Positions 1 to 64,000 of a stretch of 64,000 bases of DNA are shown here, in pieces; the first letter of the stretch is position 1; every line of letters begins with the position of its first letter. Where the stretch lies: positions 1 through 64,000 of the forward strand of contig JANVFP010000045.1 in NCBI GenBank assembly GCA_027919835.1. The letters are read 5' to 3'. The notes under the pieces are model-generated. The model had not been told where the DNA came from and made no database searches. It worked only from the letters and a program-made list of their open reading frames with translations. A program made the position numbers and the translations under genes. This DNA is from Lentinula raphanica. Its lineage: Eukaryota > Basidiomycota > Agaricomycetes > Agaricales > Omphalotaceae.

Positions 1-2200
1 GGACAGCGGAGTTGTCGGTACGGGTGCTAAGATCAACGGATCAACTTGATCTGTTAGATCACCGGGTACAATCAAGTCGGAATGTTGCGGAAAAGTGATT
101 GATCTGTCGGATCAGCTACAGTACCACTCCTTTCGAGGGATACGAGCCTACACTACCCATAGCGATGACCGGGGACGGTCAGATCTTTAGTTTGGGGGAG
201 ATGTTGCGCGGTTTTTCCGCGCAGGCGTGCAATGATCAAAAAGATCAACTTAGACCGTTGCATAGTATCAATAAGGACTGTAGTGAGCCCGAACTAGCAG
301 TCAAACTTGTATCAGTATAAGCTAGGATACAGATCCTTTGGCAGGACCAGCCATGAATATCCACTTAGAGCTATTGCTCGCACCCTTGGTCGGGGATCCT
401 TCAAGAATGCTGACTACTGGTACGAGCACATCCAGGGAATATCGACTTAGTATCAAGATCTGCCGGATCGGCACAACTGAGTTTGGTACTTGGCTGTGAT
501 GACGGAAATTTCACTTGATCTAGCAGATCAGACACGATGAGAACCTATCCGGACGAGTTACCACACGGAAACCCTACGCAAAGTAGCGGAAACCGTCGGA
601 AACATGATGATCTAGCATTTCCGTGGCAGTACGGGTGAAACCCGCAGCGGAAACACGCATATGTTCAAGTTCTAAACTGGGATATAGCGTATGCTATGTA
701 CAGCTTTGACCAGCACTCACGGAAACGCGCGGAAACCTACGGAAAACACTTCTGAAGCATTTATCTTCGTTGTCCGCTCCAGAACACCAGGCTATATGCA
801 TACCGTTCGAAAGCTACGGACCAGACCTACCTGATCCGCGAGATCAACCACTGTTACGAGTCTATCTCATTAACTTGGGAAGACCACTACTATTCCGCGG
901 AAGCAAATTCGTCGGAAACACTTGGGCAACGTAGGCAGGAGCCACTCTGACGAGTTAGGCACCCTAGCATGTGGATGCCGCACAGACCATGGTCGGAACT
1001 TGCTTGGTCTTCTAGATCTGGCGAAAGTACGACGAAATACGGACAAGTTTCATCTTTTTCTCTGTTTTCCTTACTATTTCCTTGCGTGTTTGTATCGTTT
1101 CAGTCATATTTTACTATTTAAGTGTATATTATCGGACTCCGTCCGTAGAAATAGCTAGATCTACTAGATCAAGGACAAATACGGGTATTGGACTTTTCGT
1201 AGTGTACTTAAAGACCTGTATCCGCACAAATGAAATAAGTTTCGCGCCCAGATCTCTCTGAACTGGTAATCCTTTTCATCCATACGTGGGAGTAAAGGCT
1301 TCTAAGCCGTACCGGACCTTGCAGATTAAGTGTGTTACTTCATCGCGATAAGCCCGACTTTTGAGTGGTTTGACTTGGTGTCTGTCACTTGATAGTTGAA
1401 GGTAGACTCCGTTCCGGAGATACAGAGGACTTGGTCTCAGGTTGTGCCGAGTGAACGTGCAGAGTTTTGGTGGCTCTGTTCAAGTTGACACGTAGTGATT
1501 GGTGATCTGCGTGATCTTCGAGGTTTTACTGAGAATAGTGATCAGTACTGCTTCACCCGGGAGCGGAATTGATTGGTCTACCATAACGTCTGGTACCCCG
1601 TTGCTTTCCGAGCCTAAAACCCCTTATCCGAGTGGAAGCCACTCAAAACAAACCCTTAGTCCAGATCTTACGACTGGTATATCCGTGTCACTTCGTTCTG
1701 CTGACCAGTATTGCTGATCTAAAAGATCTTACAAGACTGCGTTCGACTTGAGATATAAGATAGTGCGGAATCTCTGACAACGCCCCACACCTCGCTATAA
1801 ATACAATTTGATTGACGAATCCGTGAAGTCGTACTCTGTGTTCGTGCTAAGTGACCTGTCATAAGGCATTATACTAAGAACCGACTTTATACCACGTTAC
1901 CGATCCGCACACATACGAAACCCACTTCTCCACTGCCTCGTCGACTATCTCCCAAACGCGTTGTTCCCGGAGCTATTGCCAAACGGTCGTTGTTGTTTTT
2001 GGAATGTGGTTGGAAGAGACGGCGGTAGGAGGAAGAGGGGTGAAGAGGGGTGAAGAGGGGTGAAGAGGGTGAGGAGGTAAGAGCGCGAGAACCGCGGAGA
2101 ATTTTAGGCAGGCATAATTCTCAAGCTTCAAAGTTCAAAGCCCGCCGACTCTAAAACCCGGCGAGAACTTAAACCCCCCATTCCTCCTTCCCACTGAACC
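1..2200. repeat. Gene-poor, repeat-rich segment with GATC-type palindromes and CGGAAAC motifs
   Basis: No reading frame looks like a real gene. Palindromic sites of the form GATCT-N3-RGATC recur, for example GATCTGTTAGATC near 50, GATCTGTCGGATC near 100, GATCTGCCGGATC near 457, GATCTAGCAGATC near 517, GATCTACTAGATC near 1158 and GATCTAAAAGATC near 1718. From about 560 to 920 the heptamer CGGAAAC occurs many times. A TATA-like CTATAAATA lies near 1795. Regularly repeated internal motifs plus a TATA box near one end fit a decayed long terminal repeat or other transposon remnant. I see no reverse transcriptase or integrase remnant, so the class is open. Confidence 0.45.
2031..2070 (+). repeat. 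Four copies of a 10-bp purine-rich repeat
   Basis: The unit TGAAGAGGGG is repeated about four times (the first and last copies imperfect) upstream of the dioxygenase gene. It is a purine-strand microsatellite; any promoter role is speculation. Confidence 0.8.
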
Positions 2201-2628
2201 ACCACCACCACCATGTCAAGAGTGCTGTGGTGGCTTCTTCTTGGCCTGTCGTCCATCGGTAAGCAAATTTGTTCATCGTCTCATTCCCCTTGGCACAATC
2301 CGATTGTTCTGTTATGGCTATTGAGCGCCCAAGTGTACTTGCCCGCCGGCAGATTTTCTTCTGTCCGCTTCATGGTCGTCGTTGGGCTGCTGTTCGCTCG
2401 CGCACGGGCGTAGGCCATGACACTACACGAGCATGACTGCAAGGTAACGACGGCGCGTATATGGTCCATAACAAAACTTTGGTGTGTGTCATGGGGGTAG
2501 AGTATCCAATGCTAAGTGTGAATTCCATTGGGCTTTTAGTTCTTGTAGATGCCACGCCCCTTGCACCAGCAGTCACAATATGCAGCCGTAAGGTATGGTC
2601 ATTCACTTAGTTCTCCTCGTCTGTCAGA

Positions 2629-4337
2629 ATGCTCATGCGCATTGGCAAGACCCGCTCCGGCGCCACGTTTGGATATTACATTATCCCCACGCGTTCAGTG
2701 GAAGAGCTGATCTCGCAGGCCCTGGAAAGTTTTGCACACATCCGACCAGACTTTGTAGACGAACCGACGGTTGAACCACCTCCTGAGGCAGCTACTGACC
2801 CTGGCCCATCGACCACTCAATCGTCTGGTTCGAGCTCATCATCTGGTTCTAGCTCATCGTCAGGTTCTAGCTCATCGTCAGGTTCTGGCTCATCGTCAGG
2901 TTCTGGCTCATCGTCCGGATCGTCTACCTCGGCTTCCACATCTAGCTTTCCCGACCCAGCATCTACAGCGTCCACCCGCCGCCCGTCACGAAAGCGTAAA
3001 CGGGGTAAGAAGGATGGCAATTCCAGCTCCGCCAAGAAAGGTAAATGGCAGCGACCAGATACCCCCCGTTGGAAGAAGAAGAAGAGCCTCGTCCTTTGAA
3101 ACGTGTCACTCATAGCCATGCTCGACGTCGCAAGCTCAGGCAGGTTCAAAAAACCGATGCATTGCATGCAACGGTACCTGCTAATCACCGCATACGTCTG
3201 GCACACAATGCTGAACAGGTAGAGACTGCGTTCGATACTGGACATATATTGAACAGCACCACCTCGGGCTATCTTGGTCGTGAACGCTTGGATCAGGAAA
3301 CGATAGATCAATGGCCAGTCTATTCACTGGATGAGCTTGTGGGGCCCACATCAGAATGGGGGTTCGACGTGATTGAAGCAGATGTCAGTAACCCGTATGT
3401 ATTTTCACCTAGTGCGAGTGCAGACGCTAACCACCATTGTTAGCGGACCGACTTTCTTCACAGACATCAACGATCAAGTGTTCGTCCTACGGATTCCGCC
3501 ACCCCAGGGTGACGAGACCTTTTTTCATGATGCACAAGAAGCTGCGGGTGTCTTCGAGAAGTTCCGTCCATATCTGTTTAAAGATGGCAAGCCTCGCAAA
3601 ACTCATCGACGCGGTGACTTTCCGGTTGCGCCAATTGGGATTTCTTATGGTGGTGGTCAGGATGTAGGTGTCATTGCTGTTTCTTTGAACATTACTAACA
3701 ACATTTGGGCTAGCATCCGAAGAGAATATATTACAAAGGTCTGGATTTATATGCCCTCGAACGTATTCGTAACCTCCCGTGCTTCAATCGTCTGGCTGCT
3801 CATGCGAGCAGAGCATTTGCGATGTGGTCGCCCAATCTCTACTCGTTCTACGCTGGTTACATGTCGCGACTGTTGACACTGGTACCCGACATAGTTTTCA
3901 ACTGGAAGGACAGTATATTTGCGTGCTGTACACTGAATTTCGGACCCCAAACCACAACGATTCCTCATGTGGACTACATGAATTATGTCTACGGTCTGTG
4001 TGCTGTAACCGCTCTGGGCGACTTCGACTTCCGACAAGGGGGCCATCTAGTACTTTGGGATCTTGGTGTTGTCGTGGAGTTTCCTCCAGGGTGGACGATG
4101 CTCATTCCATCTGCGTATCTCCTTCATTCCAACACAAGCATTGGTCCAGATGAATCTCGTTATTCGATAACGCAATATACTGCTGCCGGCCTCTTTAGAA
4201 TCATAGACGATAATGGGGTGCCGCTAAATCAAATGAATGCTGAAGAACGTAAACTAGCAGATCAGCGACACGAGGAACGGAAAACTGAGGCCCTCAATCG
4301 CTATACGACAGTACAGGAGTTGCTGAACATGGACTAA
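2629..4337 (+). CDS. TET/JBP-like 2-oxoglutarate/Fe(II) dioxygenase
   Basis: Four exons join into about 524 residues: roughly 2629-3040, 3076-3394, 3444-3663 and 3714-4337. Introns 2 and 3 are clear (49 and 50 bp with TAAC branch sites). The first junction is uncertain: the donor may be 3005 or 3041 and the acceptor lies in a GAAGAAG run at 3075-3084. The N-terminus is a low-complexity Ser/Gly tract followed by basic clusters that look like a nuclear signal. The C-terminal half carries the catalytic core: HVD (about residues 402-404), the block GGHLVLWDLGVVVEFPPG, a distal His in LLHSN (about 455) and an Arg in SRYS (about 466) suited to bind 2-oxoglutarate. This block is characteristic of the TET/JBP expansion in agaric fungi, whose members are thought to oxidise 5-methylcytosine in DNA. 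Key residues are present, so it may be active. The start codon is not proven; an upstream non-coding or coding exon is possible. Confidence 0.75.
2827..2916 (+). repeat. Five 18-bp units encoding Ser/Gly hexapeptides
   Basis: Units close to GGTTCTAGCTCATCGTCA repeat in frame and encode GSSSSS-like hexapeptides within the dioxygenase N-terminus. Because the unit is a multiple of three, copy number can change without breaking the frame. Confidence 0.85.
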
Positions 4338-4474
4338 CTTGCTACAATATCTTGTTACTTGTACATAATCCCAATGATATCTTGAGTTCGTTATCACAAA
4401 ACTGACTGAAATATCACAAGATACTGAGTCAACGAGATGATTATTTCTGAGATACACAAGCAAAATAATAGAGT

Positions 4475-5180
4475 TTATACTATCTCAGCAGCAGCAGCAG
4501 CAAGACGTTCCAAGAGCTCCTCCTTATCCAAAGTCAAATCCTCAATCTCCTTTCGCAAATCAACACATTCCATAAGGAGATCCTCACACCTCAACCGGAG
4601 TTCATTGCGTTCCTTCTTCAGTTCGTCTTGTTTCTTTCGGGATTCTGTGTCGACGCGAATGCCTGCCTGAAGGTGCAACTCGAGTACCGCGATATATTCA
4701 GCCTGGCTTCGTTCGCGGGTGGCAAAAGCCTTGCGCTCCAGCTCAGCCCATTGCTTGATTTGGTTGACTTCAGTGACAAAGCGTCTCTTCTGGTCGTCGT
4801 AGAACTCGCGAATTCTCCCCACGACGAACATGCGATCGTAGCGCCTGAGAGATAAGGTCGTCAGTTCTTGTGGACTCCAAAGCAGCAGAAAAAAACGTAC
4901 ATTGAATCATCGACTGTTTGTTTCTTCCTCTTCATCGCGCGGAATTCCGTATTGGGAGTTCCAGAGCTTCTACGGCAAAGGCATGAGCTAAAAACATATA
5001 CGGGCAACAGCTAGGGAACATACTGGGCAATGTTCGCGGTATTGTCGGGTGCGCTGTCGACAAATGTTGCCTCAGCATCATGGTTGAGTGTTTCTCTGTG
5101 TAAGATCAGACAAGAAATAATAAGCACTGCGACGTTATGATTAATACAAGGAGTGCAACTTACGCGTCTATGGTTGCCAT
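4475..5180 (-). CDS. Coiled-coil protein of unknown function, 175 aa
   Basis: Four exons on the minus strand (5164-5180, 5024-5095, 4901-4969, 4475-4844) join with matching phases into 175 residues. The first exon encodes only five codons and two bases. Residues about 40-60 hold a basic stretch (MKRKKQ) and the remainder is a long charged helix rich in Glu, Arg, Lys and Leu, predicted to be a coiled coil, ending in a short poly-Ala made by a GCT/GCA triplet run. No catalytic motif is visible and I do not recognise the family. It is divergently transcribed from the gene at 5373 across under 200 bp, with a TATA box on each strand, so the two are probably co-regulated. It converges on the dioxygenase gene, with only 137 bp between stop codons. 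Confidence 0.7.
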
Positions 5181-5372
5181 TGCTGAGGGACGATTGGTGG
5201 TGAAAATGGCTGTAAAAGATATCAAACGGGCCCCTTTTATATGCCGCCAGCAAAGCGGTGCCCGAACGTGATATTTGTTGACCGTTCAACAAACCGAAAC
5301 ACTCACGTTTTTACGCGTCTCTATAAAAAGGGGGAGCTTTGCTTAGATTTCCTGTCTCAACTCTTATCAGTC
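5181..5372. promoter_or_regulatory. Compact divergent promoter with two TATA boxes
   Basis: On the minus strand CATATAAAAG lies at 5234-5243, about 55-65 bp upstream of the ATG at 5180. On the plus strand TATAAAAAG lies at 5322-5330, about 45-50 bp upstream of the ATG at 5373. The two boxes point outward and are about 80 bp apart, leaving one shared upstream segment. TATA boxes this clean are not common in the window. Confidence 0.6.
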
Positions 5373-7134
5373 ATGAGCTTCTTCAGCTCGTTTGACTCAC
5401 CTGCACCCTCACCTGCACCCTCCAATCTCCTTAATCCAAACCCTTCTCGCCATGACCTGCTTCCTTCGATTGGTCATGTTCTTGACTCGCCACTGGATCG
5501 ACGAAGTTCGATTGGCCGTGTTCTTGACTCTCCACTGGACGGACGAAGTCTTGACTTGCAGCTGAACAGGCAAGCCATTGATTCATCATCGCAGATACCT
5601 CCTCTACTAACGAACTTGTAATCAATGTCACAATGAAGGGGTTCACCACCTATCAACTTATCGTCGTCTAGCTTATCAACCTCTGCGCACTCACACCATA
5701 GGTTACCGACCAGCATGTTCTCAGAGGGTACGCAGATGCATGAGTTGTCTCATTCCCGCCCGTCACTCTCTGCTATACCACCTGAAGGCTCGCGGGGTCT
5801 TGATATCACCACAGACCCAGAGGTTACTCCATTGGCAGTCGATAACTTGGCGAAGGATTTTGGGTTGAATGAAGAGCAGAGATCTATCCTACAAACTTTC
5901 CTGAAAGTAAGCACGTTAGTATTCAATGTATCGACAACAGTTACTCACGTTTATTCTTTGACAGTTTGGCAAGGTGGGCAGGGGATTACCAGCGGCAGAC
6001 CTGCTTACACGTTTATATTCAAATGCCTTGATGTTACATCTGGAGAACAAGCGTCCAAAAGACGACGAGAACATGGTTCAAACACTGCGTGGAATGGTGA
6101 ACGACTTGCGCATCCGACTTCAAACATTCAGCCTTACCTCTACCCAAACTGTAAGTGTCAGCCCTATGTTCGTCATTGCTCCAGTCGTTTATGCATGCAT
6201 AAAACAGAAATTGATTCGATTGGTTGCTCATGACAAGATGTACGATCCAATGCGAACCTGCTATATAGATATTGGGAAGGATGTTTTCGTCAGTATATGA
6301 CACTCTTTTGAATTGATATCACGCTCACAAGTACACACTTAGGCCCATCTCCGAGCCAATGCAGAACAGCTAGGCTTTTCGAACATTATTGGAAACCCGG
6401 CATATGAAAGTACTCTCGAAGCGCGCGTGAACAAGGTCTGCTCGAGCGTCAGAAACCAATTCCGACAGCATGTACGTAGAGCTTAAGCATCGTTGAGCTT
6501 GCTTGTGACAATTTTGAGTCTAGGTTGTTGATAGCATTACCAAGAAACCTATCAGCGCGGCCGACTTCACCCATAATATGAACAAGATCTACTGTCGTCC
6601 AGGAGGTCCCGATTTCAACCAGCAATACGTCCTTCTGCGAAATATCATCTTGGTGAGCCTATCGTTTGCATTTGCGAGCTTTGAATTGATGTTCATTGAA
6701 ACATTAGCGCCGTTTTGTGTATGAAAATCGCCAGACAAGTTGGGCAATTGAAGATGATGAGAATGAGGACGTTGATGGGGATACACCAGAAGGACCCTTG
6801 AGGAAGCGCAAGAGAGGTGGTAGAGTAGCTAAAGGACTGGACTTCTGGAGCTTGGTCGACGCATGGTATGGTGAGAAGAAGAACGAGTTTGGGAAGAAAT
6901 TAAGTGATCCACGCTGGAAATCGTGAGTGCTCATTTGTTGATTACAGAAAATGCCCTTACTACCTGTTACTGTGCAGCCTACTTGAAGACTACACCCGTT
7001 TTGATAATGCTGGGTTCAAGAATGTCGGTAGTCCTTCCTCGTCCAACAGCAGTCAAGCCGCAACACCGACCGAAGGCTACTCCGGCAATTTTAGCAGTCG
7101 AGGAAACAGTACTTTGGCAGCTTTGTTAGGATAG
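5373..7134 (+). CDS. Unknown nuclear-looking protein, 448 aa, eight exons
   Basis: Exons 5373-5617, 5702-5906, 5965-6150, 6208-6288, 6343-6471, 6524-6652, 6708-6922 and 6978-7134 join with consistent phases into 448 residues. The N-terminus (about 80 residues) is Pro/Ser rich and contains two copies of a short IGxVLDSPLDxRS repeat. The middle is helical. Residues about 350-365 carry an acidic stretch followed by the basic cluster RKRKRGGR, a likely nuclear localisation signal, then a conserved-looking DFWSLVDAWYGEKK segment and a Ser-rich tail. I recall the FWS-VD-W pattern from uncharacterised agaric protein families but cannot assign a function. It shares a divergent promoter with the coiled-coil gene at 4475 and sits beside the TET/JBP-like gene. 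Confidence 0.7.
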
Positions 7135-7560
7135 AAAGTACACTTATCACTCCGAAATGTAGAGTTGAATTTGCTGATAGATATTTGCTCTGAATATCTG
7201 CTGAGGGATGAGTCCGCCTGCTGAGTGAGTAGAGCTCAACATTTGCCTCCGCTTTTCGCGTTCAGTGAAGTCACATGGCCTGTCAGACACGCCATTGTTG
7301 TTTGTTGTCTGTTGTTTGCACAATGTTCGACTTCAATCAGTTTCTGCCATCTGCTCGTCTTTGGCTCATCCAACCTCGACGTCGCAAGTATCATAACCTC
7401 ACAAGCAAGCAAAAAATGGGCTAGAAGGTACGCCCATGCTTCACAGTCTCATAATTCGAGTACAACTCCACTCAAACCCTCAATAATATCCTTTGTTCTT
7501 GTCGATGTCAAGGTTTTCGTGTGCATGTCCATCAAGGTTTTCGCATTCGTCAAGAGTTTT
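7135..7560. other. Intergenic, leading into the minisatellite
   Basis: No gene recognised. A plus-strand reading frame runs from 7225 into the repeat, but its upstream part has no recognisable domain and is best seen as open by chance and by the repeat. Confidence 0.5.
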
Positions 7561-8350
7561 GTGCTCATCAAGAGCTGGCGTTCGTCAAGAGTTCGCGTTC
7601 GTCAAGAGTTCGCGTTCGTCAAGAGTTCGCGTTCGTCAAGAGTTCGCGTTCGTCAAGAGTTCGCGTTCGTCAAGAGTTCGCGTTCGTCAAGAGTTCGCGT
7701 TCGTCAAGAGTTCGCGTTCGTCAAGAGTTCGCGTTCGTCAAGAGTTCGCGTTCGTCAAGAGTTCGCATTCATCAAGAGTTCGCATTCATCAAGAGTTCGC
7801 ATTCATCAAGAGTTCGCATTCATCAAGAGTTCGCATTCATCAAGAGTTCACATTCATCAAGAGTTCGCATTCGTTAAGAGTTCGCATTCGTCAAGAGTTC
7901 GCGTTTGTCAAGAGTTCGTGTTCGTGCGTGTTCGTCAAGGGTTTTGTGTTCGTCAAGGTTCTTGTGTTTGTCAACGTCTTCGTGCTCTTCAACGTCTTCT
8001 TCAACGTCTTCGTGCTCTTCAACGTCTTCATGCTTGTCAACGTCTTCTCAAGGTCTTCATGCTTATCAAGGTCTTCGTGCTCGTCAAGGTCGTCAAGGTC
8101 GTCAAGATCTGCGTGTTCGTCAAGGGTTTTGTGTTCGTCAAGGGTTTTGTGTTTGTCAAGTTTCTTGTGTTTGTCAACATCTTCGTGCTCTTCAACGTCT
8201 TCGTGCTTATCAAGGTCTTCGTGCTCGTCAAGGTCGTCAAGGTCTTCGTGCTTGTCAAGGTCTTCACGTTCATCAAGGTATTTGTGTTTGTGCTTGTTCA
8301 GGTCCTTATTCTCATTGAAGCATTCATTCTCATTCTCGTCATTCTCGTCA
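7561..8350. repeat. 17-bp minisatellite followed by degenerate GTCAAGG-type repeats
   Basis: From about 7571 to 7920 a 17-bp unit, GTTCGCGTTCGTCAAGA, is repeated about twenty times. Early copies carry CGCGTTCGTC and later copies CGCATTCATC, so two variants expanded in blocks. From about 7920 to 8340 shorter, less regular units built on GTCAAGGTCTTCGTGCT follow. Since 17 is not a multiple of three, each plus-strand frame cycles through all phases and stays open, giving long overlapping reading frames (454, 334 and 137 codons). On the minus strand the second part reads as an Asp/Glu/His/Lys repeat starting from an ATG at 8364. Transcription in either direction is unproven. I treat it as non-coding satellite DNA until RNA says otherwise. 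Confidence 0.85.
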
Positions 8351-8990
8351 GGTGGTTTGTACACTATCTACTCTTCGTGTGCTCCAGGGCTTACATTGGT
8401 CATATCTCCAGATATTTGGTGGATCTACTGCTTTCCAAGCTCCATTCCTTCGTGCTTTCATACTATGTGGGTCAATATGGTAGTAAAGGGAACATGAACA
8501 TGATCTGTTCAATTTACTGGTATCTTACTCTTGTTTCTCACTCTTGTATCCATATATCACTGGAATTCATTGTATATTCTTTCCTGTAATCGTGGACTGT
8601 CTGAAATGATCCCAAAGGATCGGGAACGTCGGGTCATATGTCGTGTGATACCGGAGAAAAAAAGGCCCGACGTTGCAACGAGAGTTTCAACCACAGCTCC
8701 AATTTTGATCGGTCCCCAGGATAACCTCAGGCTCAAATAAACAGTGGATTAAATTACCACTTTTGTGCTGAGGTTCAACGAATTGAACCTGTGTTTCAAA
8801 ACCTCTGGGTTATCCACTGGTTAATAGATTTGCTTGCCTGTGTACTCATTTACTTTTAACTACCCGATTTCCCTTCGATGGTTATCGATGGCGCCATGCT
8901 GGTATAGGCTGGTATAGATCATTACACCGCAACAGATTCTGCTTTTAACCCTTCGTCCGCCTTACGGTCGCAACTCCCCCAACTCCTCTT
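8351..8990. other. Intergenic with nested inverted repeats
   Basis: No gene recognised. It holds a perfect 8-bp hairpin AGGTTCAA-CGAA-TTGAACCT at 8771-8790, flanked by longer-range arms: GGATAACC at 8719 with GGTTATCC at 8808, and CAGTGGAT at 8742 with ATCCACTG at 8812. The set could fold into a branched structure or mark a small non-autonomous element. Confidence 0.5.
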
Positions 8991-9004
8991 CACTCTATCA
9001 CTTC

Positions 9005-9020
9005 CCTTGCTGGTCAAAGG
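9005..9020 (+). promoter_or_regulatory. SSP leader element, copy 1
   Basis: CCTTGCTGGTCAAAGG, an interrupted inverted repeat, lies about 350 bp upstream of the ATG at 9373 and three bases before a likely 5'-untranslated intron donor (AAG then GCAAGT at 9024, a GC-type donor). The whole leader matches those of the next two SSP genes. Confidence 0.7.
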
Positions 9021-9372
9021 AAGGCAAGTACGAATTCTCGTTCACAACAAGGAATCCTGAGTCCCTAAACAAACTTTTCTCATCCTAGTTTACGCTGGTC
9101 GACTCGCTATATTCACTCGCATACTCGAGCTCTACAACTCACTTTGCTTCTGGTACGTTGTGTCTCGTAGTGATAACATGGTTAACTCAAGCTTTCGATG
9201 CCGATTCACTCGTTTAGCCCTATTGAACGTTCATATTCGATTCAAAACTTGCCACTTTCATACCTCAAGATCTCTTCGTACACCGAATTTGAGTGGGTCT
9301 ACTTTCATCTACCGCTGTGCAGTCTTTGTCGGGCTAACATCACTCTCATAGACAAATTCAAACTTGCCCCTC

Positions 9373-9887
9373 ATGCGTTTCCATCATCTGGTTTTCTTCG
9401 GCGTTTTTCTCGCGGTTCTCGCGTTTGCAGCACCGGTCCCTCTTCAGGTCAGTCACCCACTGCAAGTCCCTAGTGGACATCATAAACCAGGATCGTCGAC
9501 TGATCGTTATCCGTTCTATAGGCCAGGACGTCTCCTAGCCTGGCAGCTCGAAGTTCTAAAAAAGAGGTCCTAAAATGCCAAATCGAGTACTTGAAAGACG
9601 CTCTGCCGTTTGAATACAAAATCGATATCGACAATGCCAAGAGCGTGATGGAGGATACTGTCAGGAGGGAGTTAAAGTCGAATTTTCGGTTCGCCAAGAA
9701 AACGAAAAACGATCCAGTTTTTTATTTCGTGGAGGATCCTGGCGTGCTTATGTCGGAATCACAAGCACAAGCTTCAATTCGAGTATGGGTGAAGAAGGAC
9801 GGAAAAATGGAGGAGTATAAGAAGAAAGGCAAGATGTGGATTGAAACTGACATCATGTCCGTTACAGAGGAACCCAAAGAGAAGTAG
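9373..9887 (+). CDS. Small secreted protein SSP1, 146 aa
   Basis: Two exons, 9373-9447 and 9522-9887, split in phase 0. Exon 1 encodes a signal peptide (MRFHHLVFFGVFLAVLAFA, probable cleavage before APVP). Exon 2 encodes a mature part of about 120 residues, rich in Lys, Glu and Asp, with no Cys pattern suggesting disulfide knots. It begins with an LAARSSKK segment that matches LAPRSSKK in SSP3, so the three genes are homologous, but the rest has diverged strongly: alternating strand-like stretches and one amphipathic helix. The 5' leader and the ~165-bp 3' flank are much closer to the neighbours than the coding part. Function unknown; secretion is inferred from the signal peptide. Confidence 0.75.
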
Positions 9888-10478
9888 TTTGCTCACGTTG
9901 ATTGCATAGTAGCTCTATGATGTGCAAAGTACATGTCGTGTGTATAGTCATTAGTAGATAGAAGGAGATCATTACATAATCGTTCCGCTCAAACTTCCAA
10001 GGATGAGATTTCCGACTTCTATCAGCCTCGTAACTCGAAACACGGAAACACTGAGAGTCAGACGCATCGTTGTATAAGGTTGTGCATATATTACTCGGTC
10101 CAAGACAGTCCAAGACCCGTAGGCCAAGCCGTTGGAATTCTGCTCGTGGCACTGGCAGCCCGTCGCTGCTGGTCCCTCCCGCCAGCTCCCGCCTTACTAT
10201 GAAGCCATTTTTCGTGTAGACTTCATGAACCGATGGCGTACACAAGCCTACACAGGCCTATACACAGTCCCATACTTCCGGGTATACTCTGGTAAGATGT
10301 ACATATTTTACCGATTTTCCTGGTGCTAGCCTCAGGCCTGGTCAGTGCCAAGCTGTGCCAAGTGGTCTCAGGTGGTCACCGAGGCTAGTCAGTACAGATC
10401 ATTATCGTACTACACAGATTCTTAAACCCCAGTATCATTTGTCGCACTCCCCCCATCTTTTCTTCGCTCTATCACTTC

Positions 10479-10494
10479 CCTTGCTGGTCAAAGG
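10479..10494 (+). promoter_or_regulatory. SSP leader element, copy 2
   Basis: CCTTGCTGGTCAAAGG, identical to copy 1, followed after three bases by the canonical donor GTGAGT of a 5'-untranslated intron. The next leader exon starts near 10571 with TTCTCGCTGGTCGACC. A second leader intron ends with GATAG just before the ATG exon near 10865. Confidence 0.7.
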
Positions 10495-10894
10495 AAGGTG
10501 AGTACTCAGTATACGAATCGCCGCAGTATGCGTGAAACGCCGCCTAATCAGACCTATCTGTTATATCCTAGTTCTCGCTGGTCGACCTGCTGTACGCACT
10601 GATACATACTCGACTTGACTTTGCTCTATCATTCTTCTGCACCGTACGTTGTGAATCATACACTATACATGATCGAAACGTCGACACCTACGCTCTTCCT
10701 CTAGCTGTCTCGAATATCGAGCATTCAACGTCAACGCTCGTATCAAACTCTGCTCGATTGCTCACTTCCTTCCTCAAAACTCTTTCATCATCGTTCTTGG
10801 AGTAAGTCCAACTGCGTCTGATTCTTCTACTGCCTTCGGCATTACTCACATCGCATTCGGATAGATCAACTTTACCTTACATTTACCTTTCAAC

Positions 10895-11441
10895 ATGCGT
10901 TTCCAAAGTCTCGCGCTCATCTGCATATACCTCGTGGTTCTCGTGGCATATGCAGCACCTATTCCTCGTCAGGCAAGTTTTCCACAAGTCATTCAAAACA
11001 CCTCCCTCCCCCAGTCGATATTTCAAACGAGAATCATCTTATTAATCGTTCTTCCACTCACAGGATGGGTTTCCTCCCACCCTCGCACCTCGAAGCTCGG
11101 CAAAACTGAAAATCACAAAGATCACTTTGCATTACTCGGATGCCGATTTTCAGCGTGCGTGGATGTCCACGGTAGTTGGGAGCTCTGCAAACGAAGACAG
11201 GGATATGAAGGAGCTCATGCGGCAGGCTATTAACCGGTATTTGGAGGATAAAGATACGAAGTATGAGAAGAAGAGTGTTGATGATGGGCGTTTCGCGTAT
11301 AAGGGGAAGGAACAAGGTTCTCAAGCAGGAATGGCCGAGTTTGATATAGAGACGAAAGACGAGAAAGGGAAGGTGAAGGAACATAAAGGGGGTGAGATGT
11401 ATGTCAACACGATGAGTATGAATGTTATGAAACTTCCTTAG
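10895..11441 (+). CDS. Small secreted protein SSP2, 151 aa
   Basis: Exons 10895-10972 and 11064-11441, split in phase 0. The donor reads CAG then GCAAGT, so this is a GC-AG intron; the paralogous SSP3 has GTAAGT at the same site. Exon 1 is a signal peptide (MRFQSLALICIYLVVLVAYA, cleavage before AP). The mature part opens with LAPRSSAK, continues with strand ITKITLHYS, a helix around MKELMRQAINRYL, then charged strand-and-loop segments ending GGEMYVNTMSM. It is close to SSP3 and distant from SSP1. No cysteine framework and no known enzyme motif; function unknown. Confidence 0.8.
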
Positions 11442-12016
11442 TTGAGTAGTTGAGGTTTTGAGTGCACCTCGGCCCTCTATAGTGTGCGATGTATTGTGTG
11501 TACGGTTATTAGATAGTTGGATAGAAGAGACTGAACCTTTCTTGATGCCCGTGCGATGCTCGAACCCAGAAACGATCGTAATAAGTATATTGGTGTACGA
11601 AGACGCCTTGTCAATGATAGATTCGATCACTATCGGAAACGAGGCTCGATGACGTCGGAGGATGCTATGCCCAAGCAGTCCAGAAAGACGCATATGGGTA
11701 CATTCACGTAGCTCTATGATGTGCAAAGTACATGTCGTGTGTATAGTCATTAGATTTTGGAAGGAGATCATTAATCGTTCCGCTCAAACTTCCAAGGATG
11801 AGATTTCCGACTCCTATCAGCCTCGTAACTCGAAATTCGGAAACACTGAGAGTCAGACGCATCGTTATTAGAGGTGGCTTGTGATGCCGTTGGAATGATG
11901 CTCATGGCAGCCCGTCGCTGCTGGATGCCAATTGGTTGTTAGTATGTAGACTCCATGAACCGATGGCCTCTGGCAGAGTCAGCCAGAGTCCCATCGGTTC
12001 TTCCTGGTATAGCCTG

Positions 12017-12039
12017 GTATATACGAGTCTCGTATATAC
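12017..12039. other. Perfect 11-bp inverted repeat upstream of SSP3
   Basis: GTATATACGAG, one base, then CTCGTATATAC. It lies about 190 bp upstream of the SSP3 leader element, so it is a candidate promoter operator or cruciform. The equivalent spot upstream of SSP2 is only partly similar. Confidence 0.7.
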
Positions 12040-12229
12040 TTATCAGAATCTATTTTACCGATTTCCCTGGTGCTAGCCTGTGCAGGCCAAGGCCTGCCAA
12101 GGCTAGTCAATGATACCGAGAAAGGGATGGATCATTATCGATTATCGTGCTACACATCAGATTCTTCAAAGTTCAGCCCCAGCATCATTTGTCGCGATCC
12201 CTCCCATCTTGTCTTCGCACTATCACTTC

Positions 12230-12245
12230 CCTTGCTGGTCAAAGG
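12230..12245 (+). promoter_or_regulatory. SSP leader element, copy 3
   Basis: CCTTGCTGGTCAAAGG, again three bases before a GTGAGT donor. The following leader exon begins near 12330 with TTCTCGCTGGTCGACC as in SSP2. Confidence 0.7.
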
Positions 12246-12639
12246 AAGGTGAGTATACGATTTCGAATCGCAGTATGCGTAAAACGCCGCCTACTAATCA
12301 GACCTACTACATATCTGTTATTTACTAGTTCTCGCTGGTCGACCTGCTGTTCACGCACCGATACTCTACTGAACTTTGCTCTCTCAAATTTTCTGCAACG
12401 TACGTTGTGAATCATACTCTATATAGTATAACATGATCCAGACTTCGACACCTACGATCTTCCTCTAGCTCTCTCGAATATCAAGCATCAACGATCAACG
12501 TCCTTCTCAAACTCGATTGCTCAAACCTCTTTCTTCATCGTTCTTCGAGTAAGTCCAACGGTGTCTGATTATTCGACTGCGTTCGTCATTAATACTCACA
12601 TCGTATTCGGGTAGATCAACCTTACGTTCACTTCTCAAC

Positions 12640-13171
12640 ATGCGTTTCCAAAGTCTTGCGCTCATCTGCATATACCTCATCGTTCTCGTGGCATATGCAG
12701 CACCTGTTCCTCGTCAGGTAAGTCTCCCACAATTCGATAACACCTTCCCCGGTCGATCTTTTAAACGAGAATTGATCTCATTGATCGTTCTACGGATAGG
12801 ATGGGATTCCTATCACCCTCGCACCTCGAAGCTCGAAAAAACTAGAAATCACAAAGATCACTTTGCATTACTCGGAAGACGATATTCGGGGTGTGGGGAA
12901 TCCACCGCCTGGAAAAACCCAAGACGAGTACATGAGGGAGATCATGCGGGACGCTATCAACGGGTATTTGGAAGCGGGTATAGATACGAAGTATGAGAAG
13001 AAGAGGGTTGATGAGGGGCGTTTCGCGTATGAGGGGAAGGAAAAAGGGAGTCCCCAAGGAATGGCAAAGTTTGATATAGAGACGAAAGACGAGGAAGGGA
13101 CGAAGAAGGATCATAAAGGGGGCGAAATGTATGTCAACACGCTGAGGATGGGTGTTGAAAAATTCCCTTAA
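12640..13171 (+). CDS. Small secreted protein SSP3, 149 aa
   Basis: Exons 12640-12717 and 12800-13171, phase 0, with a normal GTAAGT donor. The signal peptide MRFQSLALICIYLIVLVAYA differs from SSP2 by one residue. The mature part shares LAPRSSKK, ITKITLHYS, a helix around YMREIMRDAINGYL, and the closing GGEMYVNTLRM with SSP2. Substitutions and small indels concentrate around the helix start and the loop after it. It is the downstream copy of the 1.8-kb tandem duplication. Function unknown; probably secreted. Confidence 0.8.
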
Positions 13172-13656
13172 GAGTAGTTGAGGTTTTGACTGCACGCTGG
13201 CTCTAGAGCGTGCGATGTATGGTGTGTACGGTAATCAGATAGTTGGATAGAAGAGGCTGAACCTCGCTTGATGCTCGAACCCAGAAAAAATCGCAAGTAT
13301 GTATATCGAACATGAAGAGAGGCCTTGTCAATGATCACTATGGGAGACTCGGACAAGAAGAGGCTCGATGAGGTCCGATTAAGTTGGTTCAAACTAGATT
13401 CCTCGAAAGAATTTCTGCCTCTTATTCCTCTCATTATTTCGAGCTGAGTCCTGAGTCCACAAGGGACGAGAAAACGTTCTGGCGGAATAGGGAACGTTCG
13501 TCCAACGTTTGTCGTTGTCGAGGGAAACTTGAAGGGTAAGAAAGAAATTCCCACGGGTCAAGTAACCTAAATCGGCAAAATTTTGCTCTCTTACACTTAC
13601 ACTTTCACCTTCACCTTCACCTCTCTCCCTCAAAATGCCTGTACTTGGGTTATAAC

Positions 13657-13693
13657 AGGGTGGAATTCAACTTACGAAGAAGAATTCCACCCT
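13657..13693. other. Perfect 12-bp inverted repeat with 13-bp spacer
   Basis: AGGGTGGAATTC at 13657-13668 and GAATTCCACCCT at 13682-13693. It lies about 110 bp upstream of the proposed methyltransferase ATG. It could be a hairpin in the mRNA leader, a dimeric protein site or the termini of a tiny mobile remnant. Confidence 0.75.
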
Positions 13694-13799
13694 ATAGAGC
13701 TGACCTTTTAGAGCTACTGATAGACCATAGACGAACTCAACATAGAACCCTAGAGGATACCCTTAGAGAAAAATCTTCTGCGCTAGAAAAAATTTCATC

Positions 13800-15314
13800 A
13801 TGTATCGCACCTCAAACCAATCCTTCGCGACAAGTATACCATTATGCGCACCGACTGCGTGTCTTCCTTCTCTTTCCAAACTCTCTCTCAGTCTTTTCTC
13901 ATCTACCCACCTCCAAGAGTCCCTAGAAAAGCTGCTGGAGCTATACGCTCCCCAGCCTCAGCCTCCTCGATCTGCATTACCTCCCAAACTCATCTTACCC
14001 ACTCGGAAACATCGGCAGGTCATTCACGACGAGTCGGTTCCGGATTCTGGGTACGCTTCTGCTGAAGAAGAAGAAGAGGATGATTGCACTTTTGAAGAGG
14101 AGGAGGAGGAGGAGGAGCTGCTCGTTCCGAATCCCAATGATGATGACCAAATGGATATCCTCCGAGCTGACCCTCTCGAACGTGCGTTTGCCCTTAAATG
14201 GCTCACCAACTTCATCGCTCGGTCCGATGAATGGGTTTCTTCTGCCTGCGATAGCGAAGAAGAGGAAGCAGAGGTGGAAAGGCGGGCAGAAGCAGTAGAA
14301 TCGGCAACGAACCTCCTTTCGATATTACTCGGAGATGACCAAGAAGACCCCACCGACGTGTCCCTCACACGTTCCTTTCGGTTTTCCCTTTCCACACCCG
14401 ATGGACATGGACATGGACGGGGACCCCGGATCATCGAAGTAGAGCTGAACGACGCGCCGTTGTCGGATGCAGACCATACCTGTGTCGGACTGCAGAGCTG
14501 GGCGAGCTCGGTTGTGTTGTCCGAGCGAATGTGCAAGGATCCTGTGCGGTTTTTGGCGTCTCCCGGTGTGAACGGTGTGAACGGTGCGCAGACTCAGAGC
14601 AACGAGGGCGTCGGTTCGACGGGTTTGCGTGTGTTGGAGTTGGGAGCAGGAACGGGGCTGTTGAGTATTGTCGTTGCGAAGATACTTTCGAGCTCAGGCT
14701 CCTCTCCTTCTTCGTCTTCGTCCGCGTCACCGCTTGGTGCGGCGGCGTCGATATTCGCTACGGACTATCATCCCGAGGTGTTGTGTAACCTCCGTGATAA
14801 TATATCTACCAACTTTCCTTCTTCGCCTCCTTCATCTCTCAACCGTTGCCCACCTGAGCCACCTTATCCAATCTCCATCTACCAACTCGACTGGGAACAC
14901 CCCGACTACTCCGCGCCTCTCGACGAACCGTTCGATCTCATCCTCGGGGCTGATGTGATCTACCATCCTGAGCACGCGAGGTGGATCAAGTCGTGTGTGG
15001 AGCGGTTGCTTGCGAGGGGAGGAATATTCTGGCTGATGATGGCCCTCCGCATCGGTGGTCGACACGAAGGGATGTTTCATACGGTCGAGGATATTTTTCC
15101 AGATCCAGATGCAGATGCACAGTCGTCGTCGTCGTCTTCGTCTGCGGTATCGATGTGCGCAAGAGACGATCAGGACCAGGACAAGGGCGATAGTCAGAAA
15201 ACCGATTGGCAGTTGTCTATTCTGGAAAAATGCAAGCTTGGGAAGATGAAAGGCATCGGACGCGCAGATGAGAGTGGGTATTTGTTGTTCAAGATTGGAT
15301 GGGTGCGATGCTAG
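13800..15314 (+). CDS. Family-16 S-adenosylmethionine-dependent protein methyltransferase
   Basis: A single uninterrupted frame of 504 codons. The N-terminal 200 residues are partly acidic (runs of Glu around residues 90-110 and 150-165). The C-terminal half holds a class I methyltransferase fold of the Methyltransf_16 type (lysine methyltransferases such as FAM86 and METTL21 relatives): motif I VLELGAGTGLLSIVVAK (about residue 280), acidic post-I motif ATDYHPEVLCNL, and DLILGADVIYHPEHA. Family members methylate lysines on proteins such as elongation factors; the substrate here cannot be told. It is longer than usual because of the acidic N-terminal part and Ser-rich inserts. The start is uncertain: an upstream exon is possible and the first residues (MYRTSNQS) are not family-diagnostic. 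Confidence 0.75.
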   Translation: MYRTSNQSFATSIPLCAPTACLPSLSKLSLSLFSSTHLQESLEKLLELYAPQPQPPRSALPPKLILPTRKHRQVIHDESVPDSGYASAEEEEEDDCTFEEEEEEEELLVPNPNDDDQMDILRADPLERAFALKWLTNFIARSDEWVSSACDSEEEEAEVERRAEAVESATNLLSILLGDDQEDPTDVSLTRSFRFSLSTPDGHGHGRGPRIIEVELNDAPLSDADHTCVGLQSWASSVVLSERMCKDPVRFLASPGVNGVNGAQTQSNEGVGSTGLRVLELGAGTGLLSIVVAKILSSSGSSPSSSSSASPLGAAASIFATDYHPEVLCNLRDNISTNFPSSPPSSLNRCPPEPPYPISIYQLDWEHPDYSAPLDEPFDLILGADVIYHPEHARWIKSCVERLLARGGIFWLMMALRIGGRHEGMFHTVEDIFPDPDADAQSSSSSSSAVSMCARDDQDQDKGDSQKTDWQLSILEKCKLGKMKGIGRADESGYLLFKIGWVRC

Positions 15315-15604
15315 CTTTGAATGAAGTTGTTGCTTTCGTTCGTTCGATAGATAATACTAGATATATGTATGAATTTGGGTGGGTTTATGTAGAGGTATTG
15401 TGTAAAGTATAATCGTAATTCTACCAGTATTGGTCCTTGGAATTAGTACATCTTGGTATATCGAACGAATATGTAACAAAGAGATCTCGAGGCGTCCTAA
15501 TCATAACGCTTGTTCAAAGGAGCGAAAGGTACGAAGAAAATCCAGATATATAAGCTTCGCGAACATCTGTATAACGATCCTTGTACGCGCTCACAAACCA
15601 AGCA
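15315..15604. other. Intergenic between convergent genes
   Basis: Holds the 3' ends of the methyltransferase (plus) and the unknown gene at 15605 (minus). Nothing else recognised. Confidence 0.5.
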
Positions 15605-16583
15605 TCATCTCGAACGACCACGACCAGTAAGCACATTCGCATAAGAACGAGTAGACACAGACGCGTCGGAATCATCACCACTCTCACTATGATACACATG
15701 CTGCCATTCTTGCTCCAAATCGCGAGGCAGAGGCATAGGCGTATCGTGCATGAACGCGAGCTCGTCGAGCACGATGACGGACCGAACGGCAGGGATGAGT
15801 TCAAAGTCGGTGTCTGTGTAAGATAAAAGATGAAACGAGGTCAGTCAAGGGAGAAAGCCCAAACAAGGGAAGACAAAGGGTCTAGGAAGGGGTAACTTGA
15901 TAAAAGTACTTACCCTTGTTCTTCCGAGGTTTCCGAATTGAGCTGGTAGGCTTTATCAAGTCTACCAGCTTCACCTCTGTGTACTCTGTGCCTGTGCCGC
16001 TCTCACTGGACGAGTCCTTTCTCCCACTCGGGAGAACTCTACCTCCTTCGAATTCCTCCCGGACATTCTGTACACCATCTACGCATGCTTCGTCGGCTTT
16101 GTCGTCAGGAGTATCATGATCAAATCCAGAACCTGGCAGACGTCTAGTCTTCTTCCGAGTACTTCGTGTACTCCGAATACTATTCGTCGTCCCACTAGCG
16201 GAAGACTTCTTCCGACCTTCAGGTGATGAGGTCAAGATAGTGGTAGGCTTTGAACCGAGCCCTCCTTTCAGAGCTTTAGCTTCCTGCGCCCGAGTATACT
16301 CCTCTAACCGCTTGACACGCTGACGATCGTGCTCGAACGCGCGTTGGTCTTTGAAACTAGCGAGGGAGGGGAAGGATGCGGAGAGAGAGGGAGGAGAGAC
16401 GTCCGAGTTGGTTGTTGGGTCGGATCTGGTGTCCGTATCGACGACGACGTTGTTGTCGGAAGTGGTGGTAGCGACAGCTCGCTGAGTAGAAGTAGAAGTA
16501 GTAGCAGCGTCCGCAGTGCGATTATCACGTTTGAAGAGAGCAGAGGCTTCCTTCAATGACTTGACAGCGGAGGAGAGAGCCAT
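15605..16583 (-). CDS. Disordered basic protein of unknown function, 292 aa
   Basis: Two exons on the minus strand, 15914-16583 and 15605-15813, join in phase (G then AC makes Asp) to give 292 residues. The start chosen is the first ATG in frame (MALSSAVKSL). A short helix with RQRVKRLEEYTRAQEAKAL sits near residue 100, followed by Ser/Thr/Lys/Arg-rich sequence with basic patches (RSTRKKTRR) that look nuclear. The C-terminal exon is more conserved-looking (FELIPAVRSVIVLDELAF). No known domain is recognised. Confidence 0.65.
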
Positions 16584-17339
16584 TAGATACTTGAGCACTT
16601 GAAAGATTGGTAGCGGTGGTGTTGTGGTGGTTGGTTTATAAGAGGTTCGAGGTAGATAGAGGAGTCATAATATACTGATAAGCCATAGTTAGCCCCACCA
16701 GAACAAAAGCGGTAATCAGGGGGGGTTTCTGTGTCTGAGGATGACGAATTGCGGTAACTATTCCGCATAAGGCGGTGTTTGAGTCTTGACACTTTGTGAC
16801 GAATGGGCTATGACTCTTGAGCTTGAGCTGGAAGAGCGCACGTTGGTTGTATTGGATATCTGGATATTGGATGCTGGACGCGAAGAAGGAAGAAAGGAAA
16901 GAGAAGAAAGGAAATATCGATGGCAAAGCGTTGACCAACGTTGAACAAATCGGATTCGGAACGGTCTCTAGGGTTTCTGATAGGATAAGATAAGATAAGA
17001 TCATATCGCTCGTAACCGTATAGGGGCTTCTGCGTTCTTCCTCTTCTCTTCGATCTAAGAGTAACCAATAGTGGCAGTCTTGGGTCAATTCTTAAATCGA
17101 TGCTACTCCCAGCAAGGTTGGTGAATACCAGCTTTTGCGATGTTTGATGATCCCGCCTACGGCTGATGCTCAACGTTCAACGTCCAACAGTGAGCGACGC
17201 AGTATCCGTATGGAACGCAGATTTTGACGAGGATTTACAGGTTTATCCCAATCCATTCGTCATCATGCGACGTAAATACCTTTGTGTCAGGAGATTCAGA
17301 ACGAGTAGACGAGCGTTACACGAAACACGCACATCAATA
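16584..17339. other. Intergenic: promoter of the 15605 gene and 3' flank of GH17
   Basis: No gene recognised. A short GATAAGATAAGATAAG run sits near 16980-17000, a possible GATA-factor site cluster. Confidence 0.4.
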
Positions 17340-18703
17340 TCAACACTCGATTCGTGCTCGCCAATCCCATTTATCACTTCCGTTGAGAAATTTGACGCCC
17401 CAGCCGTCAATATCATCTTCCCAGCTGCGCCACATCCAGCCAATATTCATCTGTTTGAAGTAGTCCTCACATTGAGAATCAAGAAGGTTCCAGTATCCCT
17501 CGGAGGACGCTATCGAAGCAACAACATCAGGCGAGTTGGGCGCAAACTCGTCTTCGTTCGTCGGCCATCCGGTCTACAGAGCCTTCAAGTTCAGTGGCAT
17601 GCAAGATAAAAAGCACACTGTACGGTCTGTCGCTCACCTGAGTAACCAAAATCGGTCTCCCCTCCGCAATACTCTGGAAATACTCAATATCCTGTATAAA
17701 ATCATTCCAACTCGTGCTTGCGTTCCCACCATCTGTCGCGTCAAACGCAAAGTATGGAAAGTTATTGACCATGAAAAAGTCCACTGCGTCTGCTACGGGG
17801 GTGATGTTTCCGGAGCTTTGCCAGCCAAAGGCGAGATCGGAGATGGAGAGTGGGATGTCTGAGAGTCCTGCGGTGGTGAGGTTTTGACGGACTTGGGTGA
17901 TGTAGGATGCGAGTGCGGCAGGTGAGCCGGCGTCGTTGTCGTATAGTGGCTCGTCGCCTGGAAAGTATGTCAGTCGAAATGTATAATGATTTTTCGAGTG
18001 AGAGGTTTGGTTCACCGATGGCGATCGCGAGCACTGGACCTGGGTTGTTGATGACTGCCTGCGAAATCGTCAATCGTTTAGTTGGCGCGACTCAACAACG
18101 GCTTGAGCAAAGAACACTCACCTGTGTCACAGCTTCGATCCGAGGAACACTCTTAATCAGAAACGTATCATTAGGTCCGTAATTCTGCCCTACAGCATGG
18201 ATCGGAAGAGTCCAAGCGAGAGGTATAATATCGATTCCGACGATTTCAGCGGCGGTGATGATACCTTTGGTTTTATCGCGTTGAGAGTTAGAGGATTGTG
18301 AATTTGTGTTAGATCGATGGATGAATGTAGGTGTACGTACCGTCGTAGTAGCTCACATCTGCACCAGTACCGCAAAACTCGAATGTGATCACCACACGGG
18401 CTCCGCGTTCTTTCATCGCATTGAAGTCTTGTGTCATTTCTTCCGTGGATCGACAGGCCTAGAGAGCATCGATCAACGTTAACGTTTACCGCTTGAACGC
18501 GTTCGAGAATTCATGAATAGCAGCAACTCGCAGCAACTCACCTCGATGTCATATACGAACCCTTCCCACGCATACATGCTCTTGATTCTCTCTAACCTGT
18601 TCCAACTAGAGCCAGAAGCGGAATCGGAGTCGTGAGCTCCATGCGATGTTGCAGCGTAGCCTAGGATGAAGCTCAACAGAGCCAGGATGTTGAAAGAAAT
18701 CAT
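17340..18703 (-). CDS. Secreted glycoside hydrolase family 17 (beta-1,3-glucanase-like)
   Basis: Six minus-strand exons (18542-18703, 18341-18458, 18122-18264, 18016-18058, 17638-17957, 17340-17573) join in phase to 339 residues, a normal length for a fungal GH17 cell-wall glucanase or transglycosylase. An N-terminal signal peptide (MISFNILALLSFILGYAATS) leads into VITFEFCGTGADVSYYDG, the acid/base region AIGDEPLYDN (Glu about 158), VDFFMVNNFPYF and the nucleophile region ILVTQTGWPTN. In characterised GH17 enzymes the residue before TGWP is the catalytic Glu. Here it is Gln262, encoded by CAG at the exon 5 end, so activity may be altered. The C-terminus MWRSWEDDIDGWG is typical. Likely extracellular or wall-bound, acting on beta-1,3-glucan. 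Confidence 0.85.
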
Positions 18704-19229
18704 CGTTGGCGTTCGTTCGTTCGTTCGTCGTCGACGAAGGAGGTTTAAGAAGCAGCAATTGCATGCATCATAAAAGAAGAAGTGCAATTAGAGAAGGAGC
18801 TGGGGCTCCTGACCGGAACACATGATGATTCCTATGCCTCCATGCGAGTAGGATCCGGGAGAAGCCATAATATGTGCTTGGTGATATGAAGGGTGCTGTT
18901 CAGCTTTATTTGAGGGTTTTGAGTGCCAGTGGTAAAACGTCGGGAATTCCTGCAGATGATATTGATGATGATGTATCGAAAAGGCTTTTAACGTTAAACG
19001 TTATCTCGACGTGCGGAGAACGAGTAGCTGTGTAACGTGCATATCTCCCTTGAAGAGATCAGCCATTAGACGAGATTATATGCAGGAACGATGAGGGCTG
19101 TTTGAGGGGGTTTAGAGAAAAGTGGCAGTCGTTCCAAATCAAGAAGGTTCACGACCACGTGTCAGCGCGGGTACAAATTCCGCGTTCCGATTTCCAAAAA
19201 CAAACACCTCTTGCATTTTGACCATCATC
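18704..19229. other. Intergenic, divergent promoter region
   Basis: Lies between the GH17 gene (minus) and the gene at 19230 (plus). It includes a CGTTCGTTCGTTCGTCGTCGTCG-like simple stretch near 18713-18733. Nothing else recognised. Confidence 0.4.
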
Positions 19230-20124
19230 ATGATCATGACCATGAACCACCACGACCTCGCCATGTCCGACTCCATCCCTCACGCCTACAACATCCCCCA
19301 CGCCTACAAAGCCCTGTTCGCTCCCATGGTCCCTACCTCAAGAGTCCAACTCTCCCAGCGATTCCCGCAAGAATCCTCTCTCATCAAGGATGCTATCCTC
19401 AAACAAATGTACACTTTACACGCTGAAGACTCTTCTGATCGCCTTGAGTCTATCATCAACTCGCTCATGGATGAATCTGAAGTTCCAAGAGATGCGCTGG
19501 ACAGATTTAATGATTTCCTTCTCAAGAGGGCGAAGAAGAAGATTGATAAGGAGAAGCAGAGTGTGGATAGAGGTAAGGGGTTGTTACGGAGATGGGTTGA
19601 GCAGGATCAGGGGATTAGAGATGATGAGAGCTGGGAGGATCTGTTGACGGTGCGTATAGGCGAGGTCGACATCCTCATTGGGCCTTTCGTGCTGATAGTA
19701 GTGGCTTTATACAGATCGTCAACCTCACACTCAAGAGCGACGAATTCGGCCAAATCCTCTTCGGCGAGATCACACCCGAACATCGTCAAAAAGCCCCGTG
19801 GCTACCTACGAAACCCAGTCAGATCCTCGCCGCTGCCCTCGCGCGTCCGAGACAATGGAAAGACGTCAGCGAGGGCGAGGAGCCAGGGAAACGATGGGTC
19901 GCTCAGTATATCTTGGGTCCTTTGAACGAGGTCTTGGATCCTGTTTGGACTAAACTTCAGTGAGTGGATTCTAGATAGGGTCAGTGGTGTGATTGAGTAC
20001 GGGAACGCTGATTTGCTTTGAATACAGACTTGGGCCATCTCATCCGAGGCCTCCGCTTGTACCCATTCTCACTAGACGCCAACGCTATGAACTGGACTGT
20101 CAGAATCGTCAAGCTAATCAATGA
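19230..20124 (+). CDS. Unknown cytosolic protein, about 253 aa
   Basis: Three exons, 19230-19649, 19715-19959 and 20028-20124, join in phase. The N-terminus carries a tandem IPHAY repeat. The middle is a set of amphipathic helices with many charged residues (for example LLKRAKKKIDKEKQ), and the second exon has FGQILFGEITPEHRQKAPWLP followed by KRWVAQYILGPLNEVLDPVW. No signal peptide, membrane segment or known catalytic motif. Alternative in-frame starts exist at 19242 and 19263. Function not recognised. Confidence 0.6.
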
Positions 20125-22393
20125 TCAATATTTCAATGAATTCATCAAGCTCAAGCACCTGTGATCCCATATACCGATGTATCTGTGAAGAATCTGAAGA
20201 TGTTTCTCAACGCGCTCTCTCGCATATGTTCCAAGCCTGTAATTTCTAGAATCTGTAATCCATGAATAATACGTTCAACTTTGTCACGACTTTGACTAGC
20301 TTTGATTGTGTATCCGATTCTCACATCCTGTCAGCGTGTCACTGGACGCGGGAGCGATATCCTCACATGCTACTCCAGTTTTCCAAGTATAAAATGTCCT
20401 ATGGAGTTCACTCCCACGAACAAACACTCCCGTCCTCCTCAGACTCCTTCTGCGACGCCGATATGCATTGACGTTCCAACTATTCCTCTCGAATCTCCTC
20501 GTGAACTATGAGCAGCGATTTTGAACTCGACTCAAACTAGGACTGAGACTCTAACGAGCACTAAAAATGCAGGAACCCTCTGGACTTTTTTCTCCCGTGC
20601 CAGTTAGGGTCTGGACGTGTGTGCGAGAAGAACTTTGCTCGGACTGGGCTGGGACTGTTGTGATATACATAGTCGAGGCTTGCGTCTTTTGAGATGCTCG
20701 TCGACAAGCTCTTCCGGGTACAGTTTGATGATGTTGTCGATATGATACGAGGTCTGGGTGTTGTGAGTTGTGTCGAAGTTGATTGGTAGTAGGACCTTCC
20801 CCAAACTAGGTGCCCTTGTCAACATCGTCTCCCCTCCAAGTTCTTGTGTGTCATGAAATCAGAAACGGCTTCCCTCCGGCCTTGGGTCGAGGATATTTTC
20901 TGGGTTCTTCCAGTTACGCTGAATGAGCGGTTGATGAGTGTGACTCATGCTAAGTAGAAGTTACCTGCCGCAGGGGGGCGCTGCCTTGAGGCTGCTGAAG
21001 GACTTCTCTCATGTCGCTGGTGTGATTGAAAGGATGCCGGTGAAGGATCGAAGTTTGAACATGCGTTGTTCTTGGAGATTGTTCTAGTACGGGTCGTAGT
21101 AGCCAGGCATTCAAGAGCATTAGTGAAGCAGAGCCTAATTGAACGTTAGCGATAAGTATGAACACAAGATTCCAGTTCACGGTACCTCAGGTACAGTACT
21201 CCGAGTTAGTGATAGCTGGTAGAAATGAATTCCCTTGAAGATCCAACTTCCGATTGAGTTGGGGGCCCGGGGATAGAGAAAAAGGGAACTTGGACAAACG
21301 AATGGCAGCGTGAAACTCGGACGCAAACATTCGACCAGTGCTAATTTCACTGTTCGACTGTCATGACCGTGCAAAATAACACATTCTACGTACACAGGAC
21401 CTGCTTGAGAGATTGAGAAACTCATGACTCGAGTAAGTACGAACCCGTCGCGAGGTTGTCTTGGTCTACTTCAACGAAGAACAAGAAACACCATATCTGT
21501 CGAATGAAATCAAAACTCCGAGTCGAGCACACCACGAGACGCCGCGGTCTCCAGCAGTCTCCAGCATACCTTTTCCTCCTGACCTACACGAGTAGCCCAC
21601 AATATCAACGGTCTCCTTCGTAACAATCTAGCACGCTCGCTGATCTTCAATACGATCCACATGTAATTTCGACAATGATATCGGATCCGGAGACGGGATT
21701 GCCAGGCGTGTTCGGATTCCGAGCGTGTGTGGGTGCGTTTTCTTTTACATCTTGCGTGGTAGCCGACGCATAACAGGTGAAACCCTTGACTGCCATTACC
21801 TGCTGCTACCGTTTTCGTAGGTCTTTGACTCTTTCTGTGATGACGGATCTCCTTCTTTGCGCGACTTCGGATAATTTAGCACCATTCCGCAGCGATTCAG
21901 CCAAAACGCTAGCAAAAGACCCGGAGTAGAGCAGCACGATTTTGAAGGTTTTTCGACTTGCAGACATGCTCATTGCGTTCTGCTGTACAGAGAGTCTTAG
22001 CACCCAACCTACGATTTGTCGGGGGAGTTGAATTCATGATGGTTGAAGCAGGAGAACGAGTCAAGGTTAGGAGCTATATTTGCAATCACGGACGGGCTTT
22101 CCGGCGGGCTGTTCAGTCACCGGTGTTCACTGTAGACGTCGATGTGCTCGAGATTCTGGAAGCCCTGAAGCTCTGAATGTGCTGGTGGTTGCCATCTGGC
22201 TAAGCTGTTGATCTGTAGCGTATGTTCAAAAGAAGAACTTCTGGAAATTCACATATCAATGTTTTTTAAAGAACGGTATTAACCGGGCTTGCCGTGAACA
22301 TCGGCCCACATACAATCAATCGCCGCTCGGTTTTGGTTTTCTTAACTTGTAACACTTTGTAGGCAAAAAGCCCCCTTCTCTTCATGTACCTTC
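20125..22393. other. Long segment without a convincing gene
   Basis: Minus-strand frames at 21180-20950 and 20825-20604 read like parts of a protein (for example TSYHIDNIIKLYPEELVD), and one at 21425-21177 opens with a fair start, but splice phases do not join cleanly and no family is recognised. A plus-strand frame at 21958-22176 is likewise unassigned. This could be a decayed gene. Confidence 0.3.
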
Positions 22394-24344
22394 ATGTCTT
22401 CAACCTTCCTCCAACAAGCTATCGCAGAACATTCCTCTAGGCACACCGAACTTCTTAACTCCCTATCCCAGCTCGAAAACGTTCCAGACACATTAAAACA
22501 ACAGACTAGATTGGTTGATGAACTACAGGCCGAACTCGAAGAATGCGAGGCAAATGTCGCGAGGTTGTTCGAGAAGACGAGAGAGCAGAGGAGGAATGCT
22601 GATCCGGGTATTATACCGGGCGGTTTGAAGTTCTCGCAGGTGTTTCGGTCGCGGAAGGAGAAGGAAAAGGAGCGAGAACGCGATGAACGAAATAAAAGGT
22701 CCGCCCCTGCTCAATATCTGTCTCAATTCGGATACAATCAAACGAGATGGCTGCAGATTATTCGCAGAGGCTATGGCAGAAGAAACTAAAGAACGGGAAA
22801 GACGAACTGAACTGGAAAAGGCCTTGAACACTGCGCAAACATCCGTCAGTAACACAAATCATATTTCCTGTATTTCCATCATCTCAATCATTGTTTCTCG
22901 CTAGAAATCGGAACTCTCGAATCAAATGAAGGAGTATGATACTATCTACGCCAAGATAGATGCCCTCTATGCATTAATCTTCAACGGACCCACACCAGGC
23001 AAGATTTCCATATCTCAATAATACGGACATCATCTTATCGCCTTCGTTCGTAGGTTTCCCGAGAGAAGATGAACTGGAACAATCAGTCCAAGCTAGCTAC
23101 ACAGGCGTGGAACGTGCCAAGGCCGCATTTGGTTCAGAAAACGAGGCATTGGAGATACTTTCGAGATCAGAGAAGACATTTCGCGAATGCCAGGCAAAAA
23201 TGAAAGATGCCATTTATTGGGCTACTGCATGTGAGTACTCCCGCTCTTAATTATCGTCTTGTCGGATTTTACAGCAATGCGTCAAGTAGCTATGCTTGCT
23301 GGAGGACGGTATGTGATTTTTAGAAACGATTGTTGATCATACGTTGTCTGATCGTTGTTCCGTATTTAGTACAGCCGAAGCAAAAGAAGGATCATCATTG
23401 AAGGCAGCGCATGCGTTGGCACAGAAGGCGCAGGCTTTCGTCCGAGAGGCTCAACAATTTTCAACGCATGTTCGTACCCTTGAGAATCCGAGTATAGCGA
23501 AAGAGTTGGTCTCTGGCCTTGCGTATATTTGCACACTGCTGACGAAATTCATTTTCTCAGATTACCTGCTCGTAAAGAAAACGATACAGAGTTTCATGGT
23601 GTGTTATCCGCTCATCGTAGTATGTTCCGAGTTGTACTGGTACTGATGATGTACCTAGAAACTCTGAAAGCGTCAGCGTCTGAACTCGGCAATACATATT
23701 CGCAAGTACGAGTGCCGTATCCCATTATCCTCTCAAAGCTCTGACGCCGTTCTTTATAGCTTCTCGCAGAACGAAGAGCATGCGCGGAACGTGCTGCAGA
23801 TGCCAAAACCGCCGTCCACAACGCCGAACAAGCCGTAGCAGATCGAAAAAAGGAGCTACACGAGCTCCGGAAAGAGATCTTCCTCGAGATTGTATCAAAG
23901 CTCAAGTCGGGCGAGCTTGCTGAACCTACGGACCTGGATTTCGAAGGGTTACAAGACGCACCTCCTAGCTACGAGCAGCAACATCCATACTCATACTCCC
24001 AATCACGTTCTCGTCCCAACTCCCATAACTCCCACAACTCTCGTACTATCTCCCTTAGTTCATTACCTCCGAATTTCACTGGAGCAAAGCAGGAAGCTAA
24101 TGGATCGTACCGGCCGAGTTATGCTTCGCCTCCATATGAACATGTCCCATCGTCACCTGTAAGCCCATATTCATGCATTATTTTGATTTTTGAGGTTCAC
24201 GGTTGAATTCCTATCGAACAGATATACGATCCCTACTCCTCAACACCAACACCTTCAACACCGTCAGCCTCACGGTCTGATAGTTCAAGACCCAGAACAG
24301 CAAGACGGCCATTACCTCGTGTACCACAAGCGAACGCTGGATGA
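22394..24344 (+). CDS. Coiled-coil protein with Pro/Ser-rich tail, 479 aa
   Basis: Ten exons (22394-22698, 22757-22844, 22905-22998, 23054-23230, 23275-23308, 23370-23504, 23561-23598, 23659-23705, 23760-24158, 24222-24344) add up to exactly 480 codons. The intron after 22998 appears to use a GC donor (CCAG then GCAAGA). The protein starts MSSTFLQQAIAEHSSRH and is a chain of long charged helices, with an Ala-rich coiled coil in the last third (LLAERRACAERAADAKTAV), then a Tyr/Pro/Ser-rich disordered tail with many SYSQSRS-like segments. No signal peptide or membrane span. It could be a cytoskeletal or membrane-curvature scaffold, but no named family is recognised. Confidence 0.7.
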
Positions 24345-24950
24345 TCGCTTTTTTGTATTTCGTATCGAGGTCCATGGTCTGCTCTGCTCTGCTCTGTTAG
24401 TCTCTTTTTCTTTTGGGAGGGGTTTTTTCCACCACACTTGTCGTCATTTATCTTCATGTCTCAAACATCTAGAACGGGTCCTAGTCCTTTCATTTCGTTA
24501 TACCCTCGTACCCGGAATTCCCAATATTCCCCAATCGAACAATCGCAAATCGCAAAGTTGTATTTGTTACATGACTGTTTTTTGTTTTTTTATTACTTTC
24601 TACTATCTCTCGTCTCTCATTCTCATCTCTCTGTTATGACTGTCTCAACAACTAACTATTCACTCACTCGCATGATTTTACATTGCTCGTCGTATCGTAT
24701 CATACAATTATACTCTGAATTTCTGTTATTTGGCTGATCTTGGATTCTGAAGCATTCAGTGTTCCTTATATTTTACAGATATATCTCTGCGGTCCCACTG
24801 CTCCAAGAAGTTCTTGTTCGGTGCTTAGAGGGTTCAGATGGCAAGAGGTCACTGAGAGGGTGGTTGACGCCTGTTGACGCCATCTCTCTCCAGCACGTGG
24901 TCAACAAAGTTACATACTTCAAATTCTTCTTCACCTTCAACCGAACCATC
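24345..24950. other. Intergenic between two plus-strand genes
   Basis: Pyrimidine-rich, AT-rich 3' flank and the kinase promoter. No gene recognised. Confidence 0.4.
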
Positions 24951-26207
24951 ATGGAAGTTAAAAAGCGTAACCTAGATTCGTGGCGAAACGCTGGTGTTGA
25001 TCATGAATCGCGCTTGGAGCTTTGGTCTCCCTACCGTCAATTCTTTCAATCTCACGGCTACACTCTCTGGAACGTGTCCAAACATTACGGTCATGTACCT
25101 CCCAATGACAACCCTCGAGCTCCTGACGGCTTCAGCTACGAAAATGAGTATAGTGCCAACGCGCCCAGTGAATTTTCTATTGGTGTGCGAATATTCTATA
25201 CATTCATTTGATCATTTCATTCTCAAATCGTTTACAGAGTCCTCTACATTTTCCGGCACGTACCACGGACAACCGTGATGTGATGATCGCGTTTCTGAGC
25301 GACGGAGTGGTGGTTAGCAACTGCGTCAAAGTTCTCAGAACGATTGCCACAGGCAAGAACGCGGGCATTGATAGAAACCATGCTTTACCTCTACTTCATG
25401 AGCTTCGCCATGATAATATGATTTTTGGGGTATTTCCCTTGGTCGGTACTGCTTTTATTGTTACTTGGTTCGTCAATATCGCCCACGCTCTTGAAATGAT
25501 GAGCCAAATTATGGAGGTGAGTTTGTCAGTAGACTATTCACAAACTGTCGCTCAGGTTCTTACTAGGGTATCGCTTTTCTGCATGACCATCTTGTCGCGC
25601 ATCGTGTATGTTGCTGTCACATACACACACTGTTTGTCAAAGTAGCTAATTATTGCATAGGATTTATTCTTCGGCAACTTCCTCAGCTCACGGCGCCATG
25701 GACGTTGGGATCCAGCACGCAAAAATGATTTTCTACGCCCGCGATACTACATAATCGATTTCGAAATGGCCGTCCAGTTCTCCCCAGACTCTGATCCAGC
25801 AACTCGGATGGTAACTGGTCCCCCCTTCCTTGGGATATCTATAGACGACCTGCTCCGCCCGAGATGAAGTCCGACCTCCCTTATTGTCCATTCAAGGCAG
25901 ATGTCTGGCAGGTAGGCAAAACATTCATCGCCCTTCTGCTTGTAAGTCTGTCGATCTACCTTTGTTCATCTCGCTCTATCACGGTGCTCAAATTGCTCTT
26001 GAAATGCAGCACATAGAACATGACATTCCCGATATCATCAGGTTACTTCGACGAATGTGTGATGATAATGCTGAAGACCGACCCTCCGCTCGCGAAGCTG
26101 TGGATCAATTGAACAAGATTCGGAATGAACTGCTTACAGAGACTCTCCAGGCCCCGATTGAAGAGAGTTGGATTGATCTAGACGAGCCATCCAATGAACA
26201 ATTGTGA
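24951..26207 (+). CDS. Agaric-type protein kinase with a probable 1-bp frameshift
   Basis: Exons 24951-25184, 25238-25516, 25567-25605, 25661-25941 and 26010-26207. The order of motifs fits the protein-kinase-like family expanded in mushroom fungi: an N-terminal TLWNVSKHYGHVPP region, a VAxK-like strand with NCVKVLR, LLHELRHDNMIFGVFPLVG, the catalytic loop HRDLFFGN (Asp and Asn present), the metal-binding DFE in YIIDFEMAV, then RRPAPPEMKSDLPYCPFKADVWQ and a closing RPSAREAVDQL. Between MVTGPP and the RRPAPPEM block the frame changes at a run of six C (25820-25825). Seven C would restore it. No intron fits well (the only candidate is about 34 bp). So this is either a recent pseudogene or a base-calling error. 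Phosphoacceptor targets unknown. Confidence 0.65.
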
Positions 26208-26574
26208 CTTGTTTTAGAATACGCCCTCCAGTGTGGTGCGATTTCTTGTGTAAATAGGCTGCCAGATATTGGGCACTGGCAAGATGGGCATTGTATATGT
26301 ATAGTACCCACTTGAGGAGAGCACATAAATACGGAGGTCCTTACCTGAAGCTTGATGATGAGGGTGTTTCTCGCAAGAACTTCGGTCGGCGGTCATAGAT
26401 ATGTTCGTGACCACTGGCACACAGCAACACCGTCTTGAGAAATATCAAATTCTCATAGATTTTTTCGTCACCGTTGATCATTGTTCTCAATTTGTCGACG
26501 GTCTACAGCTTTTGAAAATCCTTATGTAAACTTCACACTTCCTTTTCACTAAGACAACCACTTTGACCTCAACC
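26208..26574. other. Intergenic, promoter of the Zn2Cys6 gene
   Basis: No gene recognised; 3' flank of the kinase and 5' flank of the regulator. Confidence 0.4.
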
Positions 26575-28805
26575 ATGGTCGACGTCAATTCAGCGAAGAG
26601 ACTCAAGAAATTACCGGCTTGCGATTTCTGCAAAGCCAAACGAGTCCTCTGTCATCCTCAGGCAGATGCGCCTTGTCCTCGTTGTGTGGAGAAGGGCCTG
26701 ACGTAAGTGCTCTCAGCCACTCTGTTGAGTCCCTAGGATCAATCTTATCTTGGTCCCTCGTCAGCTGTAAAACGACACCTGTTGTTCGCAGAAAAAGGAG
26801 AACCAAGGCACAGATTGAAGAAGCGCGACAAGCCGCGAGTAGTACATTGGCAGAAGATGAAGCCTCTGGATCTCAAAGCACCTCATACGGAATGCATTCG
26901 CTAGAAATTCGCCGGGGACGGTCGTCCATGCAGACTTTGGATACTAGGATATTTGTGAATCTTGGGTGCCAGAGCTTGGATATTCCACCTTCACTGGTCA
27001 GAGAACTGTTCGAAGGTGAGATGAAACCATCATAACTCCTAAACTTGTCGTCCAACTTCCAGGACAGACTTTCAACTACTACCTCAACGTTACTACCCGC
27101 TTCTACCATACAACGATCTCGAAGCTTCACTCCAAAAGCACTCTTGGGACTTACACGCTCTGGCACCGCAAGATCGGGTGCTAGCTCAGTGCATCATCGC
27201 TATCGGTGCTCGTATAACGACAAGTTCACACTTCGTAGACCTTGACGATGCCGATATTGTCCAACTACCATACTTTGAACCTCTGAAAACACAATCCCTG
27301 GACTGTCGCCACTTTGGACAACGAAGAGAACAGTTTTGTCAACAGCTGAAAGGGGAGGCGGGATGGTTAGCACAACGCGAAGGTGTCATGTATAACATCT
27401 CCATCACGAATGCAGTCTCGTTAGGGTTCCTGGAGTTTCTAGAGTACAGTACGTTCTTGTTTGTTATCCGCTTCGTTCGTAGGGCTTATGACTTGAATAG
27501 GAGCTTCAGGCAAAGGGGCCAATGTGTATTCCGCTGCTTACATTCACCATTTACGTGAGTTGAGTGAGGACGATTTCGGTAACATCGAAGTCGCACCATA
27601 TACCCCATCGGCTTTTAGTGCTCTCCTCGTCTGTGATCTCTCCTCTCTACCTTGCTCAGAACATTCAACCTCGTCCTATAGATGGGTCATGCAGTTTGTG
27701 CAGCTATTACAGGAAAAACTGTCCCATTGTGCGTAAACATGCTCCTACGTGCAGAAATTGACCTGAATACGATTAGCACGATAAACGATGAATATTTACT
27801 GTGCGGAGAAGATCCAACCACGCTGGAGCAAATCCTCAGTGTCCTCAGTCCAGACTCTGTCGTGGCAACCCCAATATTCAATGTCATGCGCCCTAGTTCG
27901 TTCGTTACCGATTGCCTCTTTGCGTGTTGCATTGATTTATGAGCGACCCTCTGTATAGTGTGCTTCCATCTCATACATCTAGCTAGAGATATTTCCGAAA
28001 CTCTTGCTGGAGGTGCGTCTGCTCTGATATAGGATTGATTTCATATTTTGACGATTGAAACCACCTTTGAAGCTTATGCTCGCCGACATCCGTTGAACGA
28101 GACCAAGATAACGCATCATCTCCGTATACTCGATCTCGTGCACTCGGCCATTTCTTGTGGTCTAGGGCAGATGCAACGACTGCGCTCCACAGCTGACGAG
28201 GAATTCTTTCAGAAGATGCGATACTGTGCTTACCCTTTGATGCACGGATGGTCATCTCTCGTCCTACTCGTCTTTGAAGAACTCAAAGGGCGCCGAGGAC
28301 ACATACGACTGACGGAGGTCGATTTGGCCATGGGAACGAGTAGTCTTGACTCGTTGTATTCCCAGGCCAGACTTATGACCTCCCAAGCGGCGTTGGAACT
28401 CGCCGAATCACTGCAAGAAGTCCCGGGCCTTTCGCGTTTGACTCACATGAACTATGGCGATTTGAAGAGGTGGCCCAAGTTTTTGCTCGAAGACGCGGTA
28501 GACCTCAACGCAGCCCAGCGTGTTTGGGCTTTAGAACGGTAAGCTTCGTTTTGTGAACGAGGACGAGCTCGATGTTTATTAGAAGGATGATAGGTTCAGA
28601 GATGGACTGAGCTTAGCTGGGTTTTCATGGGTGGATCGATCTGGTACTGTCGAAGCTATAGATGCGTATCTAGCATCTTGTAGGATGGACGAGATCGTAG
28701 CCGGCTCCTCTTCTCTTCTCTTGTCGCTGGAATCTGGGGTGACGGAGAACGAAGGCTTCATTCCAGATTGGCTTCAGATACAATCTTTGGTAACCCTTAC
28801 TTGAC
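26575..28805 (+). CDS. Zn2Cys6 binuclear-cluster transcription regulator
   Basis: The N-terminus has the six zinc-binding cysteines of a fungal Zn2Cys6 domain (Cys16, 19, 26, 34, 37, 44), followed by a basic RRKRRTK region. The first intron interrupts between Thr43 and Cys44. Clear exons are 26575-26702, 26765-27015, 27068-27448, 27501-about 27578, and later 28048-28538 with a last exon near 28594-28805. The middle domain reads YYPLLPYNDLEASLQKHSWD, then LAPQDRVLAQCIIAIGARI, typical of the fungal regulator homology region. Near 27660-27690 the frame shifts between SSYRW and GHAVCAAITGK: one extra G in the TGGGTC run would join them, so a 1-bp deletion or unusual splice is likely. The exons between about 27900 and 28048 are not resolved. 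Target genes unknown; nuclear. Confidence 0.7.
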
Positions 28806-29293
28806 ACGGTACTAATGGATTCTATATTATCCAAGTCTACAATCATCGAAGTTGATTCGCTGCAGCTGAGTACTGCTACAGTGCTACTGCATTTCGCTCT
28901 TCGTTCTTCTACTCAGGCTCCATGAGTCAAGTAAGATCAAGCCTCGTTATTCCCCTCATAAGCGAGAGACTACCTGATATTACCCACGATCAGGAATGAT
29001 AGAATCGAGGCAAGGAGTCTTTCGACTATGATTGAAGCATTATTGTCAGCAATGGTTGATATGGTCGATATGATTCGTCGATTGCTCTGGAGTCTAGTCT
29101 CTCATCGGCGGACCCGTACTAGACAAATTCCCTCAAGGCTCAATGAAAACGATCGCTCATAGATTTCAACGTCCCCGACAATCCGGGACACGCTCAAACG
29201 GATTTCTTCAGCATGCAGCTGCAATCCGACTGCAATGCTCCCAACCGGGTCGCAAACTATCGAGGAAAGAATCTCCAATTGTACTCATTAATT
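28806..29293. other. Intergenic between convergent genes
   Basis: No gene recognised. Short frames here do not join to the regulator above. Confidence 0.4.
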
Positions 29294-29757
29294 CTATCCT
29301 GTCCAATCCCAGTCCAGTTCCAAAGTCGCGCTCAAGACTACCTGCTCGCCGATGTGACATACGACCTTACCCATCTTTGATCCCTGTCCACCGTGTTCCG
29401 TCCCAGAGGTGATTGTGATAGCCTTTTCGTCAGGTTCGTGCAATGAATGACCTTTCACAGCATCCTTGACCCGTTTGTGGACTTTGTTTTGCATATCCTT
29501 GACAGGTGCGTGCCAAGTAATTGACGCCGTGCATTTGTCAATCTTTTGAGTCGGTTGTTGAGCACCACCGGCGTGAGCACCATCATGGCGAGTTTGTAGC
29601 CTAGACGTGGCGGCCTGGAAGTCTGAGGGTAAATACTGAAATATCGCTCCTAGGGCGCAGTTTCACCGACCTGATCCCGGCGTATGACAGACACAGGCTG
29701 AGAGTATGCAAAGCAAACGAGGCATAGGACAACATAGACGAAAGGAACGATGCGCAT
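29294..29757 (-). CDS. Small secreted protein SSP4, 135 aa
   Basis: Minus-strand exons 29671-29757 and 29294-29614, phase-0 split. Exon 1 encodes MRIVPFVYVVLCLVCFAYS, a signal peptide, followed by QPVSVIRRDQ with a dibasic site that could be a Kex2-like processing point. The mature exon (106 residues) contains three Cys (KCTAS, VVCHIG and one in the signal) and strand-helix-strand segments: CTASITWHAPV, a helix around VHKRVKDAVKGH, then charged strands ending LSATLELDWDW. The signal exon is clearly paralogous to the gene at 38903, while the mature exons differ. Three leader introns are visible upstream, the first donor just after the leader element at 30091. Confidence 0.75.
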
Positions 29758-30090
29758 GAGGGGCAGTAGACTTAGCCGTGTACAAGGACGTCAGAAAACT
29801 ACTCGAAGGAAGATTAACAGGATAGCAAGTACATGTGGATTTTGAGGTGAGGCTGACAAAGTTGAAGACAGAATGTGAGCGCGCGTGATTCAGGTCTAGA
29901 AGAGGAGAGAGAGGGGAAACAAAGGCCGAGTGAGCACGTTCCTATATTGCAGAGTCGCATAAGCTCAACTTACCGCAGTGGGAGACGGAAAACAGGACGA
30001 TAGTGGCGAACGAGATGAGCTTGGTGCAACCTAAGTATTCGTCGAGAGCGATGATGATGAATAGGAGACTCACCAAAGATTTCTAGTACT

Positions 30091-30109
30091 TTCTTTGACC
30101 AGCAAAGAA
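30091..30109 (-). promoter_or_regulatory. SSP leader element, copy 4
   Basis: On the minus strand TTCTTTGCTGGTCAAAGAA, a perfect 7-bp inverted repeat around CTGGT, extendable to 9-bp arms (30089-30111). A GTGAGT donor follows about 15 bases downstream on the same strand. A TATA-like GATATATC lies about 65 bp further upstream, near 30173-30180. Confidence 0.75.
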
Positions 30110-30111
30110 AG

Positions 30112-30823
30112 AAGTGGAAAGGGAAGTGGAAAGCCGGACCAGCAGATGGGGGAAAGGTGGTCGATCGAGTACATAGATATATCGGCTCGTGTCGTGAGTC
30201 TGTGGACGAAACGAAAGAATCAAGTTGACTCAGACAGAGAAAAGAAGAAAAAAAGAGAGAGAGGAGAAGGGGATTATCTACCTCTCTGATCACCGTTTAT
30301 GCAATACGTTGCTCTTTCGTAGCGAATTGAGTTGTTGGAAAGCCAAACGACGATTTCCAAAAGTAGAAATCAACTTGAATTGAGTCCCCGTGTCGTGAGT
30401 CCGGAATAGGTTGGGCGCCCCATTTGGACTCAGTACCCAGCCAATGGAATTCAAGATGACTAATCCTCTGGCCGAAAAACCCAGTTTCGAAACTCGTTCC
30501 ACGCTGCAACGCTCGAAGTTGCTGAAGTCAACGTTAACCATAGGCAAACGAGCTACCTTTGACCATCTCCACTTGCATCACTCATCGGAAACTTTGCACT
30601 TGAACCTTCGTTGTTGAAGCTCGTCCTCAAGCAGCCTGGAGTAGCAGTTGTAGAAGAAAGAGAATTTGTTATCCACATGGCATGAGGTAGCAAGGTACGC
30701 TTTTTTGCACAAATCTCAAAAGAAAGTATTATTGATCAAGAGCTACAGAGAAATAGATGAATATATCTGTACAATTAGTGCTCACATAGGCATTAAAATA
30801 CATTCTCAAATTCTACAATCATA
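30112..30823. other. Upstream of SSP4 and 3' flank of the transposase gene
   Basis: The first part is the SSP4 promoter. The junction between host promoter and transposon should lie somewhere between about 30200 and 30800. I could not identify a clean terminal inverted repeat or target-site duplication by eye. Confidence 0.35.
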
Positions 30824-33800
30824 TCAACCCATCGTACGAGCCGCAAGCAAACTCGCAATCTTCCCTTCGGTCAATCCTCGTATACTTTCACCTCGCAGAA
30901 GTTTAGGATGCCCGCACTTACAAAATTCACGTCGGCCGCGCCCGTCACATTCGAACCGACGAGGACAGAGTGCTTTCACGCAAACGGCACATCGCGCTCC
31001 TCTTTGAACCGACTGCAGATTAATGGGAGGTGAGGCATGCGAGGAGGAAGCAAACATGAGTTGTGCTTGCTGTAGAGGAGGAGCATTGGTATGGTTGTCA
31101 ACATCAATGTCCATTGAGTGGTGCTGATCTACATGTTCTAGAGACGATGAATGTGGTCCCTGCCCCAGTGTGTTGCCATGAACAGCAACAAGGGGGGACA
31201 CATGTTGATCATCATCGGGGGTTTCGTCGTCGTTGTCGTCGGCAATCGTATTGGTGGTGGCCTGAGAGATGTTAGAAGCGGCCGCTGATGTAGTGAACGA
31301 CGTTTCGGGTGCATCGGTGGGTGCATCGATTTGGTAGAAATCTGGAGAAACGAGGTGAGTACACATTCTCTGACATCTTTATGTGAGCTTACCATCTTCG
31401 TTGTAGGAGTGGTCGGAAGCGCCAGGTGGAACGATTGTTTCCGGGAGTGGACGTGCTGGTATGGTCATTGCTGCATTGTTTCCGTCTTCGGCTGTGAGGA
31501 GATCTCTGAATGGTGCCAAGGCCATCATGTTGCTGCCCATCATAACAGTCGAGCGTTCTGATTTCCAAGCAATCGTTCGTTTGTGATGCCGTTCGAGCTG
31601 TGTAGGTAACTTGTAATAGAGGCGTTTGTTTGAATCAGATTCTGTCCTATCCTGCTTTTCTACCTCTGAATTCCAATAGATTGCAAGTTTCTCGAAATCA
31701 ATGAGTTTGTAGGCTTCATGAGGTGGGTATTGTTTGATAGCTCTCCGTCGAAATTGGCGGTCGTTGATGCAGCTCTTGAATTTCACATACTCAGCATAGG
31801 TATGAACGGGTGTTACTGCATGCAAGGTACGCTGACGGATTTGTAGGTAGCGATAGCGATTGTGTGGCTTCGTCGAAAGATGAGTGAGGGTATGTACTGG
31901 CATATCTCGGTGATGAGGGACTCCTTCGAGGCGACGAGGTGGAAGCGCAGTGATGTTATACTGTTCGGCAAGTTGGGATGAAAGTGGGAGGATACCAAAA
32001 GTTTCGGTTGTGGCAATGCGAGTAGTCAGTATCGTAGGCAAAGGGAAAGATGGTTTGATACCGAGCTCAACAGTGAGCTCGTATATCTCATCAGGCATCC
32101 ATGGGTCATGAAATCCTCGGTACTTGCAGCCGGTACGGTTGAAATAGCCAATCTATAATCGTTGAATTTCGCGAATTAAGGCATTTATACAAGAGGACAG
32201 ACCTTTTTATTGCGACGCCCGATCCAATTCAGAAGTAAACACTCCGCAAGTTCTGGGGATGCTTGAAGGGAACCAAAAACACGGCGCACAGCCATATGGA
32301 CACCCCCCTCGACAGAGTTAGTACCACGGATTGTCCGATATAATGGTAGGCCATCTTTGTCAGTTCCCATATGATAATATAAAGAGATACCAGGGGGATC
32401 TGAGAGGAAGCCCAAACGAGCAGTTTCGAGAAGACGTTTCGCCATTTCGCGTGCATCCTTTGAGAAGAAGACTTGAGAACGGCCACTCTGTGAGCATATA
32501 ATGCCCTCATAGCTACTGAATAGGAGTTGAAGACGCTTGAATAGAACTTCTCGCCGAGGAATATACCGTCTGATTCGCTGGTTGATAGAAGATGCTTTGG
32601 CGCGTTTTGCATATTCCCAGTCAATCCCTTTTCTTTGGAGAACTTCACGAACACGATCTTCGTCCTCTTTCACACGGATGAATATTGCTTCAGAGAAATC
32701 GTGTGTGAACGCTTTGAAGGCAGTATGTTTCTTGTGAAGAAGTCGGTTCAATCTATCCATGAAATGGTAAGCATCGTCCAGAACTCGGCTCGGTAGTGTT
32801 GATAGTAAGGGATTGGGAATTCCATCCAAGTCAGAGGATTTGGCGGTGGTGCTCTAGAAGTCAATGACTTAACATGAACCTCGCATAAGCAATATTTGAA
32901 CAAGTAGACTTACACTGATCAAATCGCTGTCCAGTTCGGGTTCGATGAAGTTATCATTGTCATCATCCTCATCACCCGAGTTGACATCGTCGTCATTGAA
33001 CTGTACAGTGCCCACCTCAATCTCGGACCCTGAAGGAACCATTGAGAGGGAGAAAGACTCGTCCTGCAGCTCCGATTCGGACGTTGGCAATGGCATAGGA
33101 ACTGCAAAGGCAGCATGATGAACTGAGCCAGCATTGGCTGTCACAGTGGTGGAACGTGTTCGGAGAGTTGAAGTTGTGACCACTGCAAAACCACCATGCT
33201 CATATATCCAACTCAGGCATTGATGATGAAGTGTATGGATTGCCGCAGGTACGATCAACTTGGTGAGGCATATTAGAGAGCGAGAGGGTGTGATATTGAT
33301 TTGTTGAGTAGCTCCATTTTCATCGCGTTCAATTGAAAGACTTCCGCTGTGCGGCCATACGATAGTACCTTCTGCAATCGGTTTGTTGGCCTGATATAAG
33401 GTCACTAGTTGACCGTCCGTTTGTGCTTGTAATGGGAGAAGCGGAAGCCCAACAGAGTCCTGAGAGTAAAGCGCTGAGAAAACCTGCCAGATACATTCAA
33501 TCTCATCATGAAGCATCTCGGTATAGCCAGGAGGGCCCCATGACAGATGTGTGGACTCGGAAATCAATGGAGGTGTAAAATTCTTCTTCAGAACCGACCC
33601 AGCTAAGACATGAAGAGATGAGAATGCATCCGAGACAGCACCTTTGAGCTTTGCAAAGGGACGCAGGTCAACAGCAGCAGTTTTTGTCTGAGCAGCAGCA
33701 TTGAGCTCTATATCATTGAAAAGAGTTGCGAGATCCTTCAAGTGATGGTGGACGTCACAACCAGTCTTCATGACTGCGTTACTGGATAGTAATGCACGGA

Positions 33801-36059
33801 GCGAGGCTGGAAAAAATGCTCGGGAAGTAACCTGTAACATCTGGAAAATGAAGTTAGATGAATGATACAAGTTCGAGTTCGGAACTGGCCTCACATTGAA
33901 AACAAGATTATGAGAGTGTGTACGGAGCTGTATAGCCTTCAATCTCTTCCCTGATGGTGAATCTGTAACCTGGATGCACAATGCCAGTGCAAGAACACCC
34001 TTGCAGCTATCCACTTCTGCAAGAATATCAGCACAGAGGTCCTCCATGACGAGAGTGTCATCTGTGTAACGGCTACTGGGACTATCTCTAGCAAATCTCG
34101 GGAGATCTGTGTAGAGAGTGATGTGTTCAACATCTTGCTTCAGTGAAGGTGTGACCGCCTCATGGAAGCCTTGCTCAGCTGAAATTTTTCATTCAAGCTG
34201 ACAGTCAAGAATCAAGTAAAAGACACTTACTTTGTGGACTATCAGTATAGACTAAGCTACATGGTGGGTGACCGTTTTCTTCTAGCCCCTTCCGGACACC
34301 ATCGAGGAGGTCCTTCACAAAAGCCATTGACTTTGAGGGGACCATTCCAAGGCTGCGGATTTCCTCAAAGTGGTTGACATTGGTATACGAAGCTTCATGT
34401 AGGCGTTCACCATTCAAGCCACCCATATACTTGAGATACTGTTTTTAAATAGTCGTTAGTGTTGGACAAGATCTACGGTAAAAATACTCACGTCAAAAGT
34501 ATGATCAACTTTCATCACATCAGCTGGTAGACAGGCTTGTGCTCGTTCAAGAAATGTTCGATGAGCAGTCACCCAGTCCACAAACATTGCCTTGAGGTAC
34601 TGCACCGATGGAGGAGCACCAGCATACCGCAGAGGGTCAGTGAATGGTGAAAACTCAGGTACTTGTGCTGGGCCATGGTAGCCATATGAGCGAGCGGCAT
34701 CTAGATACATAAGCTCAAGCTCCGCATGATGCTTGTGCTGTAGCTCCGACATCATTTCTGCAAATGGAGAGGGCCCAAAACGTGTAGCAAAGGTATTACA
34801 CATCAGCGACATGATACGGCGGTCGATTGCACCCGAGGCACTGATATATGCTGTAGTTTGTTCAGAAACTAATATTTGTTCTATGGCTTGCAAACTCACC
34901 TGGGAAAGCGACTGAAAGTCTGCGGGGCAGCTGGCTAATGATGTGGGGATCGGTACCTTGCCAACTTGTACCACACCCAGGATCATTCTTCAGCTTTGGA
35001 TTGCACAAATATCGGTTCGTGAGCAGGAAATAGTCCACTGGGAAAGACTTTACACGACGAGCAATGGGATCATCATTGTAGCCTTGAAGGATGTCACTGT
35101 TTTCATATCTTCACAAAGACTCAGAGTTCAAGTACTCACCGTTTTTGCTGAGGCGATGCCCACAAGTGCAACTGAAGTAGTCGGGTGCACCAGGTAAACA
35201 AGAAGGGAGCCAGACGAAGATCTCGCGATGACAGAGGCGGTCAGGTTGGAGTCCGGCAATTTTCGCATCATGAAGAGCGAATATAGGATGCTTTGGCCGA
35301 AAGAAAAAATCACCTCGGCGATAACAGTCAGGCTGCATATGCCTCTCGATTTCCTTCTGAATCTGACTTAGTGCAGATTGAAGCTGTTGCTGATGACAAG
35401 AATTCCCCTTGACTTCAGAGCCTTGAGTTTCATCAAGCTCGGCGGCAGAGGTATCTTGAGTCGATTGCAGGATATCATCAACGAGACTGTCGTCAACTGT
35501 ATCTGCACTTGTCGCTATATCTGCATGCTCATCGTGATCGTGAATGAATACCAGATGATCATTGAGTTGCACAAGAGTCTCGGCAGGAATATGTGGTATT
35601 TGAACAATTGCTACAGTGAGTGCGGTGAGTGCAATAACTTACGTGACAGTAAATGAAGAACTCACCATCAGGTACTAACACATTGCCTGAATTCAGCCGA
35701 GACGCGTCACTAGACTGGTGTTGGGATAGATTACTCGAGCCATCTGACTCTAACACGACGATAGGGCCTTGGGAAGAACTATTGACACGAGAAGTTTCGG
35801 AGGGTCCATTCACAACAGCTGATACTGATGCCCGTGTTGCAGCAGACTTCGGTGCAAAAAATCCAACGGTAGGTTGTTCAGTTGTCATCCATGGCCGCCA
35901 TGATCCACTCTTGGTAGCAATTCGACTTGTTGAAGGTTCCTGCAGGTTGGAATCTCTGGGTCCTTGAGACGATGATGAGGAATAGTTCTTCCGGCGGCCT
36001 GCACCAGCACGCTTTCCACCCCAGTTTGGATTGAATTTGGAAGATGAAGGGTGGCTCAT
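30824..36059 (-). mobile_element. Intact large transposase with embedded 3'-5' exonuclease-like domain, 1,584 aa
   Basis: Ten minus-strand exons (35666-36059, 35140-35610, 34900-35082, 34492-34850, 34231-34438, 33895-34178, 32914-33840, 32203-32853, 31393-32152, 30824-31341) join in phase with no stop. The N-terminus has an AT-hook-like FNPNWGGKRAGAGRRKN, then a zinc-binding region (FSCTCGH, later CNPKLKNDPGCG). Candidate catalytic acids of a DDE/RNase H-type transposase are Asp in KVDHTFD (about 465), Asp in VYTDSPQ (about 536) and Glu in RGTNSVEGGVH (about 1124). Between them lies a region resembling RNase D/WRN-type 3'-5' exonucleases (LALALCIQ, FFPASLRALLSS, DLRPFAKLKGA). The C-terminus ends in a Cys cluster (CAVCVKALC, CKCGHPKL). 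I recall this architecture from repeated, unnamed agaric families; its superfamily (KDZ or another) is not certain. Being intact, it may be recent. Confidence 0.7.
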
Positions 36060-36877
36060 CTTCTTGTTGAGCACAGATGTTGGATGTCTTCGTTGCAATG
36101 GACAGTGTCCTGAAACAAGTGTGCTTACTTTTGCTTATCCTAGGTACAGACCATGATTGCGGAACCAAATAGCATATATCAAGGTAATAGTGAGGCATAG
36201 TAGCATGTACAAAGGAATGAGAGCTCAAAAAGCCTCAATATATCTAATTTGTGCCGCGCGAGTCAAGAGAGAGAGAAAAGAAATCATTGCGTTGAATGGG
36301 TACATCTGCCGAGTTGAAGCAGTCAAACAGCCGAAGATGTAATCTAATCAGCACTCGGACAGATAGTATAACCGGACCCGGTGGCTGTACATGACCTGAG
36401 TCCAAATCGGGACTCAGGTATCCACAGACGTACGAAACAAGCCGATATATCAGCCCCAGGGGAGTCTCTTCTTGGCTCCCGTCCTCATCCGTCGGCTGTC
36501 AGATGGAGAGAAGAGACGGACAAAGACGAACCCGAAGGCTCCCGAAGGGGAGGAAGGCAAAACGGCCAGCTTAGGCCAGCTTAGGCTAGGTTTAGAAGGT
36601 TTCAGAAAGGGCGCATCACGTATTGAAACTTCATGTAACTCCGTTCAGAACTTCAGCCTGGCTTCATCCGAAGGACGAATATCAGCGAATATCATCCGGT
36701 CGCAAGACTTCGCAGGGATAGTTGCCGATGACCGTCGGTTTCCCATCCGCAATCAGAGACTAGCATACAATCATAAAAAGAGACTCACTGACCACGACTC
36801 AAATCTTCATTCCTTGGAGTCACCTCTTGTCTTGCCAGATTCTTTGCTGGTCAACTTACATCCTGCTTACATCCTCC
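36060..36877. other. Transposase 5' flank and SSP5 promoter
   Basis: Near 36394-36419 is a perfect 10-bp inverted repeat. From about 36725 the sequence resembles the region near 40138-40250 upstream of the SSP7 gene (both contain CCGTCGGTTT followed by CATCCG and ATCAGAGA), so the right host/transposon junction is probably before 36725. A TATA-like CATAAAAAG sits near 36773. Confidence 0.5.
36394..36419. other. Perfect 10-bp inverted repeat
   Basis: ACCTGAGTCC at 36394-36403 and GGACTCAGGT at 36410-36419, separated by six bases. It lies just outside the transposase gene and may belong to the element terminus or be a protein-binding site. Confidence 0.75.
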
Positions 36878-36900
36878 CTTTCTTTGCTGGTCGAAGAAAG
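36878..36900 (+). promoter_or_regulatory. SSP leader element, copy 5 (with a partial copy at 36839)
   Basis: The core is TTTGCTGGTCGAAG with 7-bp outer arms CTTTCTT and AAGAAAG. A second, partial copy (TTCTTTGCTGGTCAAC) lies 39 bp upstream, so the element is locally duplicated here. Confidence 0.7.
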
Positions 36901-37210
36901 CGAATTTCAATCGGTCGGTTCTGTACACCATCTGTGTCCGCAGAAGCATGCTGATTCTTCAACGCAGGTCCTCGTCATTATACTAGTCGTCATCTATCTC
37001 GTCGTACGTCCTAAGCTGTCGTACCACCAACTTGTTCAAAATCACCTACTCACATACATATATAGCCCAATCATCACTCTGCATTTAATACCTTCCTGTC
37101 CTTCGTTTTACATAATTCGCTCTGCACCGTGAGTCAGGCAATGCGTTTAGAATTCTTTACAGTCTAAACAAAAATTTGCCATTCTAGCGTTTGCCAATCA
37201 AATCAACCTC

Positions 37211-37675
37211 ATGCGTCCCAACTTTGCCTTGCTTGGTCCTCTTTTGGTCCTCTGGTTCTCCCTCATTGCCTGCGTATCCCCCGCTCCTGTTCTAGTGTCC
37301 CGAGACTCGCATGGTCACGACAGCGAGGTAGGTCCTCAGAGTCATAGTGACTATCTCTCTTCTCATCACTCACTGCTATTGTTTTCCTCCCGCACCTTTT
37401 GTTAGTTCGACACGAGGGTATACGAGATCATCGAAATCCGTTACACGAACCCTTGGTTCGGGGGTGACAAAAGATTTCGACAGCTGATCAACAAAATGGC
37501 CTCCGAGAAATTCAACTTCAACTCGCCCACCTTCAAGCAAGTAAAGTCAATCGACGAGCATAAGTATGAGCACAAGATGAAAGTCAATGGGCGTGATTTT
37601 CCCGTCGGATCCAAGGAATTGGAACTGAAGTTGGTTGATATCAAGATCACTGCACCGGGCCATGAGAAAACTTAA
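37211..37675 (+). CDS. Small secreted protein SSP5, 128 aa
   Basis: Exons 37211-37327 and 37406-37675, phase-0 split with a GTAGGT donor. Exon 1 encodes the signal peptide MRPNFALLGPLLVLWFSLIA followed by CVSPAPVLVSRDSHGHDSE. The mature exon (89 residues) has no Cys and a strand-helix-strand pattern: YEIIEIRYTN, a helix around RFRQLINKMASE, then KYEHKMKVNGRDF and ELELKLVDIKIT. The signal exon resembles that of the gene at 40663; the mature exons do not align by eye. It pairs with the divergent gene SSP4 across the inserted transposon. Confidence 0.75.
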
Positions 37676-38902
37676 ACTAGATTTTTGTCGTATTTTCAGT
37701 CTATCATACCTAAGGTTAGCAATTCTCGACACTCGTCCCTTGTACCATGAGTCTTGGGAATGTTTGAAGTTTAAATGATGTAAGGTTAGGATTTGGACTG
37801 AGGCTGGAGTCCGCCATAGTCCGCCATGGGACTACGGTACGGGGAAAAGGGTTAGTTAGGACCTGGTTAGGACCTAATCAGGACATCTGTCGCGCCTCCT
37901 ACAAAGTACTCATTCTATACTCTACTCGTGTTTTTCTTACACAGTATACTTAGCATATATATTTTATAAAACTTACACACAACTATCATTGAATCGCCGA
38001 CACGACGCAGCCTTGCGCTCGTCGCGAGGTTGATACTAGTTGATACTGTATGGGCAGAGCCCTCTCAGGCTACATACATAATATAGTTCCCAATTCTACA
38101 AGTTTGTATCTATCACTTTGACCGACGATCCTCGAGACTCCGAACAGGACGAATACTGAGTACTCGCTCTACAATGAACTGCATCTCTTCAGCTCTTTTT
38201 GTTCTTATCGTCGGAGGCCTTGATCACCACGGTCCACAATTTAATCAACATGATCTGTCTTTGCAAAATTGCAACCCAATTGGATTGATTGCATTAAAGT
38301 GATATTTATAATTTGATGTCATCCAAAGACTTGAAGCCATGACTTCATCTTGAGGACTCCGGAGGCAGCTATGCTCGAGCCTCGATGGTGGACGGTACTA
38401 TGTTGATTGAGTTGATTCACGGCAACTTCTTATAGTATTGATACTAGCAACTTCCACTGCTTATAATAAGTTACATACCCTTGCGAGGCTTTGGTAGGTG
38501 CCTGCTTTTGAGAATGATCTAATAGTACCACCCCTTCAATGAAGTTTCTGAAGTCTGCCGGGTGCTAGTCTGCCTTGACTCTTTCCATCCACTGGATGCC
38601 TGGTATGTGACATCGTACAAGCCATCAGAAGCCATCTTGCACAACAGCATCATCCACTGGTCCATATCGGCCATGTATATGCTGTCGACCATAGGATGCA
38701 TTGAGATCTGTGACTGTTTTCACCTACGAGAATGTTCATATGTACTATCGGGCGCACCCAAGTTCCAATGCAATTGGAAATCCAAAAAGCGTTTAGAGTG
38801 ATGACCCGATGACGTTTCTGACTCGGAGCGGTTCTGTCGCAACTTCTTTGGGACTGCAATGCTCTGGAAAGTTGTTGACATACATGAAAATCATTACACA
38901 TA
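37676..38902. other. Intergenic, 1.2 kb
   Basis: No gene recognised. Short tandem words such as AGTCCGCCATAGTCCGCCAT near 37810 and GGTTAGGACCTGGTTAGGACC near 37851 are present. Confidence 0.4.
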
Positions 38903-39393
38903 CTACTTGTGCGTCGACTTCTTCGAGTCAGTTGGTATTTCCACCATTTCCACTTCTAATTTCAGCGTCACCATGTCTGAACCCTTCTTCTTTGAATCGT
39001 CAGGGTAACAAACCATATCACCCAACTCATTTCCCTTTCCGTCGCCGTGGACAGGTTCATATTCAATCTTCAAGCTCTCTTTGGTCGGTGGGGTTATCCT
39101 GAGGTTGTGGTCACTGATATACTTGACGAGAAGATCGAACGACTGGGTCTCCAGCTTCTCTTGATATATAGGCACAGCCTTGAAAGGCTTCAAAACACAT
39201 ACACCTATCTTGGCCAATGCATCTCGAGCTTGTATCTGAGATGAGGGGGCCTATTGAGAAGTCGGGGTTAGACATTTAATCGTCGCTCAAACGGTGTGTC
39301 ACTGACCCGATCTCGGCGAGTGACAGACAGAGGCAGGGAATATCCAAAGGAAACGAGGAATAAGACAATGTGCGCGAAAGGAACGATACGCAT
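38903..39393 (-). CDS. Small secreted protein SSP6, 144 aa
   Basis: Minus-strand exons 39307-39393 and 38903-39250, phase-0 split. Exon 1 encodes MRIVPFAHIVLFLVSFGYS followed by LPLSVTRRDR, paralogous to SSP4 including the RRD motif. The mature exon (115 residues) has strand IGVCVLKPFK, a helix around FDLLVKYISDH, then SLKIEYEPV, a Gly/Asp-rich loop HGDGKGNELGDM and MVTLKLEVEMVEIP. Layout matches SSP4 (strand, helix, strand, GDM-type loop, strand) although residues differ. It is divergent from the gene at 40663. Confidence 0.75.
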
Positions 39394-40328
39394 GAGGGGC
39401 AGTGGGCTTGACTGTGTATCACGATGTTAGGAAACTCGGGAAGAAAGATGAAAAGGATGGCAAGTACACGTGAGAACCTGAGGCAAAGCTGAAGACAGAT
39501 ACAACGTGAACGTGGGGATCTAGAGCAGAAGGAATCGGAAGGAGAGCAAACACAGAATAAGCACATTTCGATTCGGAAAAGGGGGGTATGTGAATCAGTA
39601 CCACTGAAAAACCGGAAAGCAGAACTGTAGTACGAGAGCGTCGAATGAGTTGAACTGGGTACGATGTTAGCTTTGATCTAAAACAAGAGAACACTGGGAG
39701 ACTCACCAGATGTACAAAGATTCTTGGACGCCTTCTTTGACCAGCAAAGAAAGGAAAATTCAAAAGAGCGCGGTAGGAAGCCGAACCAGCAGATGGGGGA
39801 AAGGGGGGGACGATGACGATCAAGTAGATATACACCCATCAAGTTTCTTCAGGTATCTTCCCGTCGGATAGTATGTATTGGGAGATCATGCCAAGCCTTG
39901 CCAAGATCAAGAAAAAGCGACAAATTCTCAGTGGCTGAATTCCCTTCGAGTTTACGTTTCGCGTTGGGCCCATTGGCAGCTGCTGGCAGCTGTTGGCCAT
40001 TGCCTCTTCAGTGTTCACGACACTCCCCACGGGTAGCGCTACGAAATTCTCCTTTCTCTTAGACTCTCTAGGCTGCAGGAGGCTGCGGGAGGCTCCCGCC
40101 TGCTGCTCCTTGTATGCGATAATATTTGAGCAGCGATGGCCGTCGGTTTCCCATCTGTATCAGTCTGTATCACTGTCAAATTTCGTATGTTGAGCAGCCG
40201 CAGGATGGCCGTCGGTTTATCATCCGTATCAGAGATCTCGTATGCATATCATGAGCAGATCATGAGGACGGATTTGGATCCCCATTCTCTTGAGTCGCCT
40301 CGTTCAAGTTGCTTCTCACATTTTTTAC
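39394..40328. other. Divergent SSP6/SSP7 regulatory region
   Basis: Contains the leader exons and introns of SSP6 (39394-39760) and the shared upstream region. A TATA-like TATATCTAC reads on the minus strand near 39825-39833. Direct repeats of GCAGCTG and of GGCTGCRGGAG occur near 39975-40095. It corresponds to the interval that, in the other pair, is split by the transposon. Confidence 0.5.
39733..39751 (-). promoter_or_regulatory. SSP leader element, copy 6
   Basis: Minus strand TTCTTTGCTGGTCAAAGAA, identical to copy 4, followed by a GTGAGT donor about 25 bases downstream. Upstream on the same strand both SSP4 and SSP6 also carry CCCCATCTGCTGGT. Confidence 0.75.
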
Positions 40329-40347
40329 TTCTTTGCTGGTCAAAGAA
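40329..40347 (+). promoter_or_regulatory. SSP leader element, copy 7
   Basis: Plus strand TTCTTTGCTGGTCAAAGAA, identical to copies 4 and 6, about 316 bp upstream of the ATG at 40663. Leader splicing in between is likely but not resolved. Confidence 0.75.
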
Positions 40348-40662
40348 AGCGTTTCTCTACGGTCAACTTTATCCACCCTCTGCATCCAGTGAATCATGTC
40401 TAACACCCCCCAGGCAGGTCCGAATTGTCATTGGCAATTGCAATATTCGTCCGAATTCATCTCGTCTTGTGTATGTGCCAACCCATGGTGCTGTGACTTG
40501 ATTTCACTCATGTAGAACGGTATACAGTTCATCCACGCCGTACTCAACGATTCCCTGCTCTTCTCTGTTCTTTACGTTCTACACTGCCGTCGTTCGTGAG
40601 TTCAATATTGCTGTCATTCTATTGGCCTCTGACGGAAACGTTTGAACCTTCAGTTGTCCGTC

Positions 40663-41140
40663 ATGCGTCTCAATCCTGTCTTTCTTGGCCCTTGCTTGGC
40701 CCTCTGGCTCTCCTTCATTGCCTGCACTTCCTCAGCTCCTCTTCCAAAGCCGATGGAGGTGGTAAGTCCTGAAGTAGCCATGTGTTGCTACTCAGTACTC
40801 AGTACTCATCACTACGGTGTTTCAGATCCCTGCGAATGAAGTGCCAACGTACACGTATACTGTGAAGAACAGCAATGATTGGTTTCAGAAAACATTCGGC
40901 TCCCAGATCGAAAAAGATGCTAAGAAGTACAATAATGCCAAGCCCAAATATGAAAAAGACAATTCTATCCCACAGTTCGAATTCGAGATCACAGTGAAGG
41001 AACACATTCCAGGGAAGGATGGGAAGGGGGGAATAGACGTGCCTACCACTAAACGGATGGAGTTGAGAGCGAAAGTTGCGGACAAGGGTAACAAGGTTTT
41101 CGTAGCCTTGGATCCGGGCCCACCGAAATTGGGGTTATAG
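40663..41140 (+). CDS. Small secreted protein SSP7, 137 aa
   Basis: Exons 40663-40761 and 40826-41140, phase-0 split with a GTAAGT donor. Signal peptide MRLNPVFLGPCLALWLSFIA then CTSSAPLPKP. The mature exon (104 residues) is Lys rich: YTYTVKNSNDW, a helix around SQIEKDAKKY, FEFEITVKEHIPG, a GKDGKGG loop and MELRAKVADKGNKVFV. The signal exon is related to SSP5. No disulfide pattern or enzyme motif; function unknown. Confidence 0.75.
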
Positions 41141-41912
41141 TGGAATAGTCTGTCTATCGCACACTCACAAGTTGGCACCCTGATCCTTCTCTTCATCTAT
41201 CTATATGTTTCTTCCAGCGTAGACACCCTTGTCACCTCCCCATCGCTCCCAGCTATCCTCACCTTCTCTGTCTTGTCTTTCCAAATGAATTTCCCAATTG
41301 TCATTGATGTATATTCCCGTTTGACGAAGCCAAGAGTGAGAGTGAGTACGTATATGTTATCTTGATTCTTGATTCTTGAGCCTGTGCAGCACTGTGCTGG
41401 TCCCTGGCGTGAAATTCAGTACATCTGTACCGAGAAAGAAGCCAGTATGTACCTGCAGTTCGCTCCATACGAAAAGGTCACATCAGTATCGGTCCCGCAG
41501 AATTGAGAGTGAAATGTGGTGAGCCTTCAGAAAACGGCAAAGCTGGTAACTCTCGATTGTATTTTGACATGCAGCAGCAATCTACGTATAGTGGTGAGGA
41601 ACGTTGAATAATGAATCCACCACAACGAGTCTGGTTTTTTATTCTGCTTCTCTTGCGGCAAGACATTCACTCAAACAGCTGAGATTAAATGCAAGCAAGA
41701 GAGAAAGGAGTAGGAAAGAATGATATTGGTTGTACTTGCCCGGAATGCCCCGTATTGTGCATTATGTATCATTGCTGGCAGTCCCTTCGAGGTGTGTTCT
41801 AAACGCAACTACTAAACCTTTACGATCTCATCTTGATCCCTTCTACCCCCTTCTACTCTCGATTCGTAATTCGAAATTCGAGAGATAGAGCTTCTTCGCC
41901 ATCATAATCAGT
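41141..41912. other. Intergenic between convergent SSP7 and laccase
   Basis: No gene recognised. Confidence 0.45.
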
Positions 41913-44222
41913 TCAAGGGAGCTGGGATGATGACTGGCCATCGTATATAGGACACAACTCTTTCCAGTCGGCTACAAAGCAACACGTCACATTCATAGCT
42001 GTGGAACATTAGAGGATTCAATACGGCTTACCAGGAATCGTATCATCCTTGCGAGTATCCCGTGTATCTTCTGCTAGAACGACAGCGAGTCCTAAGTTTA
42101 AATGGAGGTCGATGTGACTTCGAGCGATTTGGTTGAAGATGGACTAGTAATGAGTACGAGTCGATCCCAGTCGCACGAAGAACGAACAGGCTTACCAATG
42201 TAAGAACCAGGGTCCAGCATTGTCCGTCACAAACCTGATTGTGGTTTGGTTATTCATTGCTACTAACGTAGTATCTCGACGGACCTAGGGAGTTCATGAA
42301 CATCTGTGGATTACTTGGAATATAATGAAAGGAGTATTGGACTCACTGGGTTTTTAAAATTGTATTCTAGGCTATCAGATGTTTTGACAACGTTGAATGC
42401 ATGCTAAACCATGGGTCAACGAGCTCATCTCAATTTCAGGTTCGGTTGCAAAGTAGAATGATGTAAAATTTATGAAAACAAAGAATTCGACGTACACCAT
42501 GGAGGTGGAAGGGGTGCGGACCACCACTAGCGTCCGCCCCCCAGAAGCTTATCTCGATAACCTTGTGCGCTGGAAGCGTATACACCCCTCCTATCGGCAA
42601 CAAGTCTTGCGCATGTTGTACCCCACTCAGGATCTGCAACAACACAGGCACCGTTGGCGACTGAAACACCACTCCGTTCATCTTGAACAGTATTTGATCG
42701 GGGTCAAACCCCAGAGTGAAGTTCAGAACCACATCAGCACCACCGGGGTATGGTTGTCCTGGTGCGCCAGGGTTTTCGAGCGGATGAAGATCGCCTTCTC
42801 GGAAGGTTATCATTTCAGAGGAGGGCAGCTGGGATGTTGTAGGTTCTTCCTCTGGAGCTCCGACGTATCGAAGGATAGCAGAGTTCACCCCATTGGTGAA
42901 ATTGTGAGTCCCGACGCCGGTGTTGGATAATGCTCGGATACGATAATTAGATATCACTTGATCTGCGTGGAGGACAACGGAGTATCGTTGGGCGGGATAA
43001 AGCTCGATAGAGTTCACAGTGTGAGGCTGGGTGTTGATTCCGTCGACTTCGATGATGGTCAGGTTATGGGAGTCTATGGAAAAGGCGTGGAAGGCGTCAA
43101 AAGACATATCGATCAAGCGGAATCGGTAACGTTTTCCGTGCTCTACTTGGATCACGGCTAGAGGAGTATCAGGCTGGATGAACCGTGTTGCCGTTAACAT
43201 AGAACTCAGCTGGTCAAAATCAGAGCACTCACTCCTCCAACGTAACGGCCTTTTCCGTTAATCAGTGTTGCATCAGCAGATGGAACGGCGCGGGCAGCGA
43301 GCAGCTGTAAGCTGGTAAGATGAAACCTTTTTTACATCAACAATCAACAAAGACGATGCTCATCGGTAATAGGAACAATCATACCAATCCGCAATTGTGA
43401 TTATCGTCGACTCTACAAGAAATCCGAGCTCAGTTCAATGATGAATGAATTTTCTGACAGAAGGCCTCACCATCATCAACATCGTACATATCCCGGTGAG
43501 GGTCCTCTGGGTCATAGATGACAAGAGGTCCTCTCAATCCATCACCATACTATGAAGAATACAAGTCATCAATGATTTCATACCCAGGTTAACTTTCTGA
43601 ACGAAGACGTACCTGCACAGAGAGATGACTATGATACCAAAACGTCCCCGCTTGGTCCGGAACCCCAAAATCATACATGAATGAATGATTCGGTGAGATA
43701 GGACATTGAGAGACAAAGGCTACCCCATCTGCGTAGTTCGTCGTTTTCTGAAAGAGGCCATGCCAATGCTACGGCGGGAGCAGTCGTTAGACGGGGTATC
43801 CAGTGAAATTGAATGTGGTCTGAGACATACGATGGTTGTACTTCTATCCAGCGAGGGGTCGGTGAGTGAATCCGTAACGTTGATGTAAAATCGGTCGCCC
43901 TATCGGACGATGCGTGAGGATGCATCGACAATACTCGGATACAATACGTACCTTTTGTGCAGTCAGTAAAGGCCCAGGGAACGATGCTTCGTGAGGCGTC
44001 TTCCCTGCCAACACAGTCCTATCAAAAACATCAGGTAAGAGGAGGTAAAAGGACAAGATACGATGCTACTCGCGAACGATGAAATCCATCCGGAGCGATG
44101 ACTTTGTTCACGATGTGAAGCTGATTATGTTCATCTCGAGGACGCGTTCTGTTTACATCAGCACCATAGGCAATTTGGACAGCGAGGAGGTAAACCTCCA
44201 ATATAGTGAGGAGTAGATTCAT
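41913..44222 (-). CDS. Secreted multicopper oxidase, laccase type
   Basis: A many-exon minus-strand gene starting at the ATG at 44222 with signal peptide [20 protein letters not shown]. All four copper-binding signatures can be read: HWHGLFQ (near 43775-43760), WYHSHLSVQ (near 43635-43610), HPFHLHGH (near 42450 across an intron) and [12 protein letters not shown] (near 42125, assembled across an intron whose acceptor reads GAAG at about 42130). The last signature usually reads HCHIDWHL; here Leu replaces Trp. The residue at the axial position is Leu, associated with higher-potential laccases. The C-terminus [11 protein letters not shown] is typical. Laccases oxidise phenols with reduction of O2 to water and in mushrooms serve lignin modification, pigment or development. 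Neighbouring SSP genes suggest a secretome-rich region only. Confidence 0.85.
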
Positions 44223-46535
44223 TGGGGCCGGGGATATCGATTGAGATGAGGAACAAGCGAACAAAGAATGGCTAAGGAAGAATGAGAAGATTGCATGGTT
44301 TTTATACCAGGTCCTTGACTCGGGCCAGAGAACGACCTCAAAGTTTGAGCTTGGAGTTTGAAAACTCGAAGTTAGGATCAGACGATGGAAGAGTAAGAGA
44401 AAAGCACGCTGCTTCCAATGAAAGTGACCCTCAAGAGACTGGTCCGATTTCGATGGACTGGTTTTCCAGGCTGAAATAACATAGAAACACCGGTATCATC
44501 GAGTTTTGAGGCACTTGTGCCAACAGAGTCCCTAAAAAGGGTCTTCGAATCTCCGGAAAACGAGGGACGAGAAGGTATGTAGGTCCTCCAAAGTATGTGT
44601 ATTCGGATCACTAGGTCAGCTTGTACATTCCTTCTGGTGCCACCACGGGTTGACCTAAAATAATCATGGGGACAAATACGTGTTGTGGTAGTGGATGCCT
44701 CGAGGTAGGTAGTCAAACTATTCTTGTCCTTGACTCAGGACTAATCAACAAACGGGGACTTTTTGAAGAGTCGACGTCAAAATCGGGACATTTCTTTGAA
44801 GCGTAGGAGTGTGTACCGTTTGCAGAACGGAAATGGAACGATTGCGACAGCTCTGGACGAGGTGTGATCAACAGAGAAAGAGGTCTAGAGGCTGGGATCC
44901 ATCTCTGTACTCTAGAAGATGAGAGAGACGGTCCCTGAGTTAGTAAATCGCTCTGAATAATAATAAGCAAAATTGGTGAAGAGAGAGCCGAAGAGTATTA
45001 CGAACCTGGTCAGATGTAGTGCTGGTCATTTGCGAACAATATCGCGAGACACAAGTGAAAAGTGTAAAGGCGTTCGGCCGTCCTTCGAAGCCGCGCACGA
45101 GGTTGTCAGCTGTGATCGTAAGCATTGTTTTTTGGATACTTGCTGTCACCGGTTCAAGGAAAACATCATCTGATATCATTCCAGAGGAAATGTCTGCGTT
45201 GCCCGCGGATAGAACATAGTGCTCGAAGATGAAAGAACAGGAAACCCCAGAAAACAGTGGGGACCTCGAAAAGGGACACTACTGGCACGCGATGCCCCTG
45301 TGACAACAGTGCTCAAGAGTGAGACGCGGATATCAATAGATTACAGGAGCTTGATCACTTGAGAGCGAATATGCGCGTAAAGAGGATGCTCTTTCGAGTG
45401 ATACGAAAAGCAGATTGTACGAAGGAAATTGCTGCGAGCTGTCAGTCATCTGAATTGGACAGGATCTCTTGATCGACGTACATTCTTAATAAGACGGGTT
45501 TGTCTGAGCAGTGAGCATGCTGCGTTCCTCTGAAGCGTCTTTCCACTTCCACCGCCAGTGAGTCTTTCGATATGATCTTTGCCTTCGTTCGGTCTCACCA
45601 TATTTGACTTCTTCATACGAAACATCCTCCTTTGAAACGAGCTGGTCCTATTCTTGGGATTGTCCGAGCGTTCAGTATTTGAAACTGTTGAGTATACAGC
45701 TGTGCTGAGAGGGTGGACCTGACATTCGTTATTTCGGTAAGTGAGAAACTTGCCAACCTTGTGTTGAGTAATCTCGAACGATGCACCTACAGCATATCTA
45801 TTACATTTCGCCGTCCGTGGTTTTTGCACCTTCGACGTCATCGAGGAGATGCGTGGTACCAGAACACATTTCTGAGTTTCAGTGATATAACCTGGGAAAA
45901 GTACATTGAAACCAGTCTAACATCTCATGGGATGCTTGCGAAATTTGTCGCGGGAAAGCCCATTACCTTGTGAAAGTGATGAAAACCTGATGCCATCGTT
46001 TGTCGTTGTAAGATACAGTGAATACGCGGGCCCGACCAGTGAGCTATATCCGTGAAACCACACTCAATCTTTGCCTGGTTCAAATCAGATATAATTTCTG
46101 AGTGCGGTTTCTGAGGAGATTGGAATTAGTCCAAGCTGATAAGATCCTTCGCCACATGAGTGTTGGAGATTGGAAAGAAACATACCTTTGACCATGGAAG
46201 GTTGATGGAAAGAATGAAGTCACAATGTAAATTGAATAATCTTGCCACGTGCAAGCCCTGCTTTCGAGCCGGCAAGTCGTTCGATCCATCATCCATCGAC
46301 AATTTGTCCTTTTTCCGCTCTTTACCTTCTTACCTCACTCGTTGCTCGTCGTCGCTGTCGTCGCGGCGTCCACCTGTCTTCTTTACGAACTTCTTTCACG
46401 AACAACTTCACTCTGAGTGCTGTGGTATTGCAAGTTCCCACATCTCCATGTACGGCTCAAAGTTTACACTCTCATTTTTCCTGACTTTGTATTCGATTTA
46501 GTGCTCGCTGTTGAACGACCTCGAAGCCTAGCTTA
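44223..46535. other. Intergenic, 2.3 kb, no convincing gene
   Basis: Several frames of 60-130 codons exist on both strands (the longest on the minus strand at 45446-45841) but none shows family features or clean splice partners. It holds the laccase promoter and the promoter of the gene at 46536. Confidence 0.4.
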
Positions 46536-49500
46536 ATGCCACTAAGAGCTCTATTCGCCAAGAGGAACAAATCTCGCACGGAGTTTCGTGATTCGACACC
46601 GGCCAGCCCCACTGCTACCGCTGCAACGGAATCTCCGTCCAACTCGCCCACCACTGAATACGTGAAGCCAGACTCCCTCTTACCTTCCAGTCCCAACGGC
46701 CGAAGCACTCTTCACCCAGACGTCGCGCACACGTCGCCAACAAAGTCTACCAAGAGTAGCGTGTATCCCTCTGTAGCTGACTCTTCGCCTGGTTCCTCTA
46801 GCAAGATACGACTACCATTCGGTCGTAAAAGAGCAGCAAAGTCATCGAGCTCGAATGTTGGCAAAGACTCGGACTCGGATGTGACCTCTCCACCACTTCC
46901 GCCATTCACAAGCCGCCTAAGCACCAGTGTCGCTTCGGAATCAGATGCGGCGTCCTTCCGCCGGAAATTAGGTCCACCGCCAAGTCGCTCAGCGATTTTT
47001 TCCGCTTATGGGGATCCTCATAGCGCTTCGTCAACAAGATCACTTCCGAACGAATACCCGTCGCCTGTTCTGACGAACGAGGCACTCGTGGAAAATCATG
47101 CATCTGCACCCAAGAGGCCTCTCTTCCCTTGGTCATCAAAATCTCAGCCCAGCAGTACCAAGGCTAAAGTCAAATCAAAACCCTCCCCTTTGAAAGCAGA
47201 TGAGCTCTCTTCCGAACTCGAACATAACTCATCATTCAATCTCAAATCATTTCGCCATCTTGGCGATCCTGATCCTTCACCTGAACTGCCTCCTCCTCCA
47301 CCTGTCCGCAATCATTCCACCGCCCCTGGTTCTGCCAACTCCTCCTCTACCTCACTTGTCCCTCCCGGTCCAATATCAGGCTCTCGGTCACGTAATGCCA
47401 GTTTTAGCTCACTGAATGACCCTTCCGGATCGCAGCAGCGAATCTCAGTGGCCGCTTTTCGGGAAGCACAGGCTCGTCGCAGTTTGGCAGGCTCTCCAAT
47501 ACCCACCCCCAGATCACCCAGTCCAGGACCTATTCTCTCCATCCATACTAATCGTGCATCACCTTCGAACCAAACGAATGATGTTCGACAGAGGAGAACT
47601 TCATTGGTTGCCCTAGGAAACACGAGGTATTCTTCGGATGAAGACGAATCCTCGGAGAATGAAGAAGACGATTCTGACACAGAGAGGAAGACGAGAGGAC
47701 GTCCTGGGAAAAAGGATAGCGCCAAAATCAAAGCCAAGTCCGAAGCTGGGCATGGTTCAAGTTCGTATAGAACCGCTCCGTCCGCCTTCCCTGGTCCAAA
47801 TTCTAGCCTAAGACCCGATGCAGCTGCAAAAATTGCTGCTCCTCGATCACGTTCGGATGTCTATGGTCAAGGTGTCTATGGAACCCAGCCAGTAGTTTCA
47901 GCTAGTGCATCAACAAGCGCAGTCTCTTCAAATACCGGCAGTGGTAGTGGTGAGTAGTGTCATTTCGCTGCCTGCGTTGTTACGTGTCTCATGTAATCTG
48001 AAGCAATGCAAAGTACCAATACCCGCTCTGAGGTAAAACCCGCTGCTGGTACTACTCGCCCACCATCCAAAGCTGTTTCTCAAGGTGATTCTGATTCTGA
48101 CGATTCTGACAATGCACCTTTGGCCACGTTGGTACCTCCAAAGCGTCCCGGAAGCTCTGCTTCCAATCGTTCAAATCCCCAGTCTGACGGAACCTCCATC
48201 CGTTCCGGGGGTAGAGGAGGAGCAATGAGAGCTAGAGTCAATTCAAACGCGATGCCGAAGCCGTTGATTGACATTAACGAGCTTACTGGGCCTAACAGAC
48301 GTTCTATTGAGACTGGGACTGGTAGGCAAAAGAATCAAGATGGTTTTACAGCTGGGGCGACGTTACTTTCTTCTGGAACTACCCAAGGTGCATCTTCGAT
48401 TACAACCATGTCACCCACACCTTCTTCCGTCACTTCTACTTCACCTCCAGGAAGGCGTTTTGTATCCCCTCCCCCTTCTCCCGTTTCTAATCACCCTCCC
48501 TATACTCGATCCGAGGCCACGAGTCCGCGCTCTCCTTCCCAGGCTCCTTCTGGACTAGTGCAACGAAGAATACCGATGGGAAGGAAGGATCCCGATGCTT
48601 CGAGTACGCTGAGCAGCACGACTGCTAGTAGTAGTAACGATGGTACCGCAGGTGGTCGAAGGAAGGATCCCCTTTCGGAAAGGTTATCGAAGGTTGTAGC
48701 ACAGAGCGCGAGTTCATCCCCGACTATTGCCCAACCATCACCGAACGTGCTTACCGGTCCTCCTTTACGGCGAGGAATAGGTCAGACGAGCGACACCAAC
48801 GTTCGTTCGAATTCTTCCGGTGATATTGAGATTCCGTTCACTTCTTCGCCTTCGCCTACGCTCGAAGTGTCCGCCCCAGACCGCAAGTCTCCAGCCGACG
48901 TTGTTGACTCATACTTCCCCAAAGAGTCTGTTGTGAAAGCTCCTTCGAAGACCTCCGATGCGCTATCACCTGTCGAACATACAGTGAAGCGAGACGTCTA
49001 CACTAGAAAAAGTCAAGATAGCACAGAGGCAATGGCAGATCTCGCGGACTTGTTGGGTGCTGGGATCAAGCTCGTGAGTGTTAACGGTGAAGATCAGTCA
49101 ACTGAGGATTTACCTCTCGGACATGATACGGAGAGCAAAGAGAAGGATGATGCCGATTCTTTCGTTCGTCTTGCTTATGATGAGCCTCCTCCCTCACCAA
49201 ATCGGATCACTCCCATTGTGGTGAAAACCAGACCTGCCGCACCGGCGTTCGCTGTTACTTCGAGGCCACAGCATGCGAGAGGTGCAAGTATCAATATTCT
49301 CACAACTTCGACGTCGGGCACTGTTGTGAATACTACGACAGGAGATGTTACTACCGCCACAACTACGACAACGACGACTACCACCCAGGCTCCGACAAGG
49401 AGTCCTCCTTCGGCGGGCTTAGTTAGACCTAGGAGTTCCACGATGTTACCTGCGAGCTCTAGCAGGACCGACTTACCTACTTGGTCTTCAACAAATCCCA

Positions 49501-51037
49501 ACCCCACTACCAAGGCGAGAACTCTTGTGTCCAACACATCACACGCGCCTTCGTCAAATGTCAGTAGCTCAGTTGCTAGTAGCAGTGCAAGTTCAAGCGC
49601 TAGTTCGAGCAATAGTGGCCAAAGTACCCACAAAAACGCAAGCAGCGGTAACGACTCTAGATCTCCCCGCAACCAAACCCGAGGGCAGGAGATTACTCGA
49701 TATCGACCAGCAGCATCGAAACCTCCTCCGCGATCTATGAGCGCGAATCAGATATCTACTCCTGCTCCTTCCATGTCTCGTTTCCCACCTCCGTCTAAGC
49801 CGTTTGCTTCGCAGAGTCCTGCAAGCTCTACAGGTGGCTCAAGCAGTGGTAGAGGAGCACCGATCACGCCAAGAGATGGTAGTGATATTGGAGATGGGAT
49901 TCATCACTCGCCTTCAAAGGAAGAACAGTGGGGAAGTGGTGTTAGTGGATTAGGGTTTGGTACGAGACACGGGAAGAAGAGAAGTATCGCGTTCGATGAT
50001 GAAGGTGGAGTTGAGGGGCAAGGGAAGAATAAGAGTAAAGAAACACCAGAGGATGAGGAGGCAAGGCGTAAAGAGAGGCGGAGGAGTGAGGCTCGTGCTG
50101 CGATCGAGGTAGGCTCGTGAACTTCTTGTGATTTTCCTTTCCTCACTTATTCGTTCTTGTTGTTCAGCTCGGGAATACGATCAATGGCCCAGGTCCCATT
50201 CTCGACGACGATGACGAAGATCTACCTATCAGTCAAACCACTGGAGCTATGATGAACGGAATGAGTCCGATGATGATGAATGGACCTATGCCTGGCATGC
50301 CGGGTATGCTCGCACCCCAGATGACCGGAAACCCGATGTGGGGATGGCCATCCATGCCGTCCATGCCTCAAATGGCTCCAGGTCAAATGTTGTCGCCTGC
50401 TCAGTTCATGGTTCCGCCTCCTACCGACCCAGCTTTCTTCGCTGCCCATCAACAAGCAATGATGTATGCTAAGCAGGCATATCAAATGGCTGTCGCTCAA
50501 CAGGCCATGGCAGCGGCAGGGGAAGAATGGGAGCGTGGTTCAGCTGTGGGTGGGTTCAGCAGCAGTCAGAGCATGTATGGTATGCCGCCCTCCACCCCAT
50601 CGATGATGGGCTCGCCATATGGCATGGGAGGTATGAATGGGTGGTCAACTGGGTCTACGCTCTTCCCCCCCTCTGCTTCGCGAACGAGCATGTTTGGGAG
50701 TGGCGCTATGAGTGAATACGGAGGGAGTGGAAGGAACGGAGGTTGGGCTTCCTCCAGAAGTGTTTATGGAGAGTCATTTGGTCCTTCAGCGCCTTCCCCT
50801 CGAAGTCCAGGTGGGGCTAACAGAGGGCGACTGTCGTCTTATAATCGTGAATCTGGTCACTATCCTCCAATGCCGCCTATGCCTCCTCCATCGAATAACA
50901 AAAATGCAGCTTCTCGACAATCTGCGAATCCAAGAGCCCGTACGGTCAGTCAGCCTGCCAATCCTGTCCGGAATCGTGATGCAGGTACTCCCGCTCGCAA
51001 GGCTCCTCCTTCGAGCTGGAAGACAAATGCTGCATGA
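46536..51037 (+). CDS. Large Ser/Pro-rich disordered protein, 1,462 aa
   Basis: Three exons (46536-47949, 48004-50108, 50168-51037) join in phase. Almost the whole protein is low complexity: Ser, Pro, Thr and basic patches with many SP/TP sites, suited to proline-directed phosphorylation. A stretch of Thr sits near the middle of exon 2, a short charged helix (DEEARRKERRRSEARAAIEVG) spans its end, and an acidic DDDDEDLP precedes a Met/Gly/Pro/Gln-rich C-terminal third (PGMPGMLAPQM, MMYAKQAYQMAVAQQAMAAAG). No enzyme domain or membrane span. Such composition fits a scaffold, an RNA-granule or a cell-polarity protein, but I do not recognise it. Confidence 0.75.
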
Positions 51038-51737
51038 GCGCTATATATACATCATATTACAAGATTGAATTCCTTCTTTATACGCCTCGTTTCTTTTTCC
51101 TCTCGTTCTGCTGTTTTTTTCTTGCAACATCGCATCTGTATACCAGCCAATCATTGAACTTTCCTCGTATATTTTCTTGATCAGAGGACAGGATAATGTC
51201 TTGGAGTACATCATGATATACCACCCATGATCAACTGTATCCTTCCTTCTCCGTTCCTTTTTCTTTAATTCCGACAACCAAAAGCTCTCCAACTTCTCTT
51301 CAATAGCATAGCGATCGTTTCCGAACTATTAATCTTGTAGTCTGTAGTAGTAAACCGTATTTCCTCAAACCTCCGTACGCATTCCTTCAATGCACTGAAC
51401 TAGTCGTCAATCTTCTCATAGATATTTAACAACCTATCTGTACCACATCGCACTACTTTCGAGTCTCGAAGCAGCGTGGAAGAAAGGACCAAGTAATGTT
51501 GTCGAGGGACCATTCCGTATCGACATAAGTATCATAGAACATGCGATTAAGCTGACTCTTCAAGTTAATAGGGACTGTAGAAGAACATGATGAATATATA
51601 ACGAAGGTGGGACTACAGTACAACACAGTAAGTGTACCTCGAAGAACAAGATCAATATACATACTGTTAGTAGATCAGTTATATGTAGCCCGAATAGATA
51701 GAGTAAGATAGAGAATGTACATGAAGTTGGTAGTGAC
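51038..51737. other. 3' flank of SSP8, duplicated at 53850
   Basis: From about 51160 this sequence is nearly identical to 53850-54475. On the minus strand it holds GTAAGT and GTACAC sites that could be 3'-untranslated intron donors. No coding potential recognised. Confidence 0.55.
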
Positions 51738-53018
51738 TTACCGACACCAAACAAAAGTAAGAAAGAAAGGTAGGTAGAAATAAGTGCGAAACATAAAAGA
51801 AAGATCCCGACACAGCAGCGTCGGGATTCGGCGCCTAAACCTCATCCATATCTTCCGCATCTTCCGCAGTAGGTTCGTTCGACTGAGAGGAAGCACCCTC
51901 GCTCGGATCTTCCGATTCGAGCAAATCCACAATGCGAACGATCTCGGGACTACGTGCTTTTCAAATTCTGTCTCTAATAGATGTGGTAAGAGGTTTTTGC
52001 AATTAGATTTTACTGCGACATGGATGTAGGATTTCGGATTCAGAGCGTCTTTGGGTGTATTCGTTTTGGTCAAGAGGGTTTCAACGTTCATCATGGTTTG
52101 AAGGGCTGCATGTTGGACGTATTTTCTCCGGAACATGGTGGAGAGTACGATTGGCAATTCTTTGTAAAATCCCGCGGCAGGCCGTTTGCCCTCCCCCGCT
52201 TTGTACATGTCAACGTTGTGGACATGGCCATCCTTGCCGTAATAGAGGCAAAAGAAACCACCGAAGCAGATCGCCGGGTCTGCCTCCTTCCTCTCTTCCA
52301 GTGGTGCTCCCAGCCACACTGGCTCTTTGCCTACAAACAATCCGGCCCAAAGTCTGACTCGATCGGTGACGACTCCAGTGCTGCTCGTCGTTATAAACTC
52401 GGAGCTCGTGGAGTCGGCGTTCGGGCCCAAAGTAACTGCATCCATATCGTCCGACGGGAGGGAAGCTATCGCGGTTGCAACATCGGGCGCTTTGAGCGCG
52501 TACACGAAGCCGATGATTTTGGGAAGATTCGCACGGTCTTCAACTGTTATGTCCTGCCTGATAGAAGTTAATATTCGAGGGATAAAGGTATTCGGAGTCA
52601 ATCCAGCTTCGTTAAGTTGAGAATGCGGCATAGTTTCGCGGTAGCCTTTCCATTTTCTTCGGAACGCGCCTTTGGTAGTCACTGGCAATTCCACATAATA
52701 CTCCTCGAAAGGCTTATTATTGCCATGTTTGCGTATGTCAACGGTGTAGACTCCGCCGTGCTTGTCGCGACCGATGCAAAAGTAGCCAGCCAAGCAGACC
52801 AAGGGGTTTGCCTGCTTTCTGTCTTCCCAGGGTGCTGTTGGCAACAACCATTCATCGTCTTTGCCAAATCCAGTTCGAAGTCCAGCCCGGATTTTGCCTT
52901 TTTGACTGTCTATATTCTCTTTCTTGGTCCTTGAACCAGACCGCACGGGTCTCGGAGTCACAGAGACTACACAGAAAAGGACAGCGGCAGAAAGGGAGCA
53001 TAAGACACGAAAGCGCAT
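51738..53018 (-). CDS. Secreted protein SSP8 with two tandem domains; C-terminus frameshifted
   Basis: A single minus-strand frame of 426 codons. The signal peptide MRFRVLCSLSAAVLFCVVSV is followed by two copies of a ~85-residue domain (about residues 45-130 and 218-300) with pattern WEDRKQANPLVCLAGYFC / LEERKEADPAICFGGFFC, a glycine-rich turn, VDxxK, a YxELP motif and FRRK. Each domain has two Cys. After the VVP near residue 350 the frame runs into a basic tail, while the next frame reads EIVRIVDLLESEDP and ends DMDEV with a stop at 51835, matching the paralogue SSP9. A 1-bp loss relative to SSP9 therefore replaced the acidic tail. No intron follows the signal exon, unlike the other SSP genes. 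Confidence 0.65.
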   Translation of the reverse strand: MRFRVLCSLSAAVLFCVVSVTPRPVRSGSRTKKENIDSQKGKIRAGLRTGFGKDDEWLLPTAPWEDRKQANPLVCLAGYFCIGRDKHGGVYTVDIRKHGNNKPFEEYYVELPVTTKGAFRRKWKGYRETMPHSQLNEAGLTPNTFIPRILTSIRQDITVEDRANLPKIIGFVYALKAPDVATAIASLPSDDMDAVTLGPNADSTSSEFITTSSTGVVTDRVRLWAGLFVGKEPVWLGAPLEERKEADPAICFGGFFCLYYGKDGHVHNVDMYKAGEGKRPAAGFYKELPIVLSTMFRRKYVQHAALQTMMNVETLLTKTNTPKDALNPKSYIHVAVKSNCKNLLPHLLETEFEKHVVPRSFALWICSNRKIRARVLPLSRTNLLRKMRKIWMRFRRRIPTLLCRDLSFMFRTYFYLPFFLTFVWCR

Positions 53019-53268
53019 TTCTGAATGACGAGGAGCGAAGGGATGAGAGGATGAGTGTGAGAGCCTTGCGAGGGGTTTTCGAGAGAAATAGAGGGAGAGC
53101 GGTATGGATGTACGTCCGGTGGAATGATAAGGGACGATTAGAGTCGATGGGAGGGACAGGAGGGATATGGAGTTAGCAACCTACATAATGTATTCAAATT
53201 GTGAAGTCGAGATCAGCTCAAGAATCATCTATAAGAGGCACACTCACCAGTCGAGGTGAAAACAGCAG

Positions 53269-53282
53269 TTTTGACCAGCAAG
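53269..53282 (-). promoter_or_regulatory. SSP leader element, copy 8 (diverged)
   Basis: Minus strand CTTGCTGGTCAAAA, followed downstream by a GTGAGT donor (plus-strand ACTCAC at 53243-53248). The core is kept but the outer arms are partly lost. Confidence 0.65.
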
Positions 53283-53849
53283 AGAGATATACGGAACTTC
53301 GATGATCCGACTATTGTCAACTATGAAAGGAGAGATATTGAACACGGTGAATTTAGATTCGACAAGGATCGCCTACATACCGAACCAGCGTTGAGCAATC
53401 TTTTTGAGGGGCCGGGTTCTGGGGAGAGGAGACTTTGACGATTGCTGTTTGGCGGCGTGTAAGATCGTGGATGAGGGAAGAAAACAGATTGGGTACCGAC
53501 GTTTTTATATATATTCTCTCGGATAAACGCATGAATTTGCCCTTTGAAACCTAATCAAAATGAGCGAAGGCGGTGAGTGTCCACCTGTGTCCTATAAGTA
53601 CTGTCCAGATGGAAGTTACAGTTGAGCGCTCCATCGGTGTTCTTCACATGAACCACTATGTATCAGCCAAATTCTCTCGCAGCTACATACCCTTCCACGT
53701 TCACAATTTCCGTCTCCGAGTCCTTGGCCAGATTTACCTGCATAACGCCTGGCCAGTACAACTTGAGGACCGAATTTCGAGCAGAGAGTTAGTCTCCCGA
53801 GGAGTCAGACTCGTAAATTGATGATCCTCAGAGGACCACGCAAGACAGT

Positions 53850-54475
53850 CGATGCTATATATTTTCTTGATTAGAGGACAGGACTCCTAATGTCTTGGAG
53901 TACATCATGATATACCACCCATGATTAACTGTATCCTTCCTTCTCCGTTCTTTTTTCTCTAATTCCGATAACCAAAAGCTTACCAACTTCTCTCCAATAG
54001 CATAGCGCTCGTTTCCGAACTATTAATCATGTAGTCTGTAGTAGTAAACCGTATTTCCTCAAACCTCCGCACGCATTTCTTCAATGCACTGAACTAGTCG
54101 TCAATCTTCTCATAGATATTTAACAACCCATCTGTACCACATCGCACTACTTTCGAGTCTCGAAGCAGCGTGGAAGAAAGGACCGAGTAATGTTGTCGGG
54201 GGACCATTCCGTATCGACATATCATAGAACATGCGATTAAGCTTACTCTTCAAGTTAATTGGGACTGTAGAAGAACAGGATCAATATATAACGAAGGTGG
54301 GACTACAGTACAACACAGTAAGTGTACCTCGAAGAACAAGATCAATATACATACTGTTAGTAGATCAGTTATATGTAGCCCGAATAGATAGAGTAAGATA
54401 GAGAATGTACATGAAGTTGGTAGTGACTTACCGACACCAAACAAAAGTAAGTAAGAAAGGTAGGTAGAAATAAGT
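53850..54475. other. 3' flank of SSP9, copy of 51160-51780
   Basis: Nearly identical to the SSP8 3' flank apart from scattered substitutions and a few short indels. It is the best-conserved part of the duplication although non-coding. Confidence 0.7.
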
Positions 54476-54603
54476 ACATACGAAACAAAATCTATAAGTG
54501 AGAGAACGGGGGTGAGGGTGAAACGAGTGTCAGTAAGTACCTCCCTTCCTTCCTTCCCGACACGGCAGCGTCGGGATTCGTGACAGCTCCTACGTGACGG
54601 TGC

Positions 54604-55328
54604 CTAAACCTCATCCATATTCTCAGCAGCAGCAGCAGCTTCGGCCAATTGCCAGGCGGAAATGCTCTGGATCGGATTTTCTGATTCGAGCAAATCCAAA
54701 ACGTGAGCGATCTTGGGCGATACGACGTTTTCAAAGTCTGCCTCTGACTCTAGACGCGGTAAGAGGAACCCGCGAACAGATTTTACTGTGGTAGGGATGT
54801 AGGATTTCTGATTCAGAGCCTCTTTGGGTGTATTCGTTTCCTTCAAGAGGCTATCAACGTTCATCATGGTTGCGACTCTGCGAGGGCCGTCTGTTGTTCG
54901 TATTTTCTCCGGAACACGGGGGAAAGTAGGGCAGGTAATTCGACGTAATACCCATCGGCGGCCCGACTTTTGCCCTCTGTTTTCATGTCAACTCTGTGAA
55001 CTGCCATGCGGCCCATGCCGTCCTTGCCTAAAAAGAGGCAAAAGTAACTAGCATAGCAGCACGCGGGGTTTGCCTTTTTTCTCTCTTCCAGTGGTGCTCT
55101 TAGCGACAATGGCTTATGGCCTTGATCAAAATACCCGGCCCAGAGCTTCACTCTATGGTCGCGAGTCTTTTCTGCATTCTCCGCAAGCATGGCCCGCGCA
55201 CCTGGCTGGTCCGAGGGAGCTCTCGGGACCAAAGTTGGACTTAGGGCAGGCGGCAAGGGGCTCGTAGTCACAGAGACTACACAAAAAAGGACAGTGGCAG
55301 AAAGGGTGTATACGACACGAAAGCGCAT
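54604..55328 (-). CDS. Secreted protein SSP9, single domain, broken by a frameshift
   Basis: The minus-strand frame from 55328 encodes signal peptide MRFRVVYTLSATVLFCVVSV, a spacer, and one copy of the Cys-containing domain (LEERKKANPACCYASYFC to FRRKYEQQ), then stops after 154 residues. A second frame from 54867 to 54604 continues the homology to SSP8 (MMNVDSLLKETNTPKEALNQKSYI) and ends in an acidic tail, ENMDEV. Between the two, SSP9 has eight extra bases compared with SSP8 near 54870-54890, too few for an intron, so the frame is broken. The upstream domain found in SSP8 is missing. It could be a pseudogene, or a functional truncated form. Confidence 0.6.
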
Positions 55329-57542
55329 TTCTGAATGACGCGGAGCGAAGGGATGAGAGGATGAGTGAGGGAGCCTTGCGAGGGGTTTTCAGGAGAAAAA
55401 AGGGAGCGTGGTATGGGGTACGTCCGGTGGAATGATAATGAATGATTAGAGTCGATGGGAGGGACAGGAGGGATATCGAGTTGGCAACCTACATTCAAAT
55501 TGTGAATTCGAGATCAGCTTAAGAATTATCTAAAAGAGGCACACTCACCAGTCGAGGTGAAAGCAGCAGTTTTGACCAGCAAGAGAGGAATACGAAAGAT
55601 AATCCGACTATTGTCAACTGAGAGAAATTGTCTACGCGGTGAATCAAGGTTTAAAACGAAGATTAGGATCGCCTACATACCGAACCAGCGTTGAGCAATA
55701 TTTTTCGACGGGGGAAGAGACTTTGAACTTCTACGATAGTTGTTTGGCAGGGTGAAAGATGGTGGTTGAGGGAAGAGTTTGGGTACCGACGTTCTCTTAC
55801 ATATCTTCTCTTGGGTAAACGCATAATAAATTTGCCCTTTGAAACTGAACTCAAAGTAACCGAAGGCGGTGCGGATTTCTTCACATGAACAGCCAAATTC
55901 TCGCAACAGCTCGCAACTTTGCACTATACTACCCTTCCACGTTCACAATTTCCGTCTCATTGGCCAGATTTACCTACATAACGCCTGACCAGTACAAGAG
56001 GACCGAATTTCAGGCAGAGAGCATAGAAGTAATCGGGTGACGGGGCCACTGCTGGGGCGGCGGGCCCAATCTCGCGACTCGTCTCCTCTCGTCTCAATCC
56101 TGTCTCGATCCGACGCATCGCCAAATGCTATGTACGTAGCAACATTCTGTTCCTGCCATATTAGCGCACTGTATCACCGCAGCTGACAACACGTACTAGG
56201 CAGTGGGCACTGGGGATCCTCCTTTGAAAACCACTGAACGCAACAACGTCAGATTCGTCACTAAGTGCAAGTTATCCGTATCCCGGCTAAACCAAGGCCT
56301 ACCAAGGTCCAAGGTCCGCCCTGTCAGACCCTGCCGTTCGCAGCCTTTTGGTAAGAAGAGACCTCAGAGCTTTCTGAGGCTTTCTGCCCTCGCTCTTGAC
56401 TGATGTCGATAATCATTGAGACTGATCGACGATCACTATCCATACGCTACAACCGGACGAAACTTTCGTGCACTCGTAGCTACTCGTAGGCGGGCACATC
56501 GATAAAGCACGATACCGGTGGAGATTCGTTTTGCAGTTGAGCTACCCATACTTGCCCGTCTACGAATTCGCCCCGTTCTGCTGCGTCTCTCTAGTTTGAG
56601 GGCAACGATTGTCTCGCGTTCTCAAGCTACGAGTCTGACTAGGGAGGCTACTGCGTCTCCGCCGATTTTCATTGATTCAGCCTGAGGGGTACAGTCGTCT
56701 CCGATCTAGCAGCTCTCAGGCAGTACCTGTACAGGTTCTCTCGTCCTCCTCTGGACACTCTTAGCTCAGATCTGATAAATGGAGCTGAGGCTGTCTTTTA
56801 GGAATCAGGTTTGTACGTCTTATCTGTGAATCAGCGTCTTGCCACTGAAGGACGCAAATTATGATACAGCTCTTAATCGATATATCATCGACGGCTTCGA
56901 GGAATTACGGAGTCTACATTCCGGAAGCACGTTGTGTCCTTCAAGAAAGGTGGGGATGCATTGAGAACCTCGATCTACAATTGTTGCGCAAAGTTGGCAG
57001 TGGGTCAAGTCCAGACACGTACATCGCTCAATACTTACGATTCCATCTTGGAAACGACCCTTTCGAGCGTGAATTATACAGATCTCAACTTGGCATATCA
57101 GGCCTCAGGCTGCGGGGGACATTCTGTGTCTCTTATGGCATCCACTGTTCCAATGAAGTTGTAGGGATGGCACGGTGCGCATATACTACTAGTAGACACG
57201 TTGAATAAGCACACCTACTCCAAGCCATCGACATCGTAGGATGGTTGAGTACAAGTCGTCCGAGAATGAGGACAATGTCATCCTATGCATCCGAGCTTTG
57301 AGTTCGAACGACCATCCTGAGCCATCCTGGCACTTCATTTGTGATAGTATTCCGGCGTCTGGAGATCAACATTATTCCTTCAGCTATACGAAAGAGAAAT
57401 TGAACGAGTGTCCACTGTCCTCGACGGTTCCGAACTCAAAAGACAAGTCATCTAGATCTGATGATCATCCCGGGATGATGTTTGCAAGATGTTTGCCCCT
57501 GTGGACCAAAACTTCTTCTATTCCTTCCACAATAACCTCAAC
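55329..57542. other. SSP9 leader region and gene-poor segment
   Basis: To about 55820 it is the leader and promoter of SSP9, duplicated from SSP8. From 56000 to 57542 only short unconvincing frames occur (for example 56861-57208). Confidence 0.45.
55570..55583 (-). promoter_or_regulatory. SSP leader element, copy 9 (diverged)
   Basis: Minus strand CTTGCTGGTCAAAA, as in copy 8, again followed by a GTGAGT donor (plus-strand ACTCAC near 55544). Confidence 0.65.
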
Positions 57543-59045
57543 ATGGCCGAGTCAGATACAGTGTCCCCTGCCATCCATTTCGCCCCAATCATAGGCACAA
57601 CTCTCCTCAATAACCGTTACAGAGTACTCAGAAAACTAGGAGAAAGTCAAACAGCCACAGTTTGGCTTGTGCACGGCAAAGCTGAACCAACGGGGTATTT
57701 TCTCTTGGATATCCGAGTCTGTCGCTCGATGTTACGATGACCCACTATTCCTTCTTTCAGGACTACTTGCTATTATTCTGCTGCAAAAATTCTGACCACT
57801 GAAGCGACTTTGTGGGTTGAACGTGGTGCTGTCCGGGAGCTCGAGTTTTTGAAAGAGATCACCAAGCAAAAGGACGCTGACAATATTGACGAAGGCTACG
57901 ATTATTTGCCTACTTTGCAGGATGACTTCTTCGTCACTGGTCCAAATGGAGAACGACATCTCTGCATGGTTCTGAATCTGTGTAGCACGTCTGTGTCTGC
58001 ACTGCGCCGCTCAGCACCGACAAAATCTCTTCCAGTCTACATGGTTCGCAACATCATCTATATGGTTCTTTCTGGACTCAAGACTCTTCATTCAATGAAC
58101 ATCGTCCACACAGGTGAGGTCAACTACTTGAAACTCTATCTATATGCTGAAATCTAAGCTAATCTGTATGTAGATGTTAAAGCTGATAACATACTATTCC
58201 ACCTCGACGGTAATATTACCCGCGATCAAGACGTTGAGAATTACCTTGCTGCAGACCCGGTGGAAATGATAGACAATGTGCCCAAGATACAGCCAATCCC
58301 ATACAGTTTCACGTATGAAACCAGCGCATTCAAAGCTGAGCTGATGCAAGTATCCCTTGTCGATTTAGGACACGGTGAAATACTAGTTCTATTCATATAG
58401 CTCTTCTTCAAAGCTGACTATTCTGATCATTCAGCTCAACGTGCAGGGGCTCAACCGACAGCGAGTTCTTTCAGTGCTCTAGCTCTCCGAGCGCCTGAAG
58501 TCATCCTGTGGTCAGATTTTGGTTCAGCCGTGGATATTTGGGCGATAGGTTGTCTGGTGCGTTTCTTTCTAACAGAAGTATCGATAATCTTCAGTGCTCA
58601 GTTCAAGATTGCAGACCTTTGAATTGCTTGTGGGACGTTGGCTTTTCCATCCCGAAGCTGGGGAACCAGATTGGACTTTGGAAGACGATCATTTGGCCAA
58701 GATGATGGAGCTAACAGGACAGCGTTTTCCTGACGCTATGCTTGCGCGCGCACAGCACAGGGATAAGTACTTCGATGAGCAAGGTAAGCCGTTTCTTGCG
58801 ACAACAATCTCATCTGTTACTGAAAGGCTCTCCTACTACTAGGTAACCTTCTTCGCATCAGTGAGCTCATACCGGTAACGATTGAGCAAGCTATGGCAAA
58901 CTACGAGATTCCAGGCTTGACAGATGGTGATATAGGGCTTGCGGCAGATTTCATTAGAGCATGTCTCAAGTTCGACTATGAGGAGAGAGCCACAGCGTCG
59001 GAGCTACTTCGACATCCGTTTTTGAAGGATGTTTTCAAGTGTTAG
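57543..59045 (+). CDS. SRPK-like serine/threonine protein kinase, 399 aa
   Basis: Six exons (57543-57694, 57761-58113, 58174-58374, 58435-58556, 58615-58783, 58843-59045) total exactly 400 codons. Features in order: RYRVLRKLGESQTATVW (Gly-rich loop with Gln/Ala replacing later Gly), YYSAAKIL (ATP-anchoring Lys), the catalytic loop HTDVKADN (Asp about 169) split by an intron, the DLGH metal-binding motif (about 232-235) and RAPEVILWSDFGSAVDIWAIGCL. The HTD instead of HRD and DLG instead of DFG are hallmarks of the SRPK group, kinases that phosphorylate Ser/Arg-rich splicing factors; agaric genomes hold many divergent members. The C-lobe ends RATASELLRHPFLK. Both catalytic Asp residues are present, so it may be active. 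Substrate unknown. Confidence 0.85.
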
Positions 59046-60398
59046 TAATTACTTCGAAGATTGTTATATGTCGCAGACCATCATCTCCGTTTAGCTAGTC
59101 CGAGTATGGACATATATCCTCCTTCGATATGTAAATCTAATTTCGATGTGTTTGGACGAGATTGAACGAACGGAATGAGAGAGGCTACATCGATGTGGGT
59201 TAGACTCCTAGTGCATGTTCGTGATAGGGACTTCCCCCACAACAGTTGTTGAACGTGTGATCGGCGTGTAGCAGATTTTTTTGCCTCTCGAATTCAGCTC
59301 ATAGATGGACTGTGCATGCTCTCATCTTCGAACGTGCCAGCCTCAATGTGCCATATACGCTCTATTCTGGAATATGAATTCGTAAGTCCACGATTAACAT
59401 CGAAGTCGCTATAATTTCCTCAGAAGCGGTTCATTTGACCAACACGACACATTCCAAACGACCAGCTCAGCCGATGGTTTGTGTTCGGACGCTACGGTCT
59501 TCAAATGAAAGAGAATGGTGTCACCGAACCAGATAATCGCGTACATTCGACATACAGTTCGTGTTCGTCCCCTAACTCTTGTCGTCGATCTTCGGTCTCG
59601 AGAAGAAAGGTGATACATAGGAGAGTTCATTCAACACGGCGATCTTTGTAGGGCAGCGGAGTGATGACATGACTCCGTGTTCGATGTTGTGTAAGAGCCA
59701 GCTGCCAGTCACGGCAGGGGTTAGGATGAATCGTATAACGTTGGCGCATTGAGTCGAGATGGCGGCAGCTTGCGCAGTGATTACGCTCAGCTTCGTACGA
59801 ACAGAAGTGAACGCAGGATTTTAGAGGGCCTGAGATGCGACATGAGCCGGGAAGAACGGGAACATAGCTTGACTCTTGAGGAAGAGAATCTAGTTACTAC
59901 GACAAAACTGGTTTGAAACCAGAAAAGTCAATAAAAGTTCGAAGGTGCGCATCGACACGCCATATGATTCTTGTACCTCTCGAATTCGCGAGCCGCTGTT
60001 GGGTGTTGACAGTCAATTGAAGCACAGAGTTCGTCGCGAAGAGAATACCGATTGTATACATAAGAAAAGTCGGGTTCATGTGTTGGCCACGGCAGGTGAA
60101 TTCGTGGAAGAAAATGCGAGCAAAAATAGTTTACGGGGGAGTTGACCCGCATCTCAAATAGGTACAGCTGTGTCGGAGGAGTGAGAGGGAAAGAAAGGCC
60201 GAAAAAGTTGAATATCGGGGGAAAAGAATTATTGTTTTTGTACAATTTCCTAATCTGGATTATTTTGTCATTTGGCTCTGCACTCTCAACTTGCTCGTCA
60301 TCGCTCTCTCATTCACACCCGTTTTCTGTCCCTCCATCTCCCTCGTCCGACAAAGGGTAATCATCCGATATTAATACTGGCGCAGGACGTCCTTCGCC
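59046..60398. other. Intergenic, kinase 3' flank and chitin synthase promoter
   Basis: No gene recognised. A pyrimidine-rich stretch precedes the chitin synthase ATG. Confidence 0.45.
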
Positions 60399-63300
60399 AT
60401 GGATTTTCCAGAACGTCGTCCTCCTCGTGCCTCACGCCCAGGTCATCCACAGCAGCAGCAGCAGCAACAGTCTGCCCCATATACAGACCAGGATTACTCC
60501 AATCGGCCTCCATATGCTCTCGGTAATGATGGCTCTCGCGGCGTCTCTTTTCAAAATGTCGAGCGTGGAGACCGGCATGGTCAGCTCGATGCTCATCGTC
60601 AAAGAGGTTTATATCAGAATCAGCTTTCTCCTGGGAACGAAGACGTGGAATATGGTGGACTTGACCCTGCAAAAGTCGGGAGAAAGAAGAGCTTGGTTAG
60701 ACCAGATCGTGAAAAGATTGAGCCCGGTCATCGGCAGTGGTATTATCGAAATCACGTAGCACAGGCAGAAGAAGAGGGTGCTCGAGTGGGAGTTCAGCCT
60801 TCCAGTGTGTATTCCTCACAATGTCCTTGGATTTAACATACTCATTGGAACTCGTAGCCACCGGAAATTTTCCTCAGGGACTCAGGCGAGGAAAGTCTAT
60901 TCTTGCTAGAGAGGAAGACGTTGCCGAGTCTGGCCTTGCCCTGTTCAAGCGAGGCAATACTCTCAGGCGCAAACAGACTCAATCTTCGACACAAGTTCCC
61001 ATACTCGATTCTTCGGAGTCCAAGAATCGGAGCTGTTTAGGCAATTACGCTCCTGGTCCGAAAGGACCTTGGATGCTGTATTGCTATCTCCTTACTGTCC
61101 TCATACCTCCCTTCATGCTAAGAGCGTGTGGTAAGTCTATATTGGGCTAATTGTTTCTCTGTTCTGCTCACGTATTTTATAAGGAATGCGCACTCCCGAG
61201 CAACAACGTGCATGGCGAGAGAAAATGGGCCTCATTAGCATCATCCTTTCCCTAATGGCTATAGTCGGTTTCATCACTTTCGGTTTTACTGAAGTAGTCT
61301 GTGGCACTCCTGCCAATCGCTTTCATGGTGGCGCTATAGGTGACGACCGCATCGGAACTTCATCCGTTGTCATCAACGGCTACGATTATGACTTCTCCAA
61401 TTTCAAGCACCCTTCAGCTGGATCGACATTCAACGGCAGTACGAATCCTTTGATAACCGGAAACTGGAATCTTGGAGGCAATGACGCATCGTTCTTGTTC
61501 CAAAACGTCAATCAAAAGTGCCTCGGGCTTATTACCAAAGCTTCCAACTCCCCGATAACAGGAAGCGGAGACCAACTCGATTGGTACTTTCCTTGTAATG
61601 TCAGAAGCCAGTACGGTACCTCGAACCCTAACACGACCGGCTATGATTCCTCCACCAACTGCCACGCATCGAGCACGGCTCGTACTGATCTGAGCAACAT
61701 GTCTCCGCAGGGTCAAGTCTGGTTGAGTTGGGACGACGTGCATCAAAGTAATCGTAGCTTGGCCGTATATGAAGAGTGAGTCTCGATGAGAATGCACTCA
61801 AATCGTTACTCATAACTGTATCACCTTATAGCAAAGTCTTGGACCTGGAGCTATTGAATTGGCTCAGTGCGAGCGAAGTCAGTTATCCTTCCATCTTCGA
61901 CGACCTGAGGCACAACACAGACAATCTGTATAACGGAAACGATCTGACGATGCTCTTCTACCGCTCAAATCAAAAGCACGTTGGTGCTTGCCTACAAGAC
62001 ATCATCACAGTTGGCTTCATTGATAGCACAAGTATTGGCTGCCTAGCCTCCGACGTCGTTCTTTACCTTTCACTCATTTTCATCATCGGTGTCGTAGCAA
62101 TCCGGTTTGGGATGGCTTTACTCTTCTCCTGGTTCTACTCGTGGAGGATCGGAAATTTCCCTAGAGAAACCTATGAACAAAGAATGCAGCGCTCAGAGCA
62201 GATCGAGAACTGGACGAACGATATTTACCGACCCGCACCTAGTGAATACCGGCCGAACGTTTCCAAGGGTGGTTTGAAGCTTGGCAAAGCTAGGAAGTCG
62301 TTCTTGCCTAGCACCTCTCGGTTCACACCATCGGATAACTTGCTCAAGGGTGGTAGGCCATCGACTGCTTATGGCATGCTTGATTCTTCTTCGACAAAAG
62401 GTTGGAAGAATTCGGTCTATGCGCCCTCGATACACAAGAAAGGCACTCCTCCTGACTCGCCCGGGTACAGACAGTCCAAGAGCTTTACGTCCATCAACGA
62501 TGGATTCGCTCGAGGTAGCTTTGTCGACAGCCCTTGCCCCTTCCCACTCAACAATGTCGTACCCCAACCTCCTCCCGACTACGAACCCTTCAATTTCCCT
62601 CTCGCACATACCATCGCCCTGGTCACGGCTTACTCAGAGTCTGTCGAAGGTCTCCGAACCACGTTGGACTCTCTGGCGACGACCGACTATCCCAACAGTC
62701 ACAAGTTCATCCTGGTCATCGCTGATGGTATGGTCAAGGGTGCCGGGAACGACATGACCACTCCGGATATCTGTTTGACGATGATGACGGATTTCATCAT
62801 ACCACCTCAGGAAGTCGAACCACACTCGTATGTTGCCATCGCTGACGGTCACAAGAGACACAACATGGCCAAAGTCTACGCTGGGTTCTACAAATACGAC
62901 GATGCCACCACCGAGAGGTCGAAGCAGCAACGTGTTCCGATAGTCCTCGTTGCCAAATGTGGTAACCCACTTGAAGCGAACGACGCGAAACCCGGAAACA
63001 GAGGGAAGCGTGATAGTCAGATTGTTCTCATGGCGTTCTTACAGAAAGTCATGTTTGATGAGCGGATGACGACGTTCGAGTACGAATTCTTCAACTCGAT
63101 CTGGCGAGTGACAGGAGTCAGTCCGGATCGATACGAACTCGTTCTTTGTGTCGATGCGGACACTAAGGTGTTCCCTGATTCGTTGACGAGGATGGTTAGT
63201 TGCATGGTACACGATGAAGAGATTATGGGTTTGTGTGGAGAAACGAAGATTGCGAACAAGGCAGAAACTTGGGTGACGATGATGCAAGGTGTGTATCCTT

Positions 63301-64000
63301 ATCATTTTTTTTTTTGAAGCATGGGCTCAGTCGGAAATTATGCAGTGTTCGAGTACTATATCTCTCACCATATGACCAAAGCTTTCGAGTCCATGTTCGG
63401 AGGTGTAACCTGTCTACCTGGTTGCTTCAGTATGTATAGGATCAAAGCACCCAAAGGTGATTCGGGCTACTGGGTTCCAGTTTTAGCCAATCCCGATATC
63501 GTCGAGCACTATTCCGAAAACGTAGTCGACACCCTTCACAAGAAGAATCTCTTGCTGCTTGGAGAGGATCGTTATCTAACGACACTACTACTCAAGACAT
63601 TCCCCAAGCGGAAGAACATCTTCTGTCCTCAAGCCGTCTGTAAAACCGTCGTTCCCGATACTTTCCGTGTCCTTCTTTCACAGCGTCGTCGATGGATCAA
63701 CTCGACTGTGCACAATCTGGCGGAACTGATCTTGGTTCGAGATCTGTGTGGGACGTTCTGTTTCTCCATGCAGTTCATCGTTGGCATGGACTTGGCTGGT
63801 ACATTGGTCTTACCTGCAGCTATCAGTTTCACGTTATACCTCATCATCGAGTCTATCGTTCCCAACCACGCCAACACCACGATTCCTCTAATCCTACTCG
63901 CCATCATTCTCGGTCTTCCTGGTCTGCTCATCGTCGTCACCTCTCGCAAAATTGCCTACGTAGGATGGATGCTGGTGTATCTCATTACCTTACCACTTTG
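60399..64000 (+). CDS. Chitin synthase, class IV / Chs3 type (3' end outside window)
   Basis: Exons 60399-60804, 60858-61130, 61184-61775, 61832-63288 and 63346 to the window edge join in phase to more than 1,120 residues; the C-terminus is missing. The N-terminus is disordered with a Gln run from CAG repeats. Two membrane segments follow ([13 protein letters not shown] and [19 protein letters not shown]), then an extracellular N-glycosylation-rich region, the VWLSWDDVH...[11 protein letters not shown] segment that resembles the degenerate cytochrome-b5-like part of Chs3 enzymes, a third membrane span, and the family-2 glycosyltransferase core: [19 protein letters not shown] (about 982) and QRRRW (about 1022). 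It polymerises UDP-GlcNAc into chitin at the plasma membrane. All catalytic motifs are intact. Division 2 chitin synthases of this type need regulatory partners for delivery to the membrane in yeast. Confidence 0.92.

Follow-up and report, generated by a model that had tools for sequence, protein, structure and literature searches.

A candidate Smaug-type RNA hairpin in the leaders of secreted-protein genes of Lentinula raphanica

Fungi secrete many fast-changing small proteins, and the joint control of unrelated secreted genes is an open question, whose answer is usually sought in promoters. In Lentinula raphanica, a mushroom related to shiitake, one short element heads many otherwise different secreted-protein genes. 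What is this element, and would it act as DNA or as RNA? We analyzed its copies in a 64-kb stretch of the genome (hereafter the window) and genome-wide.

A sequence-only reading of the window had claimed nine copies. The exact 12-mer TTGCTGGTCRAA is present at all nine, offset by 1 to 6 bases from where that reading had placed them: on the plus strand at 9007, 10481, 12232, 36884 and 40333, and on the minus strand at 30094-30105, 39736-39747, 53270-53281 and 55571-55582. With up to 2 mismatches, 26 matches were found in the window; 100 shuffles averaged 10.8 and never exceeded 18. The copies had been described as lying in leaders of signal-peptide genes, on the sense strand, and all nine are indeed located 254-414 nt 5' of a same-strand ATG with a hydrophobic signal sequence.

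Seven of these copies can be drawn as hairpins of some length around the middle CTGGT. Copy 1 (9001..9023, plus strand, secreted gene with ATG at 9373) reads CTTCC-c-TTG CTGGT CAA-a-GGAAG, with one mismatch, and copies 2 (10475..10497, plus, ATG at 10895) and 3 (12226..12248, plus, ATG at 12640) belong to its family. Copy 4, CTTTCTTTG CTGGT CAAAGAAAG, has 9 bp (30089..30111, minus, ATG at 29757). Copies 5 (CTTTCTTTG CTGGT CGAAGAAAG, 36878..36900, plus, ATG at 37211) and 6 (CTTTCTTTG CTGGT CAAAGAAGG, 39731..39753, minus, ATG at 39393) each include one U-G pair, and a weak extra copy with a 3-bp stem, TTGCTGGTCAAC, lies 40 bp 5' of copy 5 (36844..36855, plus). Copy 7 is TTCTTTG CTGGT CAAAGAA (40329..40347, plus, ATG at 40663). 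In copies 8 (53270..53281) and 9 (55571..55582), both TTGCTGGTCAAA on the minus strand, the stem is only 3 bp (TTG/CAA). The secreted ORF downstream of copy 8 starts 263 nt on and encodes 426 aa (51738..53018, minus); the six homologues found for it consist of this ORF itself and five proteins labelled L. raphanica. Copy 9 precedes a 154-aa relative of this ORF, also secreted (54864..55328, minus). Three copies had been called one identical perfect palindrome: TTCTTTGCTGGTCAAAGAA is identical at 30105 (minus), 39747 (minus) and 40333 (plus), but it is an inverted repeat flanking a 5-base middle.

A possible second, shorter element, TCGCTGGTCGAC (TCG/CGA), lies at 10575..10586 on the plus strand, 94 nt 3' of copy 2. 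It recurs at 12332-12343, with a weaker version near 9094, and its pairing was absent from local folds. Neither Rfam, at gathering scores, nor a tRNA scan gave a match in the window.

The genes behind the nine copies had been described as unrelated-looking. With the element masked, the copies form 5 flank-homology groups, and are not nine independent cases; since copy 9007 aligns also with copy 10481, we count four to five families in the window. Genome-wide, exact TTGCTGGTCAAAG was found 107 times, against 0 for the reversed control, and TTTGCNGGNCAAA 247 times, against 12. The single commonest form of the element is TTTGCTGGTCAAA, and the commonest inner stem is TTTG/CAAA. In 57 of the 72 readable copies a signal-peptide gene lies downstream on the sense strand, as scored by the second and stricter of two predictors, which misses the clear cases L012, L014 and L007 (the first was loose); looking outward on the other strand, such a gene was found for 8 of 72. 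At random places drawn from the same DNA, at least 1.5 kb from any copy, a signal-peptide-like ORF followed in 110 of 590, so that the proposed enrichment at secreted genes holds in the part of this check that was run. By eye, L005 and L036 had no leader-like gene, and L027 and L074 were ambiguous.

Could this spread trace back to duplication of a single leader or repeat that travelled with growing secreted-gene families, without shared function? Tandem families do exist, both in the window, with its 5 groups for nine copies, and in the clusters of the element on C4, C24 and C42. However, 87 copies sort into 36 groups between which no flank homology was detected (BLAST, E 1e-4, element masked; an earlier clustering by shared 8-mers had given 62 families), and in a partial check of descent from a single locus with its flanks, the flanks were not common across the copies read. 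The compensatory stem changes and the CNGGN-restricted loop changes described below also suggest selection on a hairpin. We thus regard the duplicated-leader explanation as largely refuted and highly improbable. The sense-strand placement before secreted genes, the genome-wide spread and the failure of single-locus duplication to account for the copies agree with the common control signal that had been proposed.

Whether this signal acts in DNA or in RNA had been left open, and we examined the two arms for coordinated change. When the outer letters of pair 5 were not G, 94 sites were found (control, 1): 65 A-T, 18 T-A and 11 unpaired. In other words, 83 of 94 were complementary, against about 56 expected from independent columns, in a tally made by eye that counts related copies separately and has 17 of the 65 A-T sites within one stretch of C24. 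When pair 2 was forced off T-A, 58 of 70 sites were paired (49 C-G, 4 A-T and 5 G-C) and 12 unpaired, with 4 pairable combinations among the 9 that the pattern allowed; this tally, made in the same manner, had a high control (26). The surroundings read cover four of the pair-5 A-T copies.

On the 36 flank-independent groups, on which the folding test was rerun, the mean energy of the arms (bulges allowed) was -5.34 kcal/mol, against -4.22 (sd 0.29) when arms were dealt among copies, and none of 500 dealings was as low. Among 75 distinct copies, 81.3% of the cells were paired, against 76.1% after shuffling, and 41 cells were changed on both sides, against 22.1; none of 500 shuffles reached either value. 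Compensatory pairs occur at positions 2 and 5-8, T-A pairs being the commonest. Other measures on the same copies were less discriminating: the 17 pair types were reached by 34 of 500 shuffles, and the 4 pairs with a double change by 416 of 500. Uninterrupted stems of at least 7 bp were found in 12 of the 36 groups, a count that dealt arms match: they average 10.8, and 675 of 2000 dealings reach 12. The stem is base-paired and of free sequence, as in Smaug recognition elements (SREs), though in 7 of the 36 groups the uninterrupted stem falls short of 5 pairs (3 pairs in six groups, 4 in the seventh); these short-stem groups include the 53281/55582 pair, yet retain the 12-mer. The register was also slid. 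With the partner moved by -1, the covariation score was 0.196, against 0.195 in the true register, and at +1 there were 52 doubly changed cells, against 41; the slid registers nevertheless pair a smaller share of the cells (64% and 60%, versus 81%). Judged on this pairing, the element resembles an RNA hairpin in which a G-C pair closes the loop CUGGU.

We then compared the loop positions, each changed in turn with the stem fixed, genome-wide. Changes at base 1 (7 sites versus 4 in control), base 3 (14 versus 7) and base 4 (4 versus 3) were rare, while 17 sites versus 3 were found at base 2 and 40 versus 1 at base 5. C1, G3 and G4 are therefore nearly fixed, and bases 2 and 5 much freer. The genes behind these variants follow the same division: by eye, secreted genes follow 14 of the 19 inspected copies that differ at base 2 or 5, versus 1 of the 5 inspected ones that differ at base 1, 3 or 4, and this one, L058, has a leader that also carries a normal copy. 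According to a published optimum for Smaug/Vts1 sites (PMC4053848, excerpt), loop base 2 is U, a G stands directly 5' of the loop, and the loop has five bases. The hairpin loop of the element starts with C-N-G-G, and the preferred U is seen at base 2, where T is present in at least 107 sites versus 17 with a change. The 5' G and the five-base loop are present too, as they were set by every search pattern, and do not demonstrate selection. As read from these substitutions, the loop pattern of the element is that of the published Smaug/Vts1 recognition element, CNGGN. RNA is favoured over DNA because the stem covaries and the loop tolerance fits this pattern.

The main rival is nevertheless a DNA site, in which inverted half-sites CTTTG/CAAAG around CTGGT would form a downstream core-promoter or transcription-factor site switching on secreted-protein genes. 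Several observations speak for it. The element is placed just past TATA-like words and a pyrimidine-rich stretch: such words at -120 to -40 gave 14 family counts on the sense strand (5 and 9 in two bins of 62), against 2 on the other strand and none further down the sense strand, which is pyrimidine-rich from about -60 onward. Just upstream, between labelled positions -70 and -13, 20 of 62 families have an unpaired CTGG[TC] in sense orientation and 7 of 62 in antisense; the hairpin model gives no explanation for these copies, and the extra CTGGTC close to the presumed start would fit a DNA motif. The single commonest form TTTGCTGGTCAAA, the weak stems of some copies and the equal scores of slid registers on some measures point the same way. 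On the other hand, independent variation of the half-sites would not account for the complementarity at pair 5 (83 of 94) or the pairing at pair 2 (58 of 70). The middle lacks symmetry and is found mostly in sense orientation, and the tolerance of the loop matches CNGGN. We therefore consider the DNA site unlikely.

An RNA hairpin has to be transcribed, and its position would allow this: the sense placement, the TATA-like words upstream and the short distances to the predicted start codon, all sequence features, may put it in the leader. A predicted signal-peptide ATG lies at most 120 nt downstream in 20 of the 57 copies, the distances starting at 25 nt, with 7 cases at 25-60 nt. A 5' splice site had also been reported close to most copies. 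Plausible GT or GC donors, which are sequence guesses, do follow the 9-12 kb trio and copies 30105, 39747, 53281 and 55582 (minus strand), but no obvious donor was seen at 36884 and 40333. Among representatives of the 62 families, the bin directly following the element contained 7 donor-like words in sense and 5 in antisense; GTGAGT within 50 bases, over all 87 copies, was found 7 times sense and once antisense. A general link to splicing is not established by these counts, and the GTGAGT figure would allow one in some families.

Which protein might read the hairpin? The same genome encodes a Vts1-like SAM domain (G000, C2:742957-743127, minus strand), matching yeast Vts1 2fe9 with an E value of 2.7e-16. 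The RNA-contact residues given for yeast Vts1 are R464, K467, Y468, L496, G497, R500 and K501 (PMC9893680, excerpt). All seven are present when placed by spacing within the 57-aa SAM domain, the part of the protein that was read, and RLHKY and LGARRK are identical in the alignment with yeast Vts1. By this SAM domain with its RNA-contact residues, the predicted L. raphanica protein is Vts1-like. Covariation by itself demonstrates only a hairpin, and short stems close to the presumed cap could serve another RNA-binding protein or, as bare structure, slow scanning. We hold this to be quite improbable, as the loop identity fits the Smaug/Vts1 pattern and the genome encodes the matching domain; the stems are moreover weak (mean about -5 kcal/mol), so that blocking by a bare hairpin is unlikely.

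We thus propose, as the probable explanation, that the element is a 5'-leader Smaug recognition element, making the mRNAs that carry it a secreted-protein regulon. Transcribed as part of the mRNA, it would fold into a small hairpin of the 5' leader, close to the cap and probably no more than some tens of nucleotides from the 5' end, with the SRE architecture of a variable-sequence stem, G-C closure and five-base loop C-U-G-G-U. The fungus's Vts1 would bind the loop and recruit Ccr4-Not and a 4E-binding protein, as in yeast, and bound mRNAs would be deadenylated and decapped, or left untranslated. Once Vts1 is lifted, many secreted proteins would increase jointly. Least certain in this scheme is which way the effect runs: it could, for example, be localization instead of repression.

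Elements bound by the SAM domains of Smaug, Vts1 and SAMD4 share with ours the hairpin, the loop CNGGN, the G before it, the variable stem, the favoured U at loop base 2 and the loop of five, and a Vts1-like SAM domain is encoded in the genome. The difference is in location: in the source excerpts, the SREs described are mostly those of 3' UTRs and coding regions, whereas here one or a few copies stand in the presumed 5' leader of mushroom secreted-protein genes. Other systems are partly comparable. Yeast Ssd1 sites in cell-wall mRNAs have the leader position and wall targets, but they are a linear pyrimidine motif without hairpin, unlike the L. raphanica element. In effector-gene promoters, as with the DOG box of plant-parasitic nematodes, one short motif likewise marks many otherwise unrelated secreted-protein genes, but these are DNA motifs, unlike covarying transcript hairpins. 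No work on Vts1 in Basidiomycota was found in the literature searched; among the matches listed, no title or abstract start reported such a Smaug/Vts1 element in secreted-gene leaders, nor did titles retrieved with the letters of the element concern a fungal leader.

A short hairpin can be added to any leader, and new secreted genes could thereby join the regulon quickly. Vts1 is a candidate regulator, which makes the idea directly testable. In rice blast, disease is reported to require a Vts1 protein that is among the substrates of the kinase Pmk1 (PMC13224767, excerpt), so the link could reach beyond mushrooms. More tentatively, and at somewhat short of an even chance, a large share of the lineage-specific secretome may form one post-transcriptional regulon, restrained or set free jointly by a single RNA-binding protein that a MAP kinase plausibly controls, as reported for rice blast Vts1; perhaps at least 200 leaders would then bear a cap-near Smaug hairpin preserved through compensatory change.

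The sequence-only reading had described a short hairpin-like motif in the leaders of nine unrelated-looking secreted-protein genes of the window. All nine copies were confirmed as exact matches, and all (9/9) lie on the sense strand, 254-414 nt ahead of the ATG of a signal-peptide gene. The copies are thus real, but they form only five flank-homology groups, some in tandem, so that the window alone cannot decide the question, whereas the genome can. In the 49.06 Mb searched (75 contigs, the window being G000 C45:1-64000), TTGCTGGTCAAAG was found exactly 107 times (59 forward, 48 reverse), and the reversed pattern 0 times. A subset of the genome sites, 87 distinct copies of TTGCTGGTC[AG]AA from fetched DNA and the window, was examined. 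Upon masking of the element and comparison of the 250 bases before and 450 bases after it (E 1e-4), these fell into 36 groups, the largest of 12, 11, 6, 6 and 6 copies, and are therefore not duplicates of one locus with its flanks. As related families are common, copy counts exaggerate the number of independent cases, and group-based results were preferred over copy-based ones where both exist.

The proposed link to signal-peptide genes was borne out. Among the 72 copies having 762 bases on either side, 57 were followed within 750 bases by a same-strand signal-peptide-like ORF, as compared to 8/72 for outward ORFs on the opposite strand and 110/590 for random places in the same DNA. The 15 misses include predictor failures, since loci L012, L014 and L007 carry clear signals; two others, L005 and L036, seem to be genuine exceptions. 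The GCTGGT word near the element is mostly in sense orientation (86 sense versus 13 antisense, from -400 to +500 of the 87 copies, tandem copies counted). In the window, no exact copy was found near the exons of the multicopper oxidase (laccase-like, 42436-43200, minus strand) or of the chitin synthase (61950-63317, plus strand); a match with two mismatches is present at 43207, antisense to the oxidase. The secreted family at 51738-55328 has no Pfam match and is probably lineage-specific: besides the ORF of the window itself, the homologues comprised five proteins, all named L. raphanica, a species of the Agaricales, Omphalotaceae, one relative in the protein search being the hypothetical protein C8R42DRAFT_690582 (Lentinula raphanica). 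Also seen, at 7505-8589, was a long tandem repeat (SSRVRVRQEFAFVK...) of coding-like character, with two overlapping open frames.

The core has the layout arm-CTGGT-arm, and its two arms covary. The cleanest pairing test is a genome-wide pair tally, independent of the fetched loci. With the commonest inner stem, TTTG/CAAA, fixed and neither outer letter being G, 94 sites were found (control 1), in which the fifth pair was A...T at 65, T...A at 18 and a non-pair at 11, the C...G class being additional. In the fetched DNA, this pair is formed in 81/88 TTTG/CAAA copies (62 C-G, 12 T-G, 4 A-T, 3 T-A). When the second pair was forced off T...A, 58/70 sites still paired; the reversed control gave 26, so that perhaps a third of these sites are due to chance, and two of them (C2:1646675 and C8:1459042) lie at most 150 bases from a same-strand TTTG/CAAA copy. 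The true arms folded more stably than dealt ones: the mean energy was -5.34 kcal/mol for the 36 groups, versus -4.22 (sd 0.29) for arms dealt among groups (0/500 as low), and -5.51 versus -4.32 (sd 0.19; 0/300 as low) for 70 looser clusters. For the 75 distinct copies, where the shuffled control is inflated by related rows, 81.3% of cells were paired versus 76.1% shuffled, and 41 cells were changed on both sides versus 22.1 (0/500 shuffles as high in both cases); pairs with a double change were not in excess (416/500 as high), and pair types were a weak measure (34/500). Sliding the register by -1 gave an equal covariation score, and by +1 more doubly changed cells, each with fewer cells paired than in the true register. 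Two results count against a hairpin: uninterrupted pairs number fewer than five in 7/36 groups, and long uninterrupted stems alone show no excess over dealt arms among the 36 groups.

Smaug recognition elements (SREs) are described as hairpins with a CNGGN0-3 loop, the best predictors of binding being CUGG, a loop of five bases and a G immediately 5' to it (PMC4053848). The Smaug/Vts1 hypothesis was written down before the loop-substitution searches, which revealed a loop code. With the stem fixed, changes at loop bases 1, 3 and 4 gave 7, 14 and 4 sites genome-wide, versus 4, 7 and 3 for the reversed control, and changes at bases 2 and 5 gave 17 and 40, versus 3 and 1. Out of 19 base-2 or base-5 variants examined (15 hand-picked from listings, 4 from DNA already fetched), 14 precede, by eye, a signal-peptide ORF (L014, L046, L050, L063-L065, L068-L073, L075, L077), including all four A-T stems examined (L069, L072, L075, L077); five have no clear one (L042, L066, L067, L074, L076). 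None of four hand-picked base-1, -3 or -4 variants (L078-L081) had a convincing signal peptide; the fifth, L058, has one, and its leader also holds a normal copy. CAGGT-loop copies cluster at G000 C1:1196837-1208547 and C3:312391-318350, and the three examined (L063-L065) stand ahead of related genes for secreted proteins (MRLQRI.., MRLHLV..). A large cluster of 17 A-T-stem copies spans about 270 kb (G000 C24:450247-719862).

The element precedes the predicted ATG by 25-694 nt (at most 60 nt in 7 cases). Among 62 families, the region from -120 to -40 (two 40-base bins) has 14 family counts (5 + 9) of TATA-like words on the sense strand and 2 on the opposite one, and the sense strand has none further downstream; it is pyrimidine-rich from about -60 onwards. 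Together with ATGs starting at 25 nt, this suggests a transcription start shortly before the element, which would place it near the mRNA cap. The main rival explanation is a DNA core-promoter site instead of an RNA hairpin. It accounts better for weak-stem copies and for the unpaired CTGGT/CTGGC found some 13-70 nt upstream of the element (20/62 families sense, 7 antisense), which may be transcription-start marks or decayed copies. Several leaders hold more than one element. In L057 (C42:64500-66700), four lie in one leader at 551, 678, 808 and 932, 124-130 bp apart, with GGCATGTC after three of them, a leader unit multiplied in tandem; the C4 family (L008, L010, L012, L016) has pairs spaced by about 270-290 bp. 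GGCAAGT, a sequence resembling a 5' splice site of the GC type, follows the element at window 9016-9028 and the second copies in L008, L010 and L012.

Regarding the RNA hairpin, a Vts1-like domain is encoded in the genome. Four SAM_2 matches were found at E 0.01, and the one of these that was examined (C2:742957-743127, minus strand) best matched yeast Vts1 structures (E 2.7e-16), followed by Drosophila Smaug (2.7e-6). Its RLHKY and LGARRK are identical, and contain all seven RNA-contact residues listed in the review PMC9893680. The element is SRE-like in form, with every SRE sequence feature testable here, and likely belongs to the SREs, but it differs in its leader position, commonest stem and gene set; SREs of yeast Vts1 targets are enriched in coding sequences (65% versus 36%, PMC2573929). 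Yeast Vts1 works via Ccr4-Not, Eap1 and decapping (PMC3468468). Most likely, the element would be transcribed as part of the mRNA and Vts1 would bind this leader hairpin in secreted-protein mRNAs, reducing mRNA stability or translation until conditions bring about its release.
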